From: Rhynchopus sp. YZ270_cl-10
Lineage: Eukaryota > Euglenozoa > Diplonemea > Diplonemida > Diplonemidae
NCBI GenBank assembly: GCA_964035575.1
Contig: OZ037929.1
Coordinates: forward strand, 248,001 to 312,000
Reading direction: 5' to 3'
Length of the DNA: 64,000 nt
The stretch's first letter is position 1. Each line of letters starts with the position of its first letter. The translations under genes and the position numbers were made by a program. The notes beneath the pieces are model-generated. The model was not told where the DNA came from and did no database searches. It worked only from the letters and a program-made list of their open reading frames with translations. This document shows positions 1 through 64,000 of this stretch, in pieces.

Positions 1-982
1 GAGAGGGGGTTGTAAGAAAAGTTAAAAAAAAAGGGGACAAAAGGCGAAAAAAGCTTCTGTTTTTGGGGAGAGGGGGAAGAAGAAAAAAAAAAGAAAATTT
101 GGTTGCGTGACGTTCGCTTGGTGTTGGACATTTATTTCGTGGTTTTGAATCTGTGTCCTCCATCCCGTTTCCACTTATCGGTCAGATGGAGAGAGACAGG
201 GTAATGAGGTCTGTGATGATGGGTTCCGGATGGGAGAAAAAAGAGGGAACTCTATTTTTGTTTTGTTTTTTTGTCTTTTTTTTGCAAAATTTTTGGCGCT
301 TTTTTTTTGTCTCTTTTTTAAAGACACCCCTCCCCCTCGCCCCGTATTTTTTTGTTGCTTTTTTCATCGTTCTTTTTGGTGTATGTGTGTGATATTTTTT
401 TTTTTTACGGTGTGTGTGTTGGAATGAATTGTGTGAAGGGGGGGGATTGTTGCCACTTTTCATAGTGCACTTTTTCCACCACCTTTTTTCGTTTGTTCTG
501 TTTGTCATTTTTTTGTTTTGTTTTATTTTTGAAAATGCAATATTTTTTCTCCCTTTTTTTTGAGTAAAAAATAGCGTCTGCAAGCATTCGCACTACGTGA
601 AGACAAACACGGGGGGGTAAAAAAAAACTGTTTCCTGTTCTGTTTTCCAAAGAAATCAGAACAAATAAACAAAAAGAAAATATTTGTTTTTTTTTTTTTG
701 TAAGATGAATCTCTCCTTCGTCACCTTGACACAAAAAAAATAAAATCCCAACAACGAAATCCTTCTCAAAAGATAAATTCTAAACAAAAAAATAAAGCAA
801 AGGGGGGGAAAATAAGAAGAAAAACCACACACACAAAATAAAAAAAAAAGGATTGGCAATACCCGCGTCACATTTAAGGAAGGGTGTTTTTTGTGTGTTT
901 TTCTGAGTCCCCTCCCATCCCCCCTCCATCTTCCTCGTTTTAATTTTCCAACTTCATCCATACATCCCCTCCCCCTCCCTAG

Positions 983-1087
983 TGGTGGCAGTATTGTGAT
1001 AGAATACGCAAAATACATCACAATACATGTGTATTTTGATGTATTTTTGCGTATTCCAATGGGCTCCCATCACAATACTGCCACCAT
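983..1087. repeat. Inverted-repeat (MITE-like) hairpin, 105 bp
   Basis: The outer arms TGGTGGCAGTATTGTGAT (from 983) and its reverse complement (ending near 1087) enclose a second inverted pair built on GAATACGCAAAATACATCA. Nearly the whole unit can fold into one stem. It has no coding capacity. It resembles a short non-autonomous DNA transposon, but no clear target duplication is visible. Confidence 0.6.
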
Positions 1088-1140
1088 TACCCCTCCCCAT
1101 CCCTCCCAGAAAAAGAAAGAAAAATGGGGTATAAAACAAA

Positions 1141-1210
1141 AAGTGATAAGTGCAAAACCACTTCTGGGACACAGGCACTGACACTTCGTGAGGCTATTGA
1201 ACCCCCCGAG
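1141..1210 (+). repeat. Dispersed 'AGTGCAAA...GGCACT' module
   Basis: This is one copy of a roughly 60-70 bp module. It has an A-rich leader, AGTGCAAA, a short variable part, a GGCACTGACACT core and a purine/CCCC tail. Other copies lie near 2169, 13573, 14105, 14507, 40620, 47675 and 57842. AGTGC can pair with GCACT, so the unit may fold. It is probably a SINE-like or structured repeat. Confidence 0.5.
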
Positions 1211-1445
1211 TGTTGCGATTTTGGGGGAAAAACAAAAAAAAAAAAGTGCTTTTTTTTCACTATATAATGCAGTCTAAATAGAAAGAAATGAAAGGTGACG
1301 GTAACTGTTTCTTTGTCACCCTTTTTTTTTTTGTAAGAAAAATGCAAAAAAAAAGGCCATTAATGATAACGAACCACTTTACTCGCGGGGTTTTTAAAAC
1401 ATCCCAGCAGGTACAGAAGAACAGAAGAAATTTTATTTTATTTTT

Positions 1446-1508
1446 TAAATAAATTGTGGTGGTGTAGTTGCCTCGGTTTGTGTTGCCACAGTTGTGCAAT
1501 CTTCACTT
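1446..1508 (+). repeat. Dispersed 'GTGTAGTTGCCTCGG' module (D type)
   Basis: The core reads ATAAATTGTGGTGGTGTAGT, then a GCCTCGG block, TGTTGCCAACAGTTG and CAATCTTCAC. Closer relatives lie at 17913, 18100, 29460 and 38858, the last ending eight bases upstream of a start codon. Confidence 0.5.
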
Positions 1509-2168
1509 TTCGTTTTTTTTTTTTTTTTTTTTTTTTTTTTTGAAATGATTGTTGTTGTCATGTCATACTGAGCTCGTTCGTTGATCATATTTCTATGGGT
1601 TTTGGTATTTGAAATACAAAAAAAAAAAAAAAAACGTTATGTTGTCTTGTGCAAAAAGGAATCATTTTGGGAGAAATCTTATCGCTAGCATCTGGTAGAT
1701 CAGAGTGGTTTGCAACTCTCTCCCTCTCCTACCTTTTGCTTTTGTTTTGGAGAAATTTAAAAAAAAAAAACTGAAAATTTGAAAATTTGAAAAACAAAAA
1801 ATGTGGGAGAGGGGCCCACCACAGACAAAAAAAAGCCCATTTTTTCCAAAGAAAAAAAAAAATAATACCCCAATAAGGGGAAAAGAACAAGGCGAAAGGA
1901 ATGAAGTGGTGGGATTTTTTTTTTTGGATTTTTCCCCGCACACCGTAATTATGTTTTTTGCTGTTTTCAAAAAAACGCACGAAAAGAAAATGTGGCTTGA
2001 AATACATCTACAAATAGCCCCCTCATGATGGTCCTTTTTTTTTGGTGACCAGAAAACACCGAACGGGGCGGCCCGTAAAATAAAAATTTGTAGGAATCCT
2101 ATCGGATGGGGAAAAAAGGGAACTTTGTTCGTTGAATGGTTGTTGACGCACACGGGGGGAAAAAAAGA

Positions 2169-2218
2169 GAAGTTGAAAAGTGCAAACCTCACCGTTCATC
2201 GGCGGACGCAGACACTGG
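2169..2218 (+). repeat. Dispersed 'AGTGCAAA' module
   Basis: AAGTTGAAAAGTGCAAACCT is followed by CGTTCATCGGCGGACGCAGA. The copy near 14105 shares the CGTTCATCGGCGG segment, so these two form a subfamily. Confidence 0.45.
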
Positions 2219-2436
2219 AAAAAAAAATAGGGAGAGTGAACATTGTTTGCAAAAACCCTGAAGAGGGGTTTGGTGCGAACAAATTGACCTTCAGGGACAT
2301 CGGAATAAAGAATCTTGCCTTACAAAAATCCTCCTGTTTGAGGAATGATTTTTAGCGACCGTACCGATAAAATACCATTTTTCTCCTTTAAAGCAAGCTT
2401 CATATAATAAAATCGCCAAAAAAAAAAAGGGTTTAT

Positions 2437-2471
2437 AAGATGACCCTAAGCCTCTCGTGCTTAGTCACCTT
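2437..2471 (+). repeat. Short structured hairpin repeat, CTCTCGT loop
   Basis: CTAAGC pairs with GCTTAG around the loop CTCTCGT, and the flanking AAGATGA pairs with TCACCTT as an outer stem. The leader TTTATAAGATGA is shared with copies at 46002, 47099 and 48871. This is a founding example of the family described in the findings. Confidence 0.6.
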
Positions 2472-3586
2472 ATAAAAGAAGAAGAAACAACAACTCCTTG
2501 ATTGTACACTGGGTGCATAATATGCTGACTCACAGAATGTAACCCACGGGCCGTAAAAATAAAGAAACGCGTGTTTTGTGGGGGATTGGGTCAAAAAACT
2601 GGAGCACAGTCATTTTTTTGTTTTTTTTTTTGTTTTTCACACACCAAAAAATATACAACAAGCAGGACCTTGGTTACACACACATCGGAAAAATAGGTGA
2701 ATAGACTCCGTGAAAAGGAATTACCCAGTACTGATTTTTCAAACACATAAAAAAAAAAGGCGGAAATATGCAGTGGGGGTGTGCCTTCCTCTGTATTGCG
2801 AAGGTGTGGTAAATGACACCTCGACGGAAGAAGGCACAGCCTTTGCTAGAGGAGGGGGGGGGGGGAAGAAAAAAACAAAGAAAGAAAAAGGCGTTCTAAA
2901 ACAAAAAAAAAGGTAAAAAAAAAGGACGATTCAAAAAAAAGACTGCGCCTTCCTCAGTCCGAAAGAAAGCACCCTCACTCTGGTTCCCCTGCCGTAAAAG
3001 TGTTGTAGAGGTTACGAGGCACCTAAACAGACCACCATTTTTTTTTTTCAATCTACAAATAGACTACAATACTATTTTCCACCCCCCCATCACCCCGATC
3101 GTACTTTTTTTTTGGTATTTTTTGCAATATTTCGCTTTTGGTGTAAAACAACATAAAAAACACAAAAAAAAAAGAGCCCTTTTTCAAAAAAATGGTCGGA
3201 AAAAAACACCCCCCAAATCTGCTTTTTATTTTGCACAAAAAAATCCTATTTTTTTGGGAGAGAGTAAGGGTGGGGGGAAATCACAAAGGAACAGACGCAC
3301 GAAGCACATATAAAGTGTACACTAAATTTGCCATTTTTTTTGTTTTGTTTTTGTTTTTGTTTTTTTTTTGTATTTTCTTCGAACACGCAGCGAGAAACGA
3401 GCCTGTCAATCCTTACTTGTTTTTTTTTTTTTTTTTTTTTTTGCTTTTTTTTAATCCTGGACCAGTAAAATCCCGCCGTATTGAGTCAAAATTTTAGCCG
3501 TGTATAGTGAAGTGGGGTAAGTTGTCACAACCTTTGTATTTCACGTCGACACAAAATTCTTCTTTTTTTTTTTTTGTTGCTGTTTC

Positions 3587-6465
3587 CACGGTGGCCCAGC
3601 GGACCCTTTTGGGGGTACCCCCGGGGGTACCCCCAAAAGGGGTACCCCGCAGGGTAGGGTACCACACAGGGTAGGGTCCGCGGGGGGTACCCCCTCGCGT
3701 GTGCTACCCCAGGGGGTACCCCACAGGGTTGGGTAGGGTCCGCGCGGGGTACCCTTTGGGGGGTTTGGGGTACCCCGAGGGGTACCCCCCAGGGTCCGCG
3801 GGGGTACCCCATGGGGTACCCCTCAGGGTCCGCGGGGGTACCCCCCGGGGTACCCCCTGCACACCCGGTGGCTATTGCCTCCCAGGGAAAGGGACTCTCA
3901 AAAATTTTTTTTTGCCCTATATAGGCCTAATTTCGACGATTTGAGGCCATTAAAAGCAAAAATTGGCACTTTTGAGCATCTGTGGGGGTCTAAAACGTGG
4001 TTTTGCGCAGCCGATTTTTCGTGGTTTTTTTACCAAAGACAAGTCGATTTTTGACCAATTTTTCATGAAAAATGTGAAGGAAATCGCTTAGGAACTTAGC
4101 TGTGTACGTGTTCTAGCTACTGCATACACCGCGGGGTATAACCAAAATGACCGTATTTTGGCTGAAATTTCGACTTGACAATTTTTCCTCGATTTGGTCA
4201 ATCTGAGGTTTTGTTTGGGGTTTTTGGGCCATTTTATGACCAACCACGCCCGCATACGTGGGAAATTACGCGCGCAATGACGACGTCACGGCGTGGGGAG
4301 CCCTCGTAATTACGAGGGGTGCTCCCGTGATCCTTTGAGGCCATTAAAAGCAAAATTTGGCACTTTTGAGCATCTGTGGGGGTCTAAAACGTGGTTTCGC
4401 GCCCGAAAAGTCGTGATTTTACCAAAGACGCGTCGATTTTTGACCCAAATTTTTTTTTCTTCTCGCCCAAAATCGGGCGTGGTAGGTCATAAATGGCCCA
4501 AAAAATCCAAAGCCTCAATGAGCAAATTGTGAAGAAAAAAAAATTGGTCGAAGTTTTGGTCATTTTTACCATGTGGCAACAAATAGAATGCAGGTATCAG
4601 TATCAGTGGGATTGTTCCTGCAGTGATGTTCTCGTACCTGGAGAGTAGGCCGAGCGAGTGCTGCAAGGTATGTTTTTAAGCCCCGGTTTTTACACCCCCC
4701 CGCTCCCCCTTTTCGCCTTTGTCCCGCTCGGATGTAAATCGAAGCATATTTTTATTGTCAAAATTGTCACTTTTACTTTTTTATCATGGCATCTCGTAAC
4801 CTCTACAACTCTTTTACGTCAGGGAACCGGATGAGGTGCTACTTCCGGACTGAGGAAGGGCAGTCTTTTACTTTCTTTTTTGCATGGAAGAGGTACGGAG
4901 CGGCTTCTTGTTTGTTTGTTTGATTTTTTTTGTTGTAGTCTCTACTTTTGCACTCAATTTCTCTCAACAGGTACCCGAACCGACGACCCTTCATCGTGAC
5001 AGCGAAACAGTGCCGATGGAAGAGCTGGTGCAATTATTGCAAACCGGGCGGGGACCGCAAAAGTTGGGTTTTTAAACCAATTTTTCCATTAACCCACCCC
5101 ATAGACCGCCCCAATTATTATGAAACTCTTAGTCAGTCACTGCTATAGCCATTAACCCAGGGAGCATAGCTAGTGCAAAAAATTCGACTTCGGGATCCGG
5201 AAAGTCTGTCCTCTGCTCTTGCGGAGGACTACAGTAGGCACAAGAAAATATCGCGTTCCCCCAGAAAACCAATTTTTGTCACAGTAATTTTTGCCCAGGG
5301 CATGCTCTTGAAGCATGGCGGCTTGGTGTGAGAAGGGGCAGTGTATTGTTTTGTTCTAGATTTCAACGGTTGTTAGAACGAGTCAAGTGGATGCTTATCT
5401 AAACACTGACTTTAGTACAGACCCGAGAGATCAGATATGACTTTGAGGAAAGAACAAAGCAATGCATCTGTACCCGCACGCCAGGTTGTAGTTACTTCAG
5501 AATTTTCTTAAGTTTGCGCGAAAGAGAGCGGGGGCAACTCCTTTGTGTCATGAGTCCGCTGTGCAGCACAAAGCGAGGAACCTTAAAACACTACCTGCGT
5601 GGTGGCTGAATTCACATCCCTTAGAATTACCAGAATTCAGCCTTTGTTGAAGTAACGTACATACTTGTATGTGCGTGTCACGCTTCTCCACCCTTAAATG
5701 GGTGCACTGCTTCACTGCAGCGGGTAAGCCTCTCTCGACTAGTGCGAACTTAAGAATGTTCTGCTGCAACTTACCAAAATCGATTTTCTCACCCCAAACA
5801 CCCGCAACACCCCACCTGCTACTTCGGTAGCCTGTGTTGTTGGGAGTTGGTTCTCATGTTGATCCCCAGTGACTGTCTTGCACTGCTTCTTCTGAGCCCA
5901 ACGCTGTTTGGCCTGTCGACGGGGTAATAAATACGAAGACAGGGGGGCGGTGCCAACAATTTTCCGATGATGTAACGTTTATCTGATTGATTTATCGTTT
6001 GATATACCTTGTGTGTCCTTCTTCATGCACACCAAGCAACATATATTGAACGGTATTTTCAAGCGATACTTCGTTATGTCATCGGGGGGCGGACCCCGCG
6101 CGGACCCTTGACTCTGGCACTCTGGCTGTACCTGTGTACCTGTGTACCTGTGTACCTGTGTACCTGTGTACCTGTGTACCTGTGTACCTGTGTACCTGTG
6201 TACCTGTGTACCTGTGTACCTGTGTACCTGTGTACCTGTGTACCTGTGTACCTGTGTACCTGTGTACCTGTGTACCCCCAGTGCCAGTCAGGGTCCGCGC
6301 GGGGTACCCCAGGGGGTACCCCCGGGGGTAGTCTGGGGGGTACCCCATGGGGTACCCCTCAGATTTGGGGGGTACCCCATGGGGTACCCCATGGGGTAGT
6401 CTGGGGGGTACCCCATGGGGTACCCCCCGCGGACCCTACCCTAAGGGTAGGAATGGGCCACCGTG
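3587..6465 (-). mobile_element. Degenerate inverted-repeat transposon, relative of the 41.7-43.9 kb element
   Basis: The ends CACGGTGGCCCA (3587) and TGGGCCACCGTG (6465) are inverted repeats. Each is followed inwards by a cluster of GGGGTACCCC-type palindromes (3601-3860 and 6300-6440). The interior from about 3.9 to 5.95 kb is homologous, on the opposite strand, to the interior of the complete element at 41749-43890. Shared parts include the 'gggggtctaaaacg' segment (3942 and 4338 here) and the parts around 5160-5350 and 5800-5930. I see no transposase-like frame and no clear target duplication. It is an older, diverged copy. Confidence 0.65.
6128..6276 (+). repeat. (TGTACCTG)n microsatellite inside an inverted repeat
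   Basis: About 18 tandem copies of the octamer TGTACCTG. The array is flanked by GCGGACCCTTGACT on the left and AGTGCCAGTCAGGGTCCGC on the right, which are imperfect inverted repeats, so the array sits in the loop of a potential hairpin. Confidence 0.9.
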
Positions 6466-6871
6466 TCGTTTACATACAGTAAAACCCTCTAACGCTCTCT
6501 CGCTCGCTAATGACCTGTCTGAGCTGTCGAGAAAAGTTGCACAAAAAGAAAAGTTGACTTGAAATACAACAGTGTACCTTGGTACATGACCGGTTGGACC
6601 CCCAACCATCCACTAAAAAAAATACCCCTCCCCACCCCCTACCCGGCAATTTGGGAAAGAACGATGCCAAGTGCTGGAAAAAAAAAAGAGGAAAAAAATG
6701 AAAAAAAAAAGTTTGTAAGATGAACCTAGGCTTGAGTCACTACTTAGGTGATCGATCCTACGTCTCTTAGAAAACAGCCTTTTTGATTTTTTCAAGAGAA
6801 AAAAAAAAATGAATTTCAAGGGACAAAAATGGTCCCATCTGTAAAAAGAATTAAAGATATTTTTTTTTTTG

Positions 6872-6915
6872 TAAGATGAACCTCAATCAAAGCCTCCTCG
6901 TTGCTTTAGTCACTC
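6872..6915 (+). repeat. Structured hairpin repeat
   Basis: GTAAGATGAACCT leads into AAAGC-CTCCTCGTT-GCTTT, so the stem is AAAGC/GCTTT. A weaker copy at 6717-6752 pairs CCTAGG-type arms instead. The stem bases differ from the commonest form but pairing is kept. Confidence 0.5.
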
Positions 6916-7038
6916 AAAACCCCCACTTTTTTCTTCCCCCCCCAAAAAATTTCAAAATAAAAAATGGGGGACATATAATTCTCCGCATCCATTTTTCTTC
7001 TTCTTCTTCTTCTTTTCTTTTTCGTTTTTTTTTTTTTT

Positions 7039-7086
7039 GAAAAACTTGGTTGTATTAGTGTAGACACCCCGAGGATGAACTCCACT
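7039..7086 (+). repeat. Dispersed 'CACCCGAGGATGAACTCCAC' module (C type)
   Basis: GAAAAACTTGGTTGTATTAG is followed by TGTAGACACC and the GAGGATGAACTCCAC block. Near-identical copies lie at 45520 and 52684, with more diverged ones at 18035, 24996, 29401 and (inverted) 55161. Confidence 0.6.
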
Positions 7087-7183
7087 ACGCTTTTCCCCCT
7101 ACCCTCTTCTATTGCCTCCTTTTTTTGTCGTTTTGAGCTATATTTCTTCCCCCTTTTTTTCCAAATTTTTTATTTTTTTCTTT

Positions 7184-8603
7184 TCAAACAACATCACAGT
7201 TGTGGAACACCTCTGCAAGCTCAGAGGTGGTGGTCAGGACTATTTGGCGTTCGGAGGAAATCATTCTGAATCGCACGATTTTAAGCATGACATGGAACGC
7301 AGTGAGGTAGGTCCGCACGGTGGGCGCTGTCAGCTGCAGACGCTTCTTCGACGCAATCTGCAGTGCAATGCGCGAAGCCCCTGAATGGCTTCTGGGCGAA
7401 TCATCTGAATCCTCCTCAAGCTCGTTGATGCACGTCTGGTACTGATCCACTATTGCCCTCACATTGCTGTCCACCTCCGCATCAGGAACCTCCACGTTGA
7501 AAGGGTCGACCCCGTCACCTTCCTTCACATTTTCTGCATATTGCTTGACAAATCCCATTAATGCTTGTTTTGCAGCTACCCCAGCATCGCCCTCACCCAA
7601 CACAGAAATATCCAATGCCCCGGGATGTGCGACACCAACATCATTCAAGGTACACAACCCCGCAACAGCGCGTAACGCCTTCCAAGCAGCCTCATCCTCG
7701 CACCCCGGAGTATTCGGGAACAAAGAGATCAACTGTTCTCTAGCAATCAGACGGTCGTCCCCAGAGACCGCATCGCGTCCGGCGCTTGCAGAAGCCTCCG
7801 GAAGGTTGTAGCTTGCGCTCGCAAAAAACCCAGTATCGTTTCCTTCGTCGTCGTCGTCAGTATCATTGAGAATTCCGTGAGTTCCGGTTAACTCCTCAAT
7901 GTTTTCGTCGTCAGAATCTTCAGGAAGAAGCTCTCCATCGTCTGCGGGTTTATCCGCCCCTTTGCCATCATGCAGGCCTAGGGAGGTTGGTTGCTTCTTC
8001 TTTGCGCCTTGCCCCGGGGGAGGGAAGGTTCTGCTCATGTTTCCAGGAACGGTCAGATTGTTGAGGGTATTGGAGAGTTTTGCGGTGGATTGCGCGGTGG
8101 AGGGTTGGAGGCCGCTGAGGCCTACTGTCCAGGCTGCGGCAGGGACGTGAGGGGTGTCGTTGGTGAAGATGCCGTTCGCGTCGCCTTCGAATGCGACTGC
8201 CGCGGCAGGGGGTGGGGGCGGGTTGCCGGAAGAGTCCAGAGGCGCGCCGTCGGGGCTGTCGGTGAGGCGGGACAGCTCAGCGAGGATCGCGTCGACGTCG
8301 CTGCCGGCAGGCTTCTTTGCAGGTTCGGGTTCGACCTCCTTTGCCTTAGGCGAGTCTACAGAAGAGCCGACAGAAGAAGCGCCACCAGCATTCTCCGCAC
8401 CAAGGTGTGTCCCGGTACCGGTCCATCCGGTGGGCTGTGGGTGGGGTGGGAGTGGGAGTGGGAGGGGGGGTAATGATTGAGGAAGGTTGTGCTTGTAGGG
8501 GAAAAGAGTGCTGTGATGTGTGGGGTGTGTGGGGGGGCGAGTGACATACCGACCCGTTTCCACTCCGCCAGTCAGGGGAGCCATCGGAGGAGGCGGTGCT
8601 GTT
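7184..8603 (-). CDS. Unrecognised acidic/low-complexity protein, 5' end unresolved
   Basis: The main exon is 7184-8434 (417 codons with stop), after a clear acceptor CCACCCACAG. A likely upstream exon is 8550-8603: it follows CCCATCCCACAG, ends at a GTATGT donor and reads in the same phase (18 codons, Ser/Gly-rich). The ATG at 8584 lies in another frame and would run into a stop after splicing, so the true start is probably further upstream and was not found. The protein begins with Ala/Gly/Pro-rich sequence and an acidic run (EDSDDENIEEL). It then has an ordered part of about 190 residues containing LFPNTPGCEDEAAWKALRAV and GEGDAGVAAKQALMGFVKQY. That segment only faintly recalls the nucleotide-binding domain of P-type ATPases and no ATPase signature is present. 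Function unknown. Confidence 0.6.
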
Positions 8604-9510
8604 CTGTGGGATGGGTGGGTTTTGGTGGAGGGAGGTGGGTGGGGGGGAAAGGGTTTGTGTGGGATATCTCGGGGAGGGGGAGGGGTAGGGAAAGAGAAAA
8701 GGGAACAGTTGAAAGGGAGGGAAAAAGTAATTCCAGACAATCTGAGGTAGGGAAAAGGAGGCGCGGTTTTGTCGAGCGAAGAAAAAAACCTCTCGTGAGG
8801 TTTAGAGAGAGACTCTAGGGCCCTCAGTAACGGAGTTGGGTCGGTCTACCTAGATCAAACAGAATCAGACAGCAGCCAAGACGAAATCACATACGCAGAG
8901 TGCGGAAGGGGTTTTTGTATCGAGCGAAGAAAAATATCACGTGCGTACATTGAGAGGAACTACATGAACAATGAGCATGGCAGGTGCGCCCGCAAGCATG
9001 ACACAAAGGACCTTCACCGGCGGGTAGGTAAACTATTCACGTCCAACCCCACACGCACAGTCGCTCCGCCAACAGAGTCGCAAAGAGTTGAGACGCGGAG
9101 TTGGCCGCAGACGCTGCAGTGCAGTGATAGGACACAGCTATGGGACGCAGCAGTTTTGGTACGATGACCGACAGAAAAGGGAGAAACCGATATAACCAGG
9201 GGTTTTTGTATCGCGCGAAGAAAACCTCTCGTGCGTACACTAAGAGGAACTACATGAGCCATGGCGCATCCATGAGCATGGCAGGTGTGACAGCAAGCGT
9301 AACACACACGACCTTCGCCGGCCTGAGCCGCAAAGAGTGGAGAGAGACACGGAGTTGTCCCGTGGACGTCTGCAGTGATAGGACACAGCTATGGGACGCA
9401 GCAGTTTTAGTACATTGGCCAGAGAAAAAAGAAGGAGAAACCGATACCAGACCATGAAAGAACATTGGAGATGTGTAAAATATGCACAACAAGAAAAGGG
9501 TCTTTTATTG
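8604..9510. other. Intergenic stretch with an imperfect ~290-bp direct duplication
   Basis: The segment beginning GGGGTTTTTGTATCG occurs at 8908 and again at 9198. The following parts match as well: 'agaggaactacatgaa/gcc', 'gagcatggcaggtg', 'ggacacagctatgggacgca' at about 9129 and 9379, and GCAGTTTT.GTAC. A shorter related piece, GTTTTGTCGAGCGAAGAA, is at 8765. No convincing coding potential; this may be an old tandem repeat or 5' untranslated DNA of the gene at 7.2-8.6 kb. Confidence 0.55.
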
Positions 9511-10368
9511 TTATACCTTATCCGTGAGTTTGTGAGGCGCGGAGCTGCGCCGCTCGACCGGCGCCAGCTTGTCTGTGCTCTCGGGCGAGCCGTACTGCCC
9601 ATTCGGGGTGGTGAGGGAGAGGGCGGTGAGCTCGGAGCCCTTTTCCTCGACGTCGAGCTTTGATGTGGAGCCGTCGGACTGGTCGCTGTGCGCCTCTCCT
9701 ATGGCACGCAGGGAGATTGCCTGTGGGGGGTGTGCCTGCGAGAGCTTGAAGCGCACTTTGCTCCCCTTCTTCAGCTTCTTCGCACACTTCGCACGTCGTG
9801 AGAACGTGAAGTTCCCGATCCCCGGCAGGTTCACCTGCGGCTCAGGCGACAGCTGTACAACCTGTCCCTCCCGCCATCTCTGCGACAGCACGATCTCCAA
9901 CAGCGCAGGGTTCGAGGACAGTGCCTGCTCGTCTGTCTTCGTCGGCGCTGCGCTGATGGTGTGTGCAAGCTTCGAGACAGAGTCACCTTGCATCAACGAA
10001 TGCTCGAGCTTCAGGTCCATGCAGCTGTTTGGAGTAAAGGGTACGATTAACGGAAAACGTAGAAACCGTAGTGTTCGAAACATACCTGGTGACCATGGGT
10101 TTGCTCTCGGTGGCGGCGCTTGCTGTGGTGCCGCTGGTGAGGTTGGCCCAGTCGTGTTCGATGTCTGTGACCTTGAGGTGTGATATGCTGCCCTGGTTGG
10201 ACAGCGCGCCTGGGGAAGGCGACCTGTTCTGTGGGGAGGGCTGCAGGGAGTTGGGGCTTGATATGGACGGCTGCGACTGCGGGCTCTGCAGCTGGAGGTG
10301 CTGCTGCTGTTGCAGCTGCTGGAGTTGCGCAAACTGCTGCTGCTGCTGCTGCAGCTGGAGGAGCTGCA

Positions 10369-10402
<34 letters not shown>

Positions 10403-11498
10403 CTGCTGCTGGAGTTGCGCCCCACCCTGCGAGCTCTGTGCGACCTGTGGTGTGGGCTGCTGCGGCTGCTGTGGCGGCAGTTGTGTGGGCTGTTGTGGTT
10501 GCATATTCGCCATCTGCAGCTGCTGCTGAAGCTGCTGCTGCTGCTGCTGGATCTGCTGCAGGATGTGCTGGTTCTGCACCTGCAGCTGCGTCATGTTAGG
10601 CTGTGCGGCCATCTGCTGCTGCAGTTGCTGCTGCTGCTGCTGAAGGTGTTGAAGGTGCTGGAGATGCTGCAACTGCTGGTGCTGTTGCTGGACGAGCCGT
10701 TGCTGCTGGAGCATCTGTAAAAGATAAACAAATGTACACGCCGAACAAAACACACCTCAAAAAACACACCTGGAACTGCCCATTGTCCACCGGCACCTGC
10801 TGCCCGGGGAGCCCAAAGCTGGGAATGCCCGGGAGCCCCGATTGCGCCTGCGACACCTGGATCCCTTGTGGGCTGTAGCTGGACGACCGTGCCTGCCTTG
10901 GCGAGCCGTGGCTGCCTGGAGACTTCGAGGCTGCGGAGGCTGTGTGTGGGATGGTGGTGTCAGAACTATTTGAAAAAATGCAAAACACCGACACCTCAAA
11001 CACATTGAATGAGAACATCACCTTGAAAACCCCTACACATAAGCCTTGCTTTCCGCAACTACCAAACAATTTGGTGTCCAAATAAGGCGGATTTGGGGAT
11101 TTTTTGAAGTAATTTGTCCCCTTTTTGGACGACACAAAGACTACCTCACTTTAACCAAAAGAAATCCTTTGAAAACACCCCAGGGTGCAAAACTCTGGGA
11201 GTAACAAAAAAATGACAACATCACAAAACGACATACGAGACAGTTCGTCATCACCGTGCGCAAATCCACAGCTGTCTGCGTACTTGCAGTGCCCCTTTTC
11301 CCAGTGGCGGCAGAGTGATGTTTTGAGCATCGTGGTCTTGAGGCCTATCAACGGGCTTGTGTCGACCTTCTTGGCGCCGAGCTGTCCCGCAAGCTGCCCA
11401 GGCAGCTGCCCCGCTGCCTGCAGGCCTGCTTGCGCGACGAGGGGTGTGCCTGCCTTCATGCTTTCTGCGTACGCCATCTCCACTGTCTGGCCCTCCAT
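9511..11498 (-). CDS. CCCH zinc-finger, poly-Q RNA-binding protein (4 exons)
   Basis: Exons in transcript order are 11237-11498, 10770-10939, 10086-10714 and 9511-10024. All junctions are GT-AG and phases agree, giving 524 residues. Residues 58-87 hold one tristetraprolin-like finger (KTSLCRHWEKGHCKYADSCG..H; C63, C71, C77, H81, spacing C-x7-C-x5-C-x3-H), which typically binds AU-rich mRNA. Exons 2-3 encode a Pro/Ser-rich linker and a long Gln tract with Leu/His (roughly residues 145-290). The last exon has a basic block (about 405-455, containing LPGIGNFTFSRRAKCAKKLK and VRFKL) that resembles a cold-shock-type beta-barrel; that part is inference. Likely a cytoplasmic regulator of mRNA stability or translation. 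The poly-Q tract comes from CAG-rich repeats and may vary in length. Confidence 0.85.
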
Positions 11499-11922
11499 TG
11501 CTCAAGAGCCGCTGGCGGGTGTTGTGTGGCCACTCACACCCCAACCCTCCTGGCGAGCCTCGGCCCTCCCGTTCGCTGAGGCGGGTGGGGGGGGTGTGGG
11601 TTGGGTGGTGGGTGCTTTGCCTCTGGTAGGTGGAAGGTGGAGGGAGGGTGAGGTTTACCAAGGGGATTGACGAAACATCTTGTTTCATATGCTAACTATT
11701 CTACTGAATAGAAGGTATAATAGGGTGCACTAAATGTACCCAAAAAAATTTTTTTACGGAACATCTTGGGGGGAAAAGATTGGATCTCTCTCTGCATTGC
11801 TTCGGCTTTTTTTTTTTTTTTTGCCAAAAAAAAAGCATTTTTTGTTGACGTTACCAAAAGGAGGAGAGGAGGTATGGAGGGGGGTCACCAAATGGGCGTT
11901 CGTACAAAAAAAAGTGAAGTTA

Positions 11923-11984
11923 TTAATGCAGGCACCTCCGACTGACCCACGTACGATGCCAGCCATCCGGATGAAAGCACAAGT
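11923..11984 (+). repeat. Dispersed 'ATGCAGGCACCTCCGACTGA' module (B type)
   Basis: ATGCAGGCACCTCCGACTGA is followed by CCCACGTACGATGCCAGCC and CGGATGAAAGCACAA. Copies lie at 40681, 46247, 47317 and 48921. At 11923 and 40681 the homology continues downstream (CGGCCAACAACAG, AAAAAGGAAACCTAA), so the full unit is at least 110 bp. Probably a SINE-like element. Confidence 0.6.
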
Positions 11985-13104
11985 ACCCTGCGGCCAACAA
12001 CAGAAGATGTAAAAAGGAAACCTAATGACTGGCCCGTACCGTAAGAGAACGAGGGCGGTTCACAACCGCTCGACAGCCGGCGGCCCACCTTCCGTTGAAG
12101 AGTTGTGAGCTTACAGGTACTGCAGTTCGCTGCACCCAACGCTTGATGCACGATAGTCTACACAAGAGAGCAGAAACCCAAAAACACAAAAAGGGGTGGG
12201 CGGGGGGGTCACAACATCTCTCTCTTGGCGCCCCATGCTGTACCGACAGTTGGGCCTCACCCTTTCTCTTAGGGATATACATGGACGTCCTTACAGGCAG
12301 CACACCGTAACCCAAAGGCGTGGCAGAGAGACTCCGTAGAGCGACTCTGGCCTGACCGCTGGCCATTTATGCTCCGGGTGCGAGCACCCATCATAGCATA
12401 GGGGGGCCAGCCTGACCCAGCATTTATATACCCTGCCAGGGTGAACTAGCATAAAAGAGGGCAGGGGCGTTTAGACCCTGAGGACTAGGGGAAGTCCCGC
12501 ATACCCCAACAGAAAGACAAAGGCTATGCACTGGTGATATAGGAGAGGCAGGGTTGCTGAAAAACAAAAAGACCCTGAAGGCACAAAAACGCCCCGCATA
12601 CCCCTCCTCGCCTCCTGTTTTGTAATCTCTCAGGTAGGAGACATCGGTTCGAGCGGTCAACACCTTCATAGAGTTTCTGGAGGAACGGACCCCCGGATGC
12701 AATTTAAGGTCCAGCCCAGGACCAAAAAAATGTGTGGAAAAATTCAGGGTGACGTGCGACGAGGGGGGAGGGGAGAGGGAGGAATAAAGAGCGAAAAAAA
12801 AAGAAATTCCTTTGTAAGATAATCCAGCACTGCATAGCTATCTTAGAAAGACTGGGCAATTTTTTCTTTCTCGAAGAACCGGTTTTTAACGCATTCATTC
12901 TTACCATTTTTCTACAGTAAGCAATTTAAAGGGTGTATCATGTACAGCCCTTCCTTATTAGTTCCTTCCGGTATGCAACAAAGGATGCGTAAATAACGAG
13001 GTGCAATGAGGCCTCCGTGGGGTGGGACACACCTAGAGAAAAGGAGGATGGTAAAAGTGCACCAGATGTTTTGGGGGGAATGAGAAACAAAAAGAAAAGT
13101 TGTT

Positions 13105-13140
13105 CAGATGAACCTAAGCCTCACTGTGCTTAGTCTGATT
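13105..13140 (+). repeat. Structured hairpin repeat
   Basis: CAGATGAACCTAAGC is followed by CTCACTGT and GCTTAGTCTG, so CTAAGC pairs with GCTTAG and the outer CAGA with TCTG. A further copy at 13486-13520 has loop CTCGCAGT. Confidence 0.55.
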
Positions 13141-14506
13141 AGATTATTCTTTGGTTTCATCAGTCATTTGCGTTTTTTGTGTGTTATTGCTACTCGTGGG
13201 TGGCAATTTGTTTTAAGTAAGGCTTGGGGGAAACAGGGGGCAGTGTTTAGTCACCTCCTAAACAAATAGCCATGGGGGGGGATGCGTTTTTAAGGTGTCA
13301 GAACCACCTTTTTTGCGTAACTGTATCAGTAGAGGGGAGTGAAAGACCAAAAAAAAAAAGAGAGAGAGAAAAAGAGTAGTTGAAATGTGCCAAAACGCAG
13401 CTCAGTCGAAAGAAATACATTCATATACTTACTATTTATAACACAAACAGTAAGCACTAAAGGGTGTAACACGAAAGAAATGTATAACATGACCCTAAGC
13501 CTCGCAGTGCTTAGTTTGACTATATTACTTAATGTTTAGTCACCTTGATCATCGCCACCGAAGACAAAAAAAGAGAAGTTGAAAGTGCAAAATGCCTCAA
13601 CAGACACCAACAACAACAAAAGAGCATAGTACCGAATCAATGCAGACACCCCTCCCCAGAGGAAAGGCTTTTGTTTTGGGTGGGGGTTTTGAGGGTGTTG
13701 AAACAGATGTCGGAACCTGAGAGTTCTGAGGCGGTTTTGTAATAAAACAATAAAAAAGGGTCTTTAGTTCCACCACAGTTCAAAACGTTCACAGGGGGGA
13801 AGCCACAAGCTACCTGTGTGAGAGATCACACAAAAATTGTTCGGTAGTTTCATGTACCTGAATGCACGTGAGGTTGATAGTGGGAACACCTCTGCTGACG
13901 CAGGCACTATCCGAAAAAGGCAACAAAAAATACAAATCCCCTTCGTCAACAAAAGAAGAAGAAAAAACGTTTGAAGAAAACCCGAAAAGAACGCTGGCTT
14001 GAAATATATTAAGCCTTCTCGTGAACAGTGTACCTTTGTCCATTTCGTGGTTTTCCATTTGAATAGAAAGCAATATGCGATAAATGTTGTTAATGAGAAG
14101 AAGAGAAGGCTGAAAGTGCTAGCGCCTCACCGTTCATCGGCGGGACGCAAAGGCACTACTACTGAAAAACAAATATTCGCTTTTTTTTCGGTTTCAAAAT
14201 CGCGACATAATCCACTCGCGGCGTGTCTGATCGTTTCTTGCTCACACTCTAACATCGACAACAACGATTCTAAGAGAGAGCAACACGATATGGGTTAGAT
14301 AGCCAGAACACTGTGGAGCAGGATTCACTGCGCGTTGTCAACATGTCGTGCACACGCATGATAACAAATGTTTTTTTGAAAAAAAATAAATGGAAGTTGT
14401 AAACAAAACGCCAAAGAGAGAACCAAAGAAAGAGCAGTTGAAACGCTCTAAAAAAAAAACGAAGCTCGAGGTCAAGCTCACGCACGACATGAACATAAAA
14501 TAAAAA

Positions 14507-14580
14507 GTGAAGTTTTTGATAGTGCAAAATGCCTCGACGCAGGGGGCACTGACACTCCGCGGAGTTATCGAACCCGGGGA
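14507..14580 (+). repeat. Dispersed 'AGTGCAAA...GGCACT' module, long copy
   Basis: AGTGCAAAATGCCTCGACGC leads into GGGCACTGACACTCCGCGGA, followed by GTTATCGAACCCGGGG. The tail looks like a weak pol III B box (GTTATCGAACC). The copy at 57842 in the bL12m intron has the same layout. Confidence 0.45.
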
Positions 14581-14797
14581 GGGGAAAAAAAAAAAGGCAG
14601 GAAGAAGGAAAAAATCGTCACCCTGAAAGTTCTTGGAACATTTTTACCACCTCCCATTTACCCCCCCTCCTCCTCTCCTTTCCCCCTTTTTGCTTTTTGC
14701 AAAATACCATTTCCAACGGTCTTCGACACAAAATTCGAATGCACCCCTTTCCCCAACGTAATTTTTTTTGAAAATAAAATATAATAAAAAATGCAGC

Positions 14798-17788
14798 CTA
14801 TTCCTCATCGTCACTGTCCGGCCCACTTCGCGCACTGCGTTTGCCTTTCTTCCCCTTCCCTGTCGTCACCATCAGTGCCTCCACCTCGGCAGCTGCCCCC
14901 TCTTCTCCCTCCTCGCCTTTATCATCACCAGTTGCCCTCTGCGCTTTCCTCCGCTCCTTTTTTTCGTTCTTGCGCTTCGTCTTCTGAGACTCCACTAACG
15001 TACCAAGGTCGTCGCCATCCTCCTCTGCAGCTACCCCCTTCCTCTTCTTGTCCTTCTTGTCCTTCTTCTGGTTCTTCTCCCCTGTCTTCGATGTTTTGTT
15101 GTGCCTTCTCGTAATCACCCCAGAAACAACCACATCACCAGAAATTGGGGTCACAGACACCTCAGAACTCTCTTTTTTTGCAAGCAGATCGTTACTGTAG
15201 ACGGGACGCACCCCGGGGGCGTTCCAGACTGTGATGTGATAGCGTTTTGTCTCCACTAATGGAATTGGCGCTTCAGAACGAGCGCTTTTTTTGCCTAGGC
15301 TTACTTCGATGCAGGCACCTTTGTCGTCTTTCACGAAGTTGGTGATAACGCATTCATATGGCTTGCCAATATGCTTTGCAATCTCTGCTGCGTGCTCCAC
15401 CGAATTTTCTGGGTAAAACCCGATGGTAACGTGAAACTCCTCCTTCGAAGGTTTGACACCATGCGCCTTGCACAATGCAATGATCGTATCATTCGTTTCC
15501 TCATCAAATGTGATTGAATCAATCAAAGGACTCACTTTAGCTGCCAACGCCAGCTCCCCTTGCTTCACCGCTGCGTACACAGTGGACAGCTCCTTCAACG
15601 TCGGGATGTGAAACGCATCGATGTGGCAGTCCGGAAGCTCTTCCTGATCCTCTTGAACCTCATCTTCCTCCTCCTCTTCCTCCCCTTCAACAATCGGAGG
15701 CAAAATGTTGAGTTTCGTGAGCTCCTCGATGATGTAAAGGGTTTTTTCTTCGACCGAGAATCTAATAGGTGGGTTGATAACAGTGTGGTGGACCGGCGGT
15801 TCGAATTCTTCGATGAAAGAGCGAATGACACGGCGCCCTGTGTGTGGGTCTTGAACAGATTTGTGTCCACAGCCGCGTTGGTTGAGGCGGGACTCAGCGA
15901 TGGCATAGACTTCTTCTGCATCGCGGTCCACATCGCATACGGTACCTTCCGCATCCCACACCCCAGCAAAGTTGACAAAAATGGGAAACGGAATTCGATT
16001 TTTGATCTTCTCAATATCCGTCATATCGTCCTCATCCCGCTTTTTCAACCCCTTCGGACGCTGTGCAAAGGCATTCAATACCGCTTCTCTATGGCTTTCG
16101 GTATGGTTATTTCTGTCTGCGACGAGAATATATTTTGTCCCCTTCCCTTTCATGTAGGCAGCAACCTTCTGAAGATGGCAGTTAATGAAGGAGGTGAAGT
16201 TCGCGTGGTTGTCTTGTGTATCGTAATGGCAGGATTGCCTGAAAACACTGCAAAGAGTCCGCATAACAGTGCTTTTCCCCATGCAAGGCACTCCAACGGG
16301 GATGAGGACCGCCATTTGCTGTGGTTTATATTTTGGGGTGGTAACCGCAGATCTTGCGCCTACTGCGGTATCGACCTCCTCCAGGGTGGGTTCGGTTGGT
16401 GCGAACTGTTTGAGGTCCCATCCTACGGTGTTCATTGCGGTGACAAATTCGTCGACCACCTGACGACCTAGGGTTGCCCAGTATGCTTCCACGTAGGTAT
16501 CTTTCCATTTCAGTGGCGTAGCGCTTGCCTTAGAGATCGCAGCGGCGCGGAGAATGAACCATCTGCAGATGGTTTTTTGAAGCGCAATGTTTGGGTCCTC
16601 AATGCTCCGCTTCTCTGTAAAGACGCACCATTGCTTCAACGCTTTTTCCAACACCTTAAACAGACGTGGGTCAACTTCTGTTCCACCATCTTTGTTGATT
16701 TTCCGGATAGGTTGCAGATCATTGCGGTAATCCAACGCATTTTTTTCGTGCGTCAAAAACGGTCTTAAACATTGTGTCACCATCTGATAGGTCCAGCATT
16801 TGTATTTGATAGACGGCAGTTCAACTCCCTTTGCCCATCTGCGGATCACAAAGCCTTCGATAATATCACCCTTAATGAGTCGTCTGTGGTTGTTTCTCAG
16901 ATGAACGTCAGGGTCATTCAAATCAGTTACCCCCTTTTCAAGCAGTGTGAGTGTCAGAATATTCCGGTTTTGCGCGATGACGTCCAAAAATTTGAGGATT
17001 TTTTCGTGATCCTTCAGGGTGCACGGTTCATCCGCTGGGAGACCGCATGCAGAGCAGATTTCAAAGAGTTCTGAAGGCTCGAGATACGAAATTTTCTTTT
17101 CACCATCGGCACTGAACAGCCTGCTCATGGAGGTCACGATAAACCCGCTTTTGTGATAAGCATAGCCATGCGAAGCGTCATCTGCGTAGAAATTCTCTGA
17201 CCCGATTGTGGTGATTCCGTGGCTCCAGAGTTTTTCTAGGGTTTCCTCTGTGAGGTGCGGGGACACCACTTCGTGGCCCATGGTGGGGAAGGATCTGCGA
17301 GGCGGAGTTGCTGTGGTGTCGCAGCTGTTCTTGCTGGAGACTGTGTAGCAGACTTCGTTGTTGTGCTTGAAGATGGTGGTGATGCCGAGACTGCCGCTGT
17401 ATTTGATGTAGAAGGAAAGGCGGTCGACGCTGTCATCGTAGATGTCATCAATGTTGCGTTGTCTCGAATCGTTCGCGAATTTTGGATAAAATGTTCCAGC
17501 CCCAACCATCTGCTTCGCTTCAACATCCATGATCAGTACAAAGCCCCGAGGAAGGCCCATCTTCTTAGCCAGGCGCACCAGAATCATATCCTGGAAGCAC
17601 GAAATATGCGTCGCCAGCAGGCCGCGGTCGCGGTTGTAGGTGTGTCGCAGGGAGAGCTTGTTGTGGCGGATGACCCCGGAGAGCTCGGACCACCATTTGC
17701 TGCTGTCCTCGCGGAGCACCTCGTGGACGAGGGCGTTCATTGCATTGGTCTTGGCGCTGGGGAGCGTCTCGAATGGGACGTAACCCAT
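14798..17788 (-). CDS. Trl1-type tRNA ligase (ligase, kinase, cyclic phosphodiesterase)
   Basis: This single-exon gene encodes 996 residues and starts at an ATG 20 bases after a CTCCTTAG site. It joins tRNA halves after intron removal by healing and sealing the 2',3'-cyclic phosphate and 5'-OH ends. Visible parts in order: an adenylyltransferase with motif I K-Y-S-G (K129, in IKYSGSLGITT), EGFV (311-314) and the lysine motif IKYKCW (327-332). Next come a polynucleotide kinase P-loop GVPCMGKST (499-507), an acidic linker (about 700-718) and a 2H phosphoesterase domain with two HxT motifs, FHVTIGFY (H786, T788) and YHITVW (H851, T853). The tail (895-996) is rich in Lys/Glu and probably disordered. 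Domain order matches fungal Trl1 and related protist enzymes. A dispersed D-type repeat lies about 125 bases upstream. Confidence 0.9.
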   Translation of the reverse strand: MGYVPFETLPSAKTNAMNALVHEVLREDSSKWWSELSGVIRHNKLSLRHTYNRDRGLLATHISCFQDMILVRLAKKMGLPRGFVLIMDVEAKQMVGAGTFYPKFANDSRQRNIDDIYDDSVDRLSFYIKYSGSLGITTIFKHNNEVCYTVSSKNSCDTTATPPRRSFPTMGHEVVSPHLTEETLEKLWSHGITTIGSENFYADDASHGYAYHKSGFIVTSMSRLFSADGEKKISYLEPSELFEICSACGLPADEPCTLKDHEKILKFLDVIAQNRNILTLTLLEKGVTDLNDPDVHLRNNHRRLIKGDIIEGFVIRRWAKGVELPSIKYKCWTYQMVTQCLRPFLTHEKNALDYRNDLQPIRKINKDGGTEVDPRLFKVLEKALKQWCVFTEKRSIEDPNIALQKTICRWFILRAAAISKASATPLKWKDTYVEAYWATLGRQVVDEFVTAMNTVGWDLKQFAPTEPTLEEVDTAVGARSAVTTPKYKPQQMAVLIPVGVPCMGKSTVMRTLCSVFRQSCHYDTQDNHANFTSFINCHLQKVAAYMKGKGTKYILVADRNNHTESHREAVLNAFAQRPKGLKKRDEDDMTDIEKIKNRIPFPIFVNFAGVWDAEGTVCDVDRDAEEVYAIAESRLNQRGCGHKSVQDPHTGRRVIRSFIEEFEPPVHHTVINPPIRFSVEEKTLYIIEELTKLNILPPIVEGEEEEEEDEVQEDQEELPDCHIDAFHIPTLKELSTVYAAVKQGELALAAKVSPLIDSITFDEETNDTIIALCKAHGVKPSKEEFHVTIGFYPENSVEHAAEIAKHIGKPYECVITNFVKDDKGACIEVSLGKKSARSEAPIPLVETKRYHITVWNAPGVRPVYSNDLLAKKESSEVSVTPISGDVVVSGVITRRHNKTSKTGEKNQKKDKKDKKRKGVAAEEDGDDLGTLVESQKTKRKNEKKERRKAQRATGDDKGEEGEEGAAAEVEALMVTTGKGKKGKRSARSGPDSDDEE

Positions 17789-17912
17789 TGTGTTGTGTTT
17801 TTAGTTTTGTCTAAGGAGGGTGAGGGTGTTGTCAGAGAATAGTTAAAAGAGATGAGTTGGAGATGAGGAAAAATGACGTTGTATGCACAGCGTTGAGAAG
17901 GAGTTGTTTTTG

Positions 17913-17979
17913 TTGATAAATTGTTGGAGTAGTGTAGTTGCCTTGGTGTTGCCAACCGAGTTGTGTGCAATCTCCACTG
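17913..17979 (-). repeat. D-type module upstream of the tRNA ligase gene
   Basis: Read on the gene strand it gives AGTGGAGATTGC, GGCAACACC, GGCAACTACACTACTCCAAC and AATTTATCA. The same order is found directly before the ATG of the gene at 37555-38850. It may be part of the 5' untranslated region or a promoter-like element; function is inference. Confidence 0.5.
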
Positions 17980-18034
17980 ATCTCAGTTGTGCACAGCGTT
18001 GGAAAAGGAGTTGTTTTTTGTTGGTAGGAATATT

Positions 18035-18082
18035 TTGAAAAACTATGGTAGGTGAAGACAGGCCCCCGAGGATGAGCTCCAC
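18035..18082 (+). repeat. C-type module
   Basis: GAAAAACTATGGTAGGTGAA is followed by GACAGGCCCCCGAGGATGAG and CTCCACTCTTTATAGCATTT. The copy at 29401 matches almost base for base over the same span and is likewise followed by a D-type part, so C and D form one composite of about 100-120 bp at both sites. Confidence 0.6.
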
Positions 18083-18876
18083 TCTTTATAGCATTTTTGA
18101 TAAAAATTGTTTGGAGTAGTGTAGTTGCCTCGTGCAAATCTCCGCTGATCTCCACTTGTTGGTCTAGGAAATCTTGCTTCAGGAGTCCTTGACTAGTTAT
18201 ATCCCGTGAAATTTTCGCCTCTGATGTAGAAGTAGAAAAGAATCTCTCATTGGATCATGCGTTCTCTTGATCCTAAAAGAAAAGGTGAAAAGGGGGGGCA
18301 TTTGTTATAACTTTATTGGGTGGTTGGTACAAAAAAAAAAGGGGGGGTTGGAAATCATCAGGAAAAAAAAAACGTTGCATGGAAGAGAAAGAAAACTTGT
18401 AAGACGTGGATGTGCCTCTTCGTGCACACACTATCTTTAGAGAAAAAAAATAACGCAGTTATTCTTGCCTACCTTTTGCTGCTTTTGGTACAGCCGGCCG
18501 ACAAACACCGCAAAAAAAATGTCCTCCACATCCCTTCCCTACCCTCTTAGGGATCTATTCATGCAAAGAAAAATTTTCTCCTATTTGGTGCTATGTGATA
18601 TGTCCTTGGCATGCGACGTTCTCCTTCATGAGCACAGCATCGATCTTGCGCTCCACTGCCTAATAAACGTTTTTAAAAATAGGACGGAGCACCCCTAGCA
18701 ATCTACACGGTACCGTAACAGTTCCAAGTTGGTACTTCATTGTAGACGCGTCCAGGGCAGTGTTAGCCGAGAATCAGATGCCGCAGTTGCACCCGAGAGC
18801 GCGACCGCAGCCACATCAACCCTATACTAACGCGAACCCTCTAGCAATCTACACGTACCCTCGGAGCCAATCCTTT

Positions 18877-18922
<46 letters not shown>

Positions 18923-19130
18923 TTCTGTCGGCCAGCGTTGCGAAGAGGAATGCAGCCACCCCCTGTGTTGCCGCCTCCACTGCCTGTCTACTCCTATCCT
19001 TCAAACCCATTTGATTGCGATGTGAAACGCATCCTCAAAAACGAAATAGGTCAACCGACTTTGTCAGCGACCTGTCCCCTCCGGATCACCACCATTCCTT
19101 TTTTATGTCCACTCCTTACCTACCCTCTTT

Positions 19131-21974
19131 TTACCACTCAAAAGAGCAGTGACAACCACAGCCGAGGGGGCAGAGGGGTGAGTTTGAGGAGGTTTGCCAG
19201 CCTTTGAGGCAGAGCACATGCGACACATGCCCACACAACCTGCAGGTTGAGCTTAACCCCCTCACCGCCCTGCTACACACAGCGCAGAGGAGCAACGCAT
19301 CGGCCGCTAGCTGCTCTTCTTGCTCTGCAGGGATGCACTCTGCTGCTGTACAGGGGTCGGGCACCACGGCGACAAGCTGCAATAACAGCGCCATACAACG
19401 GGCCACCTCCAATGCTTGGATCCGCACCCCTGCCACGCATGCATTGTCATGCAAAAACCCCATGCACGCATACGCCTCGGTATAGCACTCCACAGGCAAA
19501 CAACACAACGCACCCTTCCTCTGCAGCACTCTGCTCTTCATGGTGTGCTCGCCATCACAGTATTCGTCCTCGACAGCCTTTTGTATTTCATTTGCAGACC
19601 GTTTCACGTAGCCCAGAAGCGCCGTGCACGCCATCGCACCTACAAAGTTAAACCGTTGTGCAGAAAGGGCCTTTCGAAACAATACTGTTGCACTCCGTTT
19701 CGCCGCAACACTGTCCACTCCAGTAAACACAACCAACTGAGTGAGCACGCGGAGGACAGATGCTTCGTCGTGCGCTCCATTCGACACTGCGACCGATGTG
19801 TTCCATAGGATGTCCTCCATCAAACTGGGTGCTCCCGAAAACCGCCATTCAGGCCGAAACTGATCTCGTTGCCCGGCACTACACAGACCACGTGGTATAG
19901 GTTCGGTGGGTGAGGGTGAAGGGGAGGGCGAAGGCGAGGGTGGGGTTGACGCAGTGTTGTTGAGGCTCAACATCAGGAGCTGCGAGCGTGAAGACAGCAG
20001 ACCTGCGTCGTGTCCAAAGCCGTAGAGGATGAGCCGCCCATCAGGGGAGAAGACACCAGCGCAGTAGCGAGGGTGGATGATGTATGCACGTTTGTAGCAG
20101 ACCTGAGGTGAGGTGTTGTGGTGGGTTTGGTTTGGTAGGGTTATGTTCTAATGATGTCAAAACTCCCCTTTAAAGAACAAAAAAAAGCGCTATCAACTTC
20201 GCGATTCAAGTATAAAAAATGTTTTATTTTGGTGCGAGCCAAGGAGAGGGGGGGGACTCCTGGGGAGAGGGGGGGGACTCCTGGGGAGAGGGGGGGGACT
20301 CCTGGGGAGAGGGAGATCTAGTATAGGATATAGACAGCCAATAAAAGTGAGGAATAGAGGAGACCGACGAACCGGTTCCAGAACTGATGATAAAGGCAAA
20401 AGAAAGGGGGGATGGAGAGGAGGTCTTTGGATAATATGCTGTAAACGAAAACGATGAGGGGGACGCAAGGCAGAAAACACACCGCAACAAAAACAAAGAA
20501 ATCCTGATGAAGATGGTGGTTGAATTGTGTTAAAGGTGGGGTTAATCGGCACAGCTGCGTTCCCGGCCAACCGGAACTCGAAGAGTTCCGAGGAAATGAT
20601 AGCTATTCTGCCCAAATAGAGCAAGAACAAAAGTCAACATAAAAGATAGTCAGTCTATATCCATTAGATCTCCCCAATCGTGGCAAAAGCCACTCCACCA
20701 GGGTGGTTGATAGGGGGGGACTCCTGGGGAGAGGGGGGGGACTCCTGGGGAGAGGGGGGGACTCCTGGGGAGAGGGGGGGGACTCCTGGGGAGAGGGGGG
20801 GGACTCCTGGGGAGAGGGGGGGGACTCCTGGGGAGAGGGGGGGGACTCCTGGGGAGAGGGGGGGGACTCCTGGGGAGAGGGGGGACTCCTGGGGAGAGGG
20901 GGGGGACTCCTGGGGAGAGGGGGGGACTCCTGGGGAGAGGGGGGGGACTCCTGGGGAGAGGGGGGGGACTCCTGGGGAGAGGGGGGGGACTCCTGGGGAG
21001 AGGGGGGGGACTCCTGGGGAGAGGGGGGGGACTCCTGGGGAGAGGGGGGGGACTCCTGGGGAGAGGGGGGGGACTCCTGGGGAGAGGGGGGGGACTCCTG
21101 GGGAGAGGGGGGGACTCCTGGGGAGAGGGGGGGGACTCCTGGGGAGAGGGGAAATATTGCCTTCATACCTGCGGGGACTGAATCGGGAGGAACGGACACT
21201 GTTCCAGCGCTGCCCGCGGTGTGGACAGACCCTCTCCCAGACCACCTGCTCCACCACCACCCCCTGACCCTGCCACCCCACCGTCCCCACCGCCGCCGCT
21301 GAGGTTGCTTGTAGAGGGGACGAGGGTGCCGCTGCCACCGCCTTCGTCTTCGAGAGAGGCGAGCTCGAGGGAGGTAGGGACGCGGGGGAGGAACTTCTTG
21401 AGCTGCGAGGGTTGGAAGGTGCCGAAGGAGGCGATCTTCTCGTGGCAGGCGTCGAGCATCGCGAGGAGCCATGGCTTGTTCTCGCGCACCGCGTCGAGGA
21501 TGGCCTGCCGCATGTAGCCGACAATCTCATCCAGCACCTTCTCCTCCAGGCTGTGTTCCGTCTCGTTCTTGATGCAGTTGTTGCTAGCGGTCACCTCAGG
21601 CATGAGCTCACCCTGCTTCGCAAGCACTTCAAAGAAAACAACAGGGGGGTTCGCGCTACTGTGAAACGTATGCTCGAGGAATTGGACCTATGTTGGGGGG
21701 AGTGAGGTAATTTTGATTACTTTTGACGGAAGGGATGGGGGGATGTGTCCACTGAGGACTCGAGAAGTGATTAGCAGGAAGCCCATCTCACCTCTATAGA
21801 TGAGGCAGCGCTCTCGTGTGCAATAAGCTGGCCTGACTCCAAAAATAAATAGTTGAAACGTGCTAAAACGCAGCTCAGTCGAGCTCATGCAAAGGGTGGG
21901 ACTGTGGGTATCGTAAGAGAACGGAGGCGGTTCGCAACCGCAACCTCTTTATACCTTCAGCCCTTTTTAAACGG

Positions 21975-22005
<31 letters not shown>

Positions 22006-24326
22006 GGGGAAATGGAGGGTATTCGTACCTGACTTGCAGCAACTTTTACTTTAAGCTTGATGCTATCAAGAGTGGCTCCGGCAGATTGGATTCTGAAGAG
22101 GGAGAAATTTTTGAAAAAGGTTGAGAAGATGACCCCGGGTGACTAAGCCTTTCGTTGCTGAGTCACCTTCATCACATTTCGTTATCGCGCAACATGAAAA
22201 AGTTGGAAGTAGGGGGGGGGGGGGGGGGGGGAACCTCAGTACATACTTTACCACCTCTACCTCCCGCCTCTCCTGCAGCAGGCGGATCTGCTTCTCCAAC
22301 AGGAGGTCCATCGGGCGCGACATAAAGCTGCGTGCCACAAGCATGCCGTTGGAGTACAGGATGATCAGGTGCAGGGAGCGCTCCTTCTCGCCGTCAACCC
22401 TGCGTGGATAAATGAAACATTTAAAGCAGACAACAATATCACACATGGTAGTCTGGACGACTCTAGACTTTTTAAAATCCTAAAGTTTCTTAACCTTTTC
22501 TTGACTTTCAGTAATCAGGAAAACCGACCGACGTTTGGTACCCGGACGGCGCCGGCTCAGCTGAGCCCGACTACTAGGCCGGGTGGCCTGGGCTGCCAAC
22601 GCACGCCAACCACACACGACAACTACTCCAAAAAGTGGGTGTCTTGAGTCTGGCACAGTCGGCCAGACGACATGGATGTAAAAACTCAAACAGAATTAAC
22701 AAGGCAATGACAGCTGCGTTCGACACAGGAGGGTGGCAGCTATTGCAAGCAGTTATTAGTGGAGTGAAGTGAAGAAGCGACTGGTCGACCACATGAAGAG
22801 GCACACGAACACCCAAAAGCGCAATCACGCCAGCAAATAGAGGACACAGCAGGAAAGACACCATCGCGACCGCCCATACGGGACGAGGGGGCACGCTCGC
22901 TTCATGCAAAGCAGCTAGCAAGGACCAGAACCATGGTGAAAATCGCGCGGGATAAGGACAGAGACCTTCGCACCTACGAAGGTAATACGTGGAAGGGGTC
23001 CTCCACGGATTCGCAGCGGTCGCTTGGGCTTGCAGACGTGGAGGATCGGGATCTTGGTAGAATCGATTACGAACACACTTATGTTAACCCGACGTCACGC
23101 ACAACATCCAAAGCACTGCACGCACAACCACCCCAAAGGAAAGACTGCAAGAACGACGGCTGCCTCAACGACTCTCATATTCTATTCCAAATCACCCCCA
23201 TCACATACCTTCTAACCTGTATGCTGCGTATCCCTTTTGACGGCTCTATTGCCACCTGCTCTGAGTAAAGCGACCCCTCCACAGCTGTAGCATCTTGCGT
23301 CACGGAGTCGGACCGTACAAAGATCTTTTCACAGCGTTGCGAGGAGAACGCTGTGAGCAGCAGCTTTGGCGCGAAGGGAATCGGCAGGGCGTGCAGACGC
23401 ACACTAGCAATACCCGAGAGGGGGTGCGGGCTGCTATGTGTCTGCGCCTCCTCCTCGAATTTGGCAGGCGTCTCGGAAACATCCACCTCAGCGAGGAGAG
23501 GTGCGTTTAGTCTCCACTCCCCATCTTTATGCGCTAACACCAACAGACTAGATAGTTTGGTCGCACTCCACGCGATGCTCCGAACAGGAGTCAAAAAGTC
23601 CCGCCCCCACACCTTCTCTCCGCTTCTTGTATCAATTACTACCACCGCGGTACCTCCGTACACAGCAACATAACTCTTCGTTGGATGCAAAGAAAGCTGG
23701 TGTGGCGTTCCATTCAGAAGGCATGGTGAGATCGTTTCAACAAAGGAGTGGGTTAGTTGTATTGCAGGTTCAGAGGATTGCGAGACAGCGGACACTATCG
23801 AGGCGCTTCCGTCAAATGAAGGCATATTCGCAACAGGCACCGCCGTGGGGGTCCCATTGTCGGTCTCGCACCGCCAGATCTTTACGATACCCCGTTGCAG
23901 CCCGCTGTTCCCAGAGGTGACCAAGACGTTGGGAAGGCCTCCCCAAGCGATGAGGGGGGTGATGTGCACTGCACGCCCGCAAGGTGCGACCACGTGGCCA
24001 ACCAGACCCATGGTGAGTCGACTGTAGATCAGTACGTCTGCGCCCACGACGACAGCGAGGAGGTGCTGCAGGCTCTCCCCACAGCACCATGTGCAGTAGG
24101 TGATCGCGCGAACGTTCGGGCAGAACTCCTTCGGGACAACTGCGGTGCGCCGCTCCCGCTCCACAGAGGAGTCAAGCTCAAGAACATAAACCATACGCAG
24201 GTTGAACGTTGCGAGGTAGCGGTGTCCGCGGTCAAGTGCTACCATAGTAAAATCCGGCTGTGGAAGCCTCGTCTTGCACAACGACTGTTGCCAAAGGAAT
24301 TTCCCCGGGCCATTTTGTGTGGCCAT
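19131..24326 (-). CDS. WDR59/Sea3-like GATOR2 (SEACAT) subunit, 5 exons
   Basis: Exons are 23209-24326, 22247-22399, 22029-22092, 21169-21687 and 19131-20102. Every donor is GT, every acceptor AG, and phases agree, giving 941 residues. Exon 1 encodes WD40-like beta-propeller sequence (for example LQRGIVKIWRCETDNG, GTAVVVIDTRSGEKVW). Exons 2-4 give an RWD-like domain (LHLIILYSNGMLVARSF; SANPPVVFFEVL; a helical VLDEIVGYMRQAILDAV segment). Exon 5 ends in the zinc-binding module CAVCSRAVRGLSSTCRLCGH, HVLCL and CPLGCGCHC, which matches the C-terminus of WDR59 residue pattern for residue pattern. In other eukaryotes GATOR2 opposes GATOR1 and activates TORC1 on lysosomes or vacuoles. The regions between the domains are shorter than in animals. 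Intron 4 (1,066 bases) carries two minisatellite arrays; intron 2 carries a hairpin repeat. Confidence 0.85.
20242..20312 (+). repeat. Minisatellite GGGGACTCCTGGGGAGAGGG, short array
   Basis: About three and a half units of a 20-21 bp minisatellite inside intron 4 of the WDR59-like gene. Same unit as the long array at 20712-21152. Confidence 0.9.
20712..21152 (+). repeat. Minisatellite GGGGACTCCTGGGGAGAGGG, long array
   Basis: About 21 units, 20-22 bp long because the G run varies. It ends 17 bases before the donor of exon 4 of the WDR59-like gene. On the transcribed strand each unit reads CCCCTCTCCCCAG followed by GAGTCCCC, a pyrimidine tract plus CAG, so the array presents repeated 3' splice-site look-alikes inside the intron. 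Frames through the array translate as Pro/Ser or Gly/Glu repeats and are not genes. Confidence 0.95.
22126..22169 (+). repeat. Structured hairpin repeat within an intron
   Basis: AGATGACC, then GTGACTAAGC-CTTTCGTT-GCTGAGTCACC. Here the inner stem has gained a U-G or C-G type change (CTAAGC with GCTGAG) and extends to GTGACT/AGTCAC, a longer stem than in other copies. It lies in intron 2 of the WDR59-like gene. Confidence 0.55.
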
Positions 24327-24995
24327 TTGCTTAGGGCTTTTTTGGATGAGATACTCAAAAAGAAATTGCCGTTTTGTGGGGAAATCCCTTTTTTATTGGG
24401 ACTACGGAGTACGGAAGGGCATCGGACTTCTTTTGTGCAAAGGTTGTGTATTCTGTGGATGTGGAGAATTTATTTGAAATGTTCAAAGAAAAACGGTGTT
24501 GAAATTGGTGAAATTTTCGCAATTTTTTTCGTTCATATTTTGTCTGAAAGATGGTTGTGACTCATTTCGTGCACAACAATCTGAAAAAAAAAAAGAAAAC
24601 ACTGTCACAACAAATTTTTCTCCCTGATTATGTTCTTGTTCAGGACACAAAAAAGGGAAGCTACACATATAAAAAAACACACACACACACAAGAACAGCG
24701 CAACTACATCCCATGGGGGGCATATGTTGTGCGAATGGATTTTTTTTTTCTTTTTTCTTTCATTTTCTCTTTTTCGCGGCTATTTTGAATTTTTGTTTTT
24801 TGTTTTTTTTGTTTTTTTGTAGAACAGACTTTTCATTACCTGATCAAAAACACTAACGAAACTTATTGGATTATTGTTGCATCGACAATCACCTACCGAG
24901 GTAGGATCTGTACAACACAATGTCGCCCAAAGGCTTTGTACTTAATCGGTATGGACGGAGGCCATCCTCAACCCTAGAAAGTAGCTTATATTTTT

Positions 24996-25040
24996 TTGAA
25001 AAACTTTGCATTAGTGCAACCACCCGAGGATGCACTCCAC
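24996..25040 (+). repeat. C-type module
   Basis: GAAAAACTTTGCATTAGTGC is followed by AACCACCCGAGGATGCACTC and CAC. It lies 670 bases upstream of the WDR59-like start codon, in the same relative orientation as the copies upstream of other genes. Confidence 0.55.
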
Positions 25041-25403
25041 AACCCTCATCCTATGATGTTTCCCCCACCGACGAACGTAGCTTAACAAAGGAGAAATAGT
25101 TCTGCACCAATCACCCCCCCACCCATCCAACAAGGTAATTGAGCAAAATCAACGGAAAAAAAACCCCTTCTTTTCCTATCAGAGTTATTGTTGTGGGGGC
25201 AGATAGGAGAGAAAAAGCTAGCATTTCCCCCCCTCCTCCTCCCCCCTCTCCAGAGCCCGCGGACCTCCCCCGAAAATTAATTATGCACCCCCTTCCAACC
25301 CCCGTCCCGCCCAAAAAACAAAAAAAAAAAAAAACCTCTCCCGAGCTTTCTCCGTCCGCTGACAAGCTAGTCACAGGAAGAAGAAGATCAAAACTCGGTC
25401 GAG

Positions 25404-25428
25404 CCCGGGCGCGCTTCGCGCGCCCGGG
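25404..25428. repeat. Perfect GC-rich hairpin, 11-bp arms
   Basis: CCCGGGCGCGC, a three-base TTC loop and GCGCGCCCGGG. The region is otherwise AT-rich. No T run follows on either side, so I see no terminator signature. Confidence 0.85.
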
Positions 25429-25850
25429 TCCCCACCCCAGCTCAAGTTGGGGGCCTCCGGCGGAATGTGAGAATTGCTCGGTTATCCGACGGCGGAGTTC
25501 GGCACTTTATTGATATTTGCACCAGGCACACATGGTGCACGAATTATCAGTAACCTCAGTTTTTTTACAAAAGAAACGGCGGTATGTCACCCAAAGGTTC
25601 CAAGCGAAGCCACGGTACGCAACATTTCAAAAAAATGCGCTTAAAATTGTACATTTTTACAGGCAAACAATGTCACGGGAATGGTGTGATGCAGGCTTGC
25701 GCCGCAGGCGCACGGTACGCTACTTTTTTCCTTTCGCCATGCTGCGTGCTTCCTTTTCCTTCGACGTTTGACCAATTGAGTCCGGCTCGATGGTATCTCA
25801 AAAAATTCCCCATAATATGGGCCCCTCCTCCCCCCCAAAAAAAAATCCAA

Positions 25851-25915
25851 AACCCCCGTCCCTGGACGGGGGTTTGGGACGGGGGTCGGTTTTTGGAAAA
25901 TAATTGACCCCCGTC
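25851..25915. repeat. Two adjacent CCCCCGTCC hairpins
   Basis: AACCCCCGTCC-CT-GGACGGGGGTT (25851-25874) is directly followed by GACGGGGGTC ... GACCCCCGTC (25878-25915), and a further GGGACGGGG copy follows. All arms use the same 9-10 base word in alternating orientation. Confidence 0.8.
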
Positions 25916-26071
25916 CGGGACGGGGTGAACGGGGGTGTTCCGCGGACTCTGCCCCTCTCCCAAACGAACACGTTCAGATACTATCTCTGTTTAGGAGGAA
26001 CAAAGGAAGGGTCTGGTTGAAACTATGGTTGTCGTGTTTCCCCCCGCGGGATGGGATGGGATGGGATGCAC

Positions 26072-26212
26072 GACTACTAGTCGTAACGAGTATGTGTTAA
26101 ACTAATAGTGCTGCTGGTGTAACACTTCGCAACACACTACGTCATTTTCGACTAGTGGAACTACTAATCATCACGACTATGTGCTAAACTAGTAGTTGCT
26201 ACTGGTGTAGCA
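26072..26212. repeat. Imperfect ~55-bp direct repeat rich in ACTAGT
   Basis: The segment 26072-26125 (containing TATGTGTTAAACTAATAGTG) recurs at 26157-26212 (containing TATGTGCTAAACTAGTAGTT). CTAGT/ACTAG palindromes continue to about 26270. Confidence 0.65.
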
Positions 26213-27137
26213 CTATAGTCGTAAAACACTAGTCATTTGGACCATAGTGGCACTACTAGTAGCCGAAAATGCAATCCTGACTAGTCTGTCGTGTGGTGTA
26301 TAGAGGGAGAGGATAATAGAGGCTAGAGTGTGAGGCCACGGAGTTTTTCAAAGTTCAAAAAAAAACATCTGAGAAAAAAAAAATCCCCCCCAAAGAGAAA
26401 GGGCACGATATGTTTCGATGTGCTGAGAGCAACACCAGCAAAACACAGACACAGACACACACACAACTACAAAAACCTGAACAAAACCAAAACAAAAGTA
26501 AACTAAAGAAAAAAAAAGCAAATGCAGATTACACAGAGAGAGCAAGGTCAGTTTCGTTATACAAAAAAAAACTGATTGGGGAGATGAATTTTGATCGTTC
26601 GACATCTTTTTTTCGAAAACAAAAGCAAAAAAAAACAGATATTGAATGTGCCTCTCGCACACGATGCAACAACAATAAAAAGGAAAACGTTGAAAGACGA
26701 AGATATGCGTCACGTGCATAGCCACTATACACATCTAATAAAAACTGGAACCATTTGACCCTGAATGACCCGGAAGGCAAGTGGAGAACTGAGAACTGTA
26801 CAAAGAGGTGGTAAGTACACACATTGGGGTGGCCCGAGGGTACGGTGTTTAGCATTTACAAAAAAAAAAATCACAAAAAATCACATGATTTTGATTCTGT
26901 TGTGACGTATTGTGATTTTCTCCGAAAAACTAGAAAATGACTAATTCACCGCGACCACTGGCCACCCCAACAGAGTCCGACAACTTTTTTATGTCCATAC
27001 CGAAAATGGGTCACGAGCGCAAAAATATATAAAAAGCACCCTGATATACCCAAACAACGGGCAATCGGGTTGAAAACAAAAGATGTTATGTAACCTACGA
27101 AGGACACACACACACAGACAAAAAAAATACAATTCGA

Positions 27138-27173
27138 CAAATGAACCTAAGCCTCTCTGCGCTTAGCCACCTT
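27138..27173 (+). repeat. Structured hairpin repeat
   Basis: AAATGAACCTAAGC, loop CTCTCTGC, then GCTTAGCCACCTT. Compared with the copy at 2437, the loop gains one base and the outer stem is AATGA paired with the CCACCTT side. Confidence 0.55.
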
Positions 27174-27675
27174 CGAAAAAGAACAAAGACGAAGAAAAGC
27201 TCTCTTTTAAAAGATAATATGTTCGATAGCAATCACGCTATCTCTGTTTACAAAAATCATGGAAATATATAAAAGTGCATTCAAAAAAAAAACACTTCAT
27301 AAACGCTGTGCAGAGACCCACGCAGACGAGAAAGGGTGCTTGAGGTTTTTTCCTTGTTCCTAATACTCTTGCTCTCACGACCAAGACCTCTCACGATGGT
27401 GAAGTTTAATGGACGTGATTTGGTGGTTTCACTGTAGCTGCGGTCTTCATCGATCCCAGAGCCAAGACATCCACCGATAAGTGCAGTTGTTGTCGCCTGC
27501 AGTAGACAGCGCTACTAACAGGGACGCCAAAAGCCTGCTTACATGTACAACAGTGAAACCACAAAAGTAAAACAACCAAATCACCTCCATTTACTTCATC
27601 GTTGTGTTGATATGGGGGAGGGGACTTTGGTTCTGCTAGCAACAGAGGAAAAAAAAAGAAAACAAAATGTTTTAT

Positions 27676-27709
27676 AAGATGAACCTCAACCTCTCGTGTT
27701 GAGTCATCT
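27676..27709 (+). repeat. Structured hairpin repeat with a covarying stem
   Basis: AAGATGAACCTCAAC-CTCTCGT-GTTGAGTCATCT. The inner stem is CTCAAC/GTTGAG instead of CTAAGC/GCTTAG, and the outer stem AGATGA/TCATCT is now perfect, while the loop CTCTCGT is unchanged. Confidence 0.65.
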
Positions 27710-27774
27710 GAAGAAAGAGTTGAGATGAATTGTGCAAATACCACAACATCCCAAAATGGAACACAATCATAAGA

Positions 27775-27886
27775 TGGGGTTGATCAGAGGTACTTCTTTG
27801 TAACGATTTGTAACCGTTTGTAACTGTTGTGATTTTTCGTGATTTTTCTTGACTCGAGCTGCAAAAAAGTACCTCTGATCACCCCA
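27775..27886. repeat. Inverted-repeat hairpin element, 112 bp
   Basis: The arms TGGGGTTGATCAGAGGTACT (27775) and AAGTACCTCTGATCACCCCA (ending 27886) are inverted repeats with one extra T on the left. The centre holds short TTTGTAAC repeats. MITE-like; no target duplication recognised. Confidence 0.65.
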
Positions 27887-28137
27887 TAAGACAAGACCTT
27901 TTTTGCACCTTTTTCTGAGACGCACAAAGCAAAATAACAGAAAAAAAAAAAAACTGGCCATTTATTTTTATTTTTCTCTTTTTGGATCAAGCCTGAACAG
28001 CGTGAGGAAATCCGTTCTCAACCGGCTGTGGTGACTGACTAAAAAACTATATGCTTCGAACGGGGGGTAATAAAACACGTTTTGGCAAAAAAAAAAAAAA
28101 AAAAAGCTGAATCTCAGACACTCTCCTCACTTTAATA

Positions 28138-28886
28138 CCGTATTCGGAAAAATGTTGCAACGTAAAAATGTTGGAACGTAAAAATGTTGTAACGGAATAA
28201 TGTTGTAACGCTGCGGATCGCGGGAAGTTGTAACTTTATTCCGTTACAACATTTTTATGACTGGGGTGAACTTTGTCTTAGGGATTTTTTTTGGAACAGT
28301 CGGCATAATCCCCAACCTCACACACCACACCCCAATTTCAAGCCGATAATTAGTGTTTCAGGTTTTTCGACGTCCTCCCCCACCCCTCACCCAAATAAAA
28401 AATGAAACAAATGGGATTAGCCCAATTCTGCAAGCGCCGCAATCCCCACGAGCCTGTTTCGGAAGGAGGAGATGCCCCCAACCTGGCGTTCCTTGCTGGT
28501 AGCGCCGCAAGCGCAGTGGGGCTAGACGACAGCACATCTCGTGCTGTCGCAAATGAGGTCAGCGCTGCAAGCAGCACGCGAGCGGGAAAGGGGAAGTCTT
28601 TTTCCCTCGAGGAGCGGCGGCAGATCGGACAAGCCTGCCGGGACAGGGCTGGCGACCTGAACAGGACGCTGGCTTACTGGAACGACCCCCGCGCAGACCC
28701 CCCACGACGCGTCCTGGTGAAAGGAACCCTGAGCCCTTTCTTTTCAAAAACCACCCCCGCACCAGCAAAAATCCCTAAGACAAAAATAAACCCCAAAAAA
28801 ATGTTGTAACGGAATAATGTTGTAACGCTGGGCCATTTTTTCCAGCGTTACAACATTATTCCGTTGCAACATTTTTCCGACTACGG
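28138..28886 (+). mobile_element. TIR element with TA duplication (mariner-like), carrying a small ORF
   Basis: The ends CCGTATTCGGAAAAATG (28138) and its near-exact inverted copy CATTTTTCCGACTACGG (28886) are flanked by TA on both sides, as for Tc1/mariner-type insertion. Each end is itself a small foldback: the word AATGTTGTAACGGAATAATG occurs in the same orientation near 28178 and 28800, each followed by an inverted ATTCCGTTACAACATT-type word. The two foldbacks bracket about 530 bp with a 135-codon open frame. There is no recognisable transposase (no DDE/D pattern), so the element is non-autonomous. Confidence 0.65.
28402..28809 (+). CDS. Small ORF inside the TA-flanked element, unknown function
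   Basis: 135 codons from an ATG; the last codons run into the right-hand foldback. The middle has ordinary protein-like composition, with Ala/Ser-rich helices and KSFSLEERRQIGQACRDRAG, which looks like a helix-turn-helix or coiled segment. The end is Lys/Pro-rich. It could be a captured host gene piece or a remnant of a transposon protein. No family recognised. Confidence 0.4.
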   Translation: MKQMGLAQFCKRRNPHEPVSEGGDAPNLAFLAGSAASAVGLDDSTSRAVANEVSAASSTRAGKGKSFSLEERRQIGQACRDRAGDLNRTLAYWNDPRADPPRRVLVKGTLSPFFSKTTPAPAKIPKTKINPKKML

Positions 28887-28994
28887 TATTTCCGTTCAAA
28901 AAATCATGAAACAGAGAAAAATAAAAACAATCGGGAAAGAGACGAACTAAGAAAGAATACGATAGTGTTGTAGATGAAGGATCCTATAAGAAGT

Positions 28995-29030
28995 TACGAT
29001 GACCCGAAGCCTCTCGTTGCTTAGTCACCC
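28995..29030 (+). repeat. Structured hairpin repeat
   Basis: ACGATGACCCGAAGC, loop CTCTCGTT, GCTTAGTCACC. The inner stem is GAAGC/GCTTAG with a changed end pair. Confidence 0.55.
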
Positions 29031-29074
29031 TTTTTTTGATCACATATATAAAGAAATTAATAAGGGGGGTAGGG

Positions 29075-29380
29075 TTACTGGGGGGGGGCGAATAAGAGAT
29101 CAGGGGTGAATAAGAGATCAGGGCCGAATAAGAGATCAGGTTGAGATTTTGGGGGTATTTTTTTTTTTTTTTTTTGCATGCAACAGGGTTTTATCTTGAA
29201 AAAACATTTTGAAATTTTACCCTGTCTACCCGGTCTGGCAAAAAAGTGGTCAAAAAAAATTTTTCGCCTCCGGCGAAAATGTGTTTTTGCTTTTTTTCCC
29301 CCAAAAAAAAAAATTTATTTTTGGCTCGTCCGTTCGCCTAATAAGAGATGCCACATCTCTTATTCGCCCCCCCCCAGTAA
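29075..29380. repeat. Inverted-repeat element with GAATAAGAGATCAGG repeats
   Basis: TTACTGGGGGGGGGCGAATA (29075) is mirrored by TATTCGCCCCCCCCCAGTAA (ending 29380), and both run into AAGAGAT or its complement. The left side holds three tandem copies of GAATAAGAGATCAGG. About 306 bp; MITE-like, no target duplication recognised. Confidence 0.65.
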
Positions 29381-29400
29381 GCTTTTTGTGGTTTCCTTTT

Positions 29401-29510
29401 GAAAAACTATGGTAGGTGAAGACAGCCCCCGAGGATGCGCTCCACTCTTTATAGCATTTTTTTGATAAAATTGTTTGGAGTAGTGTAGTTGCCTCGGTTG
29501 CAAATCTCCT
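29401..29510 (+). repeat. C/D composite dispersed module
   Basis: GAAAAACTATGGTAGGTGAA is followed by the CGAGGATGCGCTCCAC block, CTTTATAGCATTTTTTTGAT and GGAGTAGTGTAGTTGCCTCG. The same order and spacing occur at 18035-18150, so this is one repeated unit. Confidence 0.6.
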
Positions 29511-29870
29511 CCTTTTTTTCCTCCCGCACAATCACAGAGAACTATTTGTAAAGTAAAAAAAAACCCTCCCTTCAATCACAGAGAAAATCCTAATTACACG
29601 CACACAAACCCAGATGAGGTACAGTGGTAAGCAATGATATTCTGCAGTTCAGAATTCATCTTAATTAACACCGAATTTTCAAACAGACACCACACTACAG
29701 ACCATATAACCTGCACTTCACGGGGGATCACCCCAGTGTTAGAGCTTGCATTTTTTGGCATTTTTTTGAAAATACAAAAAAATACAAAAATCAAGGGGAA
29801 ATCACGCAGAATAGGGTACCATCTAATATCCCTTCGATGCCCTCTCCTCTCCTCTCCACCATTCTCCACT

Positions 29871-32278
29871 TTACAATAGGCTTGCAATGCTAATTCGCGT
29901 GATCGCATTGGCCTCGTCTGTTGCAGAAGGCGGGACAGTATGGCCAAGGTCCGCTCCCTCTGAGGGTACACGGACTGCATCGAGGAAGCTCTCTGCTAGG
30001 ACCTCGCAGGCCGTGAGGCGCTCCTCAGGTGTCTTGTGCAGCATGCCTGTGACCATCGAGGTGAAGTCCTTCCCAACACCGCGTGGGAGTGCCACTTCAT
30101 GACTTCGGACACGGCTTGCAAGTGACACCTCGGTAGCAGTGTGGGAAACGAAAGGATGCTGAAAGGTGAAAGGGGGTGTGTGTTGAAAAAGGGATTGAAA
30201 AAACTGTAATATAAAATCTGTAGCAATACCTGTCCAACCCGCAGAGTGATGAGCATGACCCCCATCGCCCAGATGTCCCCTTCCAGTGTTGCTGCGGATG
30301 CGTTCTTCTCGAACATCTGTGAGGGGGGGGTTATTTTTGTTTCATTTTGGTTCATCCGCCCACACACAATCTTCACATTTTTTACACAAAAAAATGACTA
30401 TTTTTGTTAAAAGCCCCCCAAACAACACACCTCTGGAGCTGCAGAAGGCGATCCCACCTGCAGCCCTGGTGGTCTCAATGTTGACATCAAACCCACATTC
30501 GTCAACTTCGCCACTGCCTGCAACGTGTCTGGGATGATCAATACATTCTCAGGCCTCACATCACCGTGAGACAACCCCATCTTATGCAGATACGCCAGCC
30601 CTGACGCCGCCCCAAACAGATAATGCGCCAACAGCTTATCCGGGAGCACCGGTGTCAGCAGCTCCCCCCTCGCCTGGTCCACATGCCCCACGCTTGCCTC
30701 CGAGGTGCACAGCGCTGCTACTGCGTACACATCTGGTATCCCATCCTCCGCATCCCCTACCAAGACTTCTAGCGTTGTGACGATGTTGCGATGGCGGAGG
30801 CGCTTCAACAATGCAATCTCAGAGCGCTTTTCTTCGAGGTAAGCTCCACTCGCTTCATTGCTTCGTAAGAACCGCACCGTCAACCCCGCCCCCGCCGGCG
30901 CCTGCGCCCTCGCAGAGGGACTCATCAACCTCGTGGACACCCCTCCTTTGCTGACAGTCTTCGCAGCTTGCTTGCTTAAATCCCGCGCAAAGTATGCTTT
31001 GCTTACGACCTCCCCAGAGTATGCACGGTGCGGTGGGGTAGAGGGTTGCCCTGCAGGAGAAAGCCCTGTTGCTCGGAGCAGTTGGTATTGGTTGAGAATC
31101 GTCCCCCCAATGATGTTCTGATAGCTTAGGGCGTTTGCACTGCTGTGGCGGGTGTCGAGCAGGATGGACGCGATTTTTGCGGTCGACAAATTCCTCGTAG
31201 GTGTCGACGAAGATGACCCAGAATCGCTGACAGGAGCAGCAGAACGGACGCCGCCTTCGGATGCCGTAACCTTCACATTGTCCTGCGGCGTGGAGGAGGA
31301 TGTGCTCCCAAAGGTTAGGTCCGACAACGCTAGCCTCGTATCGGATGAGTCACCCCGCATGGGCGGCATCTTTGCTGTCAAATCGGTCACCACCGACCCC
31401 TTTTTTGAAAGCTCCGAAGTAGATGGGGTCTGAGCCGTAGAAAGGGTGTTCACAGCGCCGTTTGCAGCTAATTCTGATGCAGGCGGCATTTTTGCAGTCA
31501 AATCTGTTACACAGGACCGTTCTGGGGAGACACCACCACCGGGGTTTCCCCCACTCCATGTATCTGCCGTGGCCTGTCTTGGCGGCATTTTTGCAGTCGC
31601 ATCCGTTACCACCGACGAATCTCGAAGCAGTTTTGGGGTAGACCCTCCATTCTCCGATACCACTGGAGGGGGTACTTTGATCGTTACCTCCGATGCCGTA
31701 TTATTTGTCAACCCTGTTGCAGAAAGGGCAGGCGTAGATGCAGACATTATCGTGGACGGCTGATCTGGGTGGCCCATGGGGGGTAGAGGGGGTGCGTGGA
31801 CCGGAAACCTTCCGCTTAAGGAGGATACTGTGGTGTTCTTCTGCCGTTCCTCTGCGTCGACCTCACGCTGCATGACCTGGAGAGAGGAGACGCTGGAGAT
31901 AGAGTCGGCCCGGATGGTCCCCGGGACGTCTAATGCGCCCTGTTTGGGTTTGATTGTCCCCACTGTGGCCATTAATGAGCTCTTTACGGTTGACACATCG
32001 GACAATGAGAAGGATAGCATAGGGTGTGATTGAGGCTCCTCCTGAGGGTGCTCCGGGCTTAAGGATAAATCCTTGAGGGATTCGTCCGAGGAGCTGCCTT
32101 CGGAAACTACTTCTTCGCCCTGGACGCTGTTGCTTCCGTCCTTCTTCTTCCCGTTGAGGCGGTGTCGCCGTCCTGCTGCCCGACCACGACGTCCTGGAGC
32201 AACTCCACCACGGCCTGCGGTAAGCGCATTCACCTGACGCATCTGTTCGGAGAGTGTCGACGATGCGGTGGAAGCCAT
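29871..32278 (-). CDS. Protein kinase-like pseudokinase with N-terminal repeats, 3 exons
   Basis: Exons are 30431-32278, 30230-30316 and 29871-30158, all phase 0, giving 740 residues. Residues 1-370 are Ser/Thr-rich and probably disordered. They carry three copies of the motif S-x-VTD-x-TAKMPP (222-233, 255-266, 295-306). The kinase fold follows: a C-helix region (IALLKRLRHRNIVTTLEVL), a catalytic loop HGDVRPENVL (571-580), an activation segment start TNVG (593-596) where DFG is expected, an APE motif at the exon 1 end (614-616), subdomain IX GDIWAMGVML and a final TPEERLTACEVL. The glycine loop is not recognisable, the beta-3 strand reads VRFL with no VAIK lysine, and the DFG aspartate is replaced by Asn. 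It is probably catalytically dead or very weak, and likely a scaffold or regulator. The neighbours give no clue to its partner. Confidence 0.85.
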
Positions 32279-33021
32279 GGAGTTTGTGCGTGCAAGGGTT
32301 GTGTGCTCGTCAGCGACGGAGGTGGTGCCGGTGTCCGGTTCGATAGGAGATGGGGTGCGCCCTGTGGCAGCGTCGGGGAAGAAGCCAAAGGTACCTGAGG
32401 GGGGGGGAGGGGGAGGAGGGTGGGGTGATTGATGTGTAGTGAGGCTTTTGGAGGTGAGAGAGGAGGAGGGGGGCTTTGACGAAGGCTCTTATTGCTCTCA
32501 ATTCCGAAGGGCGAGGGGACAGGACCATAACCATATCACTTCATGGATGGCAGCGATTGAAGACGTCAAATACAGCAAATTCTGATTACGTCCAGTGTCA
32601 TGCAAATGCCAGCATGTCACGCATGAGTGTGGGCGGTGTGCAGGTCCCTGGGGATTCGCACACATGTGGCAGATAGAGTGGCAACTAGAAAGCCATTAAG
32701 AGTACAGTCCTTGAGGACCGAGGAAGAATCTTGTCACCGAGAATGTCAAAGGAAGCGAACCAACACCAACATCAGTGTTGTTCGTGCTGAGCTGGTGAGT
32801 GGCGACAACTGTCATATGTGAATCTTGTTTTTCCGTTGCATCTGATTGTAAAAAGAAGTCTCGCCGCATGCTTTCGAACAGCTCCCTGAACGCAGAGGTG
32901 TTGTGCAGGAGCAACAACGCACCTCCGTTTGCGCAGAAATGAATGTCAATGAAGGACAGAATTTTTTTTTTATTGCCCCAGTATGATCTGAACAAATACA
33001 TCCCCCCTGCCTTTCGACTAA
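32279..33021. other. Intergenic stretch, probable 5' region of the pseudokinase gene
   Basis: On the minus strand a pyrimidine-rich run ending in CCCCCCCTCAG (near 32398) precedes about 120 bases leading to the start codon. This could be a leader intron or trans-splice acceptor. Nothing else recognised. Confidence 0.45.
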
Positions 33022-34878
33022 CTAAAAGAGGAAAAAAGTTGGCGGCTGGATGATAGCTACAGCAAGAAAGGGGGCTTTCCATGCCGTGGCAAGGTCCTTT
33101 GCTGAAAGCACGTCACTCTGGACTGACTTCAGAAAAACAACTAGTTTTTAAAAATGCCAAAAAAACATACCTGGTGAAGGGTGTCTGAGGTACTCCTTGC
33201 CGCCCGCACTGCGCGAGTCGTCGAGCGCGCTGTCATTGCTGGGAGGCACGTCTAGGTCGCAGTACGACGCACCGTCGTCACCGGTGGACTTAGTGCGGTT
33301 CGCAAGCAGGGCATGGTGGTTCAACGTCTGCGTCATATCGACGTTCACTTCGTACGCCGTCCCCATCCCTGTATGGCCGCACACATCACCACCGATCTCC
33401 ATCGCCCCTCCCAACCCTTCAATATCCAACGGCAACGCGTCTGACAACCCATTCCCGATTTCCCTTTGCTTTAAGGGGTTCGGTTGTGCCGAGTACTCTT
33501 CTGTGGTGTATCGCTCTGACACTTCTTTGACATCTCTCGGCTTCTCCTTATACACAAAAGACGCACAACAGCAGCATGCACAGGAATCGGAGAAGAACAT
33601 ATCGTGGACCCTTTTACCATGATTTTCAAGAGAAAACGCGGAAAGCCCACCACCGCTTCGCATGGAACGCATCGATCGCATCGATCGCATCGATCGCATC
33701 GAGCGAGACCCCAACCGAGTTAACCCATTCAATGCCGACACACCCCCCGCCCCTTTGCGGAAACAGCACTGTCCTTCGATCCCTGCCTCAGAAAATGATT
33801 CCACATTGCGTTTTGCGATGACCATACGTACCCCTCTCGTCCCTGACACAATCCCTGCCAATAACAGAGGTGTTCCCTGCACCACCAACCACACTGTCGC
33901 CGCGCTTTGGTACAACAACCCCCCAGACTCCTCCGCACCAACCAAACTGGCTGCAATAGAAGCCCCAAAAGAGCCTCCCGACAATATCACGCACAACCCA
34001 ATAAAAACATTGGACGCTCCAGAGGGGAACACCTTGGTTAAAAAGGAGGGCCGGTTTTTGGGTTTTTTCGGAAAATGAAAGACTACCCTGGGGCAACAGT
34101 TTCCATCCTCATTATCGGATGAAGCAGGGGATTTTGGACGGAGTGGGGGTGATACTGTCGCATCGTCGTCCTCTTTCATATGAAAAAAGGCGGTTTTGAA
34201 AATTGCGTATGTATTGACAATACAAAGAAGACATCCTGCTACCGCTAGCACCCCTCCTGTAGTAAACAGTGCGGTCCCTGCAGGGGTAACCCCAGGGTTG
34301 TTGAAGGTCGACGAAACGGAACCGTCATAACAAAAAAAGGATCCGCAAAAAGACAGGATTGTGGTGCTGTCATTCACGATTGGGTCCTCCTCTGTATGGT
34401 ATATTGCAGTGAAAGGGGTAATAAAGGATGCAAAAAAGGTGGCAAAAAGCGAGAAATTCAAAAAAAAGTGATATTCTAAGTGATGCAGCAAGGACACCAC
34501 CTTGGCCGCCCTCGGAAGCTGCTGTGGACCGCCGGGGAGAAGCGAGGTTTCGAGGGGTGTTGGGGCACCTGGCGTTTCCGGTTGGAGACGCCCACGCTGC
34601 TGTCTGCGTCCTGGGGGTCGTTCGAGAGGGGAGGCTTCCCCCAGGGGGCCTAACTCAGGTCTTTCTAACGGCAGTTCTTCTGCGACATCAAACCCTACAA
34701 TCGGAGGCCGAATCAGCCCTGGAGGGAGCGGCGTTGGCAGGTCATCATGCACATTCCTTCTAAGTACCGCCGCGCTACTCCTCCTCCCAAAAAACTGATC
34801 CACGGCGCCTATACTACACGGCTCCGACTCATGACTGCCATCTGAACTGCTAATCTCCGCTTTCTCCTCTATATCCAT
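33022..34878 (-). CDS. Four-pass membrane protein of unknown function
   Basis: The first exon is 33171-34878, from an ATG. A clear CCAG|GTATGT donor at 33171 shows the gene is spliced. The best terminal exon is 33022-33101 (phase fits, 26 further residues), giving 595 residues; this last step is less certain. Residues 1-135 are Pro/Arg/Glu-rich and cytosolic-like. Predicted membrane segments lie at about 138-160, 202-230, 290-313 and 326-346, with a Cys-containing loop between the first two (CGSFFCYDG). After the last segment comes a cytosolic tail with five RSM tripeptide repeats encoded by a 9-bp tandem repeat (33663-33709) and the Cys cluster DSCACCCCASF, a possible palmitoylation site. 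The four-helix layout recalls claudin or tetraspan-like proteins, but I recognise no family signature. Confidence 0.65.
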
Positions 34879-35239
34879 TTTCAAAGAAAGATGAGTAAGA
34901 GAAAGGGAAAAGGGAAAAAGGGGGGTCAGGGAGAGGTTCCCTAAGATGAGCTTAGGGGCTCCTTAACACAAAGAGAGAGAAGAAGAACTAAAATCTGTCT
35001 CTAGTCTTTTTGTTATTCCATCGCAGTAGGGGGGGAAGGGGGGTAAATGGGGTGAGGGGGTGAGGGAAAAAAAACACAAAGTTTTTTGGGGGAGCAAAGA
35101 AAAAAAAAGGGGGGGGGTTGTGTTTCTTATGTGTATGCTCCTGGTAGGGTGGGGTGGGGGTGGGGGAGGTGGGGGGAGCTGTGTGCTGCTGGGAAGCTCC
35201 TTCCCCGATACTGTCATGTGTCCGGTTTACGAAGGTGCC
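34879..35239. other. Intergenic, C/T-rich on the minus strand
   Basis: No gene or recognised repeat. Long G/A-rich runs on the plus strand (35030-35180) would be pyrimidine tracts in the minus-strand transcript. Confidence 0.4.
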
Positions 35240-36085
35240 GTTTTGCATAACTGCAACATGCGTTTCTGGAATGTGGGACAACAACGATGCCAACGTCTTG
35301 CCCGACATAGATGAATGTATTGCCCAACTCACCAAAAACCCTAACACTTTGCCATTTTGCAACGACCCAACACCGATGGTTGCATCTACTGGTGAGGTAC
35401 ACTACCAACCTCTGTGACAGGGGTGCGAAAACCTGGATGTTGTGGAAACAGCACATGGAAGAGCACGAATCCCAATGGTCCAGTGCTGATGCCACTTCCG
35501 AGCAGAACGGTCTTGCTGATGTGCGCAACCGACTTCACTCACAGCTCCGGGATAGCCGGAACCAGAAGAACTTCGTGCACGTGTACCCTGTGGTGCAGCT
35601 TTTGGGTCGTCTCTCCTTGTACACCCAAAGGCACGACGTCAACGTTGCTTCGACCGTGCGACTCTCACTCAATGTTCGTCGAGATGTCACATCGAGGGTG
35701 GTGTCGCCGGGGATCCGACGAGGAGGGTCCGTCAAATCCGCATTCAAGGCGGTTGTATCCAAGCTTAAGGACTTCGAAAATTTTTTATATCGAAGATCCA
35801 AAGATGAATGCAACCCGTATTCTTACGGATTTTCACGAGCTCAGCTCCCTCTCTTCCCTCGAATCGTCGTACGGAAGGGCCAGCGCCGAATTTTTCGCGA
35901 CTACCTCTTTGGCGAAGTCTGAGATCGCCTCGCACTGGCCCCAATTTTTGGAACGGGTCAAGCGTGCCACCGGCCGAAAGCAGTACAAGAGCACCGAAGC
36001 CTTGTTTCTGGATGTCCTGCCTTTGGTGGTTTGCTCCGAAGGTTTCCCTCAGGATAGCTGGAACCAAACAAAAAAAAGGAGTTGA
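35240..36085 (+). pseudogene. Plus-strand coding-like stretch, unrecognised and apparently broken
   Basis: Over about 850 bases the plus strand has ordinary protein-like composition, unlike the homopolymer-driven frames around it. Examples are LADVRNRLHSQLRDSRNQKN and, later in another frame, ALFLDVLPLVVCSEGFPQDS. No single frame spans the stretch, so it looks broken at about two places, although unrecognised introns are possible. I could not assign a family. It is the only coding-like plus-strand stretch between 7 and 59 kb other than the small ORF at 28.4 kb, and it ends just before an inverted-repeat element, which suggests a mobile or transferred origin. Confidence 0.35.
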
Positions 36086-36132
36086 CGTCAGGTAAAGCGA
36101 ATGATCGGGGGAAATTTGGGGAAATGGGGTTA

Positions 36133-36984
36133 GGGTAGTGTAACTTTTTCAGCCTGTTACCGTTACCGCCCGCCGGATTTTTTGAAAACCAAAAAAAAAG
36201 TTATGTAGAAAGTACCTAGGGAAAAAAGTTATGAAGAGGTTCTATAGGAAAGATGTGGGTGGCTGTACAGGGCCCATACCTATAGCACCTCACGATCACT
36301 TGGTGAGTAAGCAATTTTTTCTCGAGAGAAAAGTCGTTTTCCTTCGCGAGTGTTTTCTTGTACACAGTACACAGTACACAGTACACAGTACACAGTACAC
36401 AGTACACAGTACACAGTACACAGTACACAGTACACAGTACACAGTACACAGTACACAGTACACAGTACACAGTACACAGTACACAGTACACAGTACACAG
36501 TACACAGTACACAGTACACAGTACACAGTACACAGTACACAGTACACAGTACACAGTACACAGTACACAGTACACAGTACACAGTACACAGTACACAGTA
36601 CACAGTACACAGTACACAGTACACAGTACACAGTACACAGTACACAGTACACAGTACACAGTACACAGTACACACTGTAGTACCTATAACTTTCTGGTAC
36701 CCAGTCATTCTGGGAACCAGACACCCGGTGTCCAGGAACCTAGGTACCCAGGCAACATGATAATGAGAAGACACAAAATGCTACACGCAACAGAAAACAA
36801 GCTACACGTCACGAAAATAAGGATTTGACTGTGAAGAAAACTCTGGAAAAATGTAAGAAAATCTCTTCATAACTTTTTTCCCCCTGGTAAAACTTTTTTT
36901 TCTTCATAACTTTTTTTCTCCGCCGCCCGCCGGGTTTTTCGAACACCAAAATAACGGTAACAGACCGAAAAAGTTACACTACCC
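36133..36984. mobile_element. Harbinger-like MITE with 3-bp TTA duplication
   Basis: GGGTAGTGTAACTTTTTC begins the element and its inverted copy GAAAAAGTTACACTACCC ends it. The inverted similarity extends through CTGTTACCGTTA. TTA flanks both ends, the target typical of PIF/Harbinger elements. Inside the terminal repeats the word CGCCCGCCGG lies at both ends in the same, not inverted, orientation. The 852-bp interior holds a large TACACAG array and a GGTACCCAG-rich piece (36697-36760) and has no transposase. Confidence 0.65.
36359..36672 (+). repeat. (TACACAG)n microsatellite, about 44 copies
   Basis: A virtually perfect 7-bp tandem array of about 312 bases within the Harbinger-like MITE. 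Because 7 is not a multiple of 3, frames through it show long Tyr/Thr/Val/His/Ser repeats that are not genes. Confidence 0.97.
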
Positions 36985-37554
36985 TTACAAAAAAGAATAG
37001 TGTGGGGGATTGTACAGTATTTTGTTTAGGTAGCTCGCATAAAGAAGTTAAAAAAAAGAGGGAAAAATAACAGACGAAAAAACAGGAAAGATTCAAACTA
37101 CGCTGAAAGCGATGACAACAAAAAAGATGCGCTAAAAAAACACCTACAGACTACACACTGCGACCTCGTCACTATCAAGACCATCTTCTTACTTAGTAAC
37201 TAGCAACTTTTTACTAGAGACAAAACCTTTTGCACATTTTGTTGTTCTAGTTAAATTTTTGACTTAAAACACACTTAGTAAAATCTACAGTCATACTGAC
37301 TAAATCATCGTGTACCCCCATTTCCCCCCCCTTCCCACTACTCCAGTAGTTGAATTTATTTTTTTGTCGATAAAAAGTGTCACCTGTCGTTCCCTCACCC
37401 CCCTTCTTGTAGTTGTTTGATGCGTTGACGCTTCCACACACACTAAAAATCACCTGTTGTGTGGTGGTGTTGCGGAGCACGGTTGGGTGAGTGAACGACG
37501 TTGACACTTTCCGCTCACAAAGTAGTGTGCGTAAAATATAAAAAAAAGAAGAAT
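36985..37554. other. Intergenic, probable 3' region of the following minus-strand gene
   Basis: No gene seen; A/T-rich. The part next to 37555 would be the 3' untranslated region of the membrane-protein gene. Confidence 0.4.
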
Positions 37555-38850
37555 TCAACTCGCAAGCTCCTCCAGTTCTGCTGCAAGCCGTTCTTCCTCT
37601 TCGATACGACGTTGCCGTTTTGTTTCGATCAGAACCTCTAGTGCAGCACTCGTGTGCTCCTTCTGCCTCTTCGTCACCCACAGCGCCGCCGCACAGACCA
37701 CCACCATCAGCACCACCCCTCCCACCGCACCCAGCAGCACCACCATCAGCGCGCCACCGCCTTCCTCTTCACCCTCCACGCTACCTCCTCCCGGCACCTC
37801 CGTCACCCTCTCATCAGGCACTGCAGTCACAGCATCTGGCGCAAAGGTCGCCCCACGCAACACCCACTGCAACGCAAAGGACTCCTCCTGGAGGGTCATG
37901 GAGGACAGCTGGATGTACACCACATCCTTGCAGAAGAGGTACGTCTTGCGTCCTACTGCGTGCATCAGGGTGCTGGTAGTGTCGCCACAGGAGATCTGCA
38001 GAAGCGTGTCTGCACCTAAATTGTCTGCAGAAAGAACGAAGGTCGCAACCTCCGAATCCACAGAGAAACCCCAGCACAACGCCACCGGTGTGGACCCAGA
38101 ATAATGCACTGCGTTTGTTGTCACATTCTCACAGTTTTCCTTCGCAGGGGGTGCCAACGAAATCGGAACCACAGGAACCGGAGTCACCTCCTCCCACCCC
38201 AGCTTCAGGGTATGCCCTTTATTGCCTGAGATCTGTATGAAAAGGCTGCCCCAAAGGCTGACCACGATGACAGATTTGTGGATGGCGAGGTGACCTGCTT
38301 TGGTAAGACCGTCTGCGCCTATTATAGACACATCTGCATCAGAAATTGCGTACAACGTAAATACGATCCGCCCCATTGCCGCCACCTCCCAGCACCCTTC
38401 CGATGCTGTAAACGAAAGATCGGATCCGGTCAGAGATTCACATCCCGTCGGGGGTTCTGGAACTACCGGGAACTCCCCTTCCCCTAAACGCCACGAAAGA
38501 ACGAACTGTCCACCATCGGACGAAATGCTAAGAAACTGCGGCACCTCTGTCAGCCTCAGCTGCGGCGACGTGGTGTTCACTGAATACACCGCATCCCCCA
38601 CTGCAACGTCAATAGATCCTTGCAGATCATGCGGACCAAGCGTAAACAACACAGTACCTGGTGCATACACCTGCCAGCACCGCACACCTTCTGCTCCCAC
38701 CTCCGCCTCAGATGATGGGTAAACAAGAGAACGTTCTGAGATATAAGCGCAAGGCGGGAGACCCGGTGAAGTGACAGAAGCAGAAGCACCACACAAAACG
38801 GTCGGTATCACTGTAAGAAGCAGAGAAACGGGTGCTCTGATGGAATTCAT
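37555..38850 (-). CDS. Type I membrane protein with three extracellular repeats
   Basis: A single exon encodes 431 residues. The ATG at 38850 is chosen because it starts a signal peptide (MNSIRAPVSLLLTVIPTVLC) and lies eight bases after a repeat shared with another gene's upstream region; longer frames lack this. Three homologous repeats of about 85-90 residues follow, starting near residues 33, 137 and 237. Each begins with Cys, has a Cys-Trp (CW) pair about 25 residues later (RCWQVY, GCWEVA, LCWGFS) and ends in L-x-W. They look like small beta-sandwich (CUB or pre-peptidase-like) domains; this is inference. A Gly/Glu linker, one transmembrane helix (GALMVVLLGAVGGVVLMVVV) and a 40-residue cytosolic tail with a charged helix (RQRRIEEEERLAAELEELAS) finish the protein. 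Likely a surface receptor or adhesion protein. Confidence 0.75.
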   Translation of the reverse strand: MNSIRAPVSLLLTVIPTVLCGASASVTSPGLPPCAYISERSLVYPSSEAEVGAEGVRCWQVYAPGTVLFTLGPHDLQGSIDVAVGDAVYSVNTTSPQLRLTEVPQFLSISSDGGQFVLSWRLGEGEFPVVPEPPTGCESLTGSDLSFTASEGCWEVAAMGRIVFTLYAISDADVSIIGADGLTKAGHLAIHKSVIVVSLWGSLFIQISGNKGHTLKLGWEEVTPVPVVPISLAPPAKENCENVTTNAVHYSGSTPVALCWGFSVDSEVATFVLSADNLGADTLLQISCGDTTSTLMHAVGRKTYLFCKDVVYIQLSSMTLQEESFALQWVLRGATFAPDAVTAVPDERVTEVPGGGSVEGEEEGGGALMVVLLGAVGGVVLMVVVCAAALWVTKRQKEHTSAALEVLIETKRQRRIEEEERLAAELEELAS

Positions 38851-38857
38851 TTTTTTT

Positions 38858-38924
38858 TGATAAATTGTTGGAGTAGTGTAGTTGCCTCGGTTTTGTGTTG
38901 CCAACAGTTGTGCAATCTCCACTG
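38858..38924 (-). repeat. D-type module directly upstream of the start codon
   Basis: On the gene strand: AGTGGAGATTGCACAACTG, TTGGCAACACAAAACCGAGG, CAACTACACTACTCCAACAA, TTTATC, then A8 and the ATG. It closely matches the module 125 bases upstream of the tRNA ligase gene, so it may contribute 5' untranslated or promoter sequence. Confidence 0.55.
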
Positions 38925-40384
38925 TCTTTTTCCTAACTGTTTTTTTTAAATTTACCCAGTGGTAGTTAACGACAACCCCCCAGAGGAGGAGAAGGCTGTA
39001 GAAAAAGCAACGAAATGTGGCACGGCGGAAAAATGCGTGGGGGATAAGGGGTAGTGGTGTAACACAAAAAAGGAATGTATATCGTATATCGTCCAAAAGG
39101 ACGGGGTATGGCTTGGTATTCCGTAGTCGGTACCTTCTTTGCTATTATGTAACTGTGTATTTTTTTGTGTACCGTTTTATCCCAAATGTACGTTGGCTGT
39201 ATAATAGGTGTGGGTTGTGTGAGGGTTCAGGTGGTCAAAAAAAAAGCGCTCTAAAAGCAAAATGTGGGATGGGAGAGAGGGAGGGAAGGAAGACTTTCTT
39301 TTAGGTTATATGGTACGACGCTTTTTGTTAGCTTCGATTTTTTTTTAGGGGTTTTCTTTGTTTTAGTAGGGATGGGGGTGCTTTTTTTTTTTTTGCGGTG
39401 GTTTCGACAAACCACCAAAAAAAAAAATGTTGTTTTTCTGCGGGTGCAAAAAAGCAAACAGTCTAAGTGTTAATGCTTCGTTCTTCATGAAGGAGGGGAT
39501 ATTTTTTTTGTTTTTTTTGTTTTTTTTTTTTGGTGACACATACGTGGAAGGCATTGTGTGATCACGTGGTAGCAGCAATGGGGGGGAAACAAGGCATCTA
39601 TATATAAGTAGCGTTCATAAGTACTTTCAAGTCAGTCGAACAAAAAAGCATTTGACAGAAGGGTGCTAACACAGTTACACCCCTTTTTTCTTTTGTGAAG
39701 AAAATTCAAAAAGATTGATGTAGATTTATATGAATTTTTGCAAAAAGAAAAGAAAAGAAAAGAAAACGACAAAACGATGATTTGACATCCACCTGATTTG
39801 TCTGAAATTTTGAAGGAGTTTTTGGTTTAAATACCTCCAAACCCCAAATTTCAGGCAAAATAAGGTGTATCCAACAAATTTTTTTTTTGTCTCTTTGAAA
39901 TCGTATGTGCTGCGGTGTTTTTTTTTTTTTTTTTGCTGTGATTATTTGTAATTTAGTTTGGTATGATCCTGACCCTACTTTGTAGCACATTCGGTGCTTT
40001 TTTTGAAGGGTAAAATGACACCATTAGTGATGATTACTTCTTTTTTTAAATGGCTAGAAACAGTGCTTTTCCGAGAGACTTTCTCGCAACAAGCCAAGAA
40101 AGTGATAAAATTCGTCTTCGTTATGGCAAACCAAAAAGCTGATTTGGTGCTCCGGGAGGGGTCGATATTGACAGGTCGCTGACACAGGAACTTTATACAC
40201 ACCCTGATATTGACAGGTCACCGACAGGTCGTTGACCGACTTCCGAAAGCACCATTATTGGAGACAAGGAGTGGACTCCCTTTGGACACAATCTTCAGCA
40301 GGCACTTTACACAAAAAAAAAAAAGGAGGGCAGCTAGCAGTCCAAAAACTACAGTGGGGAGGGGGAAAAAAATGAAAAGTTTAT

Positions 40385-40419
40385 GAGATGAACCTAAGCC
40401 TCCCGCGCTTAGCCACCTT
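40385..40419 (+). repeat. Structured hairpin repeat
   Basis: AGATGAACCTAAGC, loop CTCCCGC, GCTTAGCCACCTT. The inner stem CTAAGC/GCTTAG is intact while the loop differs from the common form. Confidence 0.55.
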
Positions 40420-40680
40420 CAAAAACGGTTAAAAAAATCACGTCAAAAAAAATGGGGGGGGGATAGGTCAAAGATGCCCACCCAGGTTAAAAAAAATGCA
40501 AATTGCACTATGCAATTTATTTTACAAAAAAAAAAAAACCAAAAAAAAAAAAACATGCCACCACGTCAGAGCCAGGAATGGTGGGAGGAGAAGGGCCGTG
40601 AATGCAATGCCATCAATGTCTCAAAGTGCAAAACGCCCGCGACACCGGACGCAGGCACTGATAATAAAAAAAAAGGAAGT

Positions 40681-40800
40681 AATTGATGCAGGCACTTCCG
40701 ACTGACCCACGTAAGATGCCAACCCCGGATGAAAGCACAAAAAGCATGCGGCCAACAACAGGAGTAAAAAGGAAACCTAAAGGCTTGCCCTATACTGTAG
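40681..40800 (+). repeat. B-type module, long copy
   Basis: TTGATGCAGGCACTTCCGAC, CCACGTAAGATGCCAACC and GGATGAAAGCACAAA, followed by GCGGCCAACAACAG and AAAAAGGAAACCTAA as in the 11923 copy. Similarity covers about 115 bp. Confidence 0.6.
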
Positions 40801-41748
40801 GACAAAATTGCAGACGTGTATTTTCATTTTTCATTTTTTTTTAGGGACCGGCATAACAGAACACGGCCGAACGTTGAGGGAGTGGAGTGGAGGAGACTGT
40901 CAGCAAAAAAAATAAAATAAAATAAACAACATCAAAAGTTGACAAGATGAACCTAAGCCTCTTGCCTTTTTTCGCCCTCCTTGGAGGTAAAACTTTCATG
41001 CTAAATATCCTTTTGTGCAAACACTTCTGTAGCTCAAAGGGGGATGGGGAAGGGACAGTCGGTACAACGCGAACACACAGTATCGCAGGCTCTCTCTTTT
41101 ATTTTTTTTCTGGACAAACAGCATACGAGGAACTATACACGACGGTGGAGGAAATAACTCCATTTGTGGTTTTATTTGTGATTCCACTGTTGTAAGCCCA
41201 ACGATGAAAACACAAAGGTTGGGCGATAGACAGTAACGTTTTTGTAAACCACAACGCAACCCATATACTTCCACCATCATGTCAGGTTGCATGATGAGCA
41301 ACCCCCTCGTCCGCTCTTCCTGAAAAAGAGCAAAAAAAGATAAATTCCCCTTTTACCCAAGCCCTCTTCGGAGGCTTGTAATGATATACAAGCCCGAGGA
41401 GAAAAAAAAAGAGTAACTACGACGTACAAAAAACGCCTCTGGGACAAAAAGAGGTGGTGTGCGCAGTACCGAACAAAAGAGTATTTTTTTTTTTTTTCAG
41501 AAGGCATACCACAACCCCTTTTTTCCTGTGTAGAGAACAACGGGAAAGTAAGGGGCGAATGGGTCTACCTTTGTAACTACCGTGGTCATGACTATGTGGG
41601 GAACGTTGCATGAGATGAGAATGAAAAAAAAAAAACAAATTGGCTGTTTCCCCAATTTGTGACATCCCCAATAGAACCGTTCAACGTACACATATTTATG
41701 TCCGGTGGAATTTCTTTTTTCCATTTTATTTTTGATGATTTGTTTTTT

Positions 41749-43890
41749 GGGGAAACGACAATGTGGACTCTAAAAATGTGGATTACGACAATGTGGATTA
41801 ATAATCCACATTGTCGCATAATCCACATTGTCGTAATCCACATTGTCGCAAAAAATAATCCACATTGTCGCATAATCCGGATTCTTGATTTTTTGCCTTC
41901 TTGGTACCCAGGTACCCAGGTACCCAGGTACCAGGTCCAGGTCCAGGTACCCAGGAACAGGAAAAAAGTCGTGAAAGAGCAACCACAGCTCCACATGACA
42001 AACACAAAAGTGTCCAGTCACGTGGGGCATTCATGCACTGAGGAGATAATGATCCAACAATTTACAAGAAAGATTACTTAACCTACTGCTGGAAATTGCC
42101 AGGTCGTAGTAACACACAAAGTGTGCCTCCGTTCGGGAAGACCGGATATTCTAGAGACCAAAAAGGCCTCAAGAATATCTTCCGGTAGTCAAGGTAGAAC
42201 CGAGTGAACGGCCCAAGACCCCCGTGGAGAAGTTAAATGTTGTAATGCTATCAGGTAGAAACTGCGAACACTGTCTTACCCTCCTCAATGCATGGTGGTT
42301 GATGTCTTCCACAACAAATTTCCTGTACCCAGGTACCCAGGTTCCCAGACCCACGCAGTACCACGTCGCAGTACTACGCAAAATTTACCAGACCCTGTCT
42401 TCGTGCACCTGAAGTACAACGCCGCAGACAGGCCAAACATGCGTTGGACTCAGAGGAATGCCCGCTGTGCAGGTATCATGAGAACCAACTCCCAGCAACA
42501 AGGGGCGCCTTTTGGCGGGCGTTGTTGAGGGTGTTTGGGGTGCAAAGTTTTCCACAATTTTGATGCGCGGGTACAGAAGTGTTATCTTGTTCTTTCATCT
42601 CTAAGAAATGTAAATGTCAATCGCGTTTAACTACCACTAGGGCTTGTTCAGTGAACCCACGAGGGGTCGAAGGGGGTTGGTTATCCCGTATCTATCAAAG
42701 GTTGTGTCGACCAGGCTAAACCACTATGTTACGCTGTACGTTGTTTAATCCGAAGAAATAACACTTTAGCAGCCGCAGGAAGTTTGCTAAAAAGAGTGCC
42801 TCACGCTACACAAACCACCACCCGCGATTGACTTAGATGTTATAACAAAGAGAATTCAGAACAAAACAACACCCTGCCCCATACACACTAAATTGTCATA
42901 CTTCAAGAGCATGCCTGGGCCAAAATTACTATGACGAAAAGGCAACAAGACCACCCACAAGGAGTGTGAATTGTGCACTGGTTTTCTGGGGGAACAAACA
43001 ATATTTTCTTGCGTCTAGTCCTCCGTAAGTAGAGGACAGACTTTCCGGAAGGTTTCCAAAGTCGAATTTCTTGCACTAGCTATGCTCCCTGGGTTAATGG
43101 CAATAGCAGTGACTGCGACAGAGTGTTCCCACCCCCCTTTCTACCCATATGTTCGCTCGTTCTGCACTCTCGACGTTGCACTCATTGCGATACCTGTTTA
43201 AAAGTGAATTTGTGAGTGGTGGGGAAATTAAAGAAGGTGACTTCTTAAAAAAATAAGTTGGCGGGGTGTAAAATATTGTTCTGGAGACTCTTGGAGGAAA
43301 TACGAGTCGACGGCCTTATTTTGTTGAATATTCACCAGAAAGTTAAACATATTTACATACCTTGTCTTGCGCCTTCGCTGCTGTCAAGGTGCCTTCTCTG
43401 GGTACCCAGTAGGAGGCTCAAAACTGCTCAATTCTGGCTGGAATTGCAAAATTGGGCACTTTTAGGATGTGACCAAAAAAATTTTCGAGAGTCTAGTTAT
43501 TACAGAGGCTCACCTTAGAAGGCAAAAATAGTCAATAATCCGGATTACCGACAATAATCCGGATTATGTGACAAGGTGGATTACTGGTGTTTTGGTGGAA
43601 AAAACCCGCAAAAACGCGTTTTAGACCCCCAGAGAGGCTCAAAACTGCTCAATTCTGGCTTTAATTGCAAAATTGGGCACTTTTAGGATGCGACCAAAAA
43701 AATTTTCGAGAGTCTAGTTATTACAGAGGCTCACCTTAGAAGGCAAAAAATCAAGAATCCGGATTATGCGACAATGTGGATTATTTTTTGCGACAATGTG
43801 GATTACGACAATGTGGATTATGCGACAATGTGGATTATTAATCCACATTGTCGTAATCCACATTTTTAGAGTCCACATTGTCGTTTCCCC
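41749..43890 (+). mobile_element. Complete non-autonomous transposon with perfect 153-bp TIRs (MULE-like)
   Basis: The 153 bases at 41749-41901 are the exact reverse complement of 43738-43890. The ends read GGGGAAACGACAATGTGG, and each TIR is built from repeated GACAATGTGGATTA words in both orientations, so each end can also fold on itself. The 9-bp duplication TTGTTTTTT flanks the element at 41740-41748 and 43891-43899. Long TIRs with 9-bp duplications fit Mutator-like elements, but no transposase is present. Inside are GGTACCCAG repeats (41902-41960 and 42325-42352) and, near the right end, two direct copies of a ~120-bp segment (about 43411 and 43632). The perfect TIRs indicate a recent insertion. 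The interior is homologous to the inverted, older copy at 3587-6465. Confidence 0.85.
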
Positions 43891-44303
43891 TTGTTTTTTT
43901 GTTAAAGAATGTATCTGTCCATACAGACAGAAGCACTATTTTTTTGTAGCTGTTATTCGTTCAAGTCTTCGAGCAAAAAAAAGGACTTCAACAAATAACC
44001 AATAAAACCCCCCTCACCCCCCCAATACCCCCATTTTTTAAGATGCCCTAGGAAAAAAAAAACGTTGCTAATCGTTGGGGAAAAAGACAGAAAAAAAAGA
44101 CACTAAAAAACGCAGTTTTTTATTGAAACCCGTCTGGGGTTTAAGTAATGCAACAGCTCACAGAGAAAAAAAAAAGCAAAGAAGGGGGGGGTGGGATACT
44201 TCGAGCCCAGCTGCTTTTACCTAGGCGTTTAATTGGCAGTCCGTTTGTCCACATGAAGCCTTCTTCTTAGCGTAAATGCGCAAAAAAAAAAAGCTTTGTT
44301 TCA
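43891..44303. other. Intergenic, 3' of the three-RRM gene
   Basis: No gene or recognised repeat apart from the 9-bp target duplication at 43891-43899 and A/C-rich runs. Confidence 0.4.
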
Positions 44304-45449
44304 TCACCTCATCCTCACCTGCAGCTGTTTCCCCTTGTAGGTAATGCCGTTCAGCTGTGTGTGGCGAAGAGATTGAAAATAAGTTGAAAAAAATAAGGTT
44401 GTCGGAAAAAAAAATGGCACATACACCAATCGCCCTATGTGCATCAACGGGGTTGTAATAATGGAGAAAGCAGAAGTTCTTCGGTTCGCCTTTGTCGCCC
44501 TTTGGGATGTCAATCTGTGTGAGGCGTGGGGGGGTTTGATTTTTAACTTGAAAAGTTGGGCTGTATAATGCTATGATATAGAGTTGCTGCCTATCTGTAT
44601 ACCTTTGATATTGCCGAGTTGCCGAAGAGCGGGTACACTGCGCTGCGCACATCCTGCTCTGTTTCGCCGCTGATTCCATGCACAAAAACAACGCCCCCTG
44701 TGTGTTTTTTTTTTTCATTGAATTTTTTGTAGTTTCGACAAATCACCCTGAGGGGTTCTGTACAAAGTTCCCCAACCGGAGTTTCGGAATTCCCGGATAA
44801 AATATTTTTACATACTCATCCCTCCCCCTTGATGGGGCATGCCACCATAACCATATGCTGGTGGGCGCATAGGTGTGCGTTGGATAGAGGGCTTCTGCTG
44901 TTTGCGCTCTGCGAATTTCACGACAAGCGTGAAGGATCCATCAGGCTTCGAAATCTCCTGGTTGTTGAGTGACCGCGCGCACATCTCCGCCTGCGAGACA
45001 GACGCAAAGCGCACAAACGCCACCCCCCTTGGGTGCGCCGCCATGTCGAGGATGTTGCACTCCTTCACCTCCCCAAACTTCTTCGCAAGGTTGACAATGT
45101 CCTCCTGCTTCATCGAGCTGCCAAACCCTGAAAAGAAAAGATTGATCGTTGGCGACAGACCACCAGGTATTTCCGTCGCCTGGGCGTAGGCGACCCGCAA
45201 TGCCTTCCCGTTGATCTCATATCCACACAGCGAGCGTATCGCTTTTGCCGCGTCCTCTGCACTCCTGAAGAGCACAAAAGCGTAGCATTTGCTGAGGCCC
45301 GACTCCGGGTTGACAATGAGTTTGACGCGCTCGACCTCCCCGTGGCGGGAGAACAACGTGCGCACGTCCTCCTCCTTGTACTCCGGAGGGAGGTAGTTTA
45401 CAATAAGGTTCCCAAGGGCATCGTTCGTGGCATCCGAAGCGTACTGCAT
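44304..45449 (-). CDS. Three-RRM RNA-binding protein, 4 exons
   Basis: Exons are 44816-45449, 44603-44697, 44425-44514 and 44304-44354. Donors are GTATGT, GTATAC and GTATGT, phases agree, and the product has 289 residues. RRM1 (about 14-92) has RNP2 LIVNYLP and RNP1 KCYAFVLF. RRM2 (about 101-180) has NLFFSGF and RGVAFVRF. The third RRM is split by introns: GVVFVHGIS in exon 2, NFCFLHYY in exon 3 and LNGITYKGKQLQV in exon 4. A Met/Gly/Pro-rich linker separates RRM2 and RRM3. The layout resembles Hu/ELAV or Sex-lethal-like mRNA-binding proteins. The introns are small (60-118 bases). A C-type module lies 71-116 bases upstream of the ATG. Confidence 0.85.
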
Positions 45450-45519
45450 GATGTCTTTCTAAGTTATTTTTTTTTTTTTTTTGTCTGGATTTGGTGTGGA
45501 ATTGAAAGTTTGTTTTTTT

Positions 45520-45565
45520 TGAAAACTTGGTTGTATTAGTGTAGACACCCGAGGATGAACTCCAC
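45520..45565 (-). repeat. C-type module upstream of the three-RRM gene
   Basis: Gene-strand reading: AGTGGAGTTCATCCTCGGGT, GTCTACACTAATACAACCAA, GTTTTC. It is almost identical to the copies at 7039 and 52684. Confidence 0.6.
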
Positions 45566-46001
45566 TATACTACATTTTTTTTTTGTTTTTGCTCTGTTTT
45601 TGTATTGTATTTCATAGTACTTTGTAAGTTGAGAGGCGCGCTTCTTTGTTAAGATAGCGACTACCGTCTTCGTAAAAAAAAATGTTCGACCGTAAAAAAG
45701 GACGAACTTCCAGAAAAATTGATGCGGGGAAATAAAAGAGGACAGCTTTTTTTGTTGGTTTTTTTTATACGAAACTGGGGGATTAGGGATTTAGGGGAGA
45801 ATGAAGGGTGGAAATGGGACAGCGGGGGCGATTTCCGAAAAAGAAAAAATGGGGGGAAAACAGAGGGGGGTACGGAGGTGGGTGAATAGGTCTGATGTGG
45901 TGCCGTGTGGACATCCACTGAGGGGGGAGGGGGGGTTATTTTTTTAAATATTTGAATACTAACTGGAGTGTGAAGCACGGTGAAACAAAAAGAAAAGTTT
46001 A

Positions 46002-46038
46002 TAATATGACCCTAAGCCTCTCGTTGCTTAGTCACCTT
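46002..46038 (+). repeat. Structured hairpin repeat
   Basis: AATATGACCCTAAGC, loop CTCTCGTT, GCTTAGTCACCTT, preceded by GAAAAGTTTATAATATGAC. Confidence 0.6.
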
Positions 46039-46246
46039 GAAAAGAAAAAAATTGCATAACTAACATGGGCGAGAAGCAGAAAACGTCACCTAGAAAAAAA
46101 AAAGAAAAATACACGCACACATTCCTCCCCTGCCACACAGTTCTGTATTTTTTTGTAGACACTAAAAGCCATATTTTATTTCACCAGATAAAATTGTTAT
46201 TCAAAAAAATGGAACTACACACTCCAGCAGAAAGAAAGCGAAGCCC

Positions 46247-46308
46247 TTGATGCAGGCACACCTCCGACTGACCCCACGTACGATGCCAGCCCCGGATGAA
46301 AGCACAAA
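46247..46308 (+). repeat. B-type module
   Basis: TTGATGCAGGCACACCTCCG, ACTGACCCCACGTACGATGC and CCCCGGATGAAAGCACAAAG. Further copies follow at 47317-47361 (shortened) and 48921-48978. Confidence 0.6.
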
Positions 46309-46955
46309 GAAATGGTATCTGTTGCTGTGAACAGGGGGGGAGGGATTTTGTGGAACGGGTGAAGGGGGGAGAGAGAGAGACTATAAAGCAACAGAACACA
46401 AACTACACAAACAAAACACCCCCAAAAAGAATACCCCGGTATTTATTTACAACATTGTCCTTTTTTAAAAGTGGGGGAAGGGAGGAGAAAAAAAGAGAGA
46501 TGTTTAACGGCAAACACCTCCGTTTTTGTTAAGGGGGGGAACAGGATTTTCGCATACCTGATGGTTTTTCATAAAAAGAAGAAAAAAAAAGGGGGGGTTG
46601 TGATGATCCCATACCCACCGTTCTGTTCTTCCACTTTTAGGAAATAGACGAATCCATTTTTTTTTTTTTTCCACACATGAATTCACATTTTCACACTGCA
46701 TGGGAAAAAGGTATTCCGACTGCCAAGGGGATACCCCACAACTGTTCTCAAAACACACGCCATTTGCAAGAAAACCCCCCAAAATCCGCCAATATTTTTT
46801 TGGCCGCCAAGTTTCTTGTCCTACTGTACACACACTTCCTCTTCCCTCTCTTTTTGATGCACCCATTCTAGAGTTGAAAAAACAAATTCATACATTTTCA
46901 AATAAAAATTTGAAAGCATTAGGGAAGTGTATAAAAAACAACAAAAAAGAAAAGT

Positions 46956-46986
46956 TGATGAATGTGCCTCTCGTTCATACACATCT
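46956..46986 (+). repeat. Structured hairpin repeat, ATGTGC subtype
   Basis: GATGAATGTGCCTCTCGTTC is followed by ATACACATC. Relatives at 47606-47637, 54821-54846, 26643-26666 and 18402-18430 keep the CTC-CGT loop with a GATGTGC/GCACATC-type stem. Confidence 0.5.
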
Positions 46987-48419
46987 AAAGGTGCAAGAGT
47001 CCAGCATCAGATAAGGAAAAACAGGAAAAAAATATACACAGTTCGCATGAGAGGGGGTTATTGTCGCATTTCAAATGTCTGGGGGGAAAAAGAAAAGTTT
47101 ATAAGATGACCCCAAGTCTTTTTATCACCTTGAAAATAGTAGGATCGGGTATAGGTAAAGCTGTCGTTGATTTGCACAAATCCTCCTGTTTTGAGGGATG
47201 ATTTTGGCGGTACCCCGGTAATACTATTTTCTCCTTTAAAACAAAGTTCGGAGGAATAAAAAAAAAATTGCATAGACTAATGGGCGAGAAGCATAAAACC
47301 AAAAAGAAAATGGGTGTTGATGCAGGCATCTCTGACCCACGCGATGCCCGAATGAAAGCTGCAAAAAACAAAAAAAACAAATTCATATACTTTCAAATAA
47401 AATTTGAAAGCATTAGGGAAGTGTATAAAAAACAACATCAACCCATCTTTTTTTTTAATATTTCTTGTTGTAAAAATGTGAAAGGGGAAAAATAAACTGT
47501 TTCCTTGCATAAATTGAAACTTTCAGTAGATTGGTTTCGAACTTTTACCCTGTTTCAGTCTTAAGAATTATACAGTAAAAAAAACAAAAACAAAAATAGT
47601 TGAAAAGACGAATATGCCTCGCAGTGCATACACATCTCAAAAGAAACAAAAAAAAAAAAAAAAAAAAAAATGTAAGTTGAAAGTGCAAAACGCCTCCGTG
47701 GACGAACGGCACACACCTCTAGCTGGAGAAGGAAAGCACTGCGCGAACAGTTGTTAAAACCGACAAAAAAAAAAAAGCGTAGATTTTAAAGGAGAAAATG
47801 GGTCCTCCGATACGGTCGCCAAAAATCACCCACCCTCCAACAGGAGCTAATTGAGCAATCAATCGAAAAAAACCCTCCTTTCACTTACCTATCAGAATTA
47901 CCATTTTTTTGTTTTGTTTTTGGACACCAATGAAGGAGCCTAGAAAAGCACGCTCCCATATTGTGAGAGCATTGTGAGTTTAATAAGTTGCATTCTTTTT
48001 TTTTACTTTTCAAAATCAAACACAGTGAAACCGATGTTCTTGTGAACGTTTGGTTGCTTTTTTTTGTACAAAAAAAAGTTGGTCACCTTTTTTTTGAAGA
48101 AAAAAAATTCAAAAAATATATAAAAGTGAATTTGATAAACATGCAGACACCTCAAGGCAAAGGCGGGCGGAGGCACAGTGCCCAGCTGTGCTATACCAAT
48201 GCGGCAGTAGCAGTAACAAAAAAAAAAAACACAGAAATACCACAAAAAAGACACACAAAAATACATCTCCGAATTAACACACATCGTATTGTACTGACAA
48301 AAAAAAATATAAGAAACTTTGTATAAGATGAATGTCACTCTCATGCACCCCCAAACATCTAGATAACAGAACTACACCCTCACCCATATACCCCATATAC
48401 CCCATATACCGTACCATAC

Positions 48420-48502
48420 CGTAAATGTAAATATGATGGAACTGCCCAAAAAAAAAACGCTCGTTCGTTCCAACATTATTACGGTCCATATTTACATTTA
48501 CG
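48420..48502. repeat. Inverted repeat with 16-bp perfect arms
   Basis: CGTAAATGTAAATATG (48420) and CATATTTACATTTACG (48502) enclose about 50 bases. Short MITE-like hairpin; ATACCCCAT repeats precede it. Confidence 0.75.
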
Positions 48503-48870
48503 ACCCCCCCTCCCACCCCGATTGAGAGTAAAAAACCGGACTTTTACGGCCGTCACCAATGATAACACGACTAGGAAAAAGGGATTACTTTCGTTAAAAC
48601 ATAACGCAGCCTAACAGCGTGATCTGAATTTGCGTAAGATGTCAACGGGAGGGGAAAAAAATAGTCGGTCTCAGAGGCGATGAAAAACGTTGGCTTTTTT
48701 TTTTCATTCCGGTTTCTAATAACACTGTGTGTTGGGGAGGGACAAGAATACGTTACTGCAGTCACAAAACCTTCAAGCACTCTCAAGCACCCCCCCTCGA
48801 TTTAAATAAAAAGCCCCTTTGGGGCAACAAATACTGTATTATACAGAAGAAAAATAAAAAGAAAAATTTA

Positions 48871-48907
48871 TAAGATGATCCTAAGCCTCTCTGTGCTTAG
48901 TCACCTT
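48871..48907 (+). repeat. Structured hairpin repeat
   Basis: AAGATGATCCTAAGC, loop CTCTCTGT, GCTTAGTCACCTT. It is followed at once by a B-type module (48921), the same neighbour relation as at 40385/40681. Confidence 0.6.
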
Positions 48908-49758
48908 GAGAAAAAAAGTGAATTAATGCAGGCACCCTCAGACTGACCCACTATGCCAGCCTCGGATGAAAGCACAAAAGAAAGGTAGTTGAAAATGCAA
49001 AATAAAAAAAACGCATTCACTGGACAACCCGGCGAACACAGTGCATTGAACAAATATGACTTGAAGATATGACCATGACATCGCTCCTGCATCAGTAAAC
49101 AAAACAAAAACAAAAAAATACACCCCTTTAATCCCATCGTACTGTACGCATCAACAAAACACCCCTTCAAAAGATTCCCCATTTTTTCTCTTTTTTTTTT
49201 TTCAATACAGAAACTTCGCAAATAACAGAAAAAAATAAATACACAACCCTTTAATTTGGCTAGGATCCTTCTTTTTTATCTACACTACCAGGCCTGACGC
49301 TAAACAGTGACAAAAAAATCGCACTTTTTGGGCTTGGAATTCTTTTTTACGGGATTTTTTTTACAATGGAAATCAGGGGCGTTTTTTTCGACTCTGGGAA
49401 ATCTAGTTTTTTATACCACAGAGTCACCCATTTTTTTTGCGGAGCAAAAAAAATGAAAAATGGCGCCGGCAAAATAAATTCACCCTCTCTAGACCCCCTC
49501 CACACCCTACATACATTTCCCGTAAAAAAAAATGAACTTTTCAAGAATTTTAAAACTCCCATGGGTTTAGCAACAGACCTGACTACCACACAACGCATTT
49601 TGTTTTTCTCCCCCTTCCCTTCCCTTCCCCTCCCCTTTTTTTTTCAAAACTTATTAACCTACCCCTCTCCCCCCCTTCCTCCCATCCCTCCTCCCTCTTG
49701 CAAAAACCCCCATCCCCTCCTTCATTTCCCCTAAATACATAACCCCCCCTTTCATCCC

Positions 49759-52305
49759 CTAGAGTGGAGTGGAGAGAGTAGGATTTGAAGGGGAGGACCC
49801 ACAGGAGGAAGAGATGCCTCGGGAAAGCTGTAGCCGAGCGTGGTGGTGTGCCAGCCAGGGGTGTTTCAAGCATTCTTCCGCAGTGGGGCGGGAGTCGGGG
49901 CACCAGGTGAGGCAGGACTGGATGAAGTCGTACACGAGCTCCGCATCGTCCATGCCTAAATGGCGTTGGAGGCTTCCACGGATGTCTTGAATGCGATGAA
50001 TTGCACCATCCCCGTAGGAGCGCAGTCGGTAGCTTTTATCATAGAGCTTCTTGGTGTTGACACCGTCATCAAGGATGTCCTGTCCAGGTGCACCAATCAT
50101 TTGCGTTATTTCTGAAAGATGCTCCAAATCGTTGGAAAGCTCGCTCACCACCCCAGGCTTGCTTTTTGGGTCAAAGAGGAAGCGTCCGGTCACCATTTCG
50201 TACACGATGCACGCTACACTCCAAATATCGGTCTCGCAGTTGAAATCATTGCCCAGAACGATCTCCGGCGCGCGGTATTCTCTGGTCTGAATCAACGCCC
50301 CCTTCACATAATTTGAGGCTCTGATGACACGGTAGTCCTCCTCCCCAAGGGGCTCGCCATTTGGCTTCTTTTTATGCTCATCTTCGAGAAGGAACGAAAG
50401 GCCAAAATCAGAGATTTTCACTCGCTTTGGGGTGGCACCACTTGACAGGCGTGCAGGGGAGAGTGGTGAAGAGGACGCCCTTTCTTTGGGTGGAGGAACG
50501 AACATTAAGTTCTCCGGTTTTAGGTCGGTGTGAACGACGTTGATCTCCTTAAGCTGCGCCAAGGCCTCGAGAATAGACAGAGTAATATCTTTGATGAGAT
50601 GGACATCCGCTAGACCACGGAATCCATTGTGTGCCATGAGCGCGTCGAGGGGTTTGCCAAGAAGTTCGAACACCATGCAGACGTGAATTCCGTGCCGTCC
50701 TTGGTGTTCAAAGTGGTTGAGGAGAACACCTGACCCGTTTTCTTCGCAGCTTGTGGTAGTGTTGTTTGCTATGTAGTAGAGGAGGGCTACCTCGTGTGAG
50801 GAGGAGCAGCGGACGTTGTTTGCACAGCGGGTAAGCTTGATGGCGACGTATTGGTGTTGTGAACCGCCTACTGCGAAGTTGTCTTTTGCAAGCCAGACGG
50901 TGCTAGACTGTCCACGTCCCAGCCTGCTCACCAAAGAGTACCGTTTGTTCAGCGTATCCCCAGGGTGGATCATAAGGTACCCGCCCTCGCCGTAGTTCAG
51001 CTTTTCCTGCTGCTCCCCAAAGTCCTCCCCCATCGTGGTGGACACCGCATAACAGAAGTTGTGCGAGCTGTTGCTCAAATTCGTTGCCCCCAACTTCATA
51101 ATGGTATCATGGCTGTGCGACCGGTTTTTGATGGAGGCGCTCACAGCAGAGCGGGACTGTGTAGCGCTCTTTGTAGGAACGGGCCTGGCAAAGGCTCCAT
51201 GGGTGTGCGACCGTGTTACCGAACCAGAGTGTTTTCGTGGTGGCGAATGATGTGCAGATGTCCGCGAGCTTCTCCCAGGCTTCGTAAAGGATCTGCTGTG
51301 GGTACTAGATGCGCCTGGAGAGGTAGGAAGGTGCCGTGGCACGACGTGTGTTGCGGAACGAGAGCGTCTCCCCTTATCCGCGCCTTTGTGAGGGCTTTCC
51401 AAGCGAGGGGTGCTGGGAGAGTCGTCGTTTTCAATCGATTTTGCGGATAATTTGCGGATTCTTTCGAGTCGTTCAGTCGCGCTGCCTTGAGGACGGCTGT
51501 TTTGAAGTGGTTTTGTGTTTGTGTTTGCAAAACGCTGTTCAGGCCTCCCAGAGGTCGAGAGGTTTGTTGGGGAGCCGTTTCCGATGCGTTGTTTCGGCAC
51601 TTTTTTCTTCTTTTCTTCGGAGCGGAAATTGGAAAGAAGTGGGGCAGTGGTCGGCTTTGCTCTAGGCGGTGAGCGTACCCGAACCCCCGCAGGTGCAGAC
51701 ACTGTCGGCCGCGAAAACGACGACGTCGCAGCGGAATGCGAATTCTGCCTCCTCCCCCTCTCCTTCTCCCTCTCCGCGCTGCTGCTTCTGACCTTCACGC
51801 CGTTCACCCCATTCGGAACCTTTCGCTTCGGCTTCACCTCTCTTCTCTCCGCTGAGGTGCTCCTCACCGCTTTTAATGGGGGAACACAAATACCTCCTCT
51901 CTCTCTCTCCCTTTGTGAATCAAACGATTTTCGCGGCGGCGATTTCGCGCGAACCGGAGAAGGAACGGAAGAGGCCGGAGCAACATGGGATGAGGTCAGG
52001 AAATGCCTTCTCGATATAGCACTGCTCGGCTGCGCATGGCTGGTGGTGCTGCCACGCGGGGCTCCATTCGGTATTTCCGCAATAAGATTGTGAAGTGCCT
52101 GCGTATTCCCAGCCACTGCGCGAGACCCCGGACTCCGTTGCCTCACCACCGGCCCACCTGCCCTCTTCCTCACCGCAGAAGGAATCGACTGTGAATGCGG
52201 AATCGCCTTCGGAGACATCGGATTCGTCTTCAATCGCGGCGGCGCGTGCCCCGCATCCTTTGCAAATATAGTAGGAGATGCTCCAGTGTCATGGGTACCA
52301 TGCAT
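49759..52305 (-). CDS. SRPK-like protein kinase with long basic N-terminal region
   Basis: A single exon encodes 848 residues, with an ATG 10 bases after poly-A/C sequence. Residues 1-430 are Ser/Arg/Pro-rich and probably disordered. The kinase domain is complete: glycine loop GRGQSSTVW (about 460), VAIK lysine (about 489), catalytic loop HTDLKPENLM (about 592), a short Ser/Pro insert, DFGLS (about 631) and TREYRAPEIVLG (about 675). The CMGC-type segment TGRFLFDPKS and the later HLSEITQMIGAPG closely match SR-protein kinases, as does HTDxKPEN. SRPKs phosphorylate RS-domain splicing factors and move between cytoplasm and nucleus. The spacer that splits animal SRPKs is reduced here to about 27 residues. 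A C-type module lies 379 bases upstream. Confidence 0.85.
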   Translation of the reverse strand: MHGTHDTGASPTIFAKDAGHAPPRLKTNPMSPKAIPHSQSIPSAVRKRAGGPVVRQRSPGSRAVAGNTQALHNLIAEIPNGAPRGSTTSHAQPSSAISRRHFLTSSHVAPASSVPSPVRAKSPPRKSFDSQRERERGGICVPPLKAVRSTSAERREVKPKRKVPNGVNGVKVRSSSAEREKERGRRQNSHSAATSSFSRPTVSAPAGVRVRSPPRAKPTTAPLLSNFRSEEKKKKVPKQRIGNGSPTNLSTSGRPEQRFANTNTKPLQNSRPQGSATERLERIRKLSAKSIENDDSPSTPRLESPHKGADKGRRSRSATHVVPRHLPTSPGASSTHSRSFTKPGRSSRTSAHHSPPRKHSGSVTRSHTHGAFARPVPTKSATQSRSAVSASIKNRSHSHDTIMKLGATNLSNSSHNFCYAVSTTMGEDFGEQQEKLNYGEGGYLMIHPGDTLNKRYSLVSRLGRGQSSTVWLAKDNFAVGGSQHQYVAIKLTRCANNVRCSSSHEVALLYYIANNTTTSCEENGSGVLLNHFEHQGRHGIHVCMVFELLGKPLDALMAHNGFRGLADVHLIKDITLSILEALAQLKEINVVHTDLKPENLMFVPPPKERASSSPLSPARLSSGATPKRVKISDFGLSFLLEDEHKKKPNGEPLGEEDYRVIRASNYVKGALIQTREYRAPEIVLGNDFNCETDIWSVACIVYEMVTGRFLFDPKSKPGVVSELSNDLEHLSEITQMIGAPGQDILDDGVNTKKLYDKSYRLRSYGDGAIHRIQDIRGSLQRHLGMDDAELVYDFIQSCLTWCPDSRPTAEECLKHPWLAHHHARLQLSRGISSSCGSSPSNPTLSTPL

Positions 52306-52903
52306 CGTTTAAAAAAAGGGGGGGGAAATTCCCCCCCAAAAAAAATGAAAATGGAATAGGGATATACAAGGGGAGAAGGAGGGGGTGGGGGGGGTTTTAT
52401 ACAAAAAAAGGAAAGTGTGTAAAGTCTGGGGAACTGTGACGTAGAGGGGGGTGAGAATGGGGGGGTTTGGATTGGGGGTTTTATAGGTAAATGGGAGGGG
52501 GGGTGGAATGGAGGGGGGGCATGTAGGGGTGTCGTTTTTTTTTGTTTTTGTGAAAACTTTTTGGCTATTCCCTTTTTATGGAATAGAGAGAAAAAAAAAA
52601 TGGAGTCGGTGGGCTAAAAATAGGAAGTTTCCTTCCTAATCGTGCACACTGGCAAGAAAAAAAATCGTTTTTTTTTGTTTTTGTGAAAACTTGGTTGTAT
52701 TAGTGTAGCCACCCGAGGATGAACTCCACTTTGTTTTTGTTTTTTGTTTTTGGGTCAATGGATGGGCAGGGGGGTACCTCACCATGCAACTATGATGTGC
52801 CATGTCGTCCTTTTTTGGTGTTCAAAGTGTGAAGCGTCACGATGAGTGGCTCCGCTTGTGGGATTCCTCCGGTGGTTCGTCTCTGCTGCAGTTCGGACGG
52901 GCT
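52306..52903. other. Intergenic with a C-type module
   Basis: No gene seen. G-rich on the plus strand, so pyrimidine-rich in the minus transcript. The C-type module is at 52684-52730. Confidence 0.5.
52684..52730 (-). repeat. C-type module
   Basis: Gene-strand reading: AGTGGAGTTCATCCTCGGGT, GGCTACACTAATACAACCAA, GTTTTCAC. It matches the 45520 copy at all but about one core position. Confidence 0.6.
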
Positions 52904-53719
52904 TCAACGCACTAAATTATCCAGCTTCAATTTTCTCAACACAGCACCACTGCACCCGGTGTAGTGAATGCTCTTCAACGAAGAGCATCCCCAAAGAAAG
53001 AAGGAACTGTCGAAGTGTGTCACGCTGCGCAGCGATGATACGTCCAGCGTACGCAACGTACCGCACCCAGAAAGGAAGCTGTGCTCAATTTCTGCCACAT
53101 TGCCTAGTCCTCTCAAATCCAGTGTACGCAAAGCACTGCATCCATGAAGGAAGCTGCTCTTAATCCGTGTAACACTGTTCAGTGGTGTTAAGTCTAATGT
53201 ACTCAAAGAACCGCAATTAGAAAGGAATCTGAACCCAATCTGTGTAACATTAATCAACCCAGAAAGGTCGATGCTCTGCAGGTCTGAACAATTGCATAAG
53301 AATCTGTCTCCGATTTCAGTCACAACAGACACTGTGCTCAGATCAAGACTCGTTAACGATGTGAACTGCAAGAAGCAATCAGGAATCACCGTCGCAACCT
53401 CCGCTTGCAGAAGCAAACACGCCACCTTCGGATCCTTCACACCCCCCAGCCTCTCTGCAGTGATGTCGGTCTCACCCAACGCATGAAGCGCTGCTCTGGC
53501 CGCGAGCTTCTTCACCATCGTCAACACAATCGTATCCCCAGCACTCAGCTGCGTCATATCGTACCCTTCGTCCAGCACCTCTCCAAAACTCATCGCAAAA
53601 CCGTCTTCAGGCAACCCCACTGCAGACGCGACCTTCCGACGCATCACCACAAATGTATCATCCTCACCCAGCTCGACCACATGCTTCGCTCCATTCAACT
53701 CTTCGATAGTCACGTCCAT
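52904..53719 (-). CDS. Ubiquitin-like domain plus leucine-rich repeat protein
   Basis: A single exon encodes 271 residues from the ATG at 53719. Residues 1-72 look like a ubiquitin fold (MDVTIEELNGAKHVVELGED, then DMTQLSAGDTIVLTMVKK). From about 110 to 260 there are six or so irregular leucine-rich repeats of about 23-24 residues with the pattern L-x-x-LDLS...V..I...FL..C, ending in CSSLKSIHYTGC. The repeats resemble BspA-like/LRR_5 repeats. Upstream bases in the same frame are open but the ATG chosen starts the domain. It could be a substrate adaptor or part of a multigene family. Function unknown. Confidence 0.75.
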   Translation of the reverse strand: MDVTIEELNGAKHVVELGEDDTFVVMRRKVASAVGLPEDGFAMSFGEVLDEGYDMTQLSAGDTIVLTMVKKLAARAALHALGETDITAERLGGVKDPKVACLLLQAEVATVIPDCFLQFTSLTSLDLSTVSVVTEIGDRFLCNCSDLQSIDLSGLINVTQIGFRFLSNCGSLSTLDLTPLNSVTRIKSSFLHGCSALRTLDLRGLGNVAEIEHSFLSGCGTLRTLDVSSLRSVTHFDSSFFLWGCSSLKSIHYTGCSGAVLRKLKLDNLVR

Positions 53720-54963
53720 TTGTACTATTACAAAGCCTTTTCCCCTGTATGACGAGCTAGAGACGGTGTGTGATATGAGGTGTGTGTTTGATAACAATAG
53801 GGGGTAATTCTTGCGCAGAATATGCCCCAATGTGGGGTGTGTGTGTGGGGAAAGAACAGAACAGCACCAAGACAACAGAAAAAAAAAAACACCCACACAG
53901 ACGTGCTGACGTATCAGCACAACAAAACGCGCCGCATCTTCAGGGTTCACGGCAACAGACCATATTGCTTATTGTGGGTTTCTGTGACACCCCGCTTCGC
54001 TCGACACACTCTTCGATGCTTCAGCACACGAAGACACATCGCCACAAGACGAGGCTAGATAGAGAAACACCAATAGGTAAAAGACGGTGCAGAAGGAAGG
54101 GACAATGGTTGTTGCCGATGGGTTACGAGAGCAGAGGAAGCGACAGAGGCTCTGCACAGCATGCTATGCTCGACTTGACGGTCAATCGGAGGTGGGTGGA
54201 CGTGAGTGACAGTGACCTTAACGCTGAACGCTTCAACAAAACCTGGATAGTGCACATGCAGCAACTAGTCCAACGACTGAGGGTGAGGGTAATGCGGTGG
54301 GTGGGTTGCCGTGCGGGTGGCCTAGGTGTGGTGCCACCCGGGCCGGGCGGGACAGGGGGGAACGAGTCATCGTTCCAGATTCGCATCTCACTGATCATGT
54401 GAGGTCGTATCATAACTGTAGATGGACGATGTACAAGTTTTTTTTTAGGTGAGATGGATCCTCCCACATTTTGTACAGACCACGGTTATAATCAGTGTGA
54501 CAAGTGTCCGTCACTGCAAGAGTGCTGTGAGAGGCACCTACGACAGGAATTTTACCCCCCCCCCGAGGGACGCGGCCCTCGTTGAGTAAAAGAGCGACCC
54601 TCAGGGGGGGGGATCGTCTGCTGTGGCTTAAGCCCTCTTCCCTTCCCCATATAGATACTGTTTCGCCCTGAGGCAACTTAGGAAACCCACACCGGCTTTC
54701 AAACACAAGAGAAGAAAATTCGGACCTTTTTTTATTTTATTTTTTTTGAACCGATTTTCCGGTCTTTTGTCGCTGATGCTTTGATAAAAAAAGAACTCCT
54801 GAAAGTAAAGACTCTTCAAAATTGAATGTGCCTTTCGTGCACATCTGAGATATAAAAAAATGAAAGGGTTTTTGCAAAGGGGCTAGGCCGAGATAAGGCT
54901 GAAGAGAAAAAGTTTGTATTTTTTGAAAACCGTAAAGAAACCCCCCCCTTCACCCGCTGACCC
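53720..54963. other. Intergenic with a palindromic motif and a hairpin repeat
   Basis: No gene supported. The TTCTTGCGCAGAAT motif lies at 53799-53828, 80 bases upstream of the Ubl-LRR start, and an ATGTGC-subtype hairpin at 54821-54846. Confidence 0.5.
53799..53828 (+). repeat. Conserved GGGTAATTCTTGCGCAGAAT motif, copy 1
   Basis: GGGTAATTCTTGCGCAGAAT plus ATG-CCCC. The same 23-24 bases occur in two introns of the bL12m gene (57697 and 58476). ATTCT and AGAAT can pair around TGCGC. Confidence 0.7.
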
Positions 54964-56933
54964 TCACCATCTGTTTTCTCCCTTGGTGTTCCAGGCCTGC
55001 AGCTCTTCAAGGCGTTTGTTCGTGGACCACTCCTTCTTGCTCCTGTAGGGGTTTTTTGTGTTGGATAAAAGGATTAAAGGTATTATTTTCAATCGAAAGA
55101 TGGAGTTTATCCACTAGCGTTGCCCCCTCTCCTCGGGATGAGGAAAAATAGATGTGGTACAGTGGAGCGCATCCTCGGGGTGTCTACACTAATGCAACAA
55201 AGTTTTCAAAAATAAAAGGAAAAAGTTAATGTATTGTGCTCCCCTTGGGGGTCTGTACCCAATGTTGGCCGAAGCCTTTTGTCGAGTATTGACTTTTTTT
55301 TTGAATTTCAAAAACTAAAAATAAAAACTCTTTTGCAGTTCACATACCACGCTCTCACACCCCCGAACGTAAACGACACCTCATCAGGCCTGCGCCCACC
55401 CGACTCATCCGTACCCTCCATCACCTTCACCAGAATCCCGCACGGCTGTTTGTCAATCACCTCCTCCTCCCCTTCTTCGTCCTCCTTCTCTTCCTTCTCC
55501 TCCCCTTCATCTTCGTTCTCCTCCTTCTCCTCTTCATCGTCTTCGTCCTCCACTTCTTTCTCTGCTTCTTTTTCTCCCTTTTTAGGGTTTCCCAAAGATA
55601 GGGGGACAGAATCGACATCTTTCCCTGCAAACTGCATCGCAATCCCAACGCACGCGGAGAGGGTGAAACTGAGTAGAACGGAGCCTGCTGGGAAGGATTC
55701 GTGCGGATCGTCCTCTGGATACGCCTTTCTGCAAAACTTTACACGCCCGATAGTCGAAAACATCTTTTTGACGGCGGCAGGGAGCAGACGCCTGCTGGCC
55801 TCCATTGGGGTCACCATAATCGTTTTCGACCAGAGCTGTGCCGGGGTTAAATCCAACTGCGCGCTCCTTGCCCCCTTCCTTTTGTCGAAGTCGATTCTGA
55901 TGGGGCGTCTGTTAACCAAAAGCACCCCGGTGTGATGCACAGCCCGCGCAACAGAGTGGGTGTTCGCGTACTTCACCCTGGCAGTACCGTTGAAGCTGCT
56001 GTCCTCCGTTTCATTCATTTTGACCTCCACGACTTCACCCCATTTGCCAAACGCCTCTTTAATCTGATCCTTCTCAATGGTCAATGGAAGGTTCGCTGCA
56101 AAGACTACATCACGGTCGCCAATAAGACGTACACTAGAAGGGTCCTGAACGTCAGCAGCAGAGAGCTTCTCTTCCATGCGTACAGGGCGTCCCTTTACCT
56201 TAATGTGTTCAAGCGCAATAAGCTTTTCAGCGACGGGCTGTTGCTTTGCCTTGCACAGCATCACCACAGCGCAGCCATTTGGCATATTAAACTCATTTTT
56301 TAACATCTTAATCGACCCAAAACGCAGCCCCTTCTTCCCAAACGCATCCCTCAAGAGCCTCTCCGCCTCCTCAACCGCCACACCGCGGGGTAAATTTCCC
56401 AAAAAATACTTCTTTATGGGCTCCTCCACTTTTCTCTTTTTCGCGGCAGGTTCCTTCGCGGTGTCGTCGGTCGCATCGGGGGTGGTCTTCTCCTCTGCGT
56501 CTGTTGCCTCTGTTAGCTCGACTGCGTCTTTCTGCTTTAACGTAATCTTCGACCCGCCAATGTTTTTCCCATTGAAGGTGGAAATCAATGCAGCCAGACC
56601 CTCCGGTGCTTCCTTCGAAGGGAATTCGATGCGGACCATGTTGCGGAACTTTCCTTTGCTATTGGTAAGAGGGCGGGCGGTGTGTGAGAGGGCAGGGTGT
56701 GCTTCGCAGTGTTCTTTGAGCTCGCGGATCAACTGAGATGCGTCAGCTTCGGTCTTGACTCTGGCTGCCACCACAACGGTGATGTCGGTGTTCACCACAG
56801 GGGCACGTTTGCGTTTCCCAGCGTACGATTGTGAGTGGCTGCGGTAGCCACCATGTGGGTTCCGCCGGTTGTTGTCGCCGCTCTTCATGCTGCTGACACG
56901 CTGCTGCAGATCTTTCATGGAAAATTTCGTCAT
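54964..56933 (-). CDS. Multi-RRM nuclear RNA-binding protein, 2 exons
   Basis: Exons are 55348-56933 and 54964-55042 (GTATGT donor, CCCTACAG acceptor, phase 2), giving 554 residues. The ATG at 56933 is preferred over an in-frame non-ATG extension. RRM-like domains: about 48-135 (ITVVVAARV, divergent), 175-250 (KYFLGNLP), 277-350 (VVFAANLP and FNGTARVKY) and a divergent fourth at about 370-440 (KTIMVTPM). A bipartite-looking basic stretch (AAKKRKVEEP) after the first domain is a probable nuclear localisation signal. An acidic Glu/Asp/Lys run (about 445-490) precedes a conserved-looking C-terminus (FTFGGVRAW) that continues into the short second exon. Several divergent RRMs with a basic/acidic layout fit nucleolar rRNA-processing factors, but I cannot name the orthologue. 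Confidence 0.8.
55161..55212 (-). repeat. C-type module, inverted, inside an intron
   Basis: AGTGGAGCGCATCCTCGGGG, TGTCTACACTAATGCAACAA and AGTTTTCAAAAA. It lies within the intron of the multi-RRM gene and on the opposite strand from the other copies. Confidence 0.55.
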
Positions 56934-57449
56934 TTTTGTTACTGTTTTTTTAGTGTACTGTGGGTTTGGTTTATGGGGAAGGAGGTTTTTTTTAAATTTT
57001 AGTGTCAAGGAAGAGGAAGAGGGAGGGAGAGAGAGAGAGAGGAAAGTAAGTTGTAAAAAAAATATTGAATTTTGTTTCCATTTTTTTTTTGCTTTTTTTT
57101 GTCGTAGAAAAATAATGACAAATAGGGGGCTACTTAATTGTTGTATTTTGTTGTTTTTTTATGAAGAAAAAAAATGGGTTGGGTAACCTCCACTTCTCAC
57201 CCATTTTTTCTCTCTTTTTTCTTTTTAATTTTTGCCCCAATAAAAAAATCGTCCGCAATTGTATATTTTTTTTAGATAAAAATAACGACCCCCGATACCC
57301 CCTGAACCCCAAACCCCAAACCCCCCCAAACAGACTGCCTCTAAAAAGCCCTGATTTTCCCTTGAAATCGACGGATCAATGGAAAGCAAATAAAAAAAAA
57401 ATTAGAGACAGTTTTTTTCCCCGCCGGGAATCATCCCCTCCCCTTCATC
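56934..57449. other. Intergenic, T-rich
   Basis: No gene or recognised repeat. A GA-rich run (57005-57042) is followed by T tracts. It probably contains the 5' region of the multi-RRM gene and the 3' region of bL12m. Confidence 0.4.
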
Positions 57450-59368
57450 TTAGACAGCACTTGCGGACGCACCCTGTCCAGCAAGCGCCTCGACCAGGGC
57501 GGCAGACTCTTCCTTGGAGAGGTTCTGCGCAAGAATCGAGGGCAGATTTTCGATTTTCTCTTTCGCGTCACGCAGGGGCATTTTGAGGACCTCCTTCAGA
57601 ACCTGTTGTTTTTGTGTGGGGGTATGAAAAAAGTGTTGAAAAAAAACATAAAGTTGTATTGCTTGTGGTTTTGGGTTGTGTGGGGTTGGCTAATAGTGAG
57701 GGTAATTCTTGCGCAGAATATGGCCCTTTGTGTTGGGGGTTGTGTAGGAAAGCTGAGTAAACCACGATGCTTCTCTATGACACAGCACGTATAGGAGTGT
57801 GCGTAGGGAGCAAAACTAAGCGATTCCCACAAACTACAAAGTGAAGTTGATAGTGCAAACGCCTCTGGGACGCAGGCACTGACACTCCGCGGGTTATCAA
57901 AGGTTGACACAGTTTTTTTTTTTGCCAAGAATGAGGCTAAAAAAAAAGGCTAACAAAACCACGATAATGACAGTACTTTCGTGGATTGGCTGGGAAGGAC
58001 ATTTTATCACACCTGGCAGTGCTCTGGTAAGCACCACCGCCTCTGCCACATCTACGGTCACAATCGAAAAGCGAATTAAAATGGACAAAAAAAAATGCAG
58101 AAGGGGACAAAAAATGTTGAAAATGCAAAGACATACCTTAATGGTCTTGACCTTCTTCTCAGGGTCGATCTGAGTGAGCTTGACGTCAAACTCGGTCTGC
58201 TCCTTCTTCGCCTCGACAGGCGCTGCCTCCTCCTCTTCCTTTGCCTCCTCTGCTGCCGCAACAGGTGCTGCAGCCTGTGCCTGCTGCATCATACCAGGCT
58301 GCATCATGAAAGCGCCACCTCCACCACCACCTCCTCCGCTGGCAAGACCTTTCGAGAGGTTCATAACAAGATCGTACTCCCACATCTCAGACTTGCCCAT
58401 GGCCTGTGTGGTGTGATGCAAAAACAATGTTCGGGGGAAGGTTAGAAAACTCGGGGTGGGGTGGTTAATGCCTAGCGAGGGTAATTCTTGCGCAGAATAT
58501 GGCCCTAAAAGGCAAGGGCTCGCCGGGGAAATGAACCCCGGACCTCTCGCAGGGGTGGTTTGAAAAAGTTTGTTTCAATTTTGTTTTATTTTTTGGTATT
58601 TTCTCGCAGGGGTGGGGTGAGGACTACTCAGATTTCGAGAGCGATGAGAACGCTAAACATCTTTATGCTTTATTCCGCCGCGGAGGGGAAAACATACCTC
58701 ATTAATAATCTTTTGGAAGAGTCTGAACTGCAGCACGTTCAAGGAGAGCGTTTTTTCGGCAAGGTCGTATACAACCTGTGTGGGGGGTTTTTTTTTGGTC
58801 AAATAATCCCCCGTTTTTCTTTTTTTTTCCGGCACCATACCTTTTCCGGGCCATCTCCCTTCTGCGGCAGTCTGAAGTGAGCCGTGAGCTCGTCTTCCTT
58901 CGAGGTCGGGACCTCCTTCTGAGCCTCCTCGGTCTTCGTGGGTTCGCAGTACTGTATGGAGGGGATCGAAAGATCGTTTGTATGTTGAAAAATTGGCTGG
59001 TTCTCTCTGTATTGCTTTGGCTTTTGTTTTTTTGCCGAAAAAAGCATTTTAGTTTGATGTACTGTATAGAGGGGGGGTGGAAAAGCGGGTTTTGAAAGTT
59101 AGTTTTTGTCTTTGCTTGTGTTACTCTGTTTGTTTTGTATTTCACTGCAGTGGCTTTGTAAATTAAGAGGGAATTGAGACAGCGACTCAATCCTGTTAGA
59201 ACCTCACTACACAAAGTTTGTTCGTGTTGAGGGCACCTCGTGTGTTGCTGAGTGACCTTTGAAAAAAAAAAAAAAAAACTGTGTGCACCCACATACCATG
59301 CGCATGGAGCTGCCCTGGCTTCGCCGTGCCATTGTTGTCATCATCCTGGTTGCAGTGCGCATCGTCAT
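57450..59368 (-). CDS. Mitochondrial ribosomal protein bL12m, 5 exons
   Basis: Exons are 59297-59368, 58841-58951, 58698-58775, 58137-58403 and 57450-57602. All are phase 0 with GTATGT/GTATGG donors, giving 226 residues. Exon 1 (MTMRTATRMMTTMARRSQGS...) is basic, hydroxyl-rich and free of acidic residues, like a mitochondrial presequence. Exon 3 (VYDLAEKTLSLNVLQFRLFQ) is the dimerising N-terminal domain of the L7/L12 family. Exon 4 carries a Gly/Met/Ala hinge and the start of the C-terminal domain (EFDVKLTQIDPEKKVKTIK). Exon 5 completes it (VLKEVLKMPLRDAKEKIENL, then VEALAGQGAS). bL12 forms the ribosomal stalk that recruits translation factors. Introns 3 and 4 contain dispersed motifs, including an AGTGCAAA module, two TTGCGCA motifs and a tRNA-Pro-like fragment. 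Length is slightly above the usual ~190-200. Confidence 0.92.
57697..57727 (+). repeat. Conserved GGGTAATTCTTGCGCAGAAT motif, copy 2 (intron)
   Basis: GAGGGTAATTCTTGCGCAGA, then ATATGGCCCT. Lies in intron 4 of bL12m. Confidence 0.7.
57842..57902 (+). repeat. AGTGCAAA module inside bL12m intron 4
   Basis: GAAGTTGATAGTGCAAACGC, CTCTGGGACGCAGGCACTGA, CACTCCGCGGGTTATC. Best-preserved copy of this family together with 14507. Confidence 0.55.
58476..58506 (+). repeat. Conserved GGGTAATTCTTGCGCAGAAT motif, copy 3 (intron)
   Basis: GAGGGTAATTCTTGCGCAGA, then ATATGGCCCT; identical to copy 2 over 30 bases. Lies in intron 3 of bL12m, 10 bases from a tRNA-Pro-like fragment. Confidence 0.7.
58516..58555 (-). 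repeat. 3'-half of a tRNA-Pro-like sequence in an intron
   Basis: On the minus strand TGCGAGAGGTCCGGGGTTCA is followed by TTTCCCCGGCGAGCCC. It has the anticodon-stem end, the variable loop, a T arm with the GTTCA box and the acceptor 3' strand typical of eukaryotic tRNA-Pro. No 5' half is present, so this is a fragment or a tRNA-derived repeat, not a functional tRNA gene. The word TCTCGCAGGGGTGG is repeated about 60 bases to the right (58605). Confidence 0.6.
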
Positions 59369-59929
59369 TGTGTTAAGAAAAAAATAATAACCCACTCGTC
59401 ACTTCGGTTCCCCCCTGCTTTTTTGTGTCAGCTGCCTCTTGGCAACTCTTTCCTCAAGGGTGTGGGGGGTTGCTTTTGTGTATGCTGTATATGTGGAGAT
59501 GTCAAGAGTAATGAGAAGCGAAAACTGTGGTACAAAAGCGTCAGAGTGTTGTGCATCGAAGGCACCGTATCGATCAACTGCAAAGGTGGGTTTCACCCAA
59601 GCATCGGAGACTCTAGTCTTTTGTGCTATAAACATCATGTGCGATATGCTGATAAAGGACAACAGATGAGACAAACCTGACCCAGTCTAATGACTGCAGT
59701 GCTCATGAGAACAGCATGCACAAAGCTGGTGTCGGTTTTGCATAGGTATTGTGTCGAAGGGGTGTACGGGATATGGGGTGTGGTATGAGAACACGTTGTC
59801 GGCAACAGGGAGAGGGCGCTTTTGTTTATACGTTTGTGGTTTCTTGTTTCACTTTTTTTTGTGAATCTTCGGTATGTATCTCCCGAACCCTCAGGCTCGA
59901 CCACACCTTCACACATTACACACACACAC
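59369..59929. other. Intergenic between bL12m and the truncated LINE
   Basis: No gene supported. A CA-dinucleotide run (about 59916-59932) lies at the left boundary of the LINE sequence. Confidence 0.45.
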
Positions 59930-62152
59930 ACAAGACATCTATGTGCGGTGGCGTGGCAGCACAGAGATTCCCTGTCCTACGGACCGTTCTTCCTCCTCAA
60001 TGAATCACTGAACGCCTTGGGGTGGGACTGGGTTGCCCCCAACCAAGTCAGATTCACCAACGAATCAGGAGACCAAACCCTGCTGGACGTTGACACCCTC
60101 ACCGAAAAGCAAGCCACGTCAGTCGAGGCCGAGGCACGTCACAAACTGCGGAATGCCCTAATGAGGTCCCTTGCGAACAAGCGATCGAGCGACTACGACG
60201 GACTCCAACATGGTGTTGACGGCAGAGTGACCAGGCACCTGCTGGAAGACCCCGAGAGCAACTTAACCGGGTACCAGAAAGGCATCCTTCGCTCCATCAT
60301 CGCAGGGGCAATGACAACAACGGGTAGATCCGGCCTCATCACCGACGGATGCCCTTACTGTGAGACCGAAGCCCGCGAAACAGTTCGCCATATGTGGTGG
60401 GAATGCAGTGCGTGGGAGGAGGTACGCAGCCGTCACCCTGTCGCAGCCGCGGACAGGACGGACTGGCCGAACTGTCTGGTCATTTGCGGGGTGGCACCAC
60501 GGTACCGTCACGACTGCCACGACAACGTTCTCCCGCGAGACGACCACGAGAGGATCGCACTAGTGAGAAATCTGCAAAGGCTATTCATAGAGATAGTCAG
60601 GCAAAGACAGATTCGAGATGACCGCCCAGCAGAGTCGGCCCGCCACCACCGCCTGGTTGACTACCCATGGGGATGGTCTTCTCCCCAACCCATGCGAGTG
60701 CAACTCCCTTCACTGCGTTACCAAGACGTGGGGGCCATATGGAAACACAGTGAAGACCTATGGTACGCAACCAACCACTGGGTAAACAGTCTGCAATGGG
60801 CGCATAACGGATCGGAGCACTCCGTTAGCTACATTGAGCTCGCAATAGACTTCGAGCTGACCACGGGACTTTCCCTGCCGGGTATCAAGAACCGTAGATA
60901 CCAGCCATACTGTGCGTCTCAAACCGTGTGCACTGTGCGCAACACCCTAGAAGGCCGCCAGGGCACAGAGGTGTTCTTTGATGGTGGTGCTAGACAGAAC
61001 GGTACGGTATTTGCGAGGGCAGGGGCAGGAGCAGTTGTCTACATCGACGGGGTGAAGGCAGCATCCGTAGCTACGCCCCTGCCATTTGCAAGAAGCAACA
61101 ACGTTGCCGAGTACGAAGGGGCTAGCAGTGGCCTTTGCCTTCTTCGCGACCTACCCCCAGAAGTGTGTGGCCAGGCGACCATATACGGTGACTCTAAACT
61201 GATCATCGAGCACATCAAGGGGAACACAACATGCAAAGAGAACCTCCAGCCATTCCTCCACCGCATCAAGGCCCAAATCCGAGACCTGCAACCCCGCTAC
61301 GTCATCGAATGGCGCCACGTCAAGCGGAACCTCAACACTGACGCTGACGCTCTCAGCAATGAAGCGATGGATACGGTCGAAGTTGCGAGGGCGGAGCAGC
61401 TAAGCCAGGCAGCTGCAGAATACCCTCTCTTCCAAAAGAGCGTATGGGCCAAAGCACTGTCACTGCAGAGCCTCACCCGTGACCTACGCACTGTGGTCCA
61501 AGTCGACAGTTGGACCAGAGGCAAAGAGGGAGGTGTCACCAGTCTGACAGCGCTCGGAGGGACAGTGGTGCAAGGGGTAAACCGACGGGCTGTGCTTTCC
61601 GCCAAGACAGAGGCCGTCCTTCGCCACCTCAACGCCCACAACATCCGCAGCGAACAGCCGCATGGCCCTAGCTCCATCCTGTATGAGGAGAGCCAAGCAT
61701 GGGCAGCACGGTTCTACCCCCAGGACCACTACGCCGCGAACTGGACGGAGGCATCCAGCCAGGCACGGGGCAGAGCGGCGGTGGACACTGCAGCCTTCAG
61801 GTCCAGACCCCCGCGACCAGCCCCCGCGGGGGCCCGCAAGAACACCAAAATCATCTCATGTGAGAGCCACGGAAAAGTCAGATGTGTGTCCTGTGTGAAA
61901 GTGCGAGCCGTAGTGGAAACCTGCTGCAACCTGCACCACAGAGAGGATGATGGCCTTGAGCTTGTGATGGACTTCTGCCTGAGCCACAGATTGACGCGCT
62001 GTGGGGCCTGCCACTTGGACAGAAAAAGCCTAAACGAATGCTGCCACTCCTGCCACCCGCAATTCAAGCACGCGGCCCAGGAAGGCATTCAACCACTGCA
62101 TCACCGTCACGACCCTTCGGGGGCGTCTGCCGTGACGTGAGCACCCCCCCCC
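59930..62152 (+). mobile_element. 5'-truncated LINE with zinc motif and RNase H domain
   Basis: One uninterrupted frame (about 735 codons to the stop at 62138-62140) encodes the C-terminal part of a non-LTR retrotransposon polyprotein. It has a zinc motif CPYCETEARETVRHMWWEC (60350-60406) as found after reverse transcriptase. An RVT_3-type RNase H (about 60968-61370) follows, with VFFDGG, NNVAEYEG, YGDSKLI and NTDADAL providing the acidic residues. A Cys/His-rich tail (61855-62070, SCVKVRAVVETCC, CGACHL, CCHSCHP) comes last. The reverse transcriptase and anything before it are missing, as in typical 5'-truncated insertions. The left edge is approximate. No break is seen in what remains, so it is probably young or under constraint. 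Confidence 0.8.
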
Positions 62153-62424
62153 CAGTGTTGTGGCAGTGTCTTTTTTGTGTCTTTTTTGATGTGTCTTTTT
62201 TGGTCTTTTTTGGTCTTTTTTGGTCGTTTTTGCCAGCATTTTCGGTCTTTTTTGGTCTTTTTTGCCAGCATTTTCGGTCTTTTTTGGTCTTTTTTGAGCG
62301 CACGTTTTTGGGGTTATGGTGCTTATGAGCCCATGGAGCTGAGCTGAAAAGGGATCCCGCAAACATCACAAACACCCACACTTACAGAGTATCAACACAG
62401 ACTAATCAGGGGAATAATAATAAA
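62141..62424 (+). other. Probable left end of a hAT element with T6GG repeats
   Basis: Directly after the LINE stop and a C run comes CAGTGTTGTGGCAG (62153), which fits the CAGTGTTG-type terminus common in hAT elements. At least ten TCTTTTTTGG-like words follow (62166-62300), the sort of subterminal repeats hAT transposases bind. The opposite terminus lies outside the window, so the boundary is a proposal. Confidence 0.45.
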
Positions 62425-64000
62425 ATGCCAGGGAGGAAGAGCTGCTGGAGCCGCGAGGAGTACGTGGAGGTGACGGAGAACGAGGTTGACTACCTCGAGT
62501 GCAAGGGGGAGGGCTGCGGGTACAGGTTGGCGAAGAACGGCATTTCAGCCACACGGATGAAGAAGCACATCGTGGAGGACTGCCCGAAGAAGAGTGACAG
62601 GGCGAAACAGAGGATCGAAGAGGAAGAAGAGCGGGCGAAAAGATCCCGCTCCGACACGACGGCACCGGCTGAAGCGCCTGCTGCAAAGAGGGCGAAGCTC
62701 GAAAAGAGCCAAACCCGCATCCCCTGCATCCCTGCACCGAACGCGAAGGAGATCGAGGAGATGCATCTCGCCTGGGCGAAGTTCGTGTTCGCCGCAGGGG
62801 TGCCCTTCTCGGTAGTCGATAGTCCACTTTTTATTGAGGCCATGATGGCAACGAGACCAGGGCTAAAAAAAGAACACATACCCAGCCGACACGTCATCTC
62901 CACAACTTTGCTGGACAAGGTGCACACCACCATCTGTGTTCCGAAGTTTGATAAGCTCGCAAAAAACGAGCACATCTCCCTCCAGTCGGACACCTGGAAA
63001 AATTCGCGAGCAGAAAAAGTTTTTGCGTGCGCCGGAACAGCAGGGGAGCAGGCAGGATTGATCGTGAACAGCGGGATCTTACAACAAAAACAACACAACG
63101 CGCAGGAGCTTCTTTCACACCTCACGCAAACACCAGAAAAATTTCAAAAAAAAGCTGTTGCACTCATTTCAGATGGAGATACGACAGCTACCAAGGCAAA
63201 CAAACTCTTCAAAGCCGAACTAAAAAAAAAGAACATTGACGTGCACACCATTGTCTGCGCTGCCCATACTGTACAACGCATGGTGAATGACTGTCTCGGG
63301 ACCAAGAAATCCAAAGGCAACGAAACGGGACAGGAATTCAACTACGTGACAAAGTTGCTGAACAGCGTTGTAGCGTCTCTGAAGAATGTTGACTACCTCA
63401 GGGCTGTTTTGAAGGAAAAACAGACTGAACTGAGTCAGCGAACGAACGCGCCAAAGCTTATGGCGATTACCAGATGGACTACAACGTCAAAGCTGTTCGA
63501 CTTCGTCGCGCAATACCGAGAGGCTCTGTTGCTTGTTGCCGATGATGAGGAAGCACTCGCCCGCTGCCCAGATATTCTTAAAGTCTGCAACAGCATGCCT
63601 CTGATTCGCGCGATTCACAAATTTGTGGAGAAGGCTGGTGTTGTGGTCAACTTGTTGCAGTCGGATTCGTGTAGGATTGGGTTTGTGATTCCGCTTCTTG
63701 AGCAAGCTCTGAGTGCAGCAAAAGAGACGAAGGCAGCTTTGGCAACGGTGGAAGACAAACAGAAAATGGAGAACGTTATTAAAAAAATCCAAGTGCGTGT
63801 TTCTCGCTACATCACTCACGAGGACGGTGTTTTCTCCGCTGCGACTCTTCTCAACCCATTTTTTCAGGTATACTTCAGCCATATTGATCCCAACAACAAC
63901 AACAACAACAATCACACAGGTGTACAAAGAAGCAAAGGACCTGCCAGCAAAACACCCGCTGACCAAACTGGCAGGTTGGGCTCCGTGTGCAGAGGTGAAG
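62425..64000 (+). CDS. hAT-family transposase (BED finger, DUF659/RNase H-like core), partial
   Basis: Starts at an ATG (MPGRKSCWSREEYVEV) and runs off the window. Residues 20-52 form a BED-type zinc finger (ECKGEGCGYRL, then HIVEDC). A Lys/Arg/Glu-rich linker follows, then the DUF659 region (HISLQSDTWKN, ALISDGDTTATKANKLF, IVCAAHTVQRMVNDCLG) that carries the catalytic RNase H-like fold, and a helical segment to SAATLLNPFFQ. A 52-base intron with GTATAC donor and CACACAG acceptor is likely at 63868-63919. Removing it keeps the phase and replaces an Asn repeat with VYKEAKDLPAKHPLTKLAGW, which better fits the family. No stop is seen in the visible 508 spliced codons, so the gene appears intact here. 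Confidence 0.8.
   Translation, partial: MPGRKSCWSREEYVEVTENEVDYLECKGEGCGYRLAKNGISATRMKKHIVEDCPKKSDRAKQRIEEEEERAKRSRSDTTAPAEAPAAKRAKLEKSQTRIPCIPAPNAKEIEEMHLAWAKFVFAAGVPFSVVDSPLFIEAMMATRPGLKKEHIPSRHVISTTLLDKVHTTICVPKFDKLAKNEHISLQSDTWKNSRAEKVFACAGTAGEQAGLIVNSGILQQKQHNAQELLSHLTQTPEKFQKKAVALISDGDTTATKANKLFKAELKKKNIDVHTIVCAAHTVQRMVNDCLGTKKSKGNETGQEFNYVTKLLNSVVASLKNVDYLRAVLKEKQTELSQRTNAPKLMAITRWTTTSKLFDFVAQYREALLLVADDEEALARCPDILKVCNSMPLIRAIHKFVEKAGVVVNLLQSDSCRIGFVIPLLEQALSAAKETKAALATVEDKQKMENVIKKIQVRVSRYITHEDGVFSAATLLNPFFQVYFSHIDPNNNNNNNHTGVQRSKGPASKTPADQTGRLGSVCRGE

Follow-up and report, generated by a model that had tools for sequence, protein, structure and literature searches.

Type A hairpins dispersed in a diplonemid-like genome are best read as LINE retrotransposon 3' ends

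What are the short hairpins scattered through the intergenic DNA and one intron of the 64,000-nucleotide stretch analysed here (the window)? The first-pass annotation had listed 17 of them and had suggested RNA-processing signals, small RNAs or structured transposon ends. Sequence of the described kind is present at all 17 places, and two types can be distinguished, type A with a CTAAGC/GCTTAG-like stem and type B with a TGTGC/GCACA-like stem. The covariance model R1 (type A) matches 11 of the 17 places at E 0.58 or better, seven of them by construction, being copies on which R1 was trained; among the others, 13105 (E 1.5e-6) and 13486 (E 1.7e-5) are clear, while 6872 (E 0.062) and 22126 (E 0.58) are weak, and at 48325 the match is weaker still (E 2.2). 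R1 also finds three sites missing from the annotation, at 699 (E 0.028), 6714 (E 0.047) and 47100 (E 0.0026). Type B accounts for 18402, 26643, 46956, 47606 and 54821, with 3, 2, 0, 2 and 3 mismatches, respectively, in a mismatch scan. Because that scan also returns obvious chance matches at three mismatches, the type B assignment of 18402 and 54821 is made from loop and layout by eye. The features in the window are the following (CM, covariance model).

699..734, minus strand: type A, degraded; CM R1 19.7 bits, E 0.028; not a training copy
2434..2478, minus strand: type A, LINE 3' end, hairpin-only, T-rich on both sides; CM R1 67.3 bits; training copy
6714..6750, minus strand: type A, degraded, with a long pyrimidine tract downstream; CM R1 18.9 bits, E 0.047
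6870..6922, minus strand: type A, altered stem AAAGC/GCTTT; CM R1 18.5 bits, E 0.062
13102..13144, minus strand: type A, long-form subfamily, ATCTAATCAGACTAAGC ahead of the stem; CM R1 35.6 bits, E 1.5e-6; not a training copy
13483..13530, minus strand: type A, long-form subfamily; CM R1 31.7 bits, E 1.7e-5; not a training copy
13860..13912, minus strand: older copy of the sister LINE 3' hairpin; 4 mismatches in 22; outer limits by eye
18402..18437, minus strand: type B, TGTGC/GCACA stem; 3 mismatches; layout by eye
22123..22176, minus strand: type A, reaching upstream into the LINE 3' region (GCGATAACGAA...); CM 14.9 bits, E 0.58; extension score 28, against a shuffle 99% level of 20 and maximum of 27
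26643..26670, minus strand: type B; 2 mismatches
27135..27180, minus strand: type A; CM 49.4 bits; training copy
27673..27716, minus strand: type A, compensatory stem CTCAAC/GTTGAG; CM 54.5 bits; training copy
28993..29038, minus strand: type A; CM 42.9 bits; training copy
40382..40425, minus strand: type A; CM 52.6 bits; training copy
40938..40961, minus strand: type A, 3' half alone; regular expression
46000..46045, minus strand: type A, hairpin-only in a T-tract; CM 62.4 bits; training copy
46956..46988, minus strand: type B; exact GAGGCACATTCATC
47100..47138, minus strand: type A, stem-loop partly missing; CM 23.6 bits, E 0.0026
47606..47640, minus strand: type B; 2 mismatches
48322..48348, minus strand: weak, probably degraded hairpin; CM 12.7 bits, E 2.2
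48869..48914, minus strand: type A, hairpin-only in a T-tract; CM 69.5 bits; training copy
54821..54853, minus strand: type B; 3 mismatches
57838..57898, minus strand: sister LINE (P0004 family), 3' end truncated at the last codon and bearing this family's own hairpin; exact 22-mer at 57865; outer limits by eye

The hairpins are dispersed through the whole genome (152 Mb, with diplonemid-like spliced-leader genes), in which the motif CCTAAGCCTCNCNNNGCTTAG occurs 759 times, against 0 for the backwards control, and a 24-mer from the 3' half of the hairpin 2,181 times, again against 0. The CTCTCGT loop, described as conserved, is recurrent (12 exact matches versus 4.6 expected) but not strictly kept, since seven of the 12 lie outside hairpins; in alignment A1 and its profile the loop is, by eye, conserved with variation by a base or two, and other loops are common genome-wide. 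There was no match in the phage collection and no tRNA in the window.

Our best reading of the type A hairpin is that it forms the 3' terminus of a non-LTR (LINE) retrotransposon carried by a diplonemid-like protist. A genome search with one copy gave 1,375 candidates, and most of the best 40, which were scored, matched about bases 18-130 of 181. The aligned copies, about 110 to 1,658 nt long, share a common 3' end and differ in their 5' starts; the longer ones (248 to 1,658 nt, 97-100% identical to L068) extend into a reverse transcriptase ORF. In the genome search for longer copies, the best 40 of 281 candidates were scored. The element's ORF of 1,112 aa contains RVT_1 (E 7e-24), and its best matches among solved structures are LINE-1 ORF2p and R2. 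Copy L081 is cut ahead of the AP-type endonuclease domain, which is seen in a longer protein, P0001, 99% identical over the searched part, with Exo_endo_phos (E 8.5e-10) and RVT_1 (E 3e-24). Three features by which a LINE is recognised are present: a LINE-type reverse transcriptase ORF, an AP-type endonuclease before it, and copies that share their 3' end but are truncated at varying 5' points. A protein search placed the nearest named relatives among LINE-type elements of Diplonema papillatum. L068 had been considered as an intact LINE and was rejected, its 1,383-aa ORF being EGF/teneurin-like and the element there being cut at base 7245.

At the 3' end, 10 nt separate the stop codon from the type A hairpin; an AUAAAC stretch comes next and then a T/C-rich tail, beyond which conservation fades. 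For type A, therefore, the suggestion of structured transposon ends proved right. Insertions are flanked on both sides by T/C-rich sequence, where target-site duplications are unreadable.

The first-pass annotation had also regarded the stems as covarying and as the mark of a selected structure. For type A this is borne out, with limits. In 19 copies from the window, the inner stem is 90% paired and four of its five pairs show change on both sides; double-change cells number 14 against 5.5 in shuffles, and none of 500 shuffles reaches 14. However, other covariation counts in these copies remain at shuffle level, namely pairs with double changes (5 versus 3.7) and further pair types (14 versus 13.9). 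The 3' region of the LINE folds better than 200 of 200 shuffles (z -3.95); when six minus-strand copies were folded singly, z was below -2 in two (2437, -2.94; 22126, -3.36) and -1.44, -0.96, -0.17 and -0.18 in the remaining four.

All copies had been reported to face the same way, opposite to the genes. The first half of this statement stands: 20 of 20 model-matched sites in 104 kb are co-oriented, with no antisense type A copy seen. The second half is reversed, because the palindrome had been read on the plus strand. The parent element sets the direction, and the hairpins are therefore best read as sense-strand RNA from the minus strand of the window, which is the gene strand. That strand carries seven long ORFs in which Pfam domains were accepted, in a scan whose input was 19 minus-strand ORFs and only one plus-strand ORF, the latter RNase H-like. 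The excess of sense G-U cells (23) over sense A-C cells (12) agrees modestly with a minus-strand RNA. Beyond the window, the listed sites of the genome fall into strand blocks, with 25 switches versus 66 expected, and in a gene-direction test on 49 copies, with repeats unmasked, 23 were concordant, four discordant and 22 undecided. On inspection, the test was misled by tandem repeats in three discordant copies (L011, L018 and L029), where the evident long ORF agrees; at the fourth, L014, the ORF looks, from a motif, like that of a tyrosine-recombinase transposon. A preference for poly-T targets was rejected as the full cause of this orientation. The gene strand of the 104 kb has 68 T-runs and 51 A-runs of at least 10 (24 and 27 of at least 12), with 55 pyrimidine and 43 purine tracts; T- and A-runs being similarly common, poly-T targeting alone predicts only about half of the copies in sense.

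A sister LINE, P0004, is present in the same genome. Its protein is 41% identical to P0001 and contains Exo_endo_phos (E 4e-8), and among the best 35 of 716 candidates in a genome search 33 span the whole query, one of these with an internal stop. It ends in a different 3' hairpin (z -2.08, with six of 200 shuffles as good). Our searches found no parent LINE for type B, whose compared copies have in common only the hairpin of about 41 nt. Since its loop and layout resemble those of type A, we take type B, by analogy only, to represent the 3' termini of a further LINE that is older or extinct.

The explanation that we consider highly probable is that type A is a LINE 3' end; its loop would be bound by the element's enzyme, its insertion would be primed at T-tracts, and type B would, by analogy only, have the same kind of origin. 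The hairpin, of about 45 nt, is probably what the copying enzyme recognises: the enzyme would bind its own RNA at the conserved loop, much as happens in ZfL2 of zebrafish, and the A-rich strand opposite a T-tract would prime cDNA synthesis at the U-rich tail of the RNA. Reverse transcription may often stop close to the hairpin's 5' base or right at it; alternatively, the template RNA may itself begin there. In active LINEs the stem would be kept paired as its sequence changes, which would account for the covariation. The earlier remark that simple copying does not explain the family needs division: copying explains the dispersal, and selection acting on this hairpin in active LINEs would explain the compensatory changes.

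The surroundings of the copies agree with T-tract sites. The 5' cut points mostly adjoin T/C-rich stretches on the gene strand, and eight of ten rows of long copies are T/C-rich in front; directly before LINE-less copies the share of T is 0.49, falling to 0.35 at -31 to -60, with a background of 0.27. Two of the copies, L075 and L076, resemble one duplicated insertion.

No LINE sequence stands in front of 41 of the 49 sampled copies (by eye, about five of the 41 are of the long form, leaving about 36), and among 1,208 exact hairpins genome-wide 278 carry the adjoining LINE bases ATGAT and 930 do not, a figure that overstates the hairpin-only share because three of 19 inspected copies without ATGAT do carry LINE sequence with small changes. 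This pile-up of 5' ends, together with type B being known as hairpins alone, could reflect a tiny SINE, in which hairpin-only copies come from an RNA of their own of about 45-60 nt and use the LINE enzyme. Such a SINE, which would refine the best explanation, is rather unlikely: the hairpin has the same sequence as in the LINE, some copies (L002, L005, L006) begin within the stem, and an early stop of reverse transcription yields the same pattern. In most sampled copies the 5' end falls at the hairpin or inside it, with no 5' body and no separate promoter-bearing 5' module (tRNA, 5S or 7SL derived) of the kind that marks a SINE.

The layout of hairpin, branch-point-like AUAAAC stretch and pyrimidine tail also recalls a 3' splice acceptor used in trans- or cis-splicing; the hairpins are on the gene strand with a T-rich tract downstream, several run into CAG, and L057, L058 and L067 seem intronic by eye. 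However, the first AG after the hairpin lies at a median of 30 nt and is a YAG in 55% of cases (n = 65 of 68, three without an anchor being dropped), against 32 nt and 55% for sense T-tracts (n = 381), 31 nt and 45% for antisense T-tracts (n = 263), and 27 nt and 62% for shuffled sequence. In addition, the U2 of this genome has GTATTA for GTAGTA, which AUAAAC fits only loosely. As AG exclusion and YAG enrichment equal those of control T-tracts, and a LINE was found, the splice-acceptor reading was dropped as improbable. Candidate base pairing with snRNAs was likewise rejected, the longest perfect match being 6 nt to U2, with none of at least 6 nt to U6; a 7-nt match in the spliced-leader region lies, by eye, behind the SL RNA. 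A regulatory RNA of the host (a 3' UTR stability signal or small RNA), retained site by site, would account for gene-strand orientation, intergenic location and covarying stems, and is nevertheless very improbable, since the copies share element ends and tails, belong to mobile families and are in many cases degraded. No Rfam family reached its gathering score at any hairpin, and with the AG comparison this leaves neither RNA-processing signals nor small RNAs in favour. Near-palindromic copies such as L093 could suggest a foldback DNA transposon or MITE, to which we give a negligible chance: one edge variable, the other fixed and tailed, and a reverse transcriptase/endonuclease ORF are the mark of target-primed reverse transcription.

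Returning to the LINE, a bolder version is possible, though doubtful: the hairpin alone might be a main mobile unit, its insertion strand-locked by priming on a strand exposed only by the moving transcription or replication machinery. Exposed strands of this kind would be, for example, the A-rich ends of the lagging or template strand that face T-tracts. If so, the unit would be among the smallest retroposons known, the hairpins would indicate across the whole genome which way forks or transcription run, and chromosomes would appear as two outward-running arms.

What looked like a new RNA family thus becomes a LINE tail, and in one diplonemid-like genome two sister LINEs differ in their 3' hairpins. 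The hairpin copies mark strand blocks along whole contigs, and their co-orientation with genes despite similar numbers of T- and A-runs bears on the coupling of LINE insertion to transcription or replication. They also raise the general question of why copies so frequently begin at the hairpin.

The LINE-type elements named in the Diplonema papillatum genome paper are R2, jockey and X-element (PMC10161547); its main text does not contain the word hairpin, and a literature search on diplonemid non-LTR elements returned nothing on such hairpin-tailed LINEs. By their description, Leishmania SIDERs are similar in being intergenic retroposon remains in polycistronic arrays with a gene-orientation bias (PMC2689281; PMC2424063). 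Yet SIDERs are about 0.5 kb long, are called extinct and are about fourfold more often in sense (PMC2689281; PMC2424063), whereas the hairpins are about 45 nt, near-identical long copies exist, and no antisense type A copy was seen in 104 kb. Some hairpin copies may have been co-opted by the host, by analogy with the co-option of SIDERs reported in Leishmania (PMC2323293).

The 3' stem-loop, and a sister LINE with a different hairpin, fit the type A LINE to the stringent class, described in PMC4176376 as having an enzyme that recognises a stem-loop at the 3' end; for ZfL2-1 the same source describes loop-specific recognition, with a stem swap tolerated at about half the rate. As in ZfL2-1, ZfL2-2 and UnaL2 (PMC4176376), there is a reverse transcriptase ORF with an endonuclease domain, copies are 5'-truncated, and the RNA tail has a 3' stem-loop in which the loop is kept and the stems differ. 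Unlike in those elements as described there, the host is diplonemid-like, the hairpin is nearly the whole 3' UTR, the T/C tail often lies beside T-tracts, most sampled copies have no LINE in front, and co-orientation with genes is strong.

The hairpins of the window, which fall into two types with a similar loop, are very probably the 3′ tails of LINEs. For type A (CTAAGC/GCTTAG-like stem), some copies carry additional sequence upstream of the hairpin. In a genome search with one such copy (L017), the best 40 of 1,375 candidates were scored and mostly matched about bases 18-130; the fetched matches had a common 3′ end and varied start points. Upstream of the hairpin lies the last part of an ORF, which reads ...IPDNKLVEASAADAVR-stop. 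Copies of 1,656-1,660 nt at L070, L073, L074 and L077-L080, 98-100% identical to L068, extend further upstream, save at L068's own cut, and the 5′-cut copy at L081 contains a 1,112-aa ORF with an RVT_1 domain. Across the searched residues (400-1112), this ORF is 99% identical to P0001, a longer protein that represents 44 sequences and carries both domains (Exo_endo_phos and RVT_1). In the protein search, those relatives of the LINE protein that bear a name come from Diplonema papillatum. Type B (TGTGC/GCACA-like stem) may by analogy be a LINE 3′ end as well.

The hairpins with covarying stems proposed in the first-pass annotation proved largely real, as judged from motif searches, a covariance model and an alignment. 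The model of type A, built from 26 sequences (7 of them window copies), gave 22 matches on a 104 kb region, corresponding to 20 sites, all on the (-) strand, with the weakest at E 2.2; two of the matches were weak (+) readings of (-) palindromes (E 0.017 and 0.93). Strong matches beyond the training set were found at L042, positions 216-261 (E 1e-13) and 1277-1321 (E 9e-13). When 19 window copies were aligned, paired cells amounted to 80.2%, against 74.8% in shuffled and at most 49% in slid alignments, and the covariation score was 0.226 against 0.150, while two of the five pairing and covariation measures were not above shuffles. Folds of single copies were mixed, the (-) strand having the better z in three of the four copies folded on both strands. 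Thirty genome copies, selected by their exact core, are conserved from about AAGGTGA through TATAAAC, and then fade in a T-rich stretch. In a long form of the tail, GACTAAGCACAGAGAG or a variant of it occurs twice, with some 30 nt extra in between:

Long-form tails, genome loci: L003, L014, L016, L018, L024
Long-form tails, window: 13105, 13486

LINE sequence was scored over the 110 nt upstream of the hairpin, with the 99% shuffle level as cut-off, in 49 sampled copies (the 30 with the exact core plus 19 found by the model on contig C97). Eight copies were above this level, two of them (scores 21 and 22) under the shuffle maximum of 27, and 41 were not, including five that are of the long form by eye (L014, L016, L024, 13105 and 13486). 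At L002, L005 and L006 the start lies within the stem. The genome contains 1,208 exact hairpins, and ATGAT, the adjoining LINE bases, is present in 278. Among 28 exact or near-exact copies, a set skewed towards LINE-bearing loci, ATGAT was found in 9 and altered LINE sequence in 3 of the remaining 19; on this basis, we estimate that about two thirds of the exact hairpins are without LINE sequence (930 scaled by 16/19). Our confidence in the LINE-tail reading is not higher because type B is included by analogy and because some of the 41 copies (of 49) that did not exceed the cut-off are of the long form.

The same genome hosts a sister LINE, whose protein (P0004) is 41% identical to P0001; of 35 matches scored, 33 were full-query, and identities were 95-100%. 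Seven of eight fetched 3′ ends share the same stop, a different hairpin and a tail starting ATCAACTTCA, and in the eighth (L085) the stop region is altered.

The hairpins had been described as opposite to the genes, owing to a misread strand; hairpin strand and gene direction agree at 23 of 27 decided loci, and the other four were inspected. The 24-mer of the type A 3′ half showed 7 strand switches on contigs C1-C3 among the 98 sites listed there, against 42 expected and a minimum of 27 in 10,000 shuffles. These blocks were concordant with 27 of 29 first-motif sites (two lay outside blocks), with 7/7 longer LINE copies and, once widened by 100 kb, with three type B sites, in a set where some copies are themselves 24-mer sites and three are sister LINE copies. 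On 34 contigs, 173 of the sites listed (the first 100 of one exact-hairpin list plus the C9-C37 sites of the other) gave 25 switches against 66 expected. Among these, all 22 single-switch contigs changed from minus to plus and none from plus to minus, 11 contigs had no switch and C2 had three; C1 had three among the sites listed in the denser 24-mer list. The minus-left/plus-right pattern looks as if each chromosome had two arms, with transcription running outward in both. The orientation of the hairpins could stem from transcription, from replication or from selection, the first two being inseparable here if the arms also replicate outward. In Leishmania, sense SIDER retroposons are reported as about 4-fold commoner (PMC2689281), a weaker form of the bias in these hairpins.

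Repeat families were scanned on the 104 kb in sense and antisense, and backwards controls gave 0:

Type A 3′ half, 104 kb: 14 sense, 0 antisense
Type B, 104 kb: 1 sense, 0 antisense
Sister LINE, 104 kb: 2 sense, 0 antisense
Window 52721, 45557, 7076 (-) and 55171 (+): repeat D, dispersed, hairpin-like, CATCCTCGGGTGTCTACACTAATACAACCAAGTTTTC; 4 sense, 1 antisense on 104 kb
Window 38886, 29493, 18129, 17942 (-): repeat E, dispersed, GGCAACTACACTACTCCAACAATTTATCA; 4 sense, 0 antisense on 104 kb

The antisense copy of repeat D indicates that strict orientation is not universal among repeats. Also in the window, a 783-aa ORF with RNase H-like matches runs against the genes at 59789-62140 (+) and is probably another retroelement, and a large ORF at 14798-17797 (-) encodes a tRNA ligase kinase domain.

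The assembly containing the window comprises 152.4 Mb in 126 contigs. Searched with up to 2 mismatches, a spliced-leader core sequence turns up 752 times in the genome, often in tandem, against once for the control. The spliced-leader gene in L036 reads CAACCAACGATTTCTAAAGCTACAGTTTCTGTACTTCATTG, then GTATGG, with U6 genes nearby, and is presumably diplonemid-like when compared with the diplonemid leader. The groupings of small RNA genes (L045-L047, L035 and L036) are repeated arrays; SRP RNA, U2, U4 and U5 genes all lie inside 3 kb in L045, and U6 lies near the spliced-leader RNA gene in L036. The U2 snRNA (L045, 1501-1691, (-)) has GTATTA at the branch-point pairing site, where GTAGTA is usual. 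A fragment at window 18673-18923 (-) matches eukaryotic LSU rRNA. For D. papillatum, PMC10161547 reports unidirectional gene arrays, a spliced leader on essentially all mRNAs, an SL-5S-U2 arrangement and about 3,600 scattered 28S pieces.

Among the papers listed in literature searches, mostly outside subscription journals, no title or abstract opening describes a diplonemid LINE 3′ hairpin, and 'hairpin' has 0 occurrences in the main texts of PMC12621601 and PMC10161547. The copies have a T/C tail and mostly T/C-rich flanks (L071 and in part L067 are exceptions), which suggests that an A-rich strand may serve as primer. Lagging-strand and group II intron parallels exist. In stringent-type LINEs, the 3′ stem-loop is recognised, and its deletion or swap reportedly abolished retrotransposition of ZfL2-1 and ZfL2-2, while ZfL2-1 with a foreign stem and its own loop moved at about half the rate (PMC4176376). 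Such recognition predicts a kept loop with drifting stems and, like stringent-type LINEs, type A keeps its loop while its stems drift. The hairpins are best filed as a known kind, LINE 3′ tails, unusual in their truncation and orientation.
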